Below, in pieces: positions 1-64,000 of a stretch of 64,000 nt of DNA. The translations under genes were made by a program, and so were the position numbers. The notes beneath the pieces are model-generated. The model made no database searches and was not told the origin of the DNA. It saw only the letters and a list, made by a program, of their open reading frames with translations. Source of the stretch: Desarmillaria ectypa (lineage: Eukaryota; Basidiomycota; Agaricomycetes; Agaricales; Physalacriaceae); the NCBI GenBank assembly GCA_030407005.1, contig JAUDYN010000008.1:2604001-2668000 (forward strand), given 5' to 3'. How positions within the stretch are numbered: the stretch's first letter is position 1; each line of letters begins with the position of its first letter.

Positions 1-1066
1 AACACTCCGGGGCGAGGACGATCGGGCCTGTGCCCCCGTTGATCTCCACGAGGTGTTTGTCTCCGTCGGATGAGAACGTGAGCTTTCGATGGTCGGTTAC
101 AGTCGCGAGCGTCCCTACAGTTCCGTCGAACCATCGTCCGTGCCGCGACTCGAGCTCGTCCGTCACCTCCGAGCGCACGATGTACACCGTCGTGTACGTT
201 GGCGTCAACAAGCTCCCGAGGAGGTTCACCAGGGACATCACCACGTACGGCGCGACGGTCAGAGAGAAAGCGACGTAGCCGTATCGTTCAATCTGATCGC
301 CGCGCGCACGGTAGAGCACATACGTAGAAGACACTGTCTGGAATATGGAGAGAATAATCTTGGCATTGTTGAGAGAGTAGGCAAGCTGCACGTTCTGGCT
401 ATTCCCGGGCGTGGAGATCACGGCAGTAGGTGGGACGAAGGCGAATGCGTAGCCTTCTGGCAACCGTTGTGACGCACCGTGTAGATGGAGCTTGCGCCAT
501 GCTGCGGAAGCGGTATCAGCGAGCATTGAATGTGAGGAGCGGACCCAGTCTGGGACATACACGTTCCATGTTGCCTTGGAGAGATCACTGAAATTCAGGT
601 TAACAAGTATTGTCTCTTATTAAAGTTATGCATACCTTTCACCGGATACTTTGACGGCATGCATAGTATGACCGGCAACCGGTGTCCACGTATTCGTGCG
701 TACGACCATGCACAGTGCCCCCGCAGCTGCGGCTTTCTGGAGGTCCGATCCTCCGCGATTCGCAAAGATGAGGATCCCGCGCGCGACGCTGTTGAGGCCT
801 CGGGCTACACCTGATGCTGGGAAGAGCAGTGACGTCCAAAAGCTAAGGGCCTGGTCGAAGACGGCTTCGCCAGGGTATGTCTGAACAGTAGCGGCATGGC
901 TGACGTAGTTTGAGAGGAAGAAGGTGACGACGGTGAACCATGTGGAGGGTGTACACAACAAGTTGGGTACACCGTGATCTGTGGTCCCAGAGGGAAATGT
1001 AATGTTCTCTACAGGCAATGCCGATGCTGCGAGGGGAAGGAACGAGGACAATAGGAATGCAGCCAT
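1..1066 (-). CDS. Agaricomycete multi-pass membrane protein, C-terminus cut by window edge
   Basis: Two exons are visible: 636-1066 and <1-587, joined by an intron at 588-635 (GTATGC...TTTCAG) that keeps the frame. I start at the Met at 1066 because it opens directly into a signal-peptide-like stretch (MAAFLLSSFLPLAASALP). An in-frame upstream Met at 1159 adds a Cys/His/Arg-rich leader that looks like untranslated sequence. Further hydrophobic stretches follow (STWFTVVTFFLSNYVSHAA; YVAFSLTVAPYVVMSLVNLL), suggesting an integral membrane protein. The motif DHGVPNLLCTP after the signal peptide resembles a family of uncharacterised membrane proteins common in agarics; this is from memory of the family, not a search. 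No catalytic motif is seen. The gene runs off the left edge, so its 3' end and full topology are unknown. Confidence 0.75.
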
Positions 1067-1997
1067 AGGACAGGAAGGAGCGGGAGCAGTTCGATGACGG
1101 TTAAGAGCAAACTCATGTTGCGTGGCTAGATGGTAACATCGGTCGTGGCTCAGTATCATTCGGCATGATCCTATTCGAGGGTTATTGAATGTCAGAATCC
1201 AGTCGGATCAGGGCCATAGTACCAAGACCTGTTACTTTCCGTGTGATTGTAAGGGCTGGGCCAGTGTGTAAAACACCGTATGCGGCAGGTCTGGTAGTTA
1301 GAGCAGCAGAGGTAGACGAAGATGGCACCGATGAGATCATCAGGCTGGAAGGACACATGGAAAGGAAGATTGTTAGGTAACTGGTATGATGCAAAGAGAC
1401 ACGGCTCTCAAACGGACTGTACAGAGGTCAGCATACATTTACAGCTGATGCACAGGACGACGTACCAGCACCAAGCCACAGAGTCAGTACGTTATGGTCC
1501 TTCGTTGAACGTAGCTCGTGACGACCCATACGGATGAGTCTGCAGAGACACCGCGGCTCCTTCAGAGAGACCGAAAGTCTCCGTTTCCATCAGTACAGAA
1601 GGACCAAGACCAGTGGCCCAGCACCGATGACCGACATGCAGCCGGATCAGCACCTGTGAAGTGCTACCAAGTCGTTTCCGCGTGTTATGAAGGGATGGGC
1701 TGAATCACAGAGGTCGACAATTGTGGCTATTGAATTCGCAGAAAAGTGAATAACTTCCAAATGCCAGGAAAGAACCGCCACTCACATAAGAGCGGCATTA
1801 TGATGGGACGAACAGCGCATCTAATATTTATCCCAACTGCAAGGCTGCGGCGCTACATGTCGTGCGCCGAATAATCTCCTGAATCAACGCTCGCCAATCT
1901 CTTTCCTTTAAATCACGGCATAGAAAAGTAAGGGAACAAGGATCGCCAGGGATCGCTCAAAAAGACAATTAATGGTGTCGGCATTGGGACAAAACGC
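1067..1997. other. Intergenic stretch without a supported gene
   Basis: Open frames here are short (at most about 80 codons) and overlap in several frames. One minus-strand frame at 1182-1394 has a hydrophobic start and Ser/Thr/Ala-rich body, but it has no clear initiation context, splice partners or family match. The last part (about 1730-1997) is AT-rich and leads into direct repeat A. Confidence 0.5.
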
Positions 1998-2358
1998 GGA
2001 GATGCTCGGAGTGATGATGGGACGGAGCAAAATGAGCACGTGGTCAGATTCCAACAGAAATAACTTTTCCTCTTCTTACCATATCCTCGATGTGGAGATC
2101 CTTCAATATCCGAATATCCGTTGGAAAGTTGAGAAATTTCAACCCTCAAATGGTCCACGTAAGAACCAAGAATGGTACACGTGAGTTCACGTATAGGTCT
2201 ATAGCGCGACCTTTGCAGCTCGTCCTTCCATATATATACTCAAATGAATACCACGAAGAAAAGTGCATTAACCATTAACACGCGTGAATAATATTTAGGG
2301 TATCAAAATGTGATCATAGCATAGTAGAGCAGTTATGGCGAAGAAAAAAACGGTGGAA

Positions 2359-2456
2359 TCAGCAAGAAAAATTAGCTGCAAACTGACAGGCCAGGATCTT
2401 CCGGGAGCACACAGTAGGGAGCATCCTCTCCACGTCTTTCATTGCAGTGACAGAGA
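2359..2456 (-). pseudogene. 3' tail of an F-box gene left by deletion
   Basis: About 32 codons plus stop match the end of the F-box gene at 11626-12933 (same TGA, same C-terminus ILACQFAANFSC). Upstream, on the minus strand, the reading frame stops matching at the deletion junction and runs into sequence that lies 5' of the GNAT gene in the other copy. Because a gene tail without its body is present, this copy lost sequence; the other copy did not gain it. Confidence 0.8.
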
Positions 2457-2846
2457 TATAACGTGCTTATCGATCCAGTCATTGGATTGGTGGGTCACGA
2501 TGAATACCCGCACACTGCTATTTTGCGCGATGAGTGTTGCCACATCTGAACAACGTAAGAGTGCTTGCCCGACACCTATTGGAGCTGCATTGGGCCGCCG
2601 TTGTTGACGAATATACGTATCTATGACGCGATCTGACCATCATGCGCAGATCCCCCGCCCGCAAATGAGTATAAAGGCTGCCCCCTTCGTTCCATCCTCT
2701 CCTCGCATATTTCCCTCCTTCGCCCACCATCTCTCTCTCATCCCACGAACATACCCGCTGCCGGCGGACCGTTGTATCCCAAAGTGATGCATTAGACTGT
2801 GTGTAGGTCCATCGTGTTGGATTATCCCGCTGTCTCCGCTCGGCCT

Positions 2847-2948
2847 ATGGATGATGCACCACTTACATCACCCCTCCACCCCTCTCGTGTCCATCGCCGC
2901 AAACTCTTGGTCAAGACATTCCCCAGAACCGCGCCTGGTAGACAATGA
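2847..2948 (+). other. Conserved short reading frame behind a TATA box (repeat A)
   Basis: A TATAAAG at about 2671 is followed by a pyrimidine-rich stretch and then a 33-codon frame (MDDAPLTSPLHPS...). The same arrangement is at 14928-15029 in the right copy of A, with two amino-acid changes and no frame break. It could be a real promoter with a short transcript or simply preserved sequence in a recent duplication. No family recognised. Confidence 0.2.
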
Positions 2949-3580
2949 GCCTACTAGCGTAAAGACTTGAATATTGATCGATGATCACTCAAGTATCGTC
3001 GTGAGAGCTGTACAATAATAAGTAGTGCACATCTGAAGTTTCAAGTTGTACAAAGTCATGGTACTATAAAGTACATCGATGGCTTGGTAGCAACGGCGCA
3101 GAAAATATTGACTGTTTCCTTTCTAGAGACCACTTGCCAGTGTGACTGCTACTACTACGATCCTTGATGATGTCATAGTTTCTCGTTTCCTCACCCGTTC
3201 GTTTATGCAAATTTCGCCAACCAGACTTCTTGCAAGTAAGAGAGTGAGACGACGGCTCCCCTTTTGCATGAAATATTCTTATGCTCATCAAGGTAGATAC
3301 TTTTTCGGAACGTAGGAATGAAAAGGTGCTCCACTTTGAGGCTGGCCATCATTGCAGGTTCTATCCAGGACGATTTTCTGCCAACTTTTCGAAGAATTAA
3401 ATGGAGAGGATTAGACGCTAAAAGTTGCACCGCATGATGTTGAATACTTCATTAGGAAGAAAAAATCGTAAATTCGGTATACATACTAACACAGATAGGA
3501 AATGAAGCACTCGACAAGAAACGATCCATTAAACGTAAGTTGCACCTTTTGACCGAAAGATGCGTATGAGCACTCGACAA

Positions 3581-4968
3581 TCACATCGCATCGCCAGCCT
3601 TTCTTTCCAGTCCAAGTTCGACAAGCTCAGGCTTCTTCGCGGCCCTTCCGACCAATACCTCAGCATTTCCTGATGATCGCAGAATCAGTCTATCCGCTCG
3701 TGTGTGCAACATAATAAGACCGACTCACCTCGAAGTTTATCTTTCAGCCCCAGCTTGCTGCCCGGATGATAACCGATACTGGCGCCATAACCACCATAAT
3801 CGCTACCACCACTACCAGAGACAGGACGATGAGAGCTAGTACGATTGTTCACAAAAGTCTGAGTATCATCACGTCCACCACCATATCCTACAGCGTCAGG
3901 AGGCTGACCAGATCCGGAAATAGGCGTACGAGACGGGATAGAACTATCACCTCTCCTGGAACCTGAATCTTGCTCAGTGGTGTCGGAGGTCGTGTCATGG
4001 CCCCGCTGATTATCATCACCCGAAGACTGATACTTGCCGGGAGAGGGCCAATCATCGAAAGACGAGGAGCTATTTCTGTCCACATTTGCCCTCGGCGCCT
4101 TGGGGTTACTGTTGGCGACGTGTCGGCCCTGTTCATCGTCGTGAAGAGCTGAGGAACCATGCTGAATGGATAAAGGCCGACCGTCCGAGGAGGCAGTGCG
4201 CGAATCACGATCTAAATCTGTAGCGTCGTAGGGTGACCTGCCGTAGTCGTTGGTGTCTGTTCTTTCCTCAGTGTCGTTACAACTAGCGCTGGTGTTTCTA
4301 CATTGAGTTTGATTTAACGTTAACAATAGATAGTGAAGGCCTTTGATGCTTACCTATGTTCTCTAAACCGACAGCAGTACCGAGATTGCGGTCTGCACTA
4401 CCTGTATCGTATTGTTCGCGACAAGTGGCGTGGTCGAGAATGACTTTCATAGCGGACTTCTTAGAGGTGATCAACTGAACTTGGATGGCGTTGCGAGAAA
4501 AATCGTAGACGTCCGCAATGCCGCGACAATGATATCCGGTCAGAGACGTATTCTCATCACGCACTCCGACATCCTCCGAAACATGGCTGACAACGTCAGA
4601 AAAACCCTCCTCTTGCTTGTCATGCAGATTGAACGTATATCCGGCTGTCAACAGGAACTGTCCAATGGCATGAAAGTACTTGTGCTCAACATAAACATCG
4701 AGCTCAGAGTCCGGATACCTGATGTACTCAAAGAACTGTACACCACTCGATCCGGAGATCAGGCGCCAAAGTCGGCTTGGAGAAGGCGGAATTTGTTTGC
4801 TTCCTCTTCCGTAAAGTAGAAGGAGAGTAGCTTCTTAGCTTGGATGGCAAAATAGAATTCCGCTGCTGCATTTTTGGCCTCGTCGGTCTGGCCAACGCAC
4901 ACGAGGTCCAGAGGGGAAAGCAATGGGAATATGTGATTTTTAAGGAACTCGAAGGTTCTGAAAGACAT
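3581..4968 (-). pseudogene. Chimera: nucleotidyltransferase-like 5' half fused to CsbD-like Ser/Gly/Asp-rich 3' half (left arm)
   Basis: The Met at 4968 opens an N-terminal part with the pattern ISGSSGVQFF followed by PDSELDVYV. This fits the GS...D-x-E/D layout of nucleotidyltransferase-fold proteins that are common and uncharacterised in agarics (inference). The frame between FGA and LISGSS is shifted by one base in both arms, without splice sites, so the copy is broken. At about 4438 the frame passes directly into YDTGSADRNLG, which belongs to the Ser/Gly/Asp-rich gene also found at 9657-11149. The tail ends in GLKDKLRGNAEVLVGRATKK, a CsbD-like motif, reached through an intron near 3660-3730. 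An intron-like 56 nt segment near 4297-4352 has one extra base compared with the right arm, which breaks read-through. Transcription is possible but a normal product is unlikely. Confidence 0.6.
4181..4438 (-). repeat. Internal direct repeat in block E, 3' copy
   Basis: This segment matches 9662-10264 in the same orientation. The match starts at the Cys-Arg just before YDTGSAD and ends after TAS-S/L-D. The other copy carries about 345 bp more, with extra exons, so this copy has an internal deletion. The two copies bracket the nuclease gene and the nucleotidyltransferase half, and mark where one CsbD-like gene appears to have been split. Confidence 0.7.
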
Positions 4969-5486
4969 TTAGCATTGTCTCAAGGCGAGTCAGAAAATTA
5001 ACACACACACACATTATTCAGGTATGGTCGCATACTCGTTGGAAGTGTAAAATATGAGTGCCCTCATCCAGAATGTATTCAATACATACGTGTCCATCTC
5101 CACGTCAAAATAGTATCGAAAACGCTAGAACAGCATGAGTACAATTTAAGTGTAATAGAACGGTAGAATGCGTAGGATATGTCTTTTAATTTTTTCAGAG
5201 AGTGCCACTATGTGTAAGAAACGGGAGAGTAAAATTTCATAATCACGTCACGGCGTCGACTCACGGTCGCGTATCGACTTGGGCACGTGGTTGCAATGAA
5301 TCGGCAAACTCGGCAATTATAGTTGACTAGTACGGCCAGCAACTTATCACGCTGTTAGCTTGGACGTTCGGGCCGTCCGCCAGTAGGCATACCCTACATC
5401 AATGTAAGCATTAGCCACACTGCTTTTCAAGCGATCCTTATGACCGTTTCTCAGTGATACTCTCTCCAACTTGAAGCTTCACTGGC

Positions 5487-8400
5487 ATGCCCCCAGCAGC
5501 TGTCAAATTGCACTATGTTGCCTCTGAATCGGATTGGCCTGTAGAAGTTCGCCAGATTTCTTGTCTGCTCTCAAAGCCTGTTTCTCGTTCTGTGTTTTCC
5601 GGAACGTATCCTCGAATGACATCCTTGTACTCTGACCTCTTCGATGAACTGGAGAGCGCCACATTACCCGGCCTTTCTGTCGTGGAACAAGACTCGCAGC
5701 CGATTCTTGGTTTCTTGGATATTATACTGGAGACGGTATCCTCGCTTCGACGGATGCAACAAGACCCTCACCCTTTCACTATGCCTATTTGGTCAACGCT
5801 AGTCCGAGCATTGTGCTATTCCTGCTATAACGACGTTGAGATATTGTGAGTGGCGCCATATATGATGATACCTATGTTTCTTACCCGTGCAATTTAGTAC
5901 CGACACCCCTTTTATTCTTCCTAGGAACTTTGTAGAATCCGTTTGCGATGGACATGCATTGACGCTTATTTCTTTTCTCTACAAGAACGCACCACTATCT
6001 ACATCACACTCGGATGTGGATCCAGTTGACAGCAATGATTCTAACCAATGCCCTTCGGAATCAAGCGCAGTGCTCGCAGACGAAGAAGGCTCGGATCCTG
6101 TCAGTGACAGCCAACGCGATGCTCAGACATTTTCATCCGAGTCAGACGATGTATGTGAAGGCGACATATTCGCCGAGTTCGATCCTCCCACGGAATCGGA
6201 AGAGTGGCCACGTCGCTATTTTTCATCTCCACCATCGAAGGCTTCCAGTCATAGCTCGCTCGATATGTCGTTTCACGCGCACATCCTTCCAGGTAGAGGT
6301 CGTCGTATCGATGCCGTTCTACCTATTATCTGCATCGCAGATAGGGAGAACATAGTGCCTCTCATTGGTAGTGTGGCCTACCAAAGACGCGTTTGGGGGA
6401 TAGAAGATCCCGTCGTAGGTATCATTATCCCCAGGAATGGGTTTTCAGCACAGGTTATTTTGGGATGGACAGATCGACCTGATTTGAGTAGCAATACAGA
6501 GTCACCGGATGATCACACGGTTGATGACTTGGTGAGTCACTATTTGACCGTTTGTTCATCCTTAGGCTCATTAAGTAGTAGCCTATAGTGCACATCGCGT
6601 ACTCAGACATACCGTGTGTGGCCAATGGTGTTTTCAATCTGACGGATCCCATCTCGGCCATTGCATTTTCGCAATTTATTGTCGATCTCCGTGATCAATA
6701 TGATAAGGTTGTACTGGAGTGTTGTGATACTCGGGTGTCTGCCAATACGTCTCTTTCGTGGAGATCGGATCTTATCGATCGCCCAATGCCTTCTGATTGG
6801 GAGGGAAAGGGAGAGGAATCTGTCGCCTCCTGGATTCGGAGTGTAAGAACAGCGAGCAGTGCCGAGTGCGTGGACGCAATAGGCTGACTTTGAATATACT
6901 CGTCTAATATCTGATAGAACCGACGACGACCCATCACCATACCCTATTACACCCCCTCCGACCCAGCGATTCCACCACATACCAATGTCTGATCGAAACG
7001 AATCACGCAAGAAACTTGTTCGAGGAGAACAGTCGTGCGTATATATAACCTTCTTACTCATTGCGAATGATTGATCTGTCGCCCGGGACAAATGCAGTGT
7101 TACTTCTGAAGCCGTGAAAGCGACACAGAGCAAAAAAGATCAACCTGGGTCCCGGAAAGGCTCAGGTACGACATCTACGTGAGTTTGGGCGCTTGGTAGT
7201 AATAAGATCGGTGCTAACCTCTTGGTGTAGAAGTTCAGCTCCGAAGTAAGTAGATCATCTGAAGTTACGTCGCTGCTGCAGTCAACAAATGAATGATAGG
7301 TCTCAAGTTTCGGGATTGAATGCCTCGTCATTGTATGTCTCATCCCTCGAAGCCGTAGATAGCTGACAAACGGTGCATATACAGAAATTCCGCGTAACGA
7401 TGTTTTCCCTGCCGATTTAGTACGTTCTGACGATGTGCATAGATTGCAGTCGGGTTCAAGCGGGATCTTATCCTGCTCAAGGTCAGTTATCACTTCAGGG
7501 ATTTCGTTTCTATCGCTGACTTTGATTGGACCAGATTCGCTAACAAAGCAGAAAACGGAATTGACGCGGCAAAATCACTCTCCATCACCACTTATACCTA
7601 CGACAGATATATCTTCTCCGTGTGCGTTGCGCTATTACCGAACCTCGACAAATTCAAGAACCAACAACACATCAATGAGTACGTCCGGATATATGAATCT
7701 TTGACGTGTTTCGTGGACCCTGGATGGCAGAGTATGGTACGTGCGAATATCCACTCTGACCATTCAACTATAAACGATTTCCTCAGAGCGAGTTACCAAT
7801 AGTGGAAGGATCCTATCTTGAAGCCATCAAGGCGTGCTTCTGGGACCAACTCGTGACTATTCGAGAGAGACGGCGAGAAAACCCCCTTCGATCAATAGAC
7901 GACTCACATCAGCAAGCGATCTCTGAACGTCTATCACTATTGTTCTGGGCAACCCTCGGAGCTTTTTCACGTGGTCAGCGCAAGTCTGTCAATGAAGCAG
8001 AATCCCGTCTACAATGGGATATGCTATTGTTCCATGTTTTGAACAGCATTGATTCCACCGGTATTCATGTGAGACCATTGTAAGTTGTTTCTTCTTTAAC
8101 ACGTCAGAACGTCCGACGTAAGGATTTTATAGATTTGAGCGAACTATTTTGCTTTCTCGGAACCGCCTCGTGGACGAACTTCTTACGAAGAACGTCAAGG
8201 ATGTCCGCGCTAGTGCGATAGACCGATCAGAGGACTACTATAATCTCTGTTTGGCTTCTCAACTCGCCGACGTCTTTCCAGCCAATAGCACGGCAGCAAA
8301 CATAATCAGATCACGGGAACTCTCAGCTCTAATGGTTGCGAACTATCTGTTACAGCAGACACCTCGTCTTTTCCAAGCGACAGCAATCAGAGCCATTCAT

Positions 8401-9477
8401 CGTCGTGCCAGTAGCGAACCACACACCGGAACGTGTGATGCAGTTGTCGTTCTTACCACTGATGCACTCTTGTTGCCTACTACCGACTGCAAGATACCTA
8501 AATTCATCACTGTACCGCATGATGGTAGTCGGGGGCTATTTCCTCCACCGCATGATGATGATGATGATGATGATGTGCTGCTTCCTTCCTCTCAGCCAGC
8601 GGCCACCCTGCTACCCCGTTTACCCCGTTTAGACGAGGAGCAGCCTGCCTATTCCTCAGAAACTACGATTGAACCTGTCACTCTCAATGATTTCAAGGCG
8701 GCATGGAAATCCTCGCGCAACTCATTTTTAACTGGGTTCTCTGAGACCGGTCATGTTGTGGATGAGAATGGGATGCTTTGCACAGACATTCGACAGCTGT
8801 GTGATAGGATCGCCAATGCTGTACCTGCAGAACTCTTTGGGAAAACTCTCTTCGCCATCCTTGTTGTTGAGCATAAGAAACCACTTGATGATGCAGCTAA
8901 GGCGTTGAACCAGGCAAGAGCTTATGTAGAGGCTGCCGTCAGGCTGCTGCAAGCTCATGGAATAACTGGACTGCCCGTGTTTGCGCTTGCTACAAATGGC
9001 AACCATGGTGTGGTGTTAATGGCATGGCATAGTGAAACCACTGAGGTATGCTTATCCTATCTCCTTTGAGGCTGCAGTTTTGATTACTTTGTACAGAAAG
9101 TCTACCTTATTGACCGATCAGTGCAACGATTTAATATATCATCACCCATAGAAGTTTTCCATTTTGCAATGTTTCTTCTTCGCCTCAGAGATTATTATAT
9201 GAATTATTTTCAGGAGCATCCAGACCAGATCAAAGCAGCAAACAAAGCAGCACGAGAGATGGCAATAAAGGCAGAGAGGAAGTTGGAAGAGGCCAAGGAG
9301 CGGGCAAGCAAGGAAGGCTTGGATCCAGATAAAGCTGAGGTCCATATAAACTGGGGATGGTGGAAATCTTCTCAGATGAGGCGGCCTTCACGACCTAAAG
9401 AGTTGAGCAAGGAAGAGGTGAACTCCAAGTTGGAGAAAGTGGACCAGGATCTAGGAAGCTTACACTTGTCATCTTAG
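5487..9477 (+). CDS. Large multi-exon protein with C-terminal PD-(D/E)XK nuclease-like domain (left arm copy)
   Basis: Start MPPAAVKLHYVAS at 5487. Clear exons are 5487-5845, 5898-6531 and one from 6582, then several small ones between about 6900 and 7480, then about 7534-7735, 7788-8080, 8134-9044 and 9097-9477. The donor near 6843 was not resolved because phases do not close with any conserved GT. The product is about 1,100 residues. The last third has Asp in GTCDAVVVL (8437), E-H-K in LVVEHKKP (8869-8877), Q-x3-Y in QARAY (8911) and the strand LPVFALATNGNHG. That order of strand, ExK strand, QxxxY helix and strand is the restriction-endonuclease-like fold. An acidic Asp run and Pro-rich linkers separate domains, and the tail is a Lys/Glu-rich coiled-coil-like helix. 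Function is unknown; DNA cleavage is inferred from motifs only. Every long exon is open in this copy. Confidence 0.75.
8551..8576 (+). repeat. GAT trinucleotide run coding for poly-Asp
   Basis: A run of GAT codons encodes seven consecutive Asp after PPPH in the nuclease-like protein. The right arm has the same site interrupted (E, D, D, N, D, D), so this is one of the few places where the two arms differ by coding changes. Confidence 0.8.
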
Positions 9478-9656
9478 ATATACTTCATGTCATACACAAT
9501 CCATTGGATTGTTTCAGATTTCCATTTGCTAGTGTCTGAAATGTTCACATAAAATCTCTTACTTGTAAATAAATACTAGAACTGCATAGCATGGCCCAAC
9601 TGGACACATGGACATAGATAATTATATTCACATTTGTACAACAAATACTAATCATG

Positions 9657-11149
9657 CTAATGACTGTCCAAGGAGGCAGTCCACGAATAACGACCTATAT
9701 CTGTGGCGTTGTAGGGTGACCTCCCATAGTCGTTGGTGTCTGTTCTCTCCTCGGTGTCGTTACAACTACTGCTAATGCTTCTACCTTTGGGACCGCTGCT
9801 CCGATAGGTGCTGTTGTCTGCACCAGGAGCACTTTGAAGGAAATGAGTCCACGAAAGCACAATAAGGCAATAAGTACACAAGAAGACATACCGCTTGTCG
9901 TAGAAGCGATCATACCTGGATCATTGGCTCCAGCGAATTCTGTACTTTCTTCGCTTTTACTGCCAACGTCGCCTGAAAACCATGAGATTTTGGAATACAA
10001 ATGGCGGTAGCACTCACGAGTCGTAGCTTTCTCAGAGACGCCAGCAAGTGCACTCCTCCTTGACTCGTCATAGCTTCTTACATTCTTGCTATCGCCAGTA
10101 TGATAGCTCGTAGATCGTACGCCAGACGATACTGCTACATTGGGTTAGATCAACACTAACGATAGATAGTGAAAAACTTTGATGCTTACCTATGCTCTCT
10201 AAACCGACAGCAGTACCGAGACTGCGGTCTGCACTACCCGTATCATATTTATCGCGAGAAGTGGAGGGGTCGCCAGCTGAAAGCATACAATTAACCCCGT
10301 GAAATATCACTTGAATCTTGAAACCAACCTGCGGAGCTGTCGGTACCAAATGAGCTTGGAGAGTCGCCAGCATAACCTATACAAAATGATTTAAAATCAT
10401 GATAGATATCAACCGTGGACTTACCTGAAGATTCGTCGCACACCGAATTCTCGCGCGCCCAGCCAGAGGACCCAGAGTCATACCCATTGCTGATAGGTTG
10501 GCCAATATCACCAGCTCCAAAGTCGTCATTACCCGTATCTGGGACGCTGTTAGCTTGGTTAGAACGAGACTATTTATTTACTCACTACTACCCCCGGCAC
10601 CATGACTTCGCAGCTCGACTGAGCGACCAACACCTTGATCATGACCTTCGTATTCATCGCTGTTGCGACTCGACGTGATATCGCGACTACTTGAATCTTA
10701 TAGAATGACGAAAAGCACGAATACATTGCGCATAGATAGAGTGTAATTACCGCTCTCGGACTCGTCGTCGCCGCCGCCGTCGGGCACATAATTATCGTAT
10801 CTAATGGACCCAGTATTCATGTAAGAATCTTCGCCGGTGTAACCTGGTCATTATAATAAACGAGAGGACGTAAGCTGAGAGCTGGAAACTTGCTGGTAGA
10901 TGCACCCGAAGGTTCAGAGCCCATTCTTGCCCCTTCATTGAATCTGCCACGGGAGTTATGGGAATAAGAGGTGGTGTCATCATCTGTATCAACATCCGAA
11001 ATATTATTTGCTTGAGCGGGAAGTAACAGAAGCGTTTATGCACCGCAATTCTGCGATTGGACATCCGTCTTTCTTGAGGTATGATTGCATTCTGCAGCAC
11101 GAGAATTATACTCATTGTTGCGACGAGGATTAGATTGGTCGTAAGACAT
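9657..11149 (-). CDS. Ser/Gly/Asp-rich protein, 5' part of a split CsbD-like gene (left arm)
   Basis: Starts MSYDQSNPRRNNEYNS at 11149. Short exons spliced by typical introns (for example GTAAGTCCAC...TTTGTATAG near 10375-10425) give a disordered chain rich in Ser, Gly, Asp and Tyr, with segments such as YDTGSADRSLGTAVG and TDTNDYGRSPYNATD. It stops at LDSH just where its relative at 3581-4438 continues into a CsbD-like C-terminus, so this copy lacks that tail. The last intron acceptor is changed relative to the right arm, which moves the final exon out of frame unless another acceptor is used. It is probably a truncated, decaying gene. CsbD-like proteins are small stress-associated proteins; no function can be assigned here. 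Confidence 0.5.
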
Positions 11150-11625
11150 TGATTGTTAGAGAGCAGTGGAAGGCTTTCTCCCGATAGTGATCTGGGGATT
11201 TATAGTAGTCTTAACCATGACGGTGGTGAGCGCATCGTTGTCTCCATGACGTCAACTGAGACTGGAGGCAGGCGAAGTTGGCGATGATGGGGAGCAAAAT
11301 GCGCACGTGGTCAGATTCCAACAGAAATAACTTTTCCTCTTCTTACCATATCCTCAATGTGGAGATCCTTCGATATGCGAATATCCATTGGAAGGTTGAG
11401 AAATTTCAACCCTAAAATGGTCCGCGTAAGAACCAAGAACGGTACGCCTGAATTTAAGTATAGGTCTATAGCGCGACCTTTGCAGCTCGTCCTTCCATAT
11501 ATATACTCAAATGAATACCACGAAGAAAAGTGCATTAACCATTAACACGCGTGAATAATATTTAGGGTATCAAAATGTGATCATAGCATAGTAGAGCAGT
11601 TATGGCGAAGAAAAAAACGGTGGAA

Positions 11626-12933
11626 TCAGCAAGAAAAATTAGCTGCAAACTGACAGGCCAGGATCTTCCGGGAGCACACAGTAGGGAGCATCCTCTCCAC
11701 GTCCTTCATTGCAGTGACAGAGTACTCCCTCGGGTATTTCCATCTCCCTTTGACATCATCATACACGTCCAACTTGACGTGAACTTTCGTCAAAGATCGC
11801 ATCTGCCCAAGAACCGCGTCGAGCGCAGCCCACTCTGCCGTATAGGCAGTCCAATCAGAGTTGTAGAATATCTCAAAAGTGACTTCCTCCACACGATGCT
11901 TGGCGAGTTCCTGGAACGACTCTATCAACCAGCGAAGCCATAATGTGGGCTCAGTATGCTGATCACAGCGGATCCACCATAGCTTTATCTGAATGGAGAG
12001 GAGCTGCTTGACGTCAATGAAGTTGGATAGCGGTTCTGCGAGTATGGCGCTTCAGCAGACAATGAAGGAATTCGATAGTCGAGACTTACCTCCTAGACAC
12101 ACGTTCAAAACGAGGTGCTGGAGCGAATTACTGTTCAACTTAAGTATCTCCTTCGTTGCCTCAATACGCTCTGACAAGTGTCCAGAGCCAGCAGTGAGCA
12201 CGGACAGACGATGGAGATGACTGAGATCCATAGAGGGCTGGAGCTGTAGCAAACGGTGCATGAGCTGGAGGTACGACTGTTCATACAGACTCAACGCAAG
12301 CGAATCAAGCTGCAGATTGAGCCTGCATGGTAAAGTGACCGCAGCGTCGGCCTGGACGAACTCTTCGAGGTCATCACAGGACATGGCGGAGAGTGAAAGC
12401 CGCTTGAGATGCTCACATGCACCGAGGAGAGCCAGGAAATCAGCACACCGGAGGAAGAGGCCCTCTCGGAGTTCGAGGTTGGTTATCCGTGGGGAACGGA
12501 TAGTAGTGATGAGGGCATCCCTCATGCATTGGGAAAGCTCGTCCCAGTAGTAGCCCCCCAGATCGAGGGATATACATTCCAAGTTGACGAGCTTTTGGAG
12601 AGTGCAGGCGAGGAGTTGTTCTTGCGCCGCGTCAAGGATAGGCTCAACCTCAAGTGTCCTGACGAACGATGCTAAATGGGGGCGCGTTGATATGAGGTTG
12701 TGGAATTGGTTGATCTCGCAGGAAGTCCTGTATGATTTTCCGGGGTAACAACATTGTGAATGGTTGCGGAAATGGATCCGAGAGAAAATGTGCCGCTGAG
12801 AAGAATAGGTCCATGGACGAGCTACAAGGGAGCAGGCGCGTAGGGCAGCCTGGTCGTCCTGATTCTCATCGATGATAGCATCTATGAGCTCCTGGGGGAG
12901 GGAATTGATTCCGATCCGGTCATCTACTTGCAT
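11626..12933 (-). CDS. F-box protein of the agaric LRR-like type
   Basis: Two exons, 12090-12933 and 11626-12035, are joined by a 54 nt intron (GTAAGT...CTCGCAG) that preserves phase, giving 417 residues. I use the ATG at 12933; the longer frame has no upstream ATG. The N-terminus has the F-box pattern (INSLPQELIDAIIDE then ACSLVARPW). It is followed by leucine-patterned segments (TLEVEPIL, ITNLELREG, LKRLSLSAM, LDSLALSLY) typical of mushroom F-box proteins, which are thought to recruit targets to SCF ubiquitin ligases. No stop or shift is seen, so this copy looks intact. Its last 32 codons recur at 2359-2456 as a relic. Confidence 0.85.
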
Positions 12934-13940
12934 GATCGACAACTGTACTTGGCAACAAATACAAAATCAGAAGTCCACTCTGGTCAACTGATGCAAACAT
13001 GACGCACAAAGGGGCTATAGATTCGGTCCGGATATCCGAGTTAGGAATGTCGAGTTGTGGTAGTACAAGTTCGCGGCTGGGTGGGTGCGGGAAGATTGGG
13101 GATGGTAGAGAATGTCGCACTGATGGGAGCAACGTTGGGGAGAGAAGAGAAGGGTAAAAAGCACTATAACCCAAGATGAAAATTTATCTTCCGTGCCACG
13201 CAATATTTGTACCTTGCTTTCACAGCGGGTTTCCCCCGTCTTCTTCCGAGGGCCGGTCCGGCTCGGCCTAGATCGCGACTACGCACCCTTGTTGTGCTAC
13301 CATCTTTGCCTTGCACCCTCCATCGAGCCCATCAGGTTAATAACCAACAGGCCAGAGTCCAAAAACGTAAGTCCAGAGGGTGATTATCGATAGAAGCATG
13401 CACGTTTGTCCTGTCCCTAGCTGTCCAAGGTCGTCCTTCTTTACTCTACCCCGGTAAATCAGAACTCGTGGGCTGAACAACCGTATGATCTGCCATCCCG
13501 CTGTCCCCTCGGACGTGCAATGAACGTTAAATGCATGTAGTTCTTGCGGACAGGATCACGAAAGACGACAATCACAGGTGGGTCATGAGGTCAACCTGGA
13601 CCTCCTTTGAAGGACAAACAGCGACCGAGTCGGAATGGAAACGGTAGGTTCTCGCAGTTCGCGATTTTCCATGGAGTGAGCCGGGGTAACCGTTCTTGAT
13701 GGCGACAAAATCGAAGCAAAGCACTGCACGTGAACAAAAAGCTATTCACTCAAATGACCTCGCATTCATCCCCCGCCATCTAGCCGAATGGTCAACTATC
13801 TCCCGCATGTTCCAGGCTTAACACACCACTATTGCAATGTCATGAACTCGATTCAGCATGTTTTTCACTGCACCGGGAAACTTGTACCTGTTGAGAGTAC
13901 GCCACCCCCGGTTGCTTCCAGATCGTATGCGGGTGCCATT
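12934..13940. other. Intergenic, no supported gene
   Basis: Between the divergent-looking F-box start and the 3' end of the GNAT relic there are only short overlapping frames. The sequence next to the F-box start presumably holds its promoter, but I see no clear TATA box. Confidence 0.5.
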
Positions 13941-14500
13941 CTACAACTCATCCAAGGATCTCGACATCCAAACAACATCTCGTTTCCCATCTGGTTCCTT
14001 GACTTTGCATCTCTCGATCAATCCTAGCTTTCTGTACAGCACCCGGCCCTCATTGGCGATGAACTTCTCTGTCAGGGTATCGACTCCGTGATATCTGGCC
14101 CATTCAATGCATCTGTCAAGCATCCTCTTGGCAAGCCCACGTCGTCTATGTTCCGGATGAACCCACAACGACACAAAAAGGTATCCACTTCCCTTCCCCC
14201 CTCGTACACGATCTTCGGTAGCGTATAGTCCAACTCGGCGAGGATTTTGGGAGATGCCACGCCTGACACGGCGATTCATTCTCCCGTGGCCTTGTGCGAG
14301 ACGATGACCATAACCTGGTCATGAGAGGCGATTCGCTGGACATGCTTCTCTCGAGGGAAATTCTTGGCGTCTTCATAGGTGGTTTGAAAGGACGAGAGGT
14401 CTACCTGTAGTGTAAGTAAGCGGATGGCGATGAATTTGTCGATTCCATCCTCTGACAGCGGGACGTTGAGGGTGAAGGTTTCGTATGCATCATCTGTCAT
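13941..14500 (-). pseudogene. GNAT-family N-acetyltransferase, broken by a stop and a frameshift
   Basis: It begins MTDDAYETFTLNVPLSEDG at 14500. After SHKATGE an in-frame TGA occurs where the family would continue (probably Trp before IAVSGVASPKIL). About 70 nt later a run of G shifts the frame. The third frame then shows the acetyl-CoA binding pattern LWVHPEHRRRGLAKRML (V..eyrrrGlg..L) and the family's end VLYRKLGLIERCKV. The homology covers the full length, so this was a complete gene that has been inactivated. There are no splice sites that would remove either lesion. Sequencing error cannot be excluded for the poly-G shift. Confidence 0.8.
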
Positions 14501-15541
14501 TGTCTGAAGGGGTTAGCTACTTATTTCCCCATGCAATAGATGTAACGTTCTTATCGGTCGAGTTATTGGATTAGTGGGTCACGATGAATACCCGCACACT
14601 ACTATTTTGCGCGATGAGTGTTGCCACATCTGAACAACGTAAGAGTGCTCGCCCGACACCTATTGGAGCTGCATCGGGCCGCCGTTGTTGACGAACATAC
14701 GTATCTATGACGCGATCTGACCATCATGCGCAGATCCCCTGCCTGCAAACGAGTATAAAGGCTGCCTCCTTTGTTCCATCCTCTCTTCGCATATTTCCCT
14801 CCTTCGCCCGTCTCTCTCTCATCCCACGAACGTACCCGCTGCCGGTGGACCATTGTATCCCAAAGTGATGCATTAGACTGTGTGTAGGTCCATCGTGTTG
14901 GATTATCCCGCTGTCTCCGCTCGGCCTATGGATGATGCACCACTTACAGCACCCCTCCATCCCTCTCGTGTCCATTGCCGCAAACTCTTGGTCAAGACAT
15001 TCCCCAGAACCGCGCCTGGTAGACAATGAGCCTACTAGCGTAAAGACTTGAATATTGATCGATGATCACTCAAGTATCGTCGTGAGAGCTGTACAATAAT
15101 AAGTAGTGCACATCTGAAGTTTCAAGTTGTACAAAGTCATGGTACTATAAAGTACATCGATGGCTTGGTAGCAACGGCGCAGAAAATATTGACTGTTTCC
15201 TTTCTAGAGACCACTTGCCAGTGTGACTGCTACTACTACGATCCTTGATGATGTCATAGTTTCTCGTTTCCTCACCCGTTCGTTTATGCAAATTTCGCCA
15301 ACCAGACTTTGTGCAAGTAAGAGAGTGAGACAACGGCTCCCCTTTTGTATGAAATATTCTTATGCTCATCAAGGTAGATACTTTTTCGGAACGTAGGAAT
15401 GAAAAGGTGCTCCACTTTGAGGCTGGCCATCATTGCAGGTTCTATCCAGGACGATTTTCTGCCAACTTTTCGAAGAATTAAATGGAGAGGATTAGACGCT
15501 AAAAGTTGCACCGCATGATGTTGAATACTTCATCGGGAAGG

Positions 15542-16198
15542 GTCTTTATAGCTTAGGAACCGTTACTTGTGGGACATCGATAAGCGATCGTCATTGGAAA
15601 ATTAATGGAGCCTTGATGAGGAAACTTCTTAAACCTAGAAGAGACGGGGACATTTTTCATGGTGAAGGAATCGTATACTTATTTAATAAAGGTACAGAGT
15701 TAAACAATGGGAAAACGTCAAAACGTATTTAGCGATGTGACTGAGGATATCCATATCATTTGTGTACAATGTCAAATTCAGAAGATATGGTACGAGTACT
15801 TGCGAGGTACTGGGCGTGAAAAACGCAGGAACAAAACCTATATAGGTTGTCCTCCACAGTGACAATGAAATTTCCAATCAGATAGACTTTGAACGCACAA
15901 ATTATTTACTTGAACGGCAGGTTCTTTGTCAGAAGAGGACAAGGGAATAATGAGAAGGCGTGCCTCTCAGGCTAAGTAATTCGAGAGAAGGCCCGGCATT
16001 GTCCGGTGAGGTGACCGAATTGAAACATGATTGACGCCACACGAACACGTGCTTCCAACAGGTTTACTTTGCAAGTGCACTACTTTGCTCCTCTATTGTT
16101 CTCCGCGATCTTAAGAGCACATCGAAATGGCTGTCGCTGTATTCTTCCTTGATCCCTTGCTCTCGTTCTACCCTCCTCGAACTTATCCCATCATTACT
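15542..16198. other. Upstream region of the FunK1 gene, no gene seen
   Basis: AT-rich sequence with no coding pattern. The last 70 nt before 16199 are pyrimidine-rich, like a 5' untranslated region. An in-frame ATG at 16127 would add 24 residues to the kinase. Confidence 0.45.
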
Positions 16199-18857
16199 AT
16201 GCCATCCTACGCGAAGAACGAGTCGAACGATGCGGATTATCGCTCTGCTTCCCCCTCCATCCCAGAGAGAAAAACTCCGCCAAATGGGTCCCGAGTCGAA
16301 CAGATATGGTCCGCTGTACAGAGTACTCCGCTCAGTAACCACGCCCAAACCGTTAATCCCACAGCCAACCCGAATCACCTTACGGTTCATTTCGACCGAT
16401 ACATTGAAGAAGATCTTAAAAACCGCGTTTTCATGCCTCCCGACTACTTTCTCTCCAACATATTCCATCTTCCGAGTGACTGGCGGACGAACGACGAGAT
16501 AAAATCTAGGATTAAAGCCATCAAACGCAGCGCTGCATTCAACCGGCAAGTAAAGGCCTACGTCGAACTATGCAACAAGAGCAATCCTGGGGAAAAGACA
16601 TTCTACCATCCCCATGGCTTAATGTGTAATAGTGCCTTCGATGTTCTAGGTGGCACCAACGACTCTAGACTTGGTATTTATCGACAAGACGCGAAACCGG
16701 TTGATGGCGGCTTACAAGAGACCATCCCTGATGCCTTAGGCGTTCTTCGTGCGATGTTCAACAGTTCAGGAAATGTGGTCGATGACATGAAGGAGAATGG
16801 GCCAAAGCATAACTTTTCGTGGGCACAGACAATGCACTGGCAGGAATTCAAGCCCAAGGAGTGCTTCCTTGATGAAGGGACCGATGTATTCTATAGAGTC
16901 CTAACACCTGGTAATGGTCATCTTTTTTTCCCCTGACGTTCTTCTGACCGATTCCTACATTCAGACGGCAAGGATCCTCAGGGAACAGTGCGAGGAAAAA
17001 CCACTGTGCACCGAGACCCTGGCGGCATCCTGCCCCCCGTCAAGGTGACAACCTCAAAGAAACGTCGTTCGGAAGATAATACTTCTCGTGACCGCTCCAA
17101 GTATGCGCGATCTGGGACGGCACCTGAAGTTTCTGAGGCCAGGAAAGAGACGGACGATTCAGCGGCACTCAGTTCCGTCAAAGAAGGAGTTGCAGCAGGA
17201 GATGAAGCCATAAGTGAACAAGAAGAATCCCAGGCGCGTCGAGCCGTGCGGCTCCAGTGCGGTCGTTATGCCCTCGAGATGCTATCCAGCGCCGGCTTTC
17301 GTACCCACTGTATTGGTGCTCTCGTTACTATGGGACGCATACAACCCCTCTACTACGATCGCTCCATCATCATTGTGTGCCAACCGATTGACATGTTCAT
17401 ACGGTGCTCGGTTCCCAAATCGCAGAAGACTATCACTACCGAAGACGTAACGGACGAGTTCGCAGCAATGCTTGTCGGGTTGGGTCGACTCACTATCAAG
17501 CAGCGGGGCATCCAAGAAGCATTTTGCAACGACAGGATGCTCATCGAGAATTACCAAGTGTACATGGAGAGATGTGGCAACCCCAAGGATAAGACGGCTA
17601 TCTTCGTTGGGGTGAAGCTTCAGCTCAATCTCAAGTTGGGTAAAGATGATAAAATCGTTGAGATCACCCTTGGCCTCATTATATCGCGCCAGCCTGGGAT
17701 CGTCGGTCGGGACACTTGTGTAGTCGAGGCGACATCGGAGCACGAGGGATGGAAGGGTAAAGCACTCATCGTCAAGATTAGCTGGCCGGCCGTCACCCGC
17801 GAATCAGAAGCGGATTTGGTCAGGACAGCTAGAGATATGGCGCAAACAATGAAGCAAGGGGCAAAGCCAGACTGGGCCCTAGACCATCTTCCCGACATTC
17901 TTCTTTCTCAAGACTTTGACTACGACGCGGATTCTACTCAGGCAAATCTCGTGACTTTCTTTAAAAACGCCTCATTGGTAGAGGAGAAGAAGGTCGAGTA
18001 CGAACAACGGGTCTGTCGAATCACGGTCCAGGAAAGGCTGTATCCTCTCGAGGAACTGAAGACGGTTAAAGAGTACGCTCAAGTCTTTTTCGACATTTTG
18101 CAAAGTGCGTACACCTTTTTGGTACCTAATGAGATATCTGACGGTCGCCGTAGTTCACAAATGGTTGTATGATCACCCGAGGATCATCCACCGGGACATT
18201 AGTCCAGGGAATATCATGTGGCGCCGCACCGTCAACGGCGATTTGTGTGGGGTTCTCAACGATTTCGACCTGTCCACCCTCCGAGATGCCACTGCCGCTT
18301 CCTCGCTTCAACGCACCGGAACTCTACCTTACATGGCGTATGAACTCCTCGTCAATGACAAAAATGGAAATCCACCCAAACACCTCTATCGACACGATGT
18401 AGAATCCATCTTCCACGTCATTCTCCTGCTCTGTTGTCGTTACAAGCTCGTGACTACGCAAAAATCTTCCGAAAACGAGATTCTGCAACGCACGAAAGTC
18501 CCTTCCCGATTCGACAGCTGGTACAAACTCGACCGTGAGGCTTTGAATGACAGGAAAGGGAATTTTTTCTTGAAAGATGCCCGCCCTATGGTGAACAGTG
18601 GCTTCACCGACTTTCAGCCGTGGGTCACGGACCTTTACCAGCAGTTCAGGAAAGGAATCAATTCTCAGGAGCGATATGACTTGTTCAAGGACGAAGAAAC
18701 GGAGCCCTTTGACGACGAAACTCTGCAGGGTTGGGTTTCGTACTCAGCCATCGTCAACACTTGTAGCAAGTTCGCTGGTTCGCCCCTCATAGTACGCAAC
18801 GACCAGCTCGAAGAGGCTAAACTAGTCGCTGTCAGCTCCAAGGATCCATGTCTGTAG
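16199..18857 (+). CDS. FunK1-type fungal protein kinase
   Basis: Exons 16199-16910, 16965-18104 and 18154-18857 keep the frame through introns of 54 and 49 nt and give 851 residues, a usual size for the family. The first ATG at 16127 is an alternative start, but its extra residues look like translated leader. The C-terminal third has the catalytic loop HRDISPGNIMW (about residue 630) and NDFDLS, where DFD replaces the usual DFG, as is common in FunK1 (Pkinase_fungal). LPYMAYELL matches the activation-segment end. The middle carries GRYALEMLSSAGFRTH, the family's conserved pre-kinase region, and a Lys/Arg/Ser-rich linker after residue 245. FunK1 kinases are greatly expanded in Agaricomycetes and mostly of unknown role. 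The gene lies between the two E arms. Confidence 0.9.
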
Positions 18858-19800
18858 CCTTTATGTTTTGTTGTTCCGCTCAAATATCTTGAACTTTGCG
18901 AGACTGTATGATAATTTACCATCGAAACTGACTACTCAACATTGATTGCACGAGGGACGCGGATGGTACGTTCAAACTGCACAGCTTTCCCTATGGTCAT
19001 TAGTATCATGCAAATTGCATTCTTCGTCAGCGACACAGACTTTCGGGATCTTCTGAATGTGACTACTGTCCTTTCTGATGCTAGTAGATCCAAACTTGAT
19101 CAGCAAAGGATTACATCGATGTTCTGTTGCCAGTGGTGGGGCACGCACGAAAGATCTCATGACGGTGCACGACCATAATGGCGAGCAATGGTGCACCCAT
19201 CTTTTGATGATTCGTCTATGAAGATCATCTGCAGTGCCATAAATGTTCTAAAGATACGATCCATTCAAGCAGTTCGCAACCCTTCATCGCGCTGAAATGC
19301 AATGCGCTTTAGAACCTTCCTCTACAGCCCCAAAGCTTGACATCGCGAAAACTTGGTTTGAAATTGCATCTGATTCGTATGTGAAGGCGCTTCTGAACAG
19401 TGCGAAGTCGCAAAACTCTAAGCATCGAGCCGATCCAGCGCGTTGTCATTGGATCGTCAAGGGCAACCGAGTCTCCCCATATTAGCAATAGCTATGCCTC
19501 GAGGTGGCTCCCCTGTCTCAACATGAGTAAGTGCTGACACTAAGAGAGGATCCTGACTTGAATCACGCTTCTGCGATATTCAGTCCAAATGCCAGCAGTC
19601 AGTTCAGATGCATTGCTGCAATGCACCAACACGCAAAAGCCTTTCACAAGCGACCAGTCTTAGGCCGACAAAGCTTCTGAACTGACTGAATATGGTGGTT
19701 ATCGGACAAAGTACTTTCTTATATAATCCAAATTAGTTGTCACGTGATCGACGAAAACTCTTTAACGTCCACATCCAGCGGGACCGAAAAATCCTTCAAA
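18858..19800. other. Intergenic, no supported gene
   Basis: Only short frames, none with splice partners or recognisable protein features. The region after about 19700 presumably holds the TIF34 promoter. Confidence 0.5.
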
Positions 19801-21164
19801 ATGGCGAGTCCTGCTCGTTTACTGATACTCCACGTCTAATGAGCTATTGATAGAGGCCTATTTTACTACAAGGTCTTCCAGCTCCACCACTGTCTTTGAA
19901 CGGTCCAAATTAACCCACATAACAGGCCACGAACGGTCCTTGACTCAAATCAAGTTCAATGCCGAAGGCGACCTCTTATTCACCTGCTCAAAAGACAACG
20001 TTATCAATGTCTGGTTCTCTCACAATGGTGAACGACTCGGGACGTACGAAGGGAACAATGGAACGGTGTGGACGGTCGATGTCGATTGTGCGTGAACATC
20101 CATCCTATCCGACAGCGGACTGACGTCTTGGACAACAGCAGAATCACGGTTTATGGTGTCCGGCGCTGCGGACAACACCCTACGATTATGGGAAGTCGCA
20201 ACGGGCAAGTGCCTCTACACATGGGAGTTCCCGACGGCTGTGAAGCGGGTGGCGTTCAAGGAGGATTATTCGCAGGTCGTGTGTATCACCGAGCAGCGGA
20301 TGGGACACCAGTGTGCTATCCGGGTGTTTGACATTAACCGGGAGGGGGATGGGACGAACCGTATGTTCTTTTTCTGTCCTTTCTGTCTTTTGCTGACCCG
20401 CTCCATGGCAGAATCGAAGGAACCTCGATATATGTTCAACCCCATCGGATCAAAAGCGACGGTATGCGCGTTCACGCTGGTGCCTGATGTCATTATTACC
20501 GGGCATGAATCTGGCAAGGTCGCGCTGTTCAATGTAAAGACGGGCGAGGAGATTGAGAACAACGAACGGGCGCATGGTGAAGTTGTCACGGACCTGCAGC
20601 TGAGCAAGGACCGGACGTACTGTATCACGAGCAGCAAGGACAAGTCTGCACGAGTAGGTTCCTTTGTTCTCTAACGTCCCATCTCCGATTGACTGTCCTC
20701 ACCAGATACACGATATGAAAACTCTTATGGTTATCAAAACGTTCACGACAGAAACACCACTGAACAGTGCTGCTCTCGCGCCCAACAAGCCATACGTGCG
20801 TTGACCCTCTCCCTCTTTCTCGTACCCATGCCGACCCCAATATTTCCAGGTCCTCCTCGGGGGTGGCCAAGAAGCCATGAGCGTCACCACCACTTCCTTA
20901 CGCCAGGGTAAATTCGAAACACGGTTCTGGCATAAAGTATTCGAAGAAGAGGTCGGCCGAGTAAAAGGGCATTTCGGGCCCATCAATACGTACGTTTTCT
21001 TTTTGTTTTCTTCCTTGGCATTTACCGACTCGCACAGCATCGCCATGCACCCCGCTGGAACGGGCTATGCCTCTGGTGGAGAGGACGGGTTCGTGCGGAT
21101 GCACCACTTTGACGAGTCGTATTTCAAGGCGGAACCCTATGGGCCTATGCAGATCGAGGATTGA
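19801..21164 (+). CDS. TIF34: Eukaryotic translation initiation factor 3 subunit i (WD40)
   Basis: Eight coding exons: 19801-19803, 19854-19872, 19926-20087, 20139-20360, 20412-20653, 20706-20795, 20850-20989 and 21038-21164. They sum to 1005 nt and 334 residues, the normal length for eIF3i. The product begins [18 protein letters not shown] after the initiator Met and shows the family blocks [67 protein letters not shown] and [17 protein letters not shown]. It forms a seven-bladed propeller in the eIF3 complex on the 40S ribosome. The first exon codes only for ATG, and the intron after it has a GC donor (GCGAGT). The second exon is 19 nt. The gene is essential in yeast, so its position between inverted repeats matters. 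Confidence 0.93.
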
Positions 21165-21917
21165 TCGCCTCGGATTGGGCGTTGTGTTGTCGTAATGTAG
21201 ATGATCTACACAACTTGAGCACTGCGCTGCGGTGGACACATGCCGCGTGTTCTTGTGGCTATTGGCGTGGCCTACTGCAGGAAATATATGGTTATCAGCT
21301 TCACGACGTCCCGTGGAACACGCTCACCGGTCTTTCATCGCCAAGACACAGCTTCAATGGAGCTTCAATGGCAGAGATGAATCAATGTGTCAAGCTCGTA
21401 ACTAAGTATCAAGAGTAGATACGTCTGCGCCGGTGCTGCTAGTACAGGTCTCATTTTGGGCAGGTGAATGCTTTGTGCCGGTCAAAAGGTCACGTCAAGG
21501 AAAACAGCCGGAATAAAGATGAAATTTCGACAATTTTTGACACACCAACAACTGTCAGGTTTGCCGTAATACCGACGGACTTCATCTTTGTAACGTCTCC
21601 GATTTTTTCCTAGCGTAGCTGCGATCCCAAATCCTTCAAGTTAAAATGCAGGTACGGCATCTGTGTTGGCAATATTTTGGTATGTAGCGATACAATAAAA
21701 TCAATGCACCCCAGAAAAATAAATATTGTCCTCCCAGCCGTCAAATTTCAAAGGATACATCCTGAGAACAAGAAACAAACAAAGCGAGAAATGAAGAGCA
21801 CAGCTTTTCGCCAGGAGCAACAAAAAAAGTATTGTTCTCATTACGTAAATTCTGATCTCAGGTGCCCTCACGCAGGCCTCTTCTCCTTTCCAGTATTCTC
21901 TCTTTCCACCTCTGTCC
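21165..21917. other. Intergenic, no supported gene
   Basis: Holds the TIF34 3' region and the upstream region of the secreted-protein gene. No coding pattern or RNA gene recognised. Confidence 0.5.
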
Positions 21918-23105
21918 ATGGCCCGGCCCTCCAATTCTCTGCTCTTATTTCTCTTTTTATGCTGGCCGTCCCTAACATTCGCGCTGGACGTCCGCCAAAC
22001 TCTAACCCGACTGACATTCTGGCGACGTTCATCAAGAAATGTCCCGGCTGCAGGATATGTGAACCCCAATGACAATGGAGGATCGATGTTGACGGTGAGG
22101 ATAGTACCGCGTGGTTTTATACCTTTAGCGCTTACCAGGGACGTGTAGAAAGTCCTAGGGACAACATACCCAGACGGCCAGAGAGAGCCTGTCAATGCTA
22201 TAATATCGGGAAATTCAAACTCTGAGGTGCTCGTCGACCAGGAGACACAAGGAGGTCTCAGAAATTATTTCTTGTGTGTTTACGTTGTCCTGCATTCCAG
22301 CTGACCCTAAAGCCGCATCCATCACCTGTAGATCATTATCCTTTTCCAGCGAATGCTTAGGACAGCATTCGGGAACTGACCAACAGGTAGATTTGGGAGA
22401 CGGAAATGGCTATCGTGAGTCAAGCTTGCTTTTCAAGTGGCTTTTTGTTGCTCAGTCGGTGGCTTCCACAGTGAACGAGACGGCTGTGATTCGGTATAAC
22501 TATGGAGACCCGTCACTCGGTGCTTGCACAGAGACGATTAAGGTGCGTCCAATATCCGACATATCGAGAACAATGATAGTAACAATGGGATTTTAAAGGG
22601 CGGAAACCACTTTCGGTACTGGGTACAGAATGGTAAGAATGCGAATACGTGCGTAGGAATGTACTGTCGCGCGGTATCCCTCTTTCTGATACCTTCCAAA
22701 GCGGCGCTGTTTTCATGGCGGTATCATACGAAAAGCCAATAGCTGACGACCACGACATTGTATTGAATGGCTACAACCTGGCTCGGTGCGTGGTTTCCGC
22801 TAGGTTTCTCCGGCCGGCTGTCTAAACTTGGGTCATCTATTAACAGCGACTACATCATTGGTAACATAACTGGGTCCGTAATACCAACACTGAACCTCAC
22901 GAATTCGTCCGCCTACTCTGGAAATACGTCTTATGGTGGCTATACCTACAAGACAGACATCTCGTACGTTTCGGGACTGCTAGACAACACTAGCATTGGT
23001 ATCAACCATAACTGGTCGGTGTATATTAATGGCGTGACCAATGCTGCAGATGGCCTTGTGGCTGTTCTGGACGTGTCAATATTAGAGCAGCCTGAGGCAC
23101 AGTGA
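21918..23105 (+). CDS. Small secreted glycoprotein-like protein of an uncharacterised agaric family
   Basis: Seven exons (21918-22094, 22149-22273, 22332-22414, 22472-22542, 22599-22648, 22702-22785, 22847-23105) are in phase throughout and give 223 residues. The N-terminus is a signal peptide (LLLFLFLCWPSLTFA). Family blocks include SEVLVDQETQGGLRNYF, ECLGQHSGTDQ, FRYWVQNG and a C-terminal DGLVAVLDVSI. There are N-glycosylation sites such as NLTNSS. I recognise the pattern as a secreted hypothetical-protein family frequent in wood- and litter-decay agarics, from memory rather than a search. No catalytic residues can be assigned. Confidence 0.8.
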
Positions 23106-25356
23106 GTCTATATTTCAATCTTGACATCCGTCAGGAAGATCTCATATATAACAGGAACGCCGGATGGAGAACGCGGCCAGAAACATGGCTGCTTCTAGTG
23201 ACTGTCTCCTTCATCTCCTCATTCTGTCTATGACAACCCCCTTGTCTTTCGCTGGCGGGCCCGAGAAGGCTCTCGACCTTTACGTATCTTTATGACCAAT
23301 CACTCCACCCCCTCTCCCTTACTCCTCACACCTACCCATGGCACGCATATAGACAATTGGAGATCTCACTGCGAAAAATATGGACGCTACGTACATGTTA
23401 TATCCACACCGTTGCACCTTATATTTACCAACACTTACTTAGTCTCAAGGGAAAGAGATTTAATGTTCATACCCCTTCACAGTTTGCGCTTCAATGCCTT
23501 GGACTGGATCTTACGACATGCGATAGCCTTTATTGGAACTCAGCAGTGATGGTCATCTCTTTCACACAATACAGTACCCATCGTCGTTGTCTACTGTAAC
23601 CGTGACGACTTGGTGCGAAAAGCAGGGTATTTTCGGCCGCAGGTTTTCTTCCATCATAGACGTGCGGCAACTTAACAAGAACAGCAGGACCCTCGCGTCC
23701 ACGGCACCTTGCCCCGCCTCTGAAGTGCTACGTCCGTGTTCTATGACTCGAAGACTCTCCTAGTATAGATGCCAAAGTTCAACCATTCAGGCTGTTAATC
23801 ACCGCGGCTTCGAGGCTATATATCTCATCAAGGTCGCAGAAGTCATCAGCAGTGGCTCCGTATTTCGCGGCGTTTTTGTCATGATTTCCTTCGGTCATGA
23901 CTCATTTGCCGCTGTTGGGGACAAGTCAAGTTGGGGAGAACGTGCATGTCCTCTGGTCCCAGTCCTCGACATGTGTCGCGTCTGTAATACCAGGAGTATA
24001 AATGCAAGACCACCCAATGGTCCCTACTACTACCCCGTCTTGCCTTTACATCAATTCTCATCTCTCAGCCAGCACAGAGTCTGGACCTACCAGGTTGGTT
24101 GTTATTGACACTGTCGCACTTACAGTTACCTCTTGCTCTATCATCTTCAGTCCTTCTCGTATCGCTGCCATGTCTCTCGAATCGACGACCTGAGGCAAGC
24201 TACACAAAAAGATTCATGCAAGCCAGTCTGAATAAACTTCCAGGATATGGCACAAAACAATCTCCGAAGTTAGGGTACCTTCGATTCCTTGGTTCGTAGC
24301 GGGTCATGCAATACTCCCCGCACTTTCGTTTTGTTTATGTCTCATAAGCTCTGTCCGTCGGAAGGTGGCTTGGCGCGTTTTCTTGCCCATGTCAACTCGG
24401 GCGGGTGGTCCGTCTCTAGACTCTCTACCTGTCCTAAGCTCCGTTTCAAGCTCCCGGCCCGCCATGGTGTCCAAGCAGTGGCTACAAGGCCCAGAACTCT
24501 GAATTTTTCATACTAATGCTTCAGCTCCGTGACATAGAACTTTATTTGCTATAGGCAGAGCCACTCTTGATAGTTACTAGAGCGACTAATCAGTCCAAAA
24601 GCAGTTTCCTACCATTCCGCGAAATAATTCTCTAGGAAGGAAAGAATCGCTCTGTCTTTTATATATTTCCACTTGATGTCTAGTGTCGATTCCTATTGAA
24701 ATGTCGGCTTACGAAACCGCCTTCGCCCCTTCATCTTCTGCTCTCTGTGGGTTTCTAGTTGTTGCCGGGGACCGATGGCTATGATGAGATATTCTCTGTC
24801 TGGCAGCATCCGTAATGTTGCGATTCTTTGGCCATTAAAATTATTGGCTACTTCATCCGTAACACTGAGTGTCTTTTATGTGATGAATCTCGTGAAAGTT
24901 TTTGACAGTCCAGGACTCCAGGATGGAATGGACACAGCACTTCAAGTTATTCCATACACTTGATACACTGGCCGTGCGGGGTTTGTTCTGTTCATCCTGA
25001 CCTTCTCCATACAGCCGGCGTAATGCATCGCTCTAGATTTTGCCCCAATGTAGGACCTAATGGGAGCTCCGTGTTAAATTCGGTTTACAATAGTTCAGAG
25101 TCTTGAGAGGAAATGCTCTGCATCTTTGGAACTTTGTAGGCTTCTGTCTGTACTGGCCGCGGCGCGGCTTAATATCGATGCCGCATTTATGCCGTCTGAT
25201 CTCACCAAGCTCTCATTTCAGGCATACATAAAACGAACAATTAAATTTGTTGAGTGTGGAATGCGTAAACTCGAGTCAGAAGGGCAGCGTCGGTTAAGCC
25301 GATATAATTGCCGCGGCAACACTAACCCTACCCCCGTATCTGGCACAGCCATCCTC
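23106..25356. other. 2.2 kb without a supported gene
   Basis: Between the secreted-protein gene and the right E arm. Frames are short, overlapping and without signal peptides, motifs or splice-consistent partners. It may contain old degraded sequence, but I cannot name any. Confidence 0.5.
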
Positions 25357-25494
25357 ACCATCACCAACTTCGCCTGCCTCCAGTCTCAGTTGACGTCATG
25401 GAGACAACGATGCGCTCACCACCGTCATGGTTAAGACTACTATAAATCCCCAGATCACTATCGGGAGAAAGCCTTCCACTGCTCTCTAACAATC

Positions 25495-26987
25495 AATGTC
25501 TTACGACCAATCTAATCCTCGTCGCAACAATGAGTATAATTCTCGTACTGCAGAATGCAATCATACCTCAAGAAAGACGGATGTCCAATCGCAGAATTGC
25601 GGTGCGTAAACGCTTCTGTTATTTCGCGCTCAAGCAAATAATATTTCGGATGTTGATACAGATGATGAAACCACCTCTTATTTCCATAACTCCCGTGGCA
25701 GATTCAATGAAGGGGCAAGAATGGGCTCTGAACCTTCGGGTGCATCTACCAGCAAGTTTCCAGCTCTCAGCTTACGTCCTCTCGTTTATTATAATGACCA
25801 GGTTACACCGGCGAAGATTCTTACATGAATACTGGGCCCATTAGATACGATAATTATGTGCCCGACGGCGGCGGCGACGACGAGTCCGAGAGCGGTAATT
25901 ACACTCTATCTATGCGCAATGTATTCGTGCTTTTCGTCATTCTATAAGATTCAAGTAGTCGCGATATCACGTCGAGTCGCAACAGCGATGAATACGAAGG
26001 TCATGATCAAGGTGTTGGTCGCTCAGTCGAGCTGCGAAGTCATGGTGCCGGGGGTAGTAGTGAGTAAATAAATAGTCTCGTTCTAACCAAGCTAACAGCG
26101 TCCCAGATACGGGTAATGACGACTTTGGAGCTGGTGATATTGGCCAACCTATCAGCAATGGGTATGACTCTGGGTCCTCTGGCTGGGCGCGCGAGAATTC
26201 GGTGTGCGACGAATCTTCAGGTAAGTCCACGGTTGATATCTATCATGATTTTAAATCATTTTGTATAGGTTATGCTGGCGACTCTCCAAGCTCATTTGGT
26301 ACCGACAGCTCCGCAGGTTGGTTTCAGGATTTAAGTGATATTTCACGGGGTTAACTGTATGCTTTCAGCTGGCGACCCCTCCACTTCTCGCGATAAATAT
26401 GATACGGGTAGTGCAGACCACAGTCTCGGTACTGCTGTCGGTTTAGAGAGCATAGGTAAGCATCAAAGTTTTTCACTATCTATCGTTAGTGTTGATCTAA
26501 CTCAATGTATCAGTATCATCTGGCGTACGATCTACGAGCTATCATACTGGCGATAGCAAGAATGTAAGAAGCTATGACGAGTCAAGGAGGAGTGCACTTG
26601 CTGGCGTTTCTGAGGAAGCTACGACTCGTGAGTGCTACCGCCATTCGTATTACAAAACATTATGGTTTGCAGGCGACGTTGGCAGTAAAAGCGAAGAAAG
26701 TACAGAATTCACTGGAGCCAATGATCCAGGTATGATCGCTTCTACGACAAGCGGTATGTCTTCTTGTGTACTTATTGCCTTATTGCGCTCTCGTGGGCTC
26801 ATTTCCTTGAAGGCGCTCCTGGTGCAGACAACACACCTATCGGAGCAGCGGTCCTAAAGGCAGAAGCACTGGCACTAGTTGTAATGACACAGAGGAGAAA
26901 AAAGACACCAACAACTATGGGAGGTCACCCTACGACACCACAGATGTAGGTCGTGATTTGTGGACTACCTCCTTGGACAGTCATTAG
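25495..26987 (+). CDS. Ser/Gly/Asp-rich protein, truncated CsbD-like gene (right arm)
   Basis: Mirror of 9657-11149, starting MSYDQSNPRRNNEYNS. The exon chain is conserved. An acceptor ending TTGAAG near 26814 keeps the frame into GAPGADN, but a one-base loss shortly after (AACACACC against AACAGCACC) shifts the last exon, giving a different C-terminus (ending HPTTPQM). Thus each arm carries its own lesion near the 3' end. Either could still be transcribed; neither encodes the CsbD-like tail. Confidence 0.45.
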
Positions 26988-27166
26988 TGTGATTAGTATT
27001 TGTTCTACAAATGTGAATATAATTGTCTATGTCCATGTGTCCAGTTGGGCCATGCTATGCAGTTCTAGTATTTATCTACAAGTAAGAGATTTCATGTGAA
27101 CATTTCAGACACTAGCAAAGGGAAATCTGAAACAATTCAATGGATTGTGCATGACATGAAGTATAT

Positions 27167-30100
27167 CTAAGATGACAAGTGTAAGCTTTCTAGATCCTGG
27201 GCCACTTTCTCCAACTTGGAGTTCACCTCTTCCTTGCTCAACTCTTTAGATCGTGAAGGCCGCCTCATCTGAGAAGATTTCCACCATCCCCAGTTTATAT
27301 GGACCTCAGCTTTATCTGGGTCCAAGCCTTCCTTCCTTGCCCGCTCCTTGGCCTCTTCCAACTTCCTCTCTGCCTTTATTGCCATCTCTCGTGCTGCTTT
27401 GTTTGCTGCTTTGATCTGGTCTGGATGCTCCTGAAAGTAATTCATATAATAATCTCTGAGGCGAAGAAGAAACATTGCAAAATGAAAAACTTCTATGGGT
27501 GATGATATATTAAATCGTTGCACTGATCGGTCAATAAGGTAGACTTTCTGTACAAAGTAATCAAAACTGCAGCCTCAAAGGAGATAGGATAAGCATACCT
27601 CAGTGGTTTCACTATGCCATGCCATTAACACCACACCATGGTTGCCATTTGTAGCAAGCGCAAACACGGGCAGTCCAGTTATTCCATGAGCTTGCAGCAG
27701 CCTGACGGCAGCCTCTACATAAGCTCTTGCCTGGTTCAACGCCTTAGCTGCATCATCAAGTGGTTTCTTATGCTCAACAACAAGGATGGCGAAGAGAGTT
27801 TTCCCAAAGAGTTCTGCAGGTACAGCATTGGCGATCCTATCACACAGCTGTCGAATGTCTGTGCAAAGCATCCCATTCTCATCCACAACATGACCGGTCT
27901 CAGAGAACCCAGTTAAAAATGAGTTGCGCGAGGATTTCCAGGCCGCCTTGAAATCATTGAGAGTGACAGGTTCAATCATAGTTTCTGAGGAATAGGCAGG
28001 CTGCTCCTCGTCTAAACGGGGTAAACGGGGTAGCAGGGTGGCCGCTGGCTGAGAGGAAGGAAGCAGCACATCATCATTATCATCATCCTCATGCGGTGGA
28101 GGAAATAGCCCCCGACTACCATCATGCGGTACAGTGATGAATTTAGGTATCTTGCAGTCGGTAGTAGGCAACAAGAGTGCATCAGTGGTAAGAACGACAA
28201 CTGCATCACACGTTCCGGTGTGCGGTTCGCTGCTGGCACGACGATGAATGGCTCTGATTGCCGTTTGTTGGAAGAGACGAGGTGTCTGCTGTAACAGATA
28301 GTTGGCAACCATTAGAGCTGAGAGTTCCTGTGATCTGATTATGTTTGGTGCCGTGCTATTGGCTCCAATGACTACGGCAATATGAGAAGCTGAACAGAGA
28401 TTGTAGTAGTCCTCTGATCGGTCTATCGCACTAGCGCGGACATCCTTGACGTTCTTCGTAAGAAGTTCGTCCACGAGGCGGTTCCGAGAAAGCAAAATAG
28501 TTCGCTCAAATCTATAAAATCCTTACGTCGGACGTTCTGACGTGTTAAAGAAGAAACAACTTACAATGGTCTCACATGAATACCGGTGGAATCAATGCTG
28601 TTCAAAACATGGAACAATAACATATTCCATTGTAGACGGGATTCTGCTTCATTGACAGACTTGCGCTGACCACGTGAAAAAGCTCCGAGGGTTGCCCAGA
28701 ACAATAGTGATAGACGTTCAGAGATCGCTTGCTGATGTGAGTCGTCTATTGATCGAAGGGGGTTTTCTCGCGGTCTCTCTCGAATAGTCACGAGTTGGTC
28801 CCAGAAGCACGCCTTGATGGCTTCAAGATAGGATCCTTCCACTATTGGTAACTCGCTCTGAGGAAATCGTTTATAGTTGAATGGTCAGAGTGGATATTCG
28901 CACGTACCATACTCTGCCATCCAGGGTCCACGAAACACGTCAAAGATTCATATATCCGGACGTACTCATTGATGTGTTGTTGGTTCTTGAATTTGTCGAG
29001 GTTCGGTAATAGCGCAACGCACACGGAGAAGATATATCTGTCGTAGGTATAAGTGGTGATGGAGAGTGATTTTGCCGCGTCAATTCCGTTTTCTGCTTTG
29101 TTAGCGAATCTGGTCCAATCAAAGTCAGCGATAGAAACGAAATCCCTGAAGTGATAACTGACCTTGAGCAGGATAAGATCCCGCTTGAACCCGACTGCAA
29201 TCTATGCACATCGTCAGAACGTACTAAATCGGCAGGGAAAACATCGTTACGCGGAATTTCTGTATATGCACCGTTTGTCAGCTATCTACGGCTTCGAGGG
29301 ATGAGACATACAATGACGAGGCATTCAATCCCGAAACTTGAGACCTATCATTCATTTGTTGACTGCAGCAGCGACGTAACTTCAGATGATCTACTTACTT
29401 CGGAGCTGAACTTCTACACCAAGAGGTTAGCACCGATCTTATTACTACCAAGCGCCCAAACTCACGTAGATGTCGTACCTGAGCCTTTCCGGGACCCAGG
29501 TTGATCTTTTTTGCTCTGTGTCGCTTTCACGGCTTCAGAAGTAACACTGCATTTGTCCCGGGCGACAGATCAATCATTCGCAATGAGTAAGAAGGTTATA
29601 TATACGCACGACTGTTCTCCTCGAACAAGTTTCTTGCGTGATTCGTTTCGATCAGACATTGGTATGTGGTAGAATCGCTGGGTCGGAGGGGGTGTAATAG
29701 GGTATGGTGATGGGTCGTCGTCGGTTCTATCAGATATTAGACGAGTATATTCAAAGTCAGCCTATTGCGTCCACGCACTCGGCACTGCTCGCTGTTCTTA
29801 CACTCCGAATCCAGGAGGCGACAGATTCCTCTCCCTTTCCCTCCCAATCAGAAGGCACTGGGCGATCGATAAGATCCGATCTCCACGAAAAAGATGTATT
29901 GGCAGACACCCGAGTATCACAACACTCCAGTACAACCTTATCATATTGATCACGGAGATCGACAATAAATTGCGAAAATGCAATGGCCGAGATGGGATCC
30001 GTCAGATTGAACACACCATTGGCCACACACGGGATGTCTGAGTACGCGATGTGCACTATAGGCTACTACTTAATGAGCCTAAGGATGAACAAACGGTCAA

Positions 30101-31157
30101 ATAGTGACTCACCAAGTCATCAACCGTGTGATCATCCGGTGACTCTGTATTGCTACTCAAATCAGGTCGATCTGTCCATCCCAAAATAACCTGTGCTGAA
30201 AACCCATTCCTGGGGATAATGATACCTACGACGGGATCTTCTATCCCCCAAACGCGTCTTTGGTAGGCCACACTACCAATGAGAGGCACTATGTTCTCCC
30301 TATCTGCGATGCAGATAATAGGTAGAACGGCATCGATACGACGACCTCTACCTGGAAGGATGTGCGCGTGAAACGACATATCGAGCGAGCTATGACTGGA
30401 AGCCTTCGATGGTGGAGATGAAAAATAGCGACGTGGCCACTCTTCCGATTCCGTGGGGGGATCGAACTCGGCGAATATGTCGCCTTCACATACATCGTCT
30501 GACTCGGATGAAAATGTCTGAGCATCGCGTTGGCTGTCACTGACAGGATCCGAGCCTTCTTCGTCTGCGAGCACTGCCCTTGATTCTGAAGGGCATTGGT
30601 TAGAATCATTGCTGTCGACTAGATCCACATCCGAGTGTGATGTAGATAGTGGTGCGTTCTTGTAGAGAAAAGAAATAAGCGTCAATGCATGTCCATCGCA
30701 AACGGATTCTACAAAGTTCCTAGGAAGAATAAAAGGGGTGTCGGTACTAAATTGCACGGGTAAGAAACATAGGTATCATCATATATGGCGCCACTCACAA
30801 TATCTCAACGTCGTTATAGCAGGAATAGCACAATGCTCGGACTAGCGTTGACCAAATAGGCATAGTGAAAGGGTGGGGGTCTTGTTGCATCCGTCGAAGC
30901 GAGGACACCGTCTCCAGTATAATATCCAAGAAACCAAGAATCGGCTGCGAGTCTTGTTCCACGACAGAAAGGCCGGGTAATGTGGCGCTCTCCAGTTCAT
31001 CGAAGAGGTCAGAGTACAAGGATGTCATTCGAGGATACGTTCCGGAAAACACAGAACGAGAAACAGGCTTTGAGAGCAGACAAGAAATCTGGCGAACTTC
31101 TTTAGGCCAATCCGATTCAGAGGCAACATAGTGCAATTTGACAGCTGCTGGGGGCAT
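27167..31157 (-). CDS. Large multi-exon protein with C-terminal PD-(D/E)XK nuclease-like domain (right arm copy)
   Basis: Mirror of 5487-9477 with the same start and stop. All long exons are open and the presumed catalytic residues (Asp in GTCDAVVVL, E-H-K, QARAY) are unchanged. Amino-acid differences include Val to Lys near residue 19, Pro to Leu and Ser to Arg in the acidic linker, a changed poly-Asp run and a cluster of about ten residues after YYNLC (SASHIAVVIGANSTAPN against LASQLADVFPANSTAAN). Two open copies with conserved motif residues argue for recent duplication or recent activity, not passive decay. Function remains unknown. Confidence 0.75.
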
Positions 31158-31675
31158 GCCAGTGAAGCTTCAAGTTGGAGAGAGTATCACTGAGAAACGG
31201 TCATAAGGATCGCTTGAAAAGCAGTGTGGCTAATGCTTACATTGATATAGGGTATGCCTACTGGCGGACGGCCCGAACGTCCAAGCTAACAGCGTGATAA
31301 GTTGCTGGCCGTACTAGTCAACTATAATTGCCGAGATTGCCGATTCATTGCAACCACGTGCCCAAGTTGATACGCGACCGTGAGTCGACGCCGTGACGTG
31401 ATTATGAAATTTTACTCTCCCGTTTCTTACACATAGTGGCACTCTCTGAAAAAATTAAAAGACATATCCTACGCATTCTACCGTTCTATTACACTTAAAT
31501 TGTACTCATGCTGTTCTAGCGTTTTCGATACTATTTTGACGTGGAGATGGACACGTATGTATTGAATACATTCTGGATGAGGGCACTCATATTTTACACT
31601 TCCAACGAGTATGCGACCATACCTGAATAATGTGTGTGTGTGTTAATTTTCTGACTCGCCTTGAGACAATGCTAA

Positions 31676-33059
31676 ATGTCTTTCAGAACCTTCGAGTTCC
31701 TTAAAAATCACATATTCCCATTGCTTTCCCCTCTGGACCTCGTGTGCGTTGGCCAGACCGACGAGGCCAAAAATGCAGCAGCGTAATTCTATTTTGCCAT
31801 CCAAGCTAAGAAGCTACTCTCCTTCTACTTTACGGAAGAGGAAGCAAACAAATTCCGCCTTCTCCAAGCCGACTTTGGCGCCTGATCTCCGGATCGAGTG
31901 GTGTACAGTTCTTTGAGTACATCAGGTATCCGGACTCTGAGCTCGATGTTTATGTTGAGCACAAGTACTTTCATGCCATTGGACAGTTCCTGTTGACAGC
32001 CGGATATACGTTCAATCTGCATGACAAACAAGAGGAGGGTTTTTCTGACGTTGTCAGCCATGTTTCGGAGGATGTCGGAGTGCGTGATGAGAATACGTCT
32101 CTGACCGGATATCATTGTCGCGGCATTGCGGACGTCTACGATTTTTCTCGCAACGCCATCCAAGTTCAGTTGATCACCTCTAAGAAGTCCGCTATGAAAG
32201 TCATTCTCAACCACGCCACTTGTCGCGAACAATACGATACAGGTAGTGCAGACCGCAATCTCGGTACTGCTGTCGGTTTAGAGAAGATAGGTAAGCATCA
32301 AAGGCCTTCACTATCTATTGTTCATGTTAATCAAACTCAATGTAGAAACACCAGCGCTAGTTGTAACGACACTGAGGAAAGAACAGACACCAACGACTAC
32401 GGCAGGTCACCCTACGACGCTACAGATTTAGATCGTGATTCGCGCACTGCCTCCTCGGACGGTCGGCCTTTATCCATTCAGCATGGTTCCTCAGTTCTTC
32501 ACGACGATCAACAAGGTCGAGACGTCACCAGTGACCCCAAGTCGCCGAGGGTAAATGTGGACAGAAATAGCTCCTTGTCTTTCGATGATTGGCCATCTCC
32601 TGGCAAGGAGCAGTCTTCGGGTGATGATAATCGGCGGGGCCATGACACGACCTCCGACACCACTGAGCAAGATTCAGGTTCCAGGAGAGGTGATAGTTCT
32701 ACCCCATCTCGTACGCCTATTTCGGGAGCTGGTCAGCCTCCTGACACTATAGGATATGGTGGTGGACGTGATGATACTCAGACTTTTGTGAACAATCGTA
32801 CTAGCTCTCATGGTCCTGTCTATGGTAGTGGTGGTAGCGATTATGGTGGTTATGGCGCCAGTATCGGTTATCATCCGGGCAGCAAGCTGGGGCTGAAAGA
32901 TAAACTTCGAGGTGAGTCGGTCTTATTATATTGCACACACGAGCGGATAGACTGATTCTGCGATCATCAGGAAATGCTGAGGTATTGGTCGGAAGGGCCA
33001 CGAAGAAGCCTGAGCTGGTCGAACGTGGACTGGAAAGAAAGGCTGGCAATGCGATGTGA
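31676..33059 (+). pseudogene. Chimeric nucleotidyltransferase/CsbD-like gene (right arm)
   Basis: Mirror of 3581-4968. It shares the one-base frame break before LISGSSG and adds its own early stop: GAA in the left arm is TAA here (at about 31783), after KNAAA. From LISGSSG to the CsbD-like tail, however, one long frame of about 320 codons is open, because the intron-like segment near 32291-32345 is 55 nt here and can be read through into NTSASCNDTEERTD. The frame then runs to DKLRG, and after a final intron the tail reads NAEVLVGRATKK up to the stop at 33059. Full-length product is not expected. Confidence 0.6.
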
Positions 33060-33445
33060 TTGTCGAGTGCTCATACGCATCTTTCGGTCAAAAGGTGCAA
33101 CTTACGTTTAATGGGTCGTTTCTCGTTGCGTGCTTCATTTCCTATCTGTGTTAGTATGCATACCGAATTTACGATTTTTTCCACCTATGTACAGCCATTA
33201 GCAGAGATCAACGCTGGTTGAACTAAACTGGAATAGCAGTTATGTCTGCTTCGATTCCTCAACACGGGCTCTCAAAGTCTGACTTCGACGCAGCTCTATA
33301 TGTGGCGACACAATTCTTCCATTCCCAGTTATCTTGGGCATAGACGGCCTAGGCGTCAGGTCGTTCACGCTCTTGTTTCCCGAAATTGGTCTGATTGACC
33401 ACCCCCCTGTAGGATAAAGACACGAGAAGCCTACAACGTTCCACA

Positions 33446-34622
33446 TTGCTGTACTCTCTTCTGGTGTCTGCGATTTTCTTCTCTGTTTATGCACTAGCCG
33501 ATCTTGAAGACGCCCAGATCGCTTTGGATCTTGGCAGCGGGAATTCGATCAAGTCCGGCTATGCTGCAGCTGGAATCAAGCTGCTCGTGTCTGTATCCTG
33601 TACTACGGATGTTCCTACAACGTCAGGAGCCGATCCTATTGCTACAGCTACGACAATGGCCGCGTGGGTTATCGAATATGGTCTGGATGGTATTGATTTT
33701 GACTACGAGGTGGGCATACAATGTCTCTAGACTGTCATTGCTTCATCCCGACTTAGGACTTTGCTGCGATGAATGGCGGGGGTACAGCTGAGGTAGGTTA
33801 ATTATTTTTTGTTCAGAAGCTGTCGGTTTATCGTTTGAGAACAGGAATGACTGATCAGCTTTACGACTGAACTTCGTGCATCCTTGCCTATAGATAAGTA
33901 CATTGTCAGTCACGCTCGTGTGTTATATATGCACTTGCACCGCGATTCTCATGATAATCTCATAGTATCAAGCCATCGCTCCTTGGTGGTCAACATTTCA
34001 TTCCAGGTATCGGCCATATGCTGAGTTATAAATCTTAGATTCACACCGAATAGTTATGTGGAGGTAGTTATACTAAGATCAACCAGAAAGTGGGTGATTT
34101 GATTGATTGGTACAATATACATGTTCGTTTTTCAGTTTTTCCTTTGCCTCAATATTCAATCATTTCGGTTCAGTTCTACAACCGTAAGAGGCCTGTTAGA
34201 ATTGCCTCAAGGGGGATCTGAACCATTACAGAAGGATCCACCGAGTATGCCCACTGCGATGGTTTACTCGCTGCTTCGTCCAGTACATGGCCAGAGACAG
34301 CATTGTTCGAGATCGCTAACAATGGTATCGATCTTTCGAAGCTGGTCACTGGAAAGCCTGTCGCATCGAACGATGCGACCAATGGCTATATGAACACCTC
34401 GATGTTGGCCACTTGCTTGTAAACCGCTAAGAAAAATGGGTGGAGTATGTATAATCAATCTTTTACTAAATTGGTTGAATTGTTCATTTTGCTCTCTCAC
34501 AGCTGGTGGCGCGATGGCGTGGCAGGTACGCAGTTTGCTTTATCCATGTAACATATCGCTTACTGCACTAGTACCCCAACGCTGATGCCTCGTAGATCTC
34601 TACGGTTCGTTCGCTTTCTTGA
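33446..34622 (+). pseudogene. GH18 chitinase-like relic
   Basis: A signal-peptide-like start (LYSLLVSAIFFSVYALA) is followed by the GH18 active-site motif GLDGIDFDYE (normally DGxDxDxE, here preserved). After an intron come DFAAMNGGG, FTTELRASLP, and much later CDGLLAASSSTWPETALFEIANNGIDLSKLVTGKP and QYPNADAS. Matching pieces lie in different frames. There are stops where the family reads through (after ATCL and after NADAS), and the central part around 33930-34200 is scrambled. The gene is dead although the catalytic motif survives. Confidence 0.75.
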
Positions 34623-34632
34623 TCCGTTTGAT

Positions 34633-35220
34633 TGACAAGCTCGTGTGTCTTATCCTAAGCCTGTATTCATGTACGAAGTGCTCTCCATATTTGGCCCCAA
34701 CATTATTGTATCCGAAGGGGACATGTGGAAGAAATACCGAAAGATCAGCGTTCCAGCATTTTCTGATGTATGCAAGCTCGTCTAGCGATCTGCAACCGCT
34801 CTCATACGATTTTCTTCGTACCGCCGAGAAACAACCGACTCGTATGGGAAGAATCCTTGAACATCACTAAGGACCTTATCAACATGGTCTGGAAGGACAA
34901 GGACGTGGTGGAAGTAGAGCACGTGGTTGATATTACACTCCCGATAAGTGGGTCCTCGAAAGTGGGTCATCGCAATGATTCTTCGATGACTCTCATCTCA
35001 GCGGTATAGATAGCCTGGGATGTCATTGGTGTTGCGGGCTTTGTTCCCAAGATGACTTGGTAGGCAGACACGGTCGTCCTTCAGGGGCACACAATACTCT
35101 TTCATGATATGTTTGGTCTCGTGAGTACCGGAGCCATTGTAAAGATCGCTATTCCTTGTTGGGCCATGAGGTTGACACGCAAATGGGCTAAGGTGAGAGC
35201 TGCATTTGATGAGTTCGAGG
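34633..35220 (+). pseudogene. Cytochrome P450 fragment (internal part only)
   Basis: The reading PKPVFMYEVLSIFGPNIIVSEGD, then KKYRKISVPAFSD, an intron, NNRLVWEESLNITKDLI, DITLPI, and in another frame AWDVIGVAGF, matches the B-C helix to F-G region of agaric P450s. A stop follows KMTW. The N-terminal anchor, I helix and heme-binding region are missing. It belongs to a different P450 subfamily from the intact gene just downstream. Confidence 0.65.
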
Positions 35221-35742
35221 TCAGTTAAAATTGCTCTTTCGGGTGTTCTTACTTTTTTCATGCACAACGGTGTCTTCGATCGCCCCCACTTGAGATTCGT
35301 CTGCTTCTGATTGCAAGCTTGACACCTTTGGAGAATCCCATTAAATAGGGCTTTTCACGGTCCGGTCCAGTAATCAGGGGTATACAACCACATTCGGATG
35401 CGGATAATCTCTGACTAACGTCGATCAATAACGGCTTCCGATAATTGTTCCACACTTTCTAGACATTGAAAGAATATCGCTTTGCGCTTTCTTTCGATAC
35501 ACTTTTACTAATTCGGTAAGCTGAGGTCGTCGTTTTTACCTCTGTGTGACAAATACCCTTTCAAGGGTCAATGCCGCTATCTACATGAGTTCCATTGGCT
35601 GTCATTACTCTGACGCAGTGTACTGTGCATCTCGGGGCCCGATGCTTGGACCTATCATCATAAGGCCTCGAGGGAGAAGGTTTGGAGACAAAGTAACCGT
35701 GCCGAGGTATAACAACGTCCTCTGTTCCTTTGAGACGAGCCG

Positions 35743-35749
35743 TATAAAA
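35743..35749 (+). promoter_or_regulatory. TATA box of the CYP53-like gene
   Basis: TATAAAA lies 38 nt upstream of the ATG at 35781, inside CGTATAAAAGG. It is well placed for a short 5' leader. Confidence 0.6.
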
Positions 35750-35780
35750 GGCCTTCACATTAAACACTTACAGAACAACA

Positions 35781-37714
35781 ATGTTCCATCTTAGCTTCGA
35801 AGCCCTGCATACCGATCTACCGACGGCTGTCGTCACTGCTATTGTATTGGCCGTCCTGGTTCACCTGGTCCCCTACCTTATCGACTCTCATCGACTTCGC
35901 TCGTATCCTGGTCCTCTGGTTGCAAAGTTTTCGGATGCATGGCTAGCATGCATAGCCTACCAAGGACGTCGTTCGGAAGTCGTTCATGATCTGCATAGGA
36001 AATATGGTCAGTCTATTCTTAGATTTTTTCGCGCTCTTCAACGCTAATTTGTCTCACCAAGGTCCCTTTGTCCGCATAGCACCTAATCACATTTCTGTGG
36101 CCCTGACAGATGCGCAGCCCTTAGTATATGGGCATGGAAATGGGGCACTGAAGTCATCGTTCTATGATATGTTCGCGACTACATCTCCTGGAATATTTGA
36201 CGTTCGCGATCGCCAGGTCCATACTCGCAAACGAAAGATCATCTCGCACACTTTCTCGCAGAAGAGCGTACTGGAGTTGGAGCCGCATATACGCAATTAC
36301 GTCAGTCAATTGCTGGGACAGTGGGGCAAATTACATGACAAGGCTTTGAAAGGTATGTCGGGCCAGGAAGGTGAGGGCTGGACGGGTCACGACGGGAGGC
36401 TTTGGTTGGACTGCATGCCATGTAAGGAAGCGTCCTTCGTTTTACGTCTCGTGCTTAATACTGCTGTTCGTAGGGGTTAACTATGTCACGTTCGATGTCA
36501 TCAGTGACTTGGCATTTGGTGCTCCGTTCGGGATGACCATGGCAGCGAAAGATTTTGCTCTAGTGCCTAAAGATCCGCATACCGTGATTAGCTCTTACAG
36601 GAACGTAGGAGCAAAGTATGCCACGAAGGAGATCAAACTTATCAAGAGTGTAAGTGGCACAATGCCCCTCATGGCGACGGCGGGACCTTTACCTAGATGG
36701 TGTCGGCCACTGCTCAGGCAAACTCCATGGTTTTGGCAAGCTGGAAAAGATTATAATTCTGGAGTGGCGATGGCGGCTCTGGCGGTAGCGAAGAGGTTGA
36801 AGACGCCGACGGACAGGAATGATTTGCTTAGCAAGCTGCAAGCTGGGAAGGACGAAGACGTGAGTAGCTTTTTGCCGATCACTTCAGCAGCGGTACTCAT
36901 CTACTTAACATACTAAGGGTAACCCAATGGGTCTAGAAGAGCTCATTGCAGAATCGTTGACTCTTCTTGTCGCAGGATCTGATACCACCGCCAAGTAAGT
37001 CTTTCTCTGTTCTATCAATCTAATGCACAAATCCAATGATCTATTCAGTACTTCATGTGCCATCATCTACTATTTAGCACGCATTCCGAGCATACAGGAG
37101 AAACTCCACAAAGAGCTGGACGATCACCTGGACTCTGACGTCGCTACAGCTGAGCAGGTGAAAAACCTCCCCTACTTGCAAGCTGTCATCAACGAGGGGC
37201 TAAGGTTGTACTCCACGGTGGCGATCGGGCTTCCCCGTGTGGCACCTGAGGGCGGGATGATGATTTTTGGAAACTACTTTCCTGCTGGTACAGTTATCAG
37301 TGTCCCTATCTATACGATCCATCGTGACCCAGCGGCGTTTGGAGACGATGTGGACGAATTCAGGCCCGAGAGATGGTTTGAGCGTGACAGCGTCAGCCTG
37401 TCGAAAGGGTTTTATCCATTCTCTGTTGGCCCTCGGTATGTGATCCCGAGTTTCCTATCGATGCTCAAGGTTGAATTCATACCATAACAGGGCTTGTATC
37501 GGGCGTAATCTGGCAAATCTTGAGCTGCAAATTATCATTGCATCGATTTTGAAGCGCTTCCATTTCGTATTAGAGAATCCTGATGAAGAGGTAGGTGATG
37601 CTGCTTTTTTGACATGTGGCTTGCTGACTTTTGGATAAGCTCCAAATACATGAGGACTTTGTGAGGAAACCAGTTACTTGTCGTGTTGGTCTAAAGGCAC
37701 GCGAAGTGTTGTAG
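35781..37714 (+). CDS. Cytochrome P450, CYP53-like (benzoate 4-hydroxylase type)
   Basis: Seven exons (35781-36006, 36062-36421, 36474-36859, 36918-36994, 37049-37435, 37491-37590, 37640-37714) close in phase and give 536 residues. The N-terminus is a membrane anchor (VVTAIVLAVLVHLVPYLI). Key motifs are the I-helix AGSDTT (about residue 343-348), the E-x-x-R of NEGLRLY, RPERW, and the heme-binding loop FSVGPRACIG with the axial Cys at about 481. Blocks such as RSYPGPLVAKFSDAWLA, GPFVRIAPNHISVA and ARDVISDLAFG-like VTFDVISDLAFGAPFG fit the CYP53 family, which para-hydroxylates benzoate and related aromatics. It acts at the endoplasmic reticulum with a P450 reductase. Subfamily assignment is from motif memory. 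Confidence 0.88.
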
Positions 37715-40102
37715 TTCATCATGGTAAGGCTATTGGGACCGTAACATATACATGTATATACGAATCCCGATGAGAATCTAAAGTGGAGGGCTGCTAGTCT
37801 TCCTACATGTTACCAGAGAAGGTCTCTCTTTTCCGAATATTGTCGTCGCTTTCAGAGATCCCATGAGATGATACCCAGTTGTAAGATCAAATGAGACAAG
37901 CATGATGTATGCCGGTTGCACAGGGACAGCTATCTACGATGCCTCAATGTTTGGCTCCAAGTTCCGAGTCGAAATGTAATTCATCCCAGTATTTGTTTTG
38001 TTTTCCCTTTTGCTGTCTCTTTGTTTCATGTTCCCAGATTATTCTGGATAGCCTTTGCCACACAATTCACTAATAACTAACTCACTCCGTGATAGTTCGC
38101 TCCAGTCTCCTCAAATCTCACTCAGAACACTTGTTTTAAGGTCGGTTGACGATCGGTGTAGCCTTTTTGGTCGGAACCTTTAGTAGCTGATTGCTCAAAT
38201 AGATAGGTTTGAACGAGCTACTTGCGTGGATCTGCTTTTGCTCTCCCGTCTCCGCGAGATATTGTGCGAGGATCACTTGAATATACATTGACATTCAATG
38301 TGCACGTTCACAACAGTTTCCACATCTCCCCTCCATGATCGGATATATCCGATACAGAAATTCGAAGCTGACACGTTTGACAACTTAAGGCTCGGCCGCT
38401 TCAAGGTGGATTTTCTTAAATGATACGTTAAAGTATTTCAGAGCCAAGATTCGAACACGTTAAAAAGTAGAAAGGTGTATAGTGTGTGGCACTTTGGGAC
38501 AGGCCAGGGAGACTATAAATGCCGCCATAATAATTGCGATGAACCATGATGTACATAATGCCTCCGTCAACCTCCCCCGAGCGTACTGGACGTGTGATCC
38601 GTATTTGAGGTGAACAAAGACACTTTCGTTTTCGGCCCGTACGAGGGGATTTATTGAGTTGGTCGTTTGCTCTGCACTGTCAAATCTTCACCCCTCGACC
38701 GTTCGCAGAAAAAGTGATAAAGCCGTATAAACGCGGAGGCTAATTGATAGGATAACGGTCCATGCACGGAGCGGAGACTGCCTTCGTGTCCTGAACGACC
38801 GAAAACTTTTCAAAGTTCGTATAAGTTAGAACAAGCTAAATGTGGCAATTAGTAATGAATTAAGACAACGACAAACTATCGTACCAACTACGCTTGCCTA
38901 GTCGTGCACTGTTATAGCATTCTGACGATACTTCGACCAAGGTAGAGTCAGATGAAACCGAAGAGACGATGGTTCGATCGTCGAATATTGTGTAGTAACG
39001 ACTTCGACCTTGACCGTAACGGCAATGCGGGGGAATTCTGGCGCGCCAGTAAACGACGCGCTGAATGTAAGAAGAGCAAGGATGTCCTATTAAACAGGTT
39101 ATATGAGGTAGGACGACAAGTGTGACACATACCTTTACGAAGGCCAAGACGGATAGTGCCATTCGAAGAAATAAGTTACCGTGCTCAATGTTGTTGCAGC
39201 TACCCCGATGAACATCATCGGTCATTCTTATGCATATTTTTTATTTCCCATAGCCACCTTTGATCAAAAGCGCGCCTTGATCATTAACACGAGCGGCTCG
39301 GGGCAAGAAGCTGGGAGGGGCAAGTATCGTGACCGAGGCGGGAAGCTTTCGAGTATCCCTCCGCGTTTGAGGCGACCGACTTGAAGTCTGAATTCCAAGC
39401 GGGCTTGGGATGGGTTAACGATAAAAAGTGTATGACCTTGCCACTTCCACCTATCTCTTCCTTGGACGCCCTTATTCCGTTTCCGTACCCCATCCATGTC
39501 AACTCATGGAATATGAAGTACAGTCGAGATAACGAAGCCCATATGGAGCATGAGATGCTACTTGGTCCCATTTTTAGCTACTGCGTGGCTGGTGGAGGAC
39601 CTAGAATATCTTCAGATGACTCTTTATAGCTATTCATGGTACGTGCTAGTTTAATCTCGAAGTTTTACGGCTAGGGAGCTCAAAAGTTTACCAAACACAC
39701 AGTTCACTTGCACAGAGAAGCAGCAATATATTACTATGGCTAATTGTACAGCTAAAATACCGTGTTCTAAGATGTACAAGTGCACGGAAATGGGCGCGTA
39801 GTGTGGAGGTGCAAGGAGGATCGATCCCGATTTGGTGTTGATTGAAATTCCGGATTCAGAATAATGGGAAGGAATGTCATGCCGAGGGGGGTCCTTTAGG
39901 CCCTTACAGGTCTACTTTTTCAAATTGCCCTGCCAGGTGACCAGGGGCGACGCCACAACACGCAGTCATGCAAGCAATCCGATCGACAGGTAAAGAAGTA
40001 TCATGTGATGTTCACGTTTTGAAAAAGAAATTCAAATTTCGATGACTCGAGTTGAACCGCGACGCGACGGTTGTCTCAACGTCGAGGTTGGACTCCAGCC
40101 CG
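37715..40102. other. 2.4 kb intergenic region with few signals
   Basis: No gene with recognisable homology. A possible two-exon minus-strand gene (38898-39162) is listed separately. The segment 39200-39640 has overlapping medium frames on both strands with no family match. The missing N-terminal part of the RdRP was looked for here and not found. Confidence 0.45.
38898..39162 (-). CDS. Possible small two-exon gene, unrecognised
   Basis: ATG at 39162, exon 39133-39162, intron 39087-39132 (GTATGT...TTAATAG), exon 38898-39086, giving 72 residues (MALSVLAFVK then DILALLTFSASF). The splice sites are good and the hydrophobic start could be a signal or anchor. Without the intron the frame continues for 121 codons with a poor composition. 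No family recognised; it may be a relic. Confidence 0.3.
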
Positions 40103-43100
40103 ATGTCTGCCAAATTTTCTCTACCTAAGCAGTGCTTTCCGATTTTTCACCTGCGCTTTGATAATGCTGGCGACTTTCAGACTACCCAGGATGTTATTTC
40201 GTCCTCCAGAGCGACCCGACTTATCAGCGACCCCGAGCGATTTTTAAAGGTGACCTTTCCGATGAAGCTGAAGGACAATCTTGTGGGGCAACTCCTTGTC
40301 GATAAGATTAAGAACGGCATTACTTTCGAGGGCAAGAAGTGAGCGTAAACTACAATTAAATCAGCTATCATCTGATACCGCGGAGGTATATCTTCTTTGG
40401 GTATACTGAAAGTCAGTTGAAAGAAAGCCGTGTTCTCTTCTTTCAAGAAAGGGAAGACTGGACGGTGCACACTCTCAAGGCTGAACTTGGAGACCTGTCC
40501 ACCGTTTATCGAGAATACGGGTACGGAAAGTATGCTGCACGTTTGGGGCTGTCTTTTTCCTCGACTGTCCCAGCTCTTGAGGTGGGTACTGCTTAAATGA
40601 CGTCTTAGCTTCTTTCTCACCTACTGGCGCTGATAGGTTGGCTTGGAGGATCGTTATCTCCTGGATGACCTTAGAGCGGATGACGGTTCCGACTGTAGCG
40701 ACGGGTGCGTCTCATGAAGTTTTACCATTTCTTGGACTAAAAAAATCCTAGTTGTGGCATGATACGTGACTCATTTGCTAAACAAGTCTGCTCTACCATC
40801 GGGGTGAGCGAGGACACTTGCGGTGGGCCTTTAAATGCCTCCCGTCCTACTTGCGTTTTGAACTTGTACTCTTCATACATAAAGTCTTTCAAATACGGCT
40901 GGGGGGCATTAAGGGACTGTTCGTCAGGTACAGAGACGAGGTCTTCGACCAGATTTGCGGCGGTTCTGGAGCTAAAGTGGCTTATCGCCGCTCTATGTTC
41001 AAATATGAAGACGGTCCTCTGATGCTCGAAATCCAAAATGTTAATTGTCCACCCCGCAGCGCTAGGCTCAACATTCAGTTCATCGTCCTTCTCATGACCC
41101 TGGGAATTCCGTCCAAGGTATTTTCTGAGTTTCGGGTATCTAATTGTGCTACGCTTAAGACACATACCACAGGTCTTCGAATCTCTTCTTCGGAAGCAGC
41201 TTGATGATCTCGAGCAGATTATGGTCAATAGACAAAAGGCCATTGACTGTGTAGATGGAGAATTAGATTCAGAAGGAAATGACTTCGACCAAGAATGCAA
41301 GTGCTGTTGTCCATATATCTCGACTAACCTTCATGTCCCGTGACAGTATATGAAATGCTCCTCGCTGGATTCGATTTAAGCGAAGGGCACTTGGCGTGTC
41401 TATTGAAGCAATTCCAAAAACGTTCGCTGGACGCACTCCGGATGAAATTGCATATTCACGTAAAGGTTTGTTTATGTTCTTAACCTTGGGCGTTCTTTCG
41501 AGCACGATCGTGATTCTCTCAGGACTCGGCCTATCTGTATGGAGTCGTAGACGAGCTTGGTATATTGGAGGAAGGACATGTATACATCAACCTGCCTTAT
41601 CAAGGAGGACCGCAGGTCGGAACTTTCCTTGTCGGCAGGAATCCCGCTTACTCCCCCGGTGGTTGGTGTCATGAATACTATTCATTCTCCATGAGCTGAC
41701 TTACGTTCTAAAAGATTTACGACGGCTGGAAGCTGTAAATGTCCTCGAATTGTCGCACCTCACCAACTGCATTGGTAGGCATCACCATTTTGACTTGCGC
41801 ATTTTTCAGTCCTCATCCCTTCTTAGTATTTGCGGGTAAAGGGAGATACAGCGAACCTAGCCAAATGAGCGGTGGGTGCGCACCACGTCACTGTAAAGGA
41901 GAAACAGACGCTTACCTTGTTACAGTGACCTGGATGGAGACCGCTATTTAATCCTCAAGGACGCAGATCTTATTCCGGACCCTGAACAAATACGTCCGCC
42001 TAAAATGAAATCGGACCCGACGCCGTCCAGTTCCAGTACGATTCAAGTCGAAGATGACACGTCTTCCAGTGACGACGAGTCGCAAAGCGCATATGCCACG
42101 CCACTGAGTGAAGACGACGCGTCTTCTCGTGCATACTCGGACCTTTCACAAATGAACAGAGATGCGGTCAAGGTCTTCATGAATCTCCGAGGAAATCGAC
42201 TTCTCGGTCAAATGGCTCTTGCTTGGATGCGTCAAGTGGGGAAGACAGAGGAACTTGCTGATCAATCGTATTGCACCAGTCTTGTTCCGCTTGTCGAGAA
42301 AGTACTAGTACGTTACGCTGACCTTGTCATAGACCCCGAGCATTGAAATACGGATTGACAGGATATTGCCAAGACCGGCGAGAATATCGAATCGGTTAAG
42401 AAGCAGTTCTATGCACTTAAAGCATTAAAGAGCGCATCAGGTTCTGACCACTGGAAAGATCCTATCAAGCAGCTTCAGAGCCTTGTCCCGAATCCTCCTG
42501 GTTATTCGCAAGACGACTTCCAATACGATCCCGACTTGATTCTCGAGGGAATCGCACCGCGCGAAGAATGGAACACATATATTACCGAAGGCCGGAGATC
42601 TATCAAGGTGTTTAACCAAGCACTGAGTCGCGCTATTGCCGCTGACAGAAAGAATAAAGGTACCTTTTGACTGACTTAGTGATAGCATGGCTCCATCTGA
42701 TGGTACCACTGCTACTCCTACAGATAACGGATCTTCAAGATCTAGTAATACCGAAGATAATGAGACTGGTGCCGAAAAGGTTCGACGGAAGTACGTTGAA
42801 CTTTACTTTTGTATGTTTAAACAGATTGTCAGTTTCGTGATCAGACTCACCTTACGCATGTAGCTATTGAACATGTTCTAGACGACCCATCTAGGCTCAT
42901 GCTTCGGGCGTCTGCCTGGTAAAGAACGACTCTTTCTGTCCATGTCACAGTTTAACGTCCTATCAAGGTATTATGTTGGATACGAGAACGAGAAAGCTGC
43001 ATTCTCGTGGCTAGGTCTTCGATGGCTGAATCACATCAAAGCCCGTAAGTTTGCTGAATCTCCATCGTAGCTCTTTTAAACTTTTGTTGACCTGTAGTGC

Positions 43101-44176
43101 GATCTGGAATTGTACCGATCACCATTGGTACGATTCAGAAACCTTTGATTCCGGTCCACCGCGAAAGAACAGATGATGACACCTCACATTATGCATCAGC
43201 AACGTCTGCAGTCGAAGGTAGGCATCTTGCAGATCGTCAAATCAAGGCATCAACAACTCTTCCAGACGCTAACAGTGATTCAGATGTTACTATGCACACG
43301 GTGTCTGATGACGAAGGAGACGAGGACGATGACTCGTTCTATTCATTGTCAGATGATGATGAAGACGTGGTTTCAGACATTGAGGACGACTTTACTTCCC
43401 AGGTTTGCCGTTCGCCATCTCCTCTGGGCACAGAAACATCAAGGACCTCGACCACAGGATCTTTTGAAACTTGCGAGACAATGTCGACTGCGACCGATTA
43501 CGAGACAGCGGAGGATACGGATGTCGAGGAAGAGCTTCCGTCGATACCAAGATCCCGTCCGAGTAGGGGTCGTGCACCTTCCGTCGCTAGGCAGTGGTCC
43601 GAGGAGACCCTTGTTAATAACTTTGACGCTGCTCCGCCTGCAGATAAGGACCGACCGCCACCATCTCCAATATCCCGCCCTGGTCCCCCTAGACGCGGTA
43701 TCCGCCCACCATTTGGATGGAGTCTCGATGACGTGGAATCCATTACGCCAAGGCCCGTGAGTCCACACTTCTCATCTCCGCCGCCTACGCCTCCCCCCAC
43801 CAATCGGCGCGCTGAAAAGTCAAGAGCCATAAACACAGAGCCTTCGTCTTCTGGTCCTCGGCGCGGTACACGTCGAACATCAATTCCAAACGTCGATACA
43901 AGTGACCCTATTCCTTCTAGGCCTCCCACTCCCGCGTCTCCTCGTCCCACCCCTCGACAAACGGCTCCTCATCCCGAAAAGCCGAGAGAGCCTGTTGCTT
44001 CAAACTACCCGAAGTGTAACAGATCTCCCAGCGACAGACACGTGTGGAAGATCACGGCCAACGCGTTCCAGCGTACATATAGGTGTAGAAATTGTACCAT
44101 CAAGGTGAAGGAAAAGGCCTTCTCGGTCCTGTCCAGTGATGGGAGACGATGGGAGGCCTCTGACGTGACTTGGTAG
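40103..44176 (+). CDS. RNA-dependent RNA polymerase of RNA silencing (QDE-1/RDR type)
   Basis: The catalytic motif GGDLDGDRYL (DLDGD, near 41915) is reached by splicing out an intron between GG and D. Upstream are the family blocks YIFFGYTESQL, DLSTVYREYGYGKYAARLGLSFSST, GCGMIRDSFAKQV, IKGLFVRYRDEVFD, VAYRRSMFKYE and VNCPPRSARLN. Then come YGVVDELGILEEGHVYI and GRNPAYSPG-DLRRLEAVNV. About a dozen introns fit. One at about 41297 needs a GC donor (GCAAGT) to stay open. Phases around 42660-42860 do not close cleanly in the Ser/Thr-rich linker. I start at the ATG at 40103, but the usual N-terminal few hundred residues are not visible, so the gene is N-terminally short or has unseen upstream exons. 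The C-terminus is a Pro/Ser/Thr-rich tail ending in a Cys-His patch (YRCRNC). The enzyme makes double-stranded RNA for small-RNA silencing. Confidence 0.85.
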
Positions 44177-44802
44177 TCCGACCTGAGATTCTTTATTTTT
44201 CTCATCGTGTTATTGGTTATCGCTTCTTTCCTTAATGCTTGCTTCTTCAAACCCACTGCGATATCTCCTTCCACCCGCTTTCAATTTAAGTTTACCTGCT
44301 TTATTTCTGGGGCGATTCCGTGTGCTTCAATACCTTTATATGTGTACCACTACTTTTCATTTGCGCCGTACTTATGTATATTTCCACTATCAGACTAGCC
44401 TGGTTTTAGTTTGGCTATACCTGGGCGTTGACTTCTAAATCATTAGCTCCTGCAACAACTTTCATACTAGATTCACGATCCTTTCGCCGACGTAGGACCG
44501 TTCGCAAACGCCCGGAACTTGTTAGACGCGGTTTCTGCCTCGTGTCGGCCACCTTCTGTCGCAGATGCAAAACATCAATGGTGAATATGTAGTTTCTTTT
44601 TTCGGCCCCCTCGGATGTAAAAACATCGAGGCAACGATCTTTGTTGGGCGCTGTGTGATTGTTTGTTCAGCGCTTAATTTTGCCTTCTCTTCGGGCCTTT
44701 GAACAAACGTCCCTGGGATGATAAAGACATGAAACATTCATCATGTCAAGAAGTTCAGAGGGTCCACAAAAGTAAGTCTGCATTGGCGTTTCGAAGGTAA
44801 CA

Positions 44803-44935
44803 TTGCTCATCGCCGGGCCTCTTGTGCTCTACCACGAGGATCGCGGATATGATTCTGCTACAGTTCGTTGGGGAGTCCCCTTTGTTATCAAAAGATATAG
44901 CCTTTGGGGAAGGAGCGGGGAGCAAGAGGGTGCTA
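44803..44935 (-). pseudogene. Fossil scrap of the nuclease-like gene
   Basis: Read on the plus strand, GGCCTCTTGTGCTCTACCAC onward matches 49288-49345 of the third nuclease gene. From about 44870, GTCCCCTTTGTTATCAAAAG onward matches 49557-49612. The roughly 210 bp between these in the gene is missing. The match includes the reverse complement of the E-H-K region. About 85 percent of bases agree over 130 nt. Confidence 0.7.
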
Positions 44936-45419
44936 TACGAATCCTGGGAATCGTTTTAGTGTATGACACGGACAATGTCCTGCTTGATTAACTTGTCCTC
45001 CTATGATGGCACCTTGCGCGCGTCATGGTTTTCGGCCGCACACGCCCAGAGCAACTTCAATTTATGATTCAAAATGCCAACACACAAATCTATTTCTTCA
45101 ACTTGGCATATGATCACATTCGTATCATTGACATCAGTAGTTGAGTTATATCAGATAATAATAGTACTACGACTGGAATAGCTTTTGTTCAAGATAGGGA
45201 GCGTAAAACGAAAATACGAAGCAAATCACAACTACTTAGATCACTACTACATTGGGGGAAGGGGGTACGACGATGCTCTTATCAAGTGGGTGGGGGAATG
45301 GGGAATGATGACGAAAACAATAATACAACGAGCATTCGAAGACTTGACGCGACTCGAAAATGTGGAGAGTCGATCTCGGGGAATCCAGGGGAAAAAGAGA
45401 GGAACGGGGTATGGCTGGC

Positions 45420-46997
45420 TCATGACTGGAACGAAATGTTGTGGCTTTGAAGGATGCTCTGATAGATCTCCGCCTTTGTCCTCCACTGCTCCACCTCAAG
45501 CGTCAGTGTCTCGACCTTGTCCTCGAGTTGCTGCTGGTGCTCGAGCTTGCGCTTCCTGCTCTTCCGTGCTGCGATGGTATTTTGGCGACGCTTGTACTCG
45601 ATTAGCTGACGGTCCGTAGCGTCCGGTGGCGGAGGGTCAAGCTCGTCCTCATCACCAAGAGCCGCCGACCGTGAACGCTTCCTAGCAAACGTCGCAGGTA
45701 CTTCCTTCCTTGACGTCGCAGAGGGAATGACATAGCGCCGTGGCTGCGTGGGAGCATCAAGGGGAACCATGGTCTCGGGGGTGATGTTTTTGCGGGTGCC
45801 CGTCGCAGACGTGCGAGGAGTAAGCTTCGTCGGCCGCGTGGCGGCGGGAGTGGAAGTCGGTGGAGGGGCGGGCTGGTCGGCGGTAAGGAGGGGAGAGGGG
45901 TAGACGGAAGTGGGATCTATGAAGTCAGTAGCCGGCGAGGTGGGCGACATGGTATACAGTTCCGCCATGTCCGGGAGCTGTGGAACCTTCGCCGGCGGTG
46001 GCGGTGGCGCAGGAGCCGCCAACAATTCTTCGTACGAGAGGAACATCATCGGCTCATCCACATCGGATATCAGGGGAGTATCACCGTCCTGGAAAATGGG
46101 GGTCGTGAGGAAGGTGTCAAGAGGAGTGTCAAACGGCGACGAGTCGAACGAGTCCAAGGTGTCACTGTAAGGAGTATCGACGAGCGGCGATGTGCCTGCA
46201 CCCGTGAGGAAGTTCGCCGATGGGAATTCATCGAGATCTTTGAAGATAGGCGACGAGCCTGGCGATGATAAGTCAGTGAGCCAGTCGTCATCGAAAAACA
46301 GCCAATCCCAATCACCTAGCGCTTCACTGAAGTCGTCGCCTGCTGTGGCCAGCAGGTCGGCCGGGGTTACCGTTAGCAACTGCATTTGTGCAGCAGAGTC
46401 GACGGTCGAATTAGATGATGTTGGGTGGTTTAACATAGCTAGATAATTGCGCTGTAGAATCTCGAACTGAGAGAGCGGTGCGGGCGCTGTGGGCGCTGGT
46501 TTTGGCGGGGTGTTACGACGAGGTGCTGTATTCGGTGGCTGTGGAAGAACCGTTGGAATGCCATATTGAGAGGCGAGATCTTGTTGATCAAACGATACCC
46601 GGGGAGGGGTAGACAAAAGGTAATTTATCGAGGCATGGTGGGGGGAAGGGAAGCTTGAAAGAGGACTTTCAAGAGGGGTCGCTGTTGAGACATTGCGAGT
46701 TGCCGATGACGAGGATGGACACGGAGTGGCCGAGTTATTCACAAAGCGAACATCTTGGCTCTTAGTGATGTAAGCGTTGTGTCTATGGTCCGAAATTGCG
46801 GCTGGTTGGGGTGACGATGAATAACAAGGTGGCCTAGGCGACACAGAGGGCGACCTAGAAGGGCTGTTCAACATCGTCAGTGTTGAGCTCATTACTTCAT
46901 CGTTGTTAGAAGTGTTGGCTGGCGACAGCAGCAGCGATGCCGGAGGCAAATATCGCCACACGGTAACGTGGCCAACAGTGTTTGGGTTTGCAGCCAT
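45420..46997 (-). CDS. bZIP transcription factor, Gcn4/CPC1-like
   Basis: A single exon of 525 residues starts at the ATG at 46997 (MAANPNTVGHVTVWRYLPP). The C-terminus is a bZIP: basic region RRQNTIAARKSRKRKLE with the N-x-x-A-A-x-x-S-R signature, followed by the leucine heptads of LEDKVETLTLEVEQW. An acidic, aromatic segment in the middle (WDWLFFDDDWLTDLSSPG, near 46280) resembles the central activation domain of Gcn4/CPC1. The rest is Pro/Ser/Thr-rich and disordered. Gcn4-type factors activate amino-acid biosynthesis genes on starvation by binding TGACTCA. Such sites stand in this gene's own 5' region. The longer open frame upstream of 46997 lacks an ATG. Confidence 0.85.
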   Translation of the reverse strand: MAANPNTVGHVTVWRYLPPASLLLSPANTSNNDEVMSSTLTMLNSPSRSPSVSPRPPCYSSSPQPAAISDHRHNAYITKSQDVRFVNNSATPCPSSSSATRNVSTATPLESPLSSFPSPHHASINYLLSTPPRVSFDQQDLASQYGIPTVLPQPPNTAPRRNTPPKPAPTAPAPLSQFEILQRNYLAMLNHPTSSNSTVDSAAQMQLLTVTPADLLATAGDDFSEALGDWDWLFFDDDWLTDLSSPGSSPIFKDLDEFPSANFLTGAGTSPLVDTPYSDTLDSFDSSPFDTPLDTFLTTPIFQDGDTPLISDVDEPMMFLSYEELLAAPAPPPPPAKVPQLPDMAELYTMSPTSPATDFIDPTSVYPSPLLTADQPAPPPTSTPAATRPTKLTPRTSATGTRKNITPETMVPLDAPTQPRRYVIPSATSRKEVPATFARKRSRSAALGDEDELDPPPPDATDRQLIEYKRRQNTIAARKSRKRKLEHQQQLEDKVETLTLEVEQWRTKAEIYQSILQSHNISFQS

Positions 46998-47100
46998 TAT
47001 TGAAAAAGAAAATGCAGAAAATGGCGAACAAATAATGTGATATTGCTGCGCTAATTGCCCCAGCGTAGGCCAAAGCAACAGAACAGATCGGAGCGGAAAT

Positions 47101-47118
47101 TGACTCACGAGTGACTCA
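47101..47118. promoter_or_regulatory. Pair of TGACTCA (Gcn4/AP-1) sites upstream of the bZIP gene
   Basis: TGACTCA occurs at 47101-47107 and 47112-47118, 11 bp apart (one helical turn), about 105-120 bp from the start codon. A third TGACTCA lies at about 47219, and a TATA-like TTTATAA (minus strand) at about 47235. The arrangement fits autoregulation by the encoded factor. If the TATA is used, the first two sites would fall inside the transcribed leader. Confidence 0.6.
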
Positions 47119-47588
47119 ATAGACGCCTACTGAGCAAGTCAGACGCCTCGCGCAGAATAAAATCTGCTAAAGCGTCGAGGTGAGAGTTGGGGGAAAAGTG
47201 GGCAACGTCGAAAAATGTGACTCAACCCGGATTATAAAGGCAATCCCTCTACAGCTTCAATTTCAAACTCCGCTGACACATACACTCGGTGTATTCCGAG
47301 GCTATTCCGGTGCGCTTTCATCTATTCAAGCGCTTATTCCAGCACCTAAAAATTTCATTTCCAACTCGAATGCTGTGCTTTACTAGCCCCAGTGTCACCA
47401 AATCCTTCCCAACGCTCTGTAATACCTGTGTCACGTTCTTCAAGATTCGAGTCATATCGCATTGTGGCGCATCTGGGACTGCCAAAATGGTTACCTTACC
47501 AATCTTCCGTACTTCCGGATGACAAAGAAGGGCACCAAGATCGCGCTTGATCCTTATCTGGACAGCCACGAGTGACACCGCCTCAAAC

Positions 47589-48116
47589 CTACTTATCAGA
47601 TGGCCCTCCTGACGTGTTCCCACCTGCGGTGTCTGTAACGACCGAATGACAGTGGTAGTCGTCGGTACCGCAATGATTCGGGGTATTATCACCGCCCGAG
47701 GTAATAAACGCTCCTGAATCGGCATAGAAAGCAGCGCCGCAGCCGTAAGGATTCGTCAGCACATGTGGAACATAGGCGCCGCGGGCCGCGGGCTCCTGAG
47801 AAGATCGGTGAATCGAGCAATGCGCAGCCAGAAAGCGCGCTAAGCTTGCGTGTTCCAAGGAAGCTATGATATCCACCGATGAGAAAAAGTTCCTCGGCAT
47901 GCAGTCAACGGGTAGAATTAAACTTTTTGGAGATCTCGAATCAGCGAATGTTATTGATGAAACGCACCAAAAAAAGATATAAAGGGAGCTGGCGAAAAAA
48001 CAAATAAGCGAGGCCTTGCCACGGTGATGGATGTCGGATTTCGAAGCCAGAGAATCCTGAAGGCAGAGCACTTCGAGTCCGTTGTCGATGGAGGAGGAGA
48101 CGCCAAGATCATCCAT
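47589..48116 (-). CDS. Unrecognised open reading frame, 175 codons
   Basis: From the ATG at 48116 the frame has one hydrophobic segment (ASLICFFASSLYIFFWCVSSITFA) and a Cys/His/Asp-rich end (NHCGTDDYHCHS). A TATA-like TATATAAA (minus strand) lies at about 48524-48531, some 400 nt upstream, and a TGAGTCA at 48554. The frame extends further upstream but without an ATG. No family recognised. The composition does not strongly favour coding, and introns could alter it. Confidence 0.3.
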   Translation of the reverse strand: MDDLGVSSSIDNGLEVLCLQDSLASKSDIHHRGKASLICFFASSLYIFFWCVSSITFADSRSPKSLILPVDCMPRNFFSSVDIIASLEHASLARFLAAHCSIHRSSQEPAARGAYVPHVLTNPYGCGAAFYADSGAFITSGGDNTPNHCGTDDYHCHSVVTDTAGGNTSGGPSDK

Positions 48117-48795
48117 CCGTCGTGGGGCATGGGAAGAATAAAATTCTAATTCGGCAGCGCAAAAACAAATGGGATCCCAGAGAATTGAGTACTCGGTTCG
48201 ACGTTCCTTGCTCCAGAGAAGAGACCCAATGGATGAAGAGGGAAAACAAAGCAAGGTCCAGAAAGCGCAGCCCAAAACAGGGACCCGAGAAAAGCAAGCG
48301 TGGTACACAGCAGTGTCTAAAGCATGCGCACCGTGCAGTCTTACGAAATATGATAGGCGCCCTTGCGCAAGTCCCAAGTGCACAGTACCCTTGATAGCCA
48401 ACCTTTCGAACGAAGAACAACGGGAGGAGGGGATGGGAGTGGGGATTAAAAAATCCAGGCGAGAGGCATGGGCTCCCCTCAAGCACAGAGACAGAAACAA
48501 TGGAACTCCACTAGCCCTAGCCCCTTTATATACCCAGACCGGCCTTTCGGGAGTGAGTCATGACGGAAAACATGATGACGCGATGGACGCGTTGTGTCAT
48601 GTGATGTGAGTCAAATCGGGATCCGATTTCTGCTTTCGGACTGCCGACCCCGCTATGTCCGGCCGAAGGACGTGCTGCTGCCATCATAGTAAAATAGCAG
48701 CATCGTCATATACTCGAACACAATTCCCAGAGTTTGTATAATGTGAAAATGATGCTTACTGTGCTACTACCTAATTGATCCTTGAGAGGTCAAAC

Positions 48796-51700
48796 TCACT
48801 TTGTCTGAGCGGATTTCCACCATCCCCAATCAATGTTCACCTCATTTCCTCCATCAGTACCTGCTTTTTCAGCCCACTCCTTGGCGTCTTGAAACTTTTT
48901 ATCTACCAGCTTCGCCATATCGTTAGCTGCCTTGTTCGCTGCTTCAATCTGCGATGGATTATTGATAAAATATTTAACATAATAGTCTTTGAGGCGGAGG
49001 AGAAATGTAACAAAGTGGAGAACTTCGATGGGAGAAGAGATATTGAGTTTTTGGACACAACGGTCTATGAGGTAAACTCGCTGTAGAACACTGTTAACAT
49101 GAACATTGCAGTGGTGAAGAACATTACCTCCAAGGTCTCCGAGCACCATGCCATCAGTACAACACCCTCATTACCATTGGTTGCCAAGGCGAAAACCGGA
49201 AGGCCTTTGATTCCGTGCGCCTCCAGAAGCCGAACAGATGCCTCCAGGTAAATTCTGGCCTGGTTCAGTGGCTTCGTAGGATCGTCGCCAGGCCTCTTGT
49301 GTTCGACTACGAGGACCGCGAATAGAATTCTGCCACCTAGCTCCAAAGGAATAATGGTGGGAAGCTCGTCTGCGAGCTGCGGGATACTATCACTGCTTGG
49401 CTTCTCGGGGTGATCACTACATGCAGATGAAGCAGATAAAAAAGAATTGCACGAGTTTTTCAAATTCTGCTTGAAGTCATCGAGCTCGGCCGTCTGTTGT
49501 TTGGATTTTGAAGAGACACGAGTTTGAGTGGTCCTCGTCTTGCGCGCAGTTGGAGGGTCCCCTTTGTTGTCAAAAGGCATAGCTTTTGGGGAAGGAGCGG
49601 GGAGTAAAAGGGTGCTGTCGTCGGCATCATGACGTTCCCTCTGTAACAGTGGCATCAGACCATCCTTATCGTCCTCTGGAATGTTGATGAAGTGAGGTAT
49701 CTTGCACTTCAACAAAGGCAAAACGAGGTTGTCGGTCGTAAGTACAACGACAGCATCACACGTTCCTGTATGGGGTTCGCTGCTAGCACGGCGGAGGATG
49801 GAAGAGGTCGCTTTGTCGAGGTCTTGGCTGGTGCCACCGAACAGATCTTCGGTCTCTTCAAGGAGATAAAGGGCAACCGATGAAGCGGCTGCTTCCTGCT
49901 TCCTAATGGCACGATGATCTGCAGCGAACGCAGAAGATGGCGCAATGGCAGCAGTCTGAGAGATTGTACAAATTTTGTAATATTCGCGTGCTCGGTTTCG
50001 GATATGAGGCTTGACCGTGTTGGCTGCTCCGGTGGAATTCAGCTCATCAACGAATCGATTGCGAGAAAGTAACAGAGACCGCTCAAACCTTCAAACCATA
50101 AGTAGGCATATGGTGGTCAAAGAGCGAAGAAGCAACATACAAGGGTCTAATGTGAACGCCATCGTCTCCAGAAGCCAGTGCGTTCAATACATGGAATATG
50201 AGCATGTCCCACTGGAGACGGGACTCGGCCTCGTTGACAGACTTTCGCTGTCCACGACAAAATGCACCAAGGGTCACCCAAAAGAATAGGGACAAACGTT
50301 CAGAAACGATCGGTTGATGCGGCTCGTCTATAGGACGACGATTCTGACCCAGTCTGTTGCGAACAACCAGGAGCTGCTTCCAAAAGTATCTTCGTACAGC
50401 CTTTAAGTAGGCCCCTTCGACGGCCGGCAGTTCTTCCTAGAGTAGCTCGTTAGGCTTTGGGGTCAGCACCAGAATATTCGGTTGGGACGCACTTCGAACT
50501 GCCACGCGGGGTCCCTGAAGCACAACACATCCTCGTATACGGATATGTAATGATTGATATTCTTGCATACATCAAGGTCTGATGAAAGCTTCAAAGTGCT
50601 AATCGATGAAACGTATCGATCATAGGTATACGTAGTCATTGATAGAGGATTGTGAGGACCGATTCCGTATTCAGCCTTTTTAGCGAACCTGGAGAAGACG
50701 TTAGGTTAAGGAGTAGAGTAAGTTTCCCGCAAACACTTACTCTGAACAAGATTGAATAGAACTAGAAGGGATCCTGGAATTGAAGCTTAGAATGCGACGT
50801 TAAATAACCAAGAGTGATCAAAAAACGATGGAAGGGGACCCTGCGACTTGCCCTGCAGACTAGGAGGGTCAATCTGAAAACATCACATGCGTGTTCAGAA
50901 CGAGCAAGTGTTCATGATCGTGGTAGAGGATCATCTCGCGATGATAGTGCACAGGAATGACAATCCGAATATTGCTCGATACTGACACGTTTCTGTGATG
51001 AGGATAGGAGTCCCTGGACAATCCACCAAAACGGCGGATGAGCGATAATATAGGTAATTGCAAACATTTCGAGCCTTCAGCCACGGGTAATAAAACTTAC
51101 TTGGAATTGCTGAGAATAGGAGTTTGTCAAACGCAATCAACGAGAGCAGATATAAACGTACGTAGCAGAAACCTCAGACATTGACTTTCCTATAACAGAT
51201 CTGTCATCGATGATTATATGTCGGTAAGCGATTGATGCAGTGTCAACATGGAACCTACCTAGAAATCGAACTGTGGAAATTCGTGAGCCCCGCGAGCTAG
51301 GAAAAAGCTACTGAACTAACCTCGACGTAGTCGCCTTTTTATACCCTGTCTGCTGCGTGTCCCCTGAGGGTTGAGAAATGTCGCTGTAGGGAAAAACGTG
51401 AAGACCAGAACAATGCAGTAGTCATGAGTACTCACGGAACGTCGCCTCCGCCAGGTTTCTTCATTGGATCTGACATTGGTATGTGATCAAATTGTTGCGT
51501 CTGAGGGGGAGTAATGGGATGCGGAGGTGGATCATTGTTGGTGCTATCAGATGATGAGACGAAGGCATTCAAAGTCAGCCTATTGCATCCACATACTCAA
51601 CGCTGCTCGGTGTTCTCAAACCCCGAATCCAGGAGGCGACAGATTCTTCTCTCTGTTGTCCCCAGTCAGAAAGAAGTGGGGGATCGATAAGATCCGACCT

Positions 51701-53036
51701 CCACGAAAAAGACGTATTGGCAGACACCCGAGTATCACAACACTCCAGTACAACCTTATCGTATTGTTCATTGAGATCGACAATAAATTGCGAAAATGCA
51801 ATGGCCGAGATGGGATCGGTCAGATTGAACACACCATTGGCCACACAAGGTGTGTCTGAGTAGGCGATGTGCACTATAGGCTACTACTTAATTAGCCTAA
51901 GGATGAACAAACGGTCAAATAGTGACTCACCAAGTCATCAACCGTGTGATCATCCGGTGACTCTGAATCGCTACTCAAATCAGGTCGATCTGTCCATCCC
52001 AAAATAACCTGTGCTGAAAACCCATTCCTGGGGAGAATGATACCTACGACGGGATCTTCTATCCCCCAAACGCGTCTTTGGTAGGCCACACTACCCATGA
52101 GAGGCACAATGTTCTCTCTATCTGTAATGCAGATAATAGGAAGAACTGCACTGGTACGACGACCTCTACCTGGAAGAACGTGCGCTTGAAATGATATATC
52201 GAGGGAGCTAGTACTGGAAGCTTTTGAAGGTGGCGACGAAAAACAATGAAATATTGGCCGCTTCTCTGACTGTGTGGGATCACCATACGAAACATCAATC
52301 CTCTCGTTAAAGAGGTCCTCTCCTAATGGATGGTCTGACTCGGATGAAGATGCCTGAGTATTGAGTTCAACCTCAGAGACGTCATCGTCACTATTGGTAT
52401 TTAAACCGTCTCTGCCTTCATGCCGTACATCTGTTTCCTCGGGATCTCTGCTAGAATTGTTGCTTTTGTACGAACAAGTGTTCTCCAGCGCCACAGTTTC
52501 ATCAGAGCACCCAGGCGGCGGTTTTCCCCGCGTAGATCGTGAGTTCTTGTACAGATGAGATATAAGCATCAGAGCATGCCCATCGAAAACAGATTTGCAA
52601 AAACCCTTCGGAAGAATGAAAGGCGTATCGTTACTTAATTTCACGGGTAAACAATATGAATCCTATCACACAATAGCATTACTCACGATATCTCAACATC
52701 ACTAAAGCATGTATAGCACAACGCCCGGATCAAGGTGGACCAGATGGGCATGGTGAAAGGGTAAGGGTCTTCTTTCATCTGTCGAAGCGAGGACACCGTC
52801 GCCAGTATAATGTCCAGAAAATCGGAAAGTGGATGCGCATTTGATGCCAGAGTTGAACTTGGGTTCGCGTTAGTTGCAGTGCTCAGTTCTTCGAGGAGCT
52901 TTGAGAACAAGCATGTATCAGAAAGACATGCACCTCTAGAGAAAGAGCAAAGTGGCTTTGAAAGGAGCTTAGAGAGTGGTTGGACTTGCACTGGCCACTG
53001 TGCGTCCGCCACATGGTGCAGTTCTATCGGAAGCAT
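48796..53036 (-). CDS. Third, diverged paralog of the PD-(D/E)XK nuclease-like gene
   Basis: Starts MLPIELHHVADAQWPVQVQ at 53036 and ends KSAQTK at 48796. Exon order follows the E copies: first exon to about 52686, second about 52640-51925, third about 51875-51600, small exons to about 50700, then long exons with RNRFVDEL (50050), TGTCDAVVVLTTD (49750), FAVLVVEHKRP with E-H-K (49290), QARIY (49255) and the last exon IDRCVQKLNISSPIEV. The presumed catalytic residues are conserved although the linker between Asp and E-H-K is entirely different, which argues for selection on the domain. Overall amino-acid identity with E is perhaps 60 percent, apart from one near-identical tract at 51720-52140. 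Neither the nucleotidyltransferase nor the CsbD-like gene accompanies it. Confidence 0.75.
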
Positions 53037-54423
53037 AACCAAACTATTGGTTCAATAGTCACAAACCGGTGTTATATAACAAAGACATCTGGCGACTCAC
53101 AGAAATAAAGATACGCCAGAGCTGAGCCGTTCGTGTGAACAACAACTATAGGGGAAGGATAATCGAAGGCACGTGGTATTGAGGGCAGGTCGCGTGACCG
53201 AACTCCATTTCGTACTACTCAAGTACTCAGTTGCAAGAAGTGCCGACATATCAATTGCCTCGGTGGTATGCTGAGGATCCATTATTTTATTTCCAAGCTA
53301 CTTATTTTTTTATCATGAATTTGATGCTCATATACGTAAGTTCATGCCATTCCTCATTGCCAGTTCCTTAATGATAGAAATCTACGTACTCCTGGACGAA
53401 ATCGCAAACGCTTTGAGCGATATATCTGTATTAAATAAATTCTCTCGTCAAAATAGTCGAGTCGCGACCTAAGCCGTCCTTGCATGCATAGATACGATGT
53501 CCACCCCAACACCTCTCGATGAATGCAACTAACCGTCCCTCCGACTGCAACAGCGACATCGTGGCGAGGTTGAAACAGACACATCTGTTCTGTCAGATGC
53601 AAACTTTGTAAAGACGAGTTGATGTAACTGAAAGAGAGCAGAACGGAACGTGTTATCATGAAATTGATTGTCGTATCATTCCAAAATCTAGTCAGCGAGC
53701 CGCTCCGCCTTCTACTGAGGAGGAGTGGTGTCAGAACATTTCCAGGAGAAAGAAGCTTCCTCGTTCGGGGTCTCAAGCTTAAGAAATCCATCTTCCTTTG
53801 TGCTATTACAACTGCTGAGCGCTGAGCGCTCCAGCGGGCCGGGCATGCGAAGAATTTGCTCTCCAATCCTCGACCGAGCCCGAGACCTTTCGATATCGAG
53901 TTCATGCCTTTTCCAGCAGGGTCGTAGAACGGTGGGGGGGATTCTGACTATGGAAGTCAACGGTAAATTAGTGCCTGCCCTAAATGACTTGCCGGATTTA
54001 CCTTTTTCCCCACTTTCCTTCCTGTTACCAATCTGTAATTCTGTCGTTTGCTGGCCAAGGATTTGCGCGATAATCTACCACACAGAAACAGGAGGCTCGG
54101 CCATTGTCGACTACACCGGAGGCCTGAGGAACCGCCGTTACTGTTACTGATCGATAATTTTAGGCCTATTCTGCAAACTACGATTGGATCTCTGCCCTTT
54201 TGAATTCGTCATACAGGGTGGAGTGCGTGGAGTAGATGTCACACGAAACGCAGATACACCGCTAAATTGGTCTACTAGAACAATGGAGCATCAACGTTCA
54301 ACCGTCTTCGAACAGTATCTCCGTCTTGGACTACTTCTTTTATCTATTCTTTGGATTAGCTTGAGCTTACAGACGCAAATACGACAGCCTTGACTGGCCG
54401 TGTAGCTAAAGATACCTCCTGTC

Positions 54424-54767
54424 ATGCCGACAGTGCAAGAACGAACACCCGGAGATCGACTTCAATTCGAAATGAAGGACCCACAAATGATCGACTCCAC
54501 TCTGGGTGCCTCGGCGGGTAAGTGCTCAAACGTTCAGTATCTTGTTTCACGCATCTTGTGCTGTCTAACCTCTACTCGTACAGCACTACCGATGTTACAG
54601 AAAAACGAGATCTACAGGCGATGAATATTCCAAAACATGAACAATTTGTAGCACCCGACGAGCGGGGAACCGACAGAATCAGCATCAAGCAAGAATCCAC
54701 GGCAACACATGCGTCCCCGTGCGGGTATCCGTCGCGTTTCGAAGGGGAGCATATAGACGTCACCTAG
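54424..54767 (+). CDS. Possible small two-exon gene, unrecognised
   Basis: ATG at 54424; exons 54424-54517 and 54601-54767 with a GTAAGT...GTTACAG intron; 86 residues, polar (MPTVQERTPGDRLQFEMKD to GEHIDVT). The splice sites and composition are plausible. It ends only 69 nt before the GPD start codon, so it could equally be part of the GPD leader. No family recognised. Confidence 0.35.
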
Positions 54768-54835
54768 CGTTCTCACCTTTTAATCCTGCACGTCCACGTC
54801 CACGTTCACCAGTCATCCAACATACGTTCGTCGAA

Positions 54836-56507
54836 ATGAGCACCTCACCCCAATCCTCGACCCCCGGATCAGCTTCCCCATCAAGGTTCAGTAGCCCCGC
54901 GCTGTCTGACGCCTCGTCTCCCGACTCGTCGCGCCCACCGTCCCCACTGCTTCGCCCACTACCCAAGCACCTCTCAGCCAACTCGAAACACGGTCTGGCT
55001 GCCAAACCACCTCTCGGTTTCAATGCCCTCAGCGGCGCCAGCTTGGGATTCACGGCTATAAGCTCCAAGAAGGCCAATGACGTCCCGCCTCGCACTGCGT
55101 CACCCGAGCCACTGGCCCAACCAGAGGAAGAGGCTGTAGCAGAGACAGAAGGGCCGGCTGTGGCTGACACTGGGAAGCCCAAACCCAAGCGGAGGACATC
55201 TTCAGTCGCTATGGCCCCGTTTATCACCAAGTTTGAGCCATACGAGCCGGAGGAGTACGTCGTGTGCAAGAAAAGCGGGACGAGATCCCCGGCCAGGCTC
55301 GAGAAGGTGGCTATCGTCGGTTCGGGCAGCTGGGGAACGGCCCTAGCGCGTGTAGCAGCCATGAACGCAGCCATACAGGAAGGATTCGATCCAGAAGTGA
55401 AGATGTGGGTGAGAGAACAGGAAGTAAGTTTTCCCTCTCATGTCTTGTCACCACTTGCTGATGATTTCCGATAAGATCCATGACGGTAAAAGGCTCATCG
55501 ATATTATCAACGAGGGCTCGCGTCAGAACGAAAAGTACCTCCCCGATGTCGACCTTCCCGAGAACCTCGTCGCAGTGCCTTCCCTTACAGAGACCGTCCG
55601 GAATGCGTCACTCATCCTATTCGTCGTTCCACACCAATTCTTAGCCGCTGCCCTCAAGGAGCTCAAAGCTCCAGGCGTAATCAACCCCAAGGCGCGTGCG
55701 ATCTCCGCGATCAAAGGTGTAGACGTCGTCATCGAGAAGGACGCGGCAGGCAAGACTACCAAGGCCGACATCCACACCTTCCCTTCTGTCATCGAGAAAG
55801 AACTCGGGATTCCATGCACCGCTCTTGGAGGTGCCAACATCGCGCTCGATGTAGGACGAGGGGAGTTCTGCGAGACGACGATTGGCGTGCCCTCTGCGAA
55901 GGATGCGGCGTTGTGGCATGCGGTATTCGACGGGCCTGCGTTTAGGGTACACCCGATCGAGGACGTGGCTGGAGTGAGTTTGAGTGGGGCGCTGAAAAAT
56001 ATCGTTGCACTCGCAGCTGGGTTTGTTGACGGGATGGGACTCGGCGGGAATACCAAGGCGGCAATTTTGAGAGTGGGACTGTTGGAGATGGCCATGTTCA
56101 CGCAGGATTTCTTCCCTGGAAGTTCATCCTTCACATTTTCGCATCATTCCGCTGGTGAGTCTTGTCATCATCTCTCGAGACGTGCGAGCTAACGCTGGTG
56201 TGCAGGTATGGCTGACTTGATTACGACGTCGTTTGGTGGTCGTAACCGCAAATGTGCGGAGGCATTTATCAAGAGCAAGCCAGAGTATGCACCGGCCGGG
56301 ACCGTCACCAATGAGAAAGGAAAGACATTCCTAGAGCTTGAGGAGGAGCTTTTGAACGGCCAGAAACTCCAAGGAACGCTAACTGCACAAGAAGTCTTTG
56401 ATTTCCTAGAGGCTCGAGGACGATTGGAGGCGTACCCGCTCTTTGAGAAGGTTTACAGGATTTCATTTGAAGGGATGAATCCGAAGAGGCTCTTTGAAGA
56501 TTTGTGA
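54836..56507 (+). CDS. GPD1: NAD-dependent glycerol-3-phosphate dehydrogenase
   Basis: Exons 54836-55423, 55476-56154 and 56206-56507 give 522 residues. The NAD-binding loop VAIVGSGSWGTALARV starts at about residue 158. It is followed by LILFVVPHQFLAAAL, ISAIKGVDVV, LGGANIALDVGRGEFCETTIG, the catalytic Lys region SGALKNIVALAAGFVDGMGLGGNTKAA and ADLITTSFGGRNRK. The enzyme reduces dihydroxyacetone phosphate to glycerol 3-phosphate for lipid synthesis, glycerol production and NADH re-oxidation. The first ~125 residues are a Ser/Pro-rich disordered extension. An internal ATG at 55211 (MAPFITKFEPYEPEEYV) would give a 397-residue enzyme of usual size, so two products are possible. Confidence 0.92.
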
Positions 56508-57727
56508 ATGATGCAGGTGTGTGTCTTGTTGTGTTTAATTTAGCATCTTCACTAACATTGTGCGTTTGCAGCTACCGGTGTTGTACGGTCGTTTCGTGCG
56601 AATTGAAATTTGATCGTTGAAACGGACCCACTAAATGTATCGCTATTCGCATTTTCGTATGTATATCAGTTAGAGTATAGAGTCGTCAAAGAAGCAGATA
56701 CTTTGCTCATTCATATGTAGATATTCCTAAGAATACTTCGTGCCTTCTTCGAGTTATCGGTGCACGGCTTGGAAGATCATTTCAGTGAAGTGTAGCTGGT
56801 ATTGCAGCCCTCGAGGATGAGTGTGGGATACTTGCGCTCGGTAATTGCCGCCTGTACCTTTACCCAATTCCTTATCGATCCGAGGACAAAGCCTTATCGA
56901 TATGAGCGCTTAAGGCGTGTTCTCAAACTCCCAACATCTTTTTCATAGAAAAACTTCTTAGCCTTTCGACATGCTAGTGAGATGTGGGTCTGGTCCCTCA
57001 ATATTCAATGACAGCAGAAGCCCTCCCTTATCTCCTCCAGAATGCGTGATTAGTAATTCCATCGACTTTGGAGCGGCGTTCATTTAAAAAATGCAACTAT
57101 AGGGTCTTCTTCACTAACAGGCCAGGCTTTTGAGGACTGATCATCTTTGAGGTGCAACTGCAATGGCCCAAACCCGATAGTCCTCAAAAATATACCTCGA
57201 AAGAGGCTAGAAACCTGGGTTTTGCCGTTGAAGTTGTTGATGTCGCTTTTCTCTTGCAGCATCATGTCGACTACGCTTTGTCCATGATCAAAATATTTGT
57301 ACCTTCAAACCCGTATCGACAACTTGAACTCATCCATTAAGGGTTGGAAGTGGCACGTCTATGGATTCGTTATCGAGCCTCAAACATCTGGGTTGAATGA
57401 TCTCCCTCGGTCTCTTTTGTATTGTCCTTTTGGTACCCCCGACGATGGCACAACGTTTATCATCTCTATTGTTCACGATTGATACAGTTTAGGTCAAGCG
57501 TCAACGATTGAATGGTTCACGTGTGTTCGAGCGTCTCTTTGGCACCCACCTCATCCCTCCAATCCCATGGTGAGGACCTACGGTCAATTCCGACCTTAAC
57601 GGTACTTCCTTTGTGCTCGCTTCCTCCTATCTAATCCCATGTCATCTCTCAAGAACGTTATCGTTCACGAGTGCTGGGTTCTCGGTTCTCGGTTTTCTAT
57701 TACGTTGCTTGAGCGCTTCACGTCTAA
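56508..57727. other. Intergenic, no supported gene
   Basis: 3' region of GPD1 (a possible untranslated intron lies near 56520-56571) followed by AT-rich sequence with only short frames. Confidence 0.5.
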
Positions 57728-57734
57728 TATAAAA
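57728..57734 (+). promoter_or_regulatory. TATA box of a candidate small gene
   Basis: TATAAAA 33 nt upstream of the first ATG (57761) and 49 nt upstream of the ATG at 57777. Confidence 0.5.
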
Positions 57735-57776
57735 GGCATCTCATCACTCTCCTAGGAACCATGTCGCCTTTTGAAC

Positions 57777-58006
57777 ATGGCTGTAAGCGTCTACCGCCTC
57801 TGATCCTGTATCTAACTCACACTCCTAGAATACGTCTGATTTTATGCCCGTTAGTCATGCTGGCGGGTAAGTTGCTCTTCACTTGCGTTATCGGACTCGT
57901 CAAGACTGACCTCACTCTCAGGGACAGCTCGGAGACTAGCCAACCCACTTCGAGCGGTAGGCCCACTCTTCCCACTGTTCAGCCCGGTGGAGGCAAGGGG
58001 CGTTAA
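57777..58006 (+). CDS. Candidate 42-residue protein in three small exons
   Basis: Exons 57777-57782 (ATGGCT), 57829-57866 and 57922-58006 join in phase through introns with strong signals (GTAAGC...CCTAG with CTAAC; GTAAGT...CTCAG with CTGAC). The product is polar and ends Gly/Lys-rich (MANTSDFMPVSHAGG to PGGGKGR). An upstream ATG at 57761 opens a 7-codon overlapping frame that stops across the first junction, which could damp translation. No family recognised. The TATA box and paired splice signals are the main support. Confidence 0.4.
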
Positions 58007-59197
58007 GAGCTGTCTTGCAAATTATTCGTATGTTTGTCTCCCTCTTCTGCAAAATCAACACGGCCAACACCTTTACAGGATTCAGAGACTCCTGCCTTGA
58101 TATTATGCCTTATGAATGCCGTTGTATGTTGCATGTGAAAGAAGTTTCCTTCCACTCCGATGAAAACCCGTTTCCTTTTTACGACGATCATATGATGACT
58201 CACTGTAATATGTTCTCAATTTGAGCTTTAGTCCTTTCGAGGGTAGCAGCAAAGCCGTACCTTGTAACTGTCGTTATGTCTCGCGTGCGCTTATAATCAC
58301 AGCGCAGGAAAGTATTCCATGGTATACTCCGTCGATAGAAGCCGATTGCTTAAATGCTCACCACCCACGGCGGTACACCCTGTGTCTTCGCCTTTATTGT
58401 TGGTTCAACGCGGTCCCGGTTTAGTAGAGGATTGCATCAACGAATCGAAGTTGCATAACATCAACGGTACAGCGGGAGCCTATTAAAGCAAAGTGAGGTT
58501 TTTCTCCACTCCGGAAAGTCCATTCTGTGTCAACGGTACCGCCCCTAGCGCTAGTCTCTTTCTGATCCTGACAGTAAGTTTCAAGAACCTTCTAATCCCA
58601 GGGCCATTTATCAGATGTCTCCACCGGCTTGAGGTTTCAGCGCGAATTACGACCTTGAGGATATATTTGCCTGCCTATCGCTCTAATTCCTATCATTTCT
58701 CTTGTTCATGAATGCAATGTTTTGGGACCCAGGTAGGTATAGGCGCTGAGTGGGTCGTATAATTCGCTTCAGTCTTCCTCCCAGACATTCCAACATGATT
58801 GTACGTATCATCAATGTCGTTCTGCTCCCGGACTGACACCCCGCACATAGAAGAACACCTCCCACTTTATCCATGAACGAGACCGCTACCAATGCTGTAT
58901 AACCGAAAGAAGTTGAGGCGTAGTAGAATTTATGTGTGATCAACTGAAGATAATATGACACCTATAATTGCTATCTCATCATCTCATCTCATCTATAATT
59001 CGCATAGCATGGTCGCATCAGACATGCCGGACAAAATTGTACAAGCTGCATGCGTATCTTCTTGGGAAATACAAGGCTGTGTCTTGACCTAATTGAACTG
59101 CTCAACAGCAGTACTGATTTGAGGATTTTGTACTTATATAGAAGTCCTTTCCTGATCTTTCAAACACTGTCTTTGATCAGACTTCCACATATCCATC
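58007..59197. other. Intergenic, no supported gene
   Basis: Short frames only. A CATCT-rich simple repeat lies near 58977-58992. The stretch just before 59198 presumably holds the promoter of the next gene. Confidence 0.5.
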
Positions 59198-62100
59198 ATG
59201 CCCAGCACCGGTCTTCCCAAGAGAAAGCGTCCCCGAGCCCCAATAGACGGATTAGCAAACGCCATATCTGCACTCAAGATCGCAAAATCTATCCCAATTT
59301 GCTATATTCAAAACATCTGTGAAGGGCTTATTGCTATTCTCGAAGTAGTCGAGGTCAGCCATCGTTCATGCGCGCTTATACCGTAATTGAATGTGAACTT
59401 ACCAGCAAGTCCGCCAAAACGAATCCGACATAACGCGTTTCGCCAATGCTGCCAACGAGACTGCAAGGCTCTTGCAAGAAGAGATACATAACCATACTAG
59501 TCTGCCAGGCTCAGCTTTTCAGAATGTTTGCGAGATATTTTACAAGTGCGTACCGTAGCGCTACGGCCCCGTACCTTTAATCAGGGAGCTCAATTGAATT
59601 TTATGTAGTCAAATTTGCGAAACGGTCATTCAGCTTGACGCTTTGAAGGCTTCTAACGACAGACATACATTTCTCAAGTATTTGCGGATGGATAGGACTA
59701 GCGATGCCATCAGCCAATGTGAGGGAGCTTTGACAGAATTACGTGACAACCTGATCGTAAGTGGCCCTCGGGCCGGCCTAACCGTCCTTGCCCAAGTAGA
59801 TGAACTTTTCTTGTCACCTCTACGGGATACTTATAACCTTTCTATTCTGTGCAGTCGGCGGGAATGGATCTTCCATGCCCAGTTATTCATGTCCCTTGAC
59901 TCTGAAGCAAGCTCATTTTCTTACTACAGCTCATTTCCACGACGGGTACAAGGATGGATGTGGCGGATATCGTCTCAAAGCAAGACACGACACACTCACT
60001 AGTGACAGACATGCATCAGACTCTTTCTCTGCATACAAGCTCTATTTCCTCACTGCCTTGCCAACTCGGAGGAATACGTAATGCAATCGGATTTTCTGCG
60101 GGATATACAAATAAAAGACTTGGGGAATTGCAAACAGAGATTGAGAACCAGAATCCTTTATTTGACGGCCGTGTAAGTGCAATTGGACAAGATGGTATTG
60201 CTTTCTCATTATTTCCTCGATACCCAGTTCCGCCGTTTCATTGAGGGTGACATTGACATCCGACAGGAACTTGATTCTCACAAGCCAACTCTCGAGAAAG
60301 ACAACCGAGATGATGTGTTAAAGACAAACATTGCTCATGCAGGGGACTCAACGAAAGACAGGACTATCAGAGTATTTCGTCGTAAAACTGTGAGTCCCCG
60401 CTCATCATTGCTTGGCCTACTCTTTATCTTTCACAATTTTTCACAGGAGTGGAAGCGTGAACTTGACTTATTAAAACTCGTTCCAAGGTTCGTTATCTGT
60501 AGGGCTATATTATTTAACCTACTCAGGTTGACCAGACGTCCCAACTTGGTTCAACTGTACGGTATATGTGACTCTGAGAGCTTTCTGACTCTAATATTTC
60601 ATCGAAGCAAGTATTTTCGCTTTCCATCGTCTTTCCAATATTGTTCGCTAAAACTTGGCTTTGAAGAGCTAGTTTTTCTGGAGAATTATATATTTGAAAA
60701 GGACCCACCGGTTATCGAAGAAATCAGGTTACGCGTCAATGCAGTACGTTTCTAGTGGCAAATCATTCACACTGAGTGTAAAGTGACAGTCTTCACAGAT
60801 TCGGGATCATCAAGTACGGTCACTGTTTCCATTTCTTCTTAGTCGATGCTATATCCTAATGTCGGCTTCAGAATGCGCACTTGTTCCTTGCCTCTCATCA
60901 TGGCTTGACGGTTCAGAGCTATCACGTATGTTTCAAGCCTTTCCCTGAGGCGTTGCTCATTGATATCAGCACGGGTTCTACTATGCTGATGAGAATGGTG
61001 CGCTTTGCATGGATGGATTTCAACCCGCGTCCGGTGACTCCGCGTGGCACACTCCTCTTGTGTACAACACCAGTATTCGTTTGTCTTCAGTGATCGGCCC
61101 TGTAGGGCTTCAAGATCCCACTCCCAGTATCTTTGACTCTCCGATATCAAAGGCACACCTGCTAGAATACTATAATCTTATTTTATGGTTGCCCTCAGTC
61201 CAATTAGATCTGCGGAAGTCTCAACAAGGGACCATTGGGATATATCGGCCGCCCGAATGGACGAAGCTGGCCTCACTGCAATTGCCTAATTCAAAGTCTC
61301 TATCACGGACTTGGGCGTTTTGTGAAGATGGCGCCAGCTTCGACGAACGATATGTGGCCATGAATCCCGATGGGTCTTTAAGGTCTGGAGGCTGTTTTTG
61401 ACGCGTATCAGAAGCGCGGCTCATATTTCCGTTGCAGAATTTCCATTGATACCAGTGAACCAAAAACCTTCACGGTACTCTCTCAACTGACTGATGAGTC
61501 TTTTCGTACAATATTTTATGCCTTCTTCTCCCAAGCCAGCCATGTGTCTGAAAAGCACGGTTTGGGTGAGGTCGACACTTTTTTATGTGGGTCTGTTCTC
61601 TTCACCCCATAATACTACCTCAACAGTTGTCAGATATCAGCACCAGCATCCTGCGCCTCTGCTACTCACCCCATGAAATCGCATTGCCAACATGCACCGG
61701 GAGAAGAAACACGATTTACCTCTTCCTACCGCCCGCTGTCGCATTTGAGAAGGCCCTATCAGCATCATATTACTTCGCTTCTGATCCGCAAGGCTTGGAG
61801 AGAGTATCTGACTCAGAACTCGAAGTGTATGGCATCACTGTGGAACACACTATAGGAGAGAGCGTGTTTCCCAATTTGTGTACGCCGAAGGCAATGATGG
61901 CTCGTAGATATCGATTTTTGAGGGATATTCATCATGAATGTGGTTTCAATCCATATAGTACACAAGCCGCAGAGTACTTGGGACTGCCGATATTCCAGCT
62001 ACATGGTGTAGACTCAATAAAAGTGAAAGCTACACGTTATAATATCGAAGGTGCGTTATCGAGAATGATTATTCGGGAATTGCGGTTTTCTGACGACTTC

Positions 62101-62204
62101 TGGTTCGGTCATCTCCAGGTCTCGCAGCTTGGAATATGCCGGTCGTAATTATGACCTGCCTGATCTTTTTCTCTGTTTGGACCTTCGTGTTGGGGGTAGT
62201 CTAG
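59198..62204 (+). CDS. Agaric four-helix (MLKL-like) plus kinase-like protein
   Basis: Starts MPSTGLPKRKRPRAPIDGL at 59198. Early exons 59198-59353, 59406-59545 and 59609-59756 are in phase and encode amphipathic helices (ICEGLIAILEVVEQVRQNE, ANAANETARLLQEE) like the N-terminal bundle of MLKL-type adaptors. Later exons give FRRFIEGDIDIR, EWKRELDLLK, RRPNLVQLYGICDSES (the kinase alphaC/beta4 pattern) and the family's C-terminal blocks EYYNLILWLPSVQLDL and YYFASDPQGLERVSDSELE, then GFNPYSTQAAEYLGLPIFQLHG. I see no HRD or DFG, which matches relatives I remember as kinase-like without an active site. Splicing between about 60740 and 61080 and the exact 3' end were not resolved, so decay in the middle is possible. 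Confidence 0.55.
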
Positions 62205-62599
62205 GAGTTACATTTAACAACTTAAAAATAATTGAATGCCCTTCAGATACCAGATACCGGTTTTCTAAACTCTTAACTCTTCGGAGCTCGGAAGAAATAA
62301 ATCATAACCGAATACGATATCCTGGACGACTGAAACCTGAAACCTGTCGACTATAGCTCGAAATATAAATCCACCTCTGCGTCTTGGCGAGGTCATGAAG
62401 TGAGTGAAATTAGTCTTTTTAAAAGTGTGCATGCCGGGGTATGCTTAACACAAGCATCAAGTCACACTACAGAAGAGCTTAGACTTCAAGTTGAAAAAAT
62501 GGAGCTCTCTTAAAGTAGCCTGGGAATCACTGCATCCGAATCCCATCTAGGAGCGAGAGGCCTGCTCACTGTCAAAGCCAACACTAAGGCTCTTGAAGG

Positions 62600-64000
62600 A
62601 GAACAGTTAATTGTTGATGATCATACGCAGAGAATCCACTCTCCTCTACCGCGACTTCGCTGTCAACATGCCAAAAACAGCACTGCTATCGAATTCCAAA
62701 AAGCTCTTCTCCTCCCGTTGCCGCGACAATCGAGGGAAGAGAAAGATTTCCTCTCGCGTGTTCCCTATGAATTATCTCCACTATCTATCATTCCATTCGA
62801 AGTCATGAGCTACATACTAGTACTTGCGGCTACCAGCATCGACTTTTCAACGGAGTCAGATTGCCTAGATACACAGCGTGGATCTTGGGCCAAGTCTGTA
62901 GAGTCTGGCGATCCATCGAATTATCTACGCCATCGCTTTGGAGCCGGGTGGTCCTTAATGACGAAGCAAATTTCTTTCCCTTCAGAGAGGAGCTTGTTCT
63001 CAAAGAGTTTCTCCGCAGATCGAAGCAACAGCCTCTACAAATCGTGGTTCATGGCATGTACGTCGATACTGCACTGCTGTCGGTGCTCAAGTATCTATGT
63101 CCTCACACTTACTGCTGGGATACCGTGGACTGGACAACTAATTCCTCGAGTCTGAAATTATTTTCCAAGATTTTCAGGCAATCAGCCTACTTCCCTGTCT
63201 TGAAATCGCTTAGCCTCACTGTCGAGGGTTTGGATTACTATGGTGTAGAACACATGGCTAGCGGTGCGCCCAGCCGCATGGTGGCGTTCCACATCCCAGT
63301 CGACCAGTGCATTGAGGTGTTCAGGGAGACCCCTCCATTGCAAGACGTTTGATTGTAGGGCATCGGTATTACGGAAGTTTCCTTCCCCCTAGTGCGGTTG
63401 AAGGCCTTTTAAGGAGATATTTACTATCCCCAAGAACTTATATGACTGTTTTCTCAAGATGACATTATGGATCAAATTTCAAGAGAACTAGAGTTTTTCC
63501 CGTGATCCTGTGTCCCACTCGAGCCTTCGCCGTCTGTCATTGTACACAGACGTTGGGTGCTTCAAATGCCTTCACCTTCCGGCTTTGCAGCACTTGCTGG
63601 TGGAGCAACTGGTAACCTACAAAGACGGCATTTTGGGTATCGAACAATTCATCTCACATTCGCAGTGTCAACCTACCTGAATGTTCCTCCACTCCCATTA
63701 TCACTTCTCAATTCTATCCTTGAGCAATGCACCTCGACACTAACTGCATTATATGTCCGCGTTGACAAAACGATGGCGGATGATCTATATCGGACCCTTA
63801 CGATTCCGTTTCCTGTCTTGCACCGCACTTGACAGAACTCTTCATTCGTGACGACACGTACGGAAACGATCCGGTGCAACCTTCTGTGAAGGGATTCGAA
63901 TACAGTAATGAGACGCTCCTCAATATGGTGTCTTCTCGACGGCACCTTGAATCGGAGGTAGTGTCGCTCAAATCCTTGACGTTGACCGCTCCTTATTCTC
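62600..64000 (+). pseudogene. F-box protein gene, frameshifted, cut by window edge
   Basis: The F-box part reads ELSPLSIIPFEVMSYIL and, one base out of frame, WILGQVCRVWRSIELSTPSLWS, the normal continuation in agaric F-box proteins. Further blocks are ILHRCS-like RSKQQPLQIVVHG, LKSLSLTVEG and FRETPPLQDV. There a TGA interrupts, and the expected sequence (GITEVSFPLVRLKAF) continues in another frame. LQHLLVEQLVTYKDGILGI appears later, again shifted. Three or more frame breaks and several stops without splice signals show decay. Confidence 0.65.

Follow-up and report, generated by a model that had tools for sequence, protein, structure and literature searches.

How did two oppositely oriented copies of one gene-bearing segment come to lie on either side of a loop in the genome of the mushroom Desarmillaria ectypa, and is the segment a mobile unit or the product of a rearrangement? 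We addressed this in a window of 64,000 nucleotides, the whole stretch of DNA analysed here.

Structure of the inverted repeat and its surroundings

Self-BLASTN of the window bore out the inverted repeat that an earlier note on this DNA had described, with coordinates right to within about 7 bases (Table 1). The arms are reverse complements over 7841 alignment columns, with 151 mismatches (98.01% identity) and 3 gap openings totalling 5 gap bases (at 4110-4112, 4313 and 9811), consistent with its wording of almost no indels and about 98-99 percent identity. They are spaced 14.06 kb apart, and chance cannot account for 7.8 kb of matching sequence at 98%. There is no N anywhere in the window, and scans of the window for tRNAs, tandem repeats and Rfam families found nothing. 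A BLAST search of the genome (40.6 Mb) with the arm, as the earlier note had proposed, gave at least 13 matches: two full arms, both at this locus, and 11 partial matches, all on the same contig (the counts are lower bounds).

The left arm, unlike the right arm, lies between long direct copies of one flank. Two matches make up the repeat: 2013-2455 corresponds to 11283-11722 (95.9% identical), and 2454-3459 to 14538-15540 (96.8% identical). The 2.8 kb confined to flank copy B include an open frame across their left edge (12051-11629, minus strand) and, inside, a GNAT acetyltransferase frame (13944-14318, minus strand); this segment was probably lost from copy A by deletion. These flank repeats were absent from the earlier note. 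The neighbours of the left and right arms are dissimilar on both the inner (about 4.2 kb) and outer (3.0 kb) sides. Both left-arm junctions coincide with imperfect homology of about 4-11 bases (raw lengths). Segments of one neighbourhood are joined with altered orientation and copy number, in the order flank, inverted arm, flank.

Another observation, also absent from the earlier note, concerns the right arm, which lies between two perfect copies of the 8-base sequence ACAGCCAT, with edges within 3 bases of both ends of the homology. Among random pairs of places in the window, 0.16% shared at least 8 bases, and 0.07% did so with equally close edges. We applied the arm-end test to six arms (8 bases at the right arm, 3-5 at the other five), and because six were tested, the chance of such a repeat is still about 0.5-1%. 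Its resemblance to a target-site duplication suggests that the right arm, too, may have been inserted. The left arm has no short duplication of this type, the longest shared sequence being 3 bases.

Table 1. Positions of the features within the window
Feature	Position	Strand	Remarks
Flank copy A, direct repeat left of left arm	2013..3459	+	Self-BLASTN; lacks 2.8 kb present in copy B
Junction 1, flank end/arm end	3453..3459	.	Imperfect short match: TAGGAAG (junction), TCGGGAAG (flank B), TAGGTGG (right arm)
Left arm	3453..11293	+	Matches 33187-25352; between two copies of one flank; derived copy in the proposed reading
Gene 1, left arm	5475..6884	+	Exons within 5475-5846, 5869-6585, 6582-6884; ends approximate; Suillus relative
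Longest identical run between arms (898 bases)	6974..7871	+	Arm alignment
Gene 2, left arm	7443..9474	+	Exons within 7443-7799, 7760-8080, 8122-9066, 9070-9474
Diverged stretch in gene 2	8241..8421	+	21 differences in 181 bases between arms; arm alignment
Junction 2, arm end/flank start	11283..11293	.	Imperfect match, about 10 bases: GATGATGGGGA / GATGGTGAGGA / GATGATGGGACGGA
Flank copy B, direct repeat right of left arm	11283..15540	+	Self-BLASTN; 2.8 kb longer than copy A
2.8 kb confined to flank copy B	11723..14537	.	Open-frame and family searches
8-base direct repeat, inner end of right arm	25345..25352	.	
Right arm	25352..33187	-	Self-BLASTN; source of left arm in the proposed reading; possibly an older insertion itself
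Gene 2, right arm	27170..29201	-	
Gene 1, right arm	29760..31169	-	
8-base direct repeat, outer end of right arm	33191..33198	.	3 bases beyond the end of homology
Second inverted pair	47660..56402	-	Partner C31:2779293-2787603, about 119 kb away; carries another copy of the gene pair

Genes of the arms and divergence between them

Each arm had been credited with the same three genes, a count that is not well supported: paralogues and homologues back one clear two-gene unit per arm, and in the outer stretches (3700-4350 and 9480-10150) synonymous differences between the arms are not clearly in excess in any reading frame. Proteins of the PD-(D/E)XK superfamily share a pattern in which a D is followed by E-x-K on the next core strand and by a Q in the helix after it. 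The predicted product of gene 2 appears to carry a similar pattern, recognised by eye; in an alignment of 15 rows, the D is present in 14/14 and the E, K and Q each in 13/13 of the rows with letters at those positions. Gene 2 had no convincing Pfam match, and its AlphaFold model (mean pLDDT 43.8) was of too low quality for fold searching. Searching solved structures returned 27 distinct sequences headed by TAL effectors (E 0.0006 over about 32 residues), which we took as chance. The C-terminal stretches of the products of genes 1 and 2 look similar by eye, and BLASTP pairs short pieces of them (E 2e-4 and 1e-3); since a profile comparison gave a probability of 0.34%, we claim no kinship between the two genes.

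The gene pair is also found outside these arms. At least three further inverted pairs were encountered in the genome, without a census. One has a member in the window and its partner, which lacks parts of a glycerol-3-phosphate dehydrogenase gene, on contig C31, the two matching over about 8 kb in broken matches. The C32 pair has 11.4 kb arms at 99.1% identity and the C30 pair spans 2.1 kb; the gene pair is absent from both in the stretches read, so it is not needed to make an inverted pair.

The differences between the arms of the window are strongly clustered, at 0.2-1% in most stretches and 5-12% in three. Counted per 100 bases, they have a variance-to-mean ratio of 4.03, against a maximum of 1.58 in 10,000 random placements, and the longest identical run exceeds the random maximum of 675 bases. 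At presumed non-coding sites, 17/2933 differ in the low stretches and 78/1365 in the high ones (Fisher P = 1.7e-24, stretches picked post hoc); near-identical and diverged stretches therefore lie side by side in a way that coding constraint does not explain. Such a mosaic is as expected if gene conversion acted between the arms after the duplication, judging from this one genome. The earlier description of the repeat as recent fits the low-divergence stretches and not the others, the range across stretches being 0.2% to 12%. In two of the three stretches with the most differences, divergence is 5.0 and 6.4%, values compatible with a single age for these stretches and the flank copies. The stretch at 8241-8421 might derive from another paralogue; one candidate, at C31:2590683, was not supported as its source, agreeing at 24 differences with the left arm in 8, the right arm in 13 and neither in 3. 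Polarising 44 differences in the genes with two other paralogues did not help to establish polarity, since 20 were changes in the right arm, 12 in the left and 12 went neither way.

Origin of the left arm

We tentatively favour, with confidence a little short of even, a reading in which replication-based repair with two template switches (MMBIR/FoSTeS-like) produced the left arm as an insertional inverted segmental duplication. Copying would have run rightward through the flank to about 3459, where a short imperfect match would have allowed a first switch: synthesis would have moved to the outer end of the right arm (33187), the presumed source, on the opposite strand. From there 7.84 kb would have been copied backwards, from 33187 to 25352, and at another imperfect match a second switch would have returned synthesis to where the flank begins (about 2013). 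The flank would then have been copied again, yielding flank, inverted arm and flank from one event. Later, the left flank copy would have lost 2.8 kb and the arms would have undergone gene conversion with each other. The flank copies around the left arm alone, the dissimilar neighbours of the arms, the junction matches, the two full copies, the missing terminal inverted repeat, the comparable divergence of flank copies and diverged arm stretches, the clustering of the arm differences and the other inverted pairs all argue for template switching. The ACAGCCAT repeat at the right arm argues against it and stays outside this account. The shortness and imperfection of the junction matches also count against it, since other joining routes fit them too.

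Two or more separate events could also have produced this arrangement: the flank would first have been duplicated in tandem, and an inverted copy of the arm, either end-joined or integrated from a linear or circular copy, would later have entered at the duplication junction. Such a history can likewise leave an insert with direct repeats on both sides, and the flank pieces (95.9-96.8%) differ slightly in identity from the arm mean of 98.0%; but the insert must then have hit the duplication junction exactly, whereas one series of template switches covers both, and we consider such a sequence of events unlikely. Slightly less unlikely is a discrete unit, inserted or mobile, whose right copy would have gone in with an 8-base target-site duplication; its left copy would stem from a flank-duplicating aberrant transposition resembling that of maize Ac reversed ends. 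The 8-base repeat, the exact position of the left arm between direct duplications and the putative nuclease-like pattern of gene 2 speak for such a unit, as do maize parallels in the excerpts of PMC4270019 (direct duplications parted by the element, 8-base target-site duplications). Its ends do not: no exact match of at least 8 bases was found between the first 60 positions of the left arm and the reverse complement of its last 80 bases, and the two terminal 40-base stretches of the right-arm unit are not alike. A Pfam search (E 0.1) of 15 open frames of the left arm found no family, transposases, reverse transcriptases and recombinases included, although introns split the genes and weak families may be missed. 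In these respects our searches agree with the earlier note, which saw no known transposase, terminal inverted repeat or reverse transcriptase in the arms. The two full copies found, the 3 shared bases at the left arm and the C32 and C30 pairs also count against a discrete unit, and when the right-arm site is joined without the arm, no disrupted gene comes to light (the join is crossed by one frame of 100 aa, a control join by one of 78 aa). We rejected a classical transposon on its ends, gene content and copy number, though the 8-base repeat leaves room for a discrete unit. The mobile or driving element hinted at in the earlier note is weak but not dead: the 8-base repeat favours an inserted unit, and the copy number, the ends and the other inverted pairs do not. 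We think it very improbable that the 7.84 kb arm represents a new kind of mobile unit, one without terminal inverted repeats, with two genes (one putatively PD-(D/E)XK nuclease-like), with an 8-base target-site duplication at one copy and a flank duplication at the other, and spreading within one chromosome region.

An assembly artefact, in which two haplotypes or similar loci were wrongly joined, is distinctly unlikely. Identities of 98% in the arms and 96-97% in the flanks are in a range possible for alleles, and the fungal group has a diploid secondary mycelium according to excerpts of PMC6313743. Against it, the sequence is gapless, joins at about 10 bases of similarity are untypical of assemblers, and the loop carries its own genes. 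Moreover, the loop and the right-hand parts of the window, flank copies aside, show no further match longer than 100 bases at more than 89% identity, so second haplotypes were not kept in the assembly. A chromosomal inversion with staggered breaks would leave inverted copies of the breakpoint segments on either side of a unique loop, as observed, but it gives no direct repeats around the left arm; we rejected it as the least probable of these explanations.

Comparison with known systems and significance

Read as a template-switch product, the duplication is of an already known kind, here well preserved. In the excerpts of PMC4352052 and PMC6902434, human PLP1 DUP-TRP/INV-DUP and related rearrangements likewise have an inverted copy between direct duplications, with microhomology or imperfect "microhomeology" at the junctions and template switching invoked. 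They differ in that their inverted part repeats the duplicated segment a third time, whereas the fungal arm would come from 14 kb away, and in that the PLP1 events are new, whereas the fungal duplication is old enough for 2% differences. Maize Ac reversed-ends transposition, which yields tandem direct duplications and composite insertions, is similar in its direct duplications parted by the element and in its 8-base target-site duplications, as far as the excerpts of PMC4270019 and PMC3744419 go. In contrast to Ac, no Ac-like terminal inverted repeats or transposase were found in the fungal arm, and the 8-base repeat is at one arm only.

Gene-converting palindromes of mammalian sex chromosomes were reportedly described by Rozen et al. 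in 2003. Like the structure described here, such palindromes combine long gene-bearing inverted arms, a loop and near-identical stretches (PMC3308322, in part). Conversion in the fungus, by comparison, is deduced from one genome and would cover only part of the arm. Origin-dependent inverted repeat amplification (ODIRA) makes inverted triplications, whereas no third full arm was found in the fungal genome (by lower-bound counts). It produces inverted copies via template switching at replication forks, as proposed here, according to the excerpts of PMC10766183 and PMC11790251. No report of the present structure was found in the portions of the open-access literature searched.

Given the ACAGCCAT repeat at the right arm, there is a small probability of an element of a new type. 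If template switching is the right reading, the locus would document an inverted insertional duplication in a mushroom base by base, its two junctions and the duplicated flank still preserved. Should a census confirm the other inverted pairs, the species would lend itself to studies of how inverted duplications originate and how conversion keeps their arms alike.

Structure of the inverted repeat and its flanks

Self-comparison of the window bore out the gene-bearing inverted repeat that an earlier note had described (about 98-99% identity, almost no indels): the left arm (3453-11293) aligns with the right arm (33187-25352) over 7841 columns (98.01% identical), 151 of them mismatches and 5 lying in three gaps, around a loop of 14,058 bases. 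Desarmillaria ectypa is described as a saprotroph of bogs in the Armillaria group (PMC6313743). A bZIP protein encoded in the window matches one from this species at 96% identity over 92%. The count of arm copies that the note had proposed, made over the D. ectypa genome (40,588,909 bases, 32 contigs), gave at least 13 matches: besides both arms there were 11 partial ones, and every match fell on C31, the contig that holds the window (C31:2604001-2668000).

The self-comparison also revealed a duplication absent from that note: 2013-2455 corresponds to 11283-11722 (95.9% identity) and 2454-3459 to 14538-15540 (96.8%), both in direct orientation, and the left arm is bracketed by two copies of one host flank. 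An extra 2.8 kb is present in the right-hand copy alone; since one open frame spans its left edge and another lies inside it (Table), the left copy more probably lost this stretch than the right one gained it. Sequences adjoining one arm are not similar to those adjoining the other, whether on the outer side (3.0 kb compared) or the inner (about 4.2 kb).

Both left-arm junctions are short, imperfect matches. At 3453-3459 the sequence is TAGGAAG (right-arm counterpart TAGGTGG, right flank copy TCGGGAAG), and at 11283-11293 it is GATGATGGGGA (right-arm counterpart GATGGTGAGGA, upstream flank GATGATGGGACGGA). They resemble human PLP1 join-points, about 32% of which are reported to show such "microhomeology" (PMC6902434).

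Table. Features of the window (unprefixed positions) and of contigs C30, C31 and C32 of the same genome
Feature	Position	Partner	Orientation	Measure
Arm segment	3453-4148			35/696 differ (5.0%)
Arm segment	4149-5474			9/1326 differ (0.7%)
Gene 1	5475-6884			14/1410 differ (1.0%)
Arm segment	6885-7529			1/645 differ (0.2%)
Arm segment	7530-8240			3/711 differ (0.4%)
Arm segment	8241-8421			21/181 differ (11.6%)
Arm segment	8422-9474			11/1053 differ (1.0%)
Arm segment	9475-10143			43/669 differ (6.4%)
Arm segment	10144-11281			11/1138 differ (1.0%)
Extra stretch, right-hand flank copy alone	11723-14537			2.8 kb
Open frame across its left edge	12051-11629		minus
GNAT acetyltransferase frame	within 11723-14537
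Inverted pair	C32:1547477-1558881	C32:1562532-1573880	inverted	11.4 kb arms, 99.08%, loop 3.65 kb
Inverted pair	47660-56402	C31:2779293-2787603	inverted	about 119 kb apart, broken matches 86.5-98.0%
Inverted pair	C30:882946-885029	C30:915296-913222	inverted	2.1 kb, 95.97%

Divergence and gene content of the arms

Differences between the arms form a mosaic (Table), with a clustering matched by 0 of 10,000 random placements. At presumed non-coding sites, 17/2933 differ in low stretches versus 78/1365 in high ones, both chosen after the data were seen; because the contrast persists there, coding constraint is not its cause. Gene conversion between the arms would be the simplest one. Codon changes in 8241-8421 (9 replacements, 6 synonymous) make no case for positive selection. 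A 780-base stretch, 6219-6997 against 51464-52243, is 88.8% identical, whereas the DNA of the paralogues that contain it is otherwise about 66-78% alike; this resembles the outcome of gene conversion between the older paralogues. Within each arm the gene pair is flanked by direct repeats (4179-4436 and 9662-10272), about 126 and 139 bases long and 85-86% identical.

The earlier note had counted three genes per arm. Comparison with paralogues at 48.8-53.1 kb and C31:2781.8-2786.1 kb supports one two-gene unit; the outer stretches are not clearly genes. Gene 1 has five database relatives, Suillus lakei among them, and 37 invariant columns across nine sequences (four from D. ectypa). Gene 2 (7443-9474) has three, including Guyanagaster (76% over 31% of the query) and Armillaria mellea (39% over 84%), and 11 matches besides itself in its own genome, the right-arm copy included. 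Contigs of the same length, 159693 bases, hold a relative of gene 1 and one of gene 2, so linkage of the pair in another genome is probable. A D...E-x-K...Q pattern like that of PD-(D/E)XK nucleases is kept in gene 2; its structure model was of poor quality, and a Pfam search gave no convincing match.

Other inverted pairs in the genome

Following sequences similar to the window, rather than a census, we met at least three further inverted pairs (Table). The C32 pair, larger and less divergent than the repeat reported here, contains fungal-kinase and aldo/keto reductase frames, the kinase gene being related to one in the window's loop. Weak similarity (about 61-65%) continues beyond its arms, so it may be an older pair made alike. 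In the pair formed by 47660-56402 and its C31 partner (longest match 6253 columns, 95.3%), both copies hold the same gene-pair family, and a glycerol-3-phosphate dehydrogenase gene is incomplete in the C31 partner, parts being missing. The C30 pair was found among many partial relatives of the window's P450-bearing part. No gene-pair relatives were found at E 1e-4 in the C32 and C30 stretches read; the gene pair is thus not needed for making an inverted pair.

Origin of the left arm

A single series of template switches (MMBIR/FoSTeS-like) could account jointly for flank, inverted arm and flank, a reading to which we give nearly an even chance; deletion and gene conversion would have followed. 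That the right arm was the source, that one event sufficed and that the mechanism was replicative are all inferred. Template switching leaves over ACAGCCAT, found at 25345-25352 and again at 33191-33198, at most 3 bases from the homology ends of the right arm. Among random pairs of window places, 0.16% share at least 8 bases, and 0.07% (278/400,000) do so with edges equally close; of six arms tested, the other five share 3 to 5 bases. This repeat speaks for an inserted unit and makes it less likely that the right arm was a source left untouched. As to mechanism, the chief rival is a discrete inserted unit whose left copy arose by aberrant transposition. In maize, Ac produces 8-base target-site duplications as well as direct duplications that enclose the element (PMC4270019). 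A classical element is nevertheless disfavoured, as the earlier note's lack of transposase and terminal inverted repeats held up: 15 open frames of the arm gave no match to a transposase family, no exact 8-base terminal inverted repeat was found, and the unit's ends do not resemble each other. No interrupted gene was seen at the right-arm site when joined in silico with the arm removed. Overall, we consider an inserted unit fairly unlikely.

Misassembly is rather unlikely, given zero N in the window, joins that rest on some 10 bases of similarity and, once the flank copies are set aside, searches of 11294-25351, 33188-47659 and 56403-64000 in which every match exceeding 100 bases stayed at or below 89%. 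With one loose end, the 8-base repeat, which merits comparison with a related genome, the rearrangement is most probably real, of a known kind and preserved in an unusually readable state.
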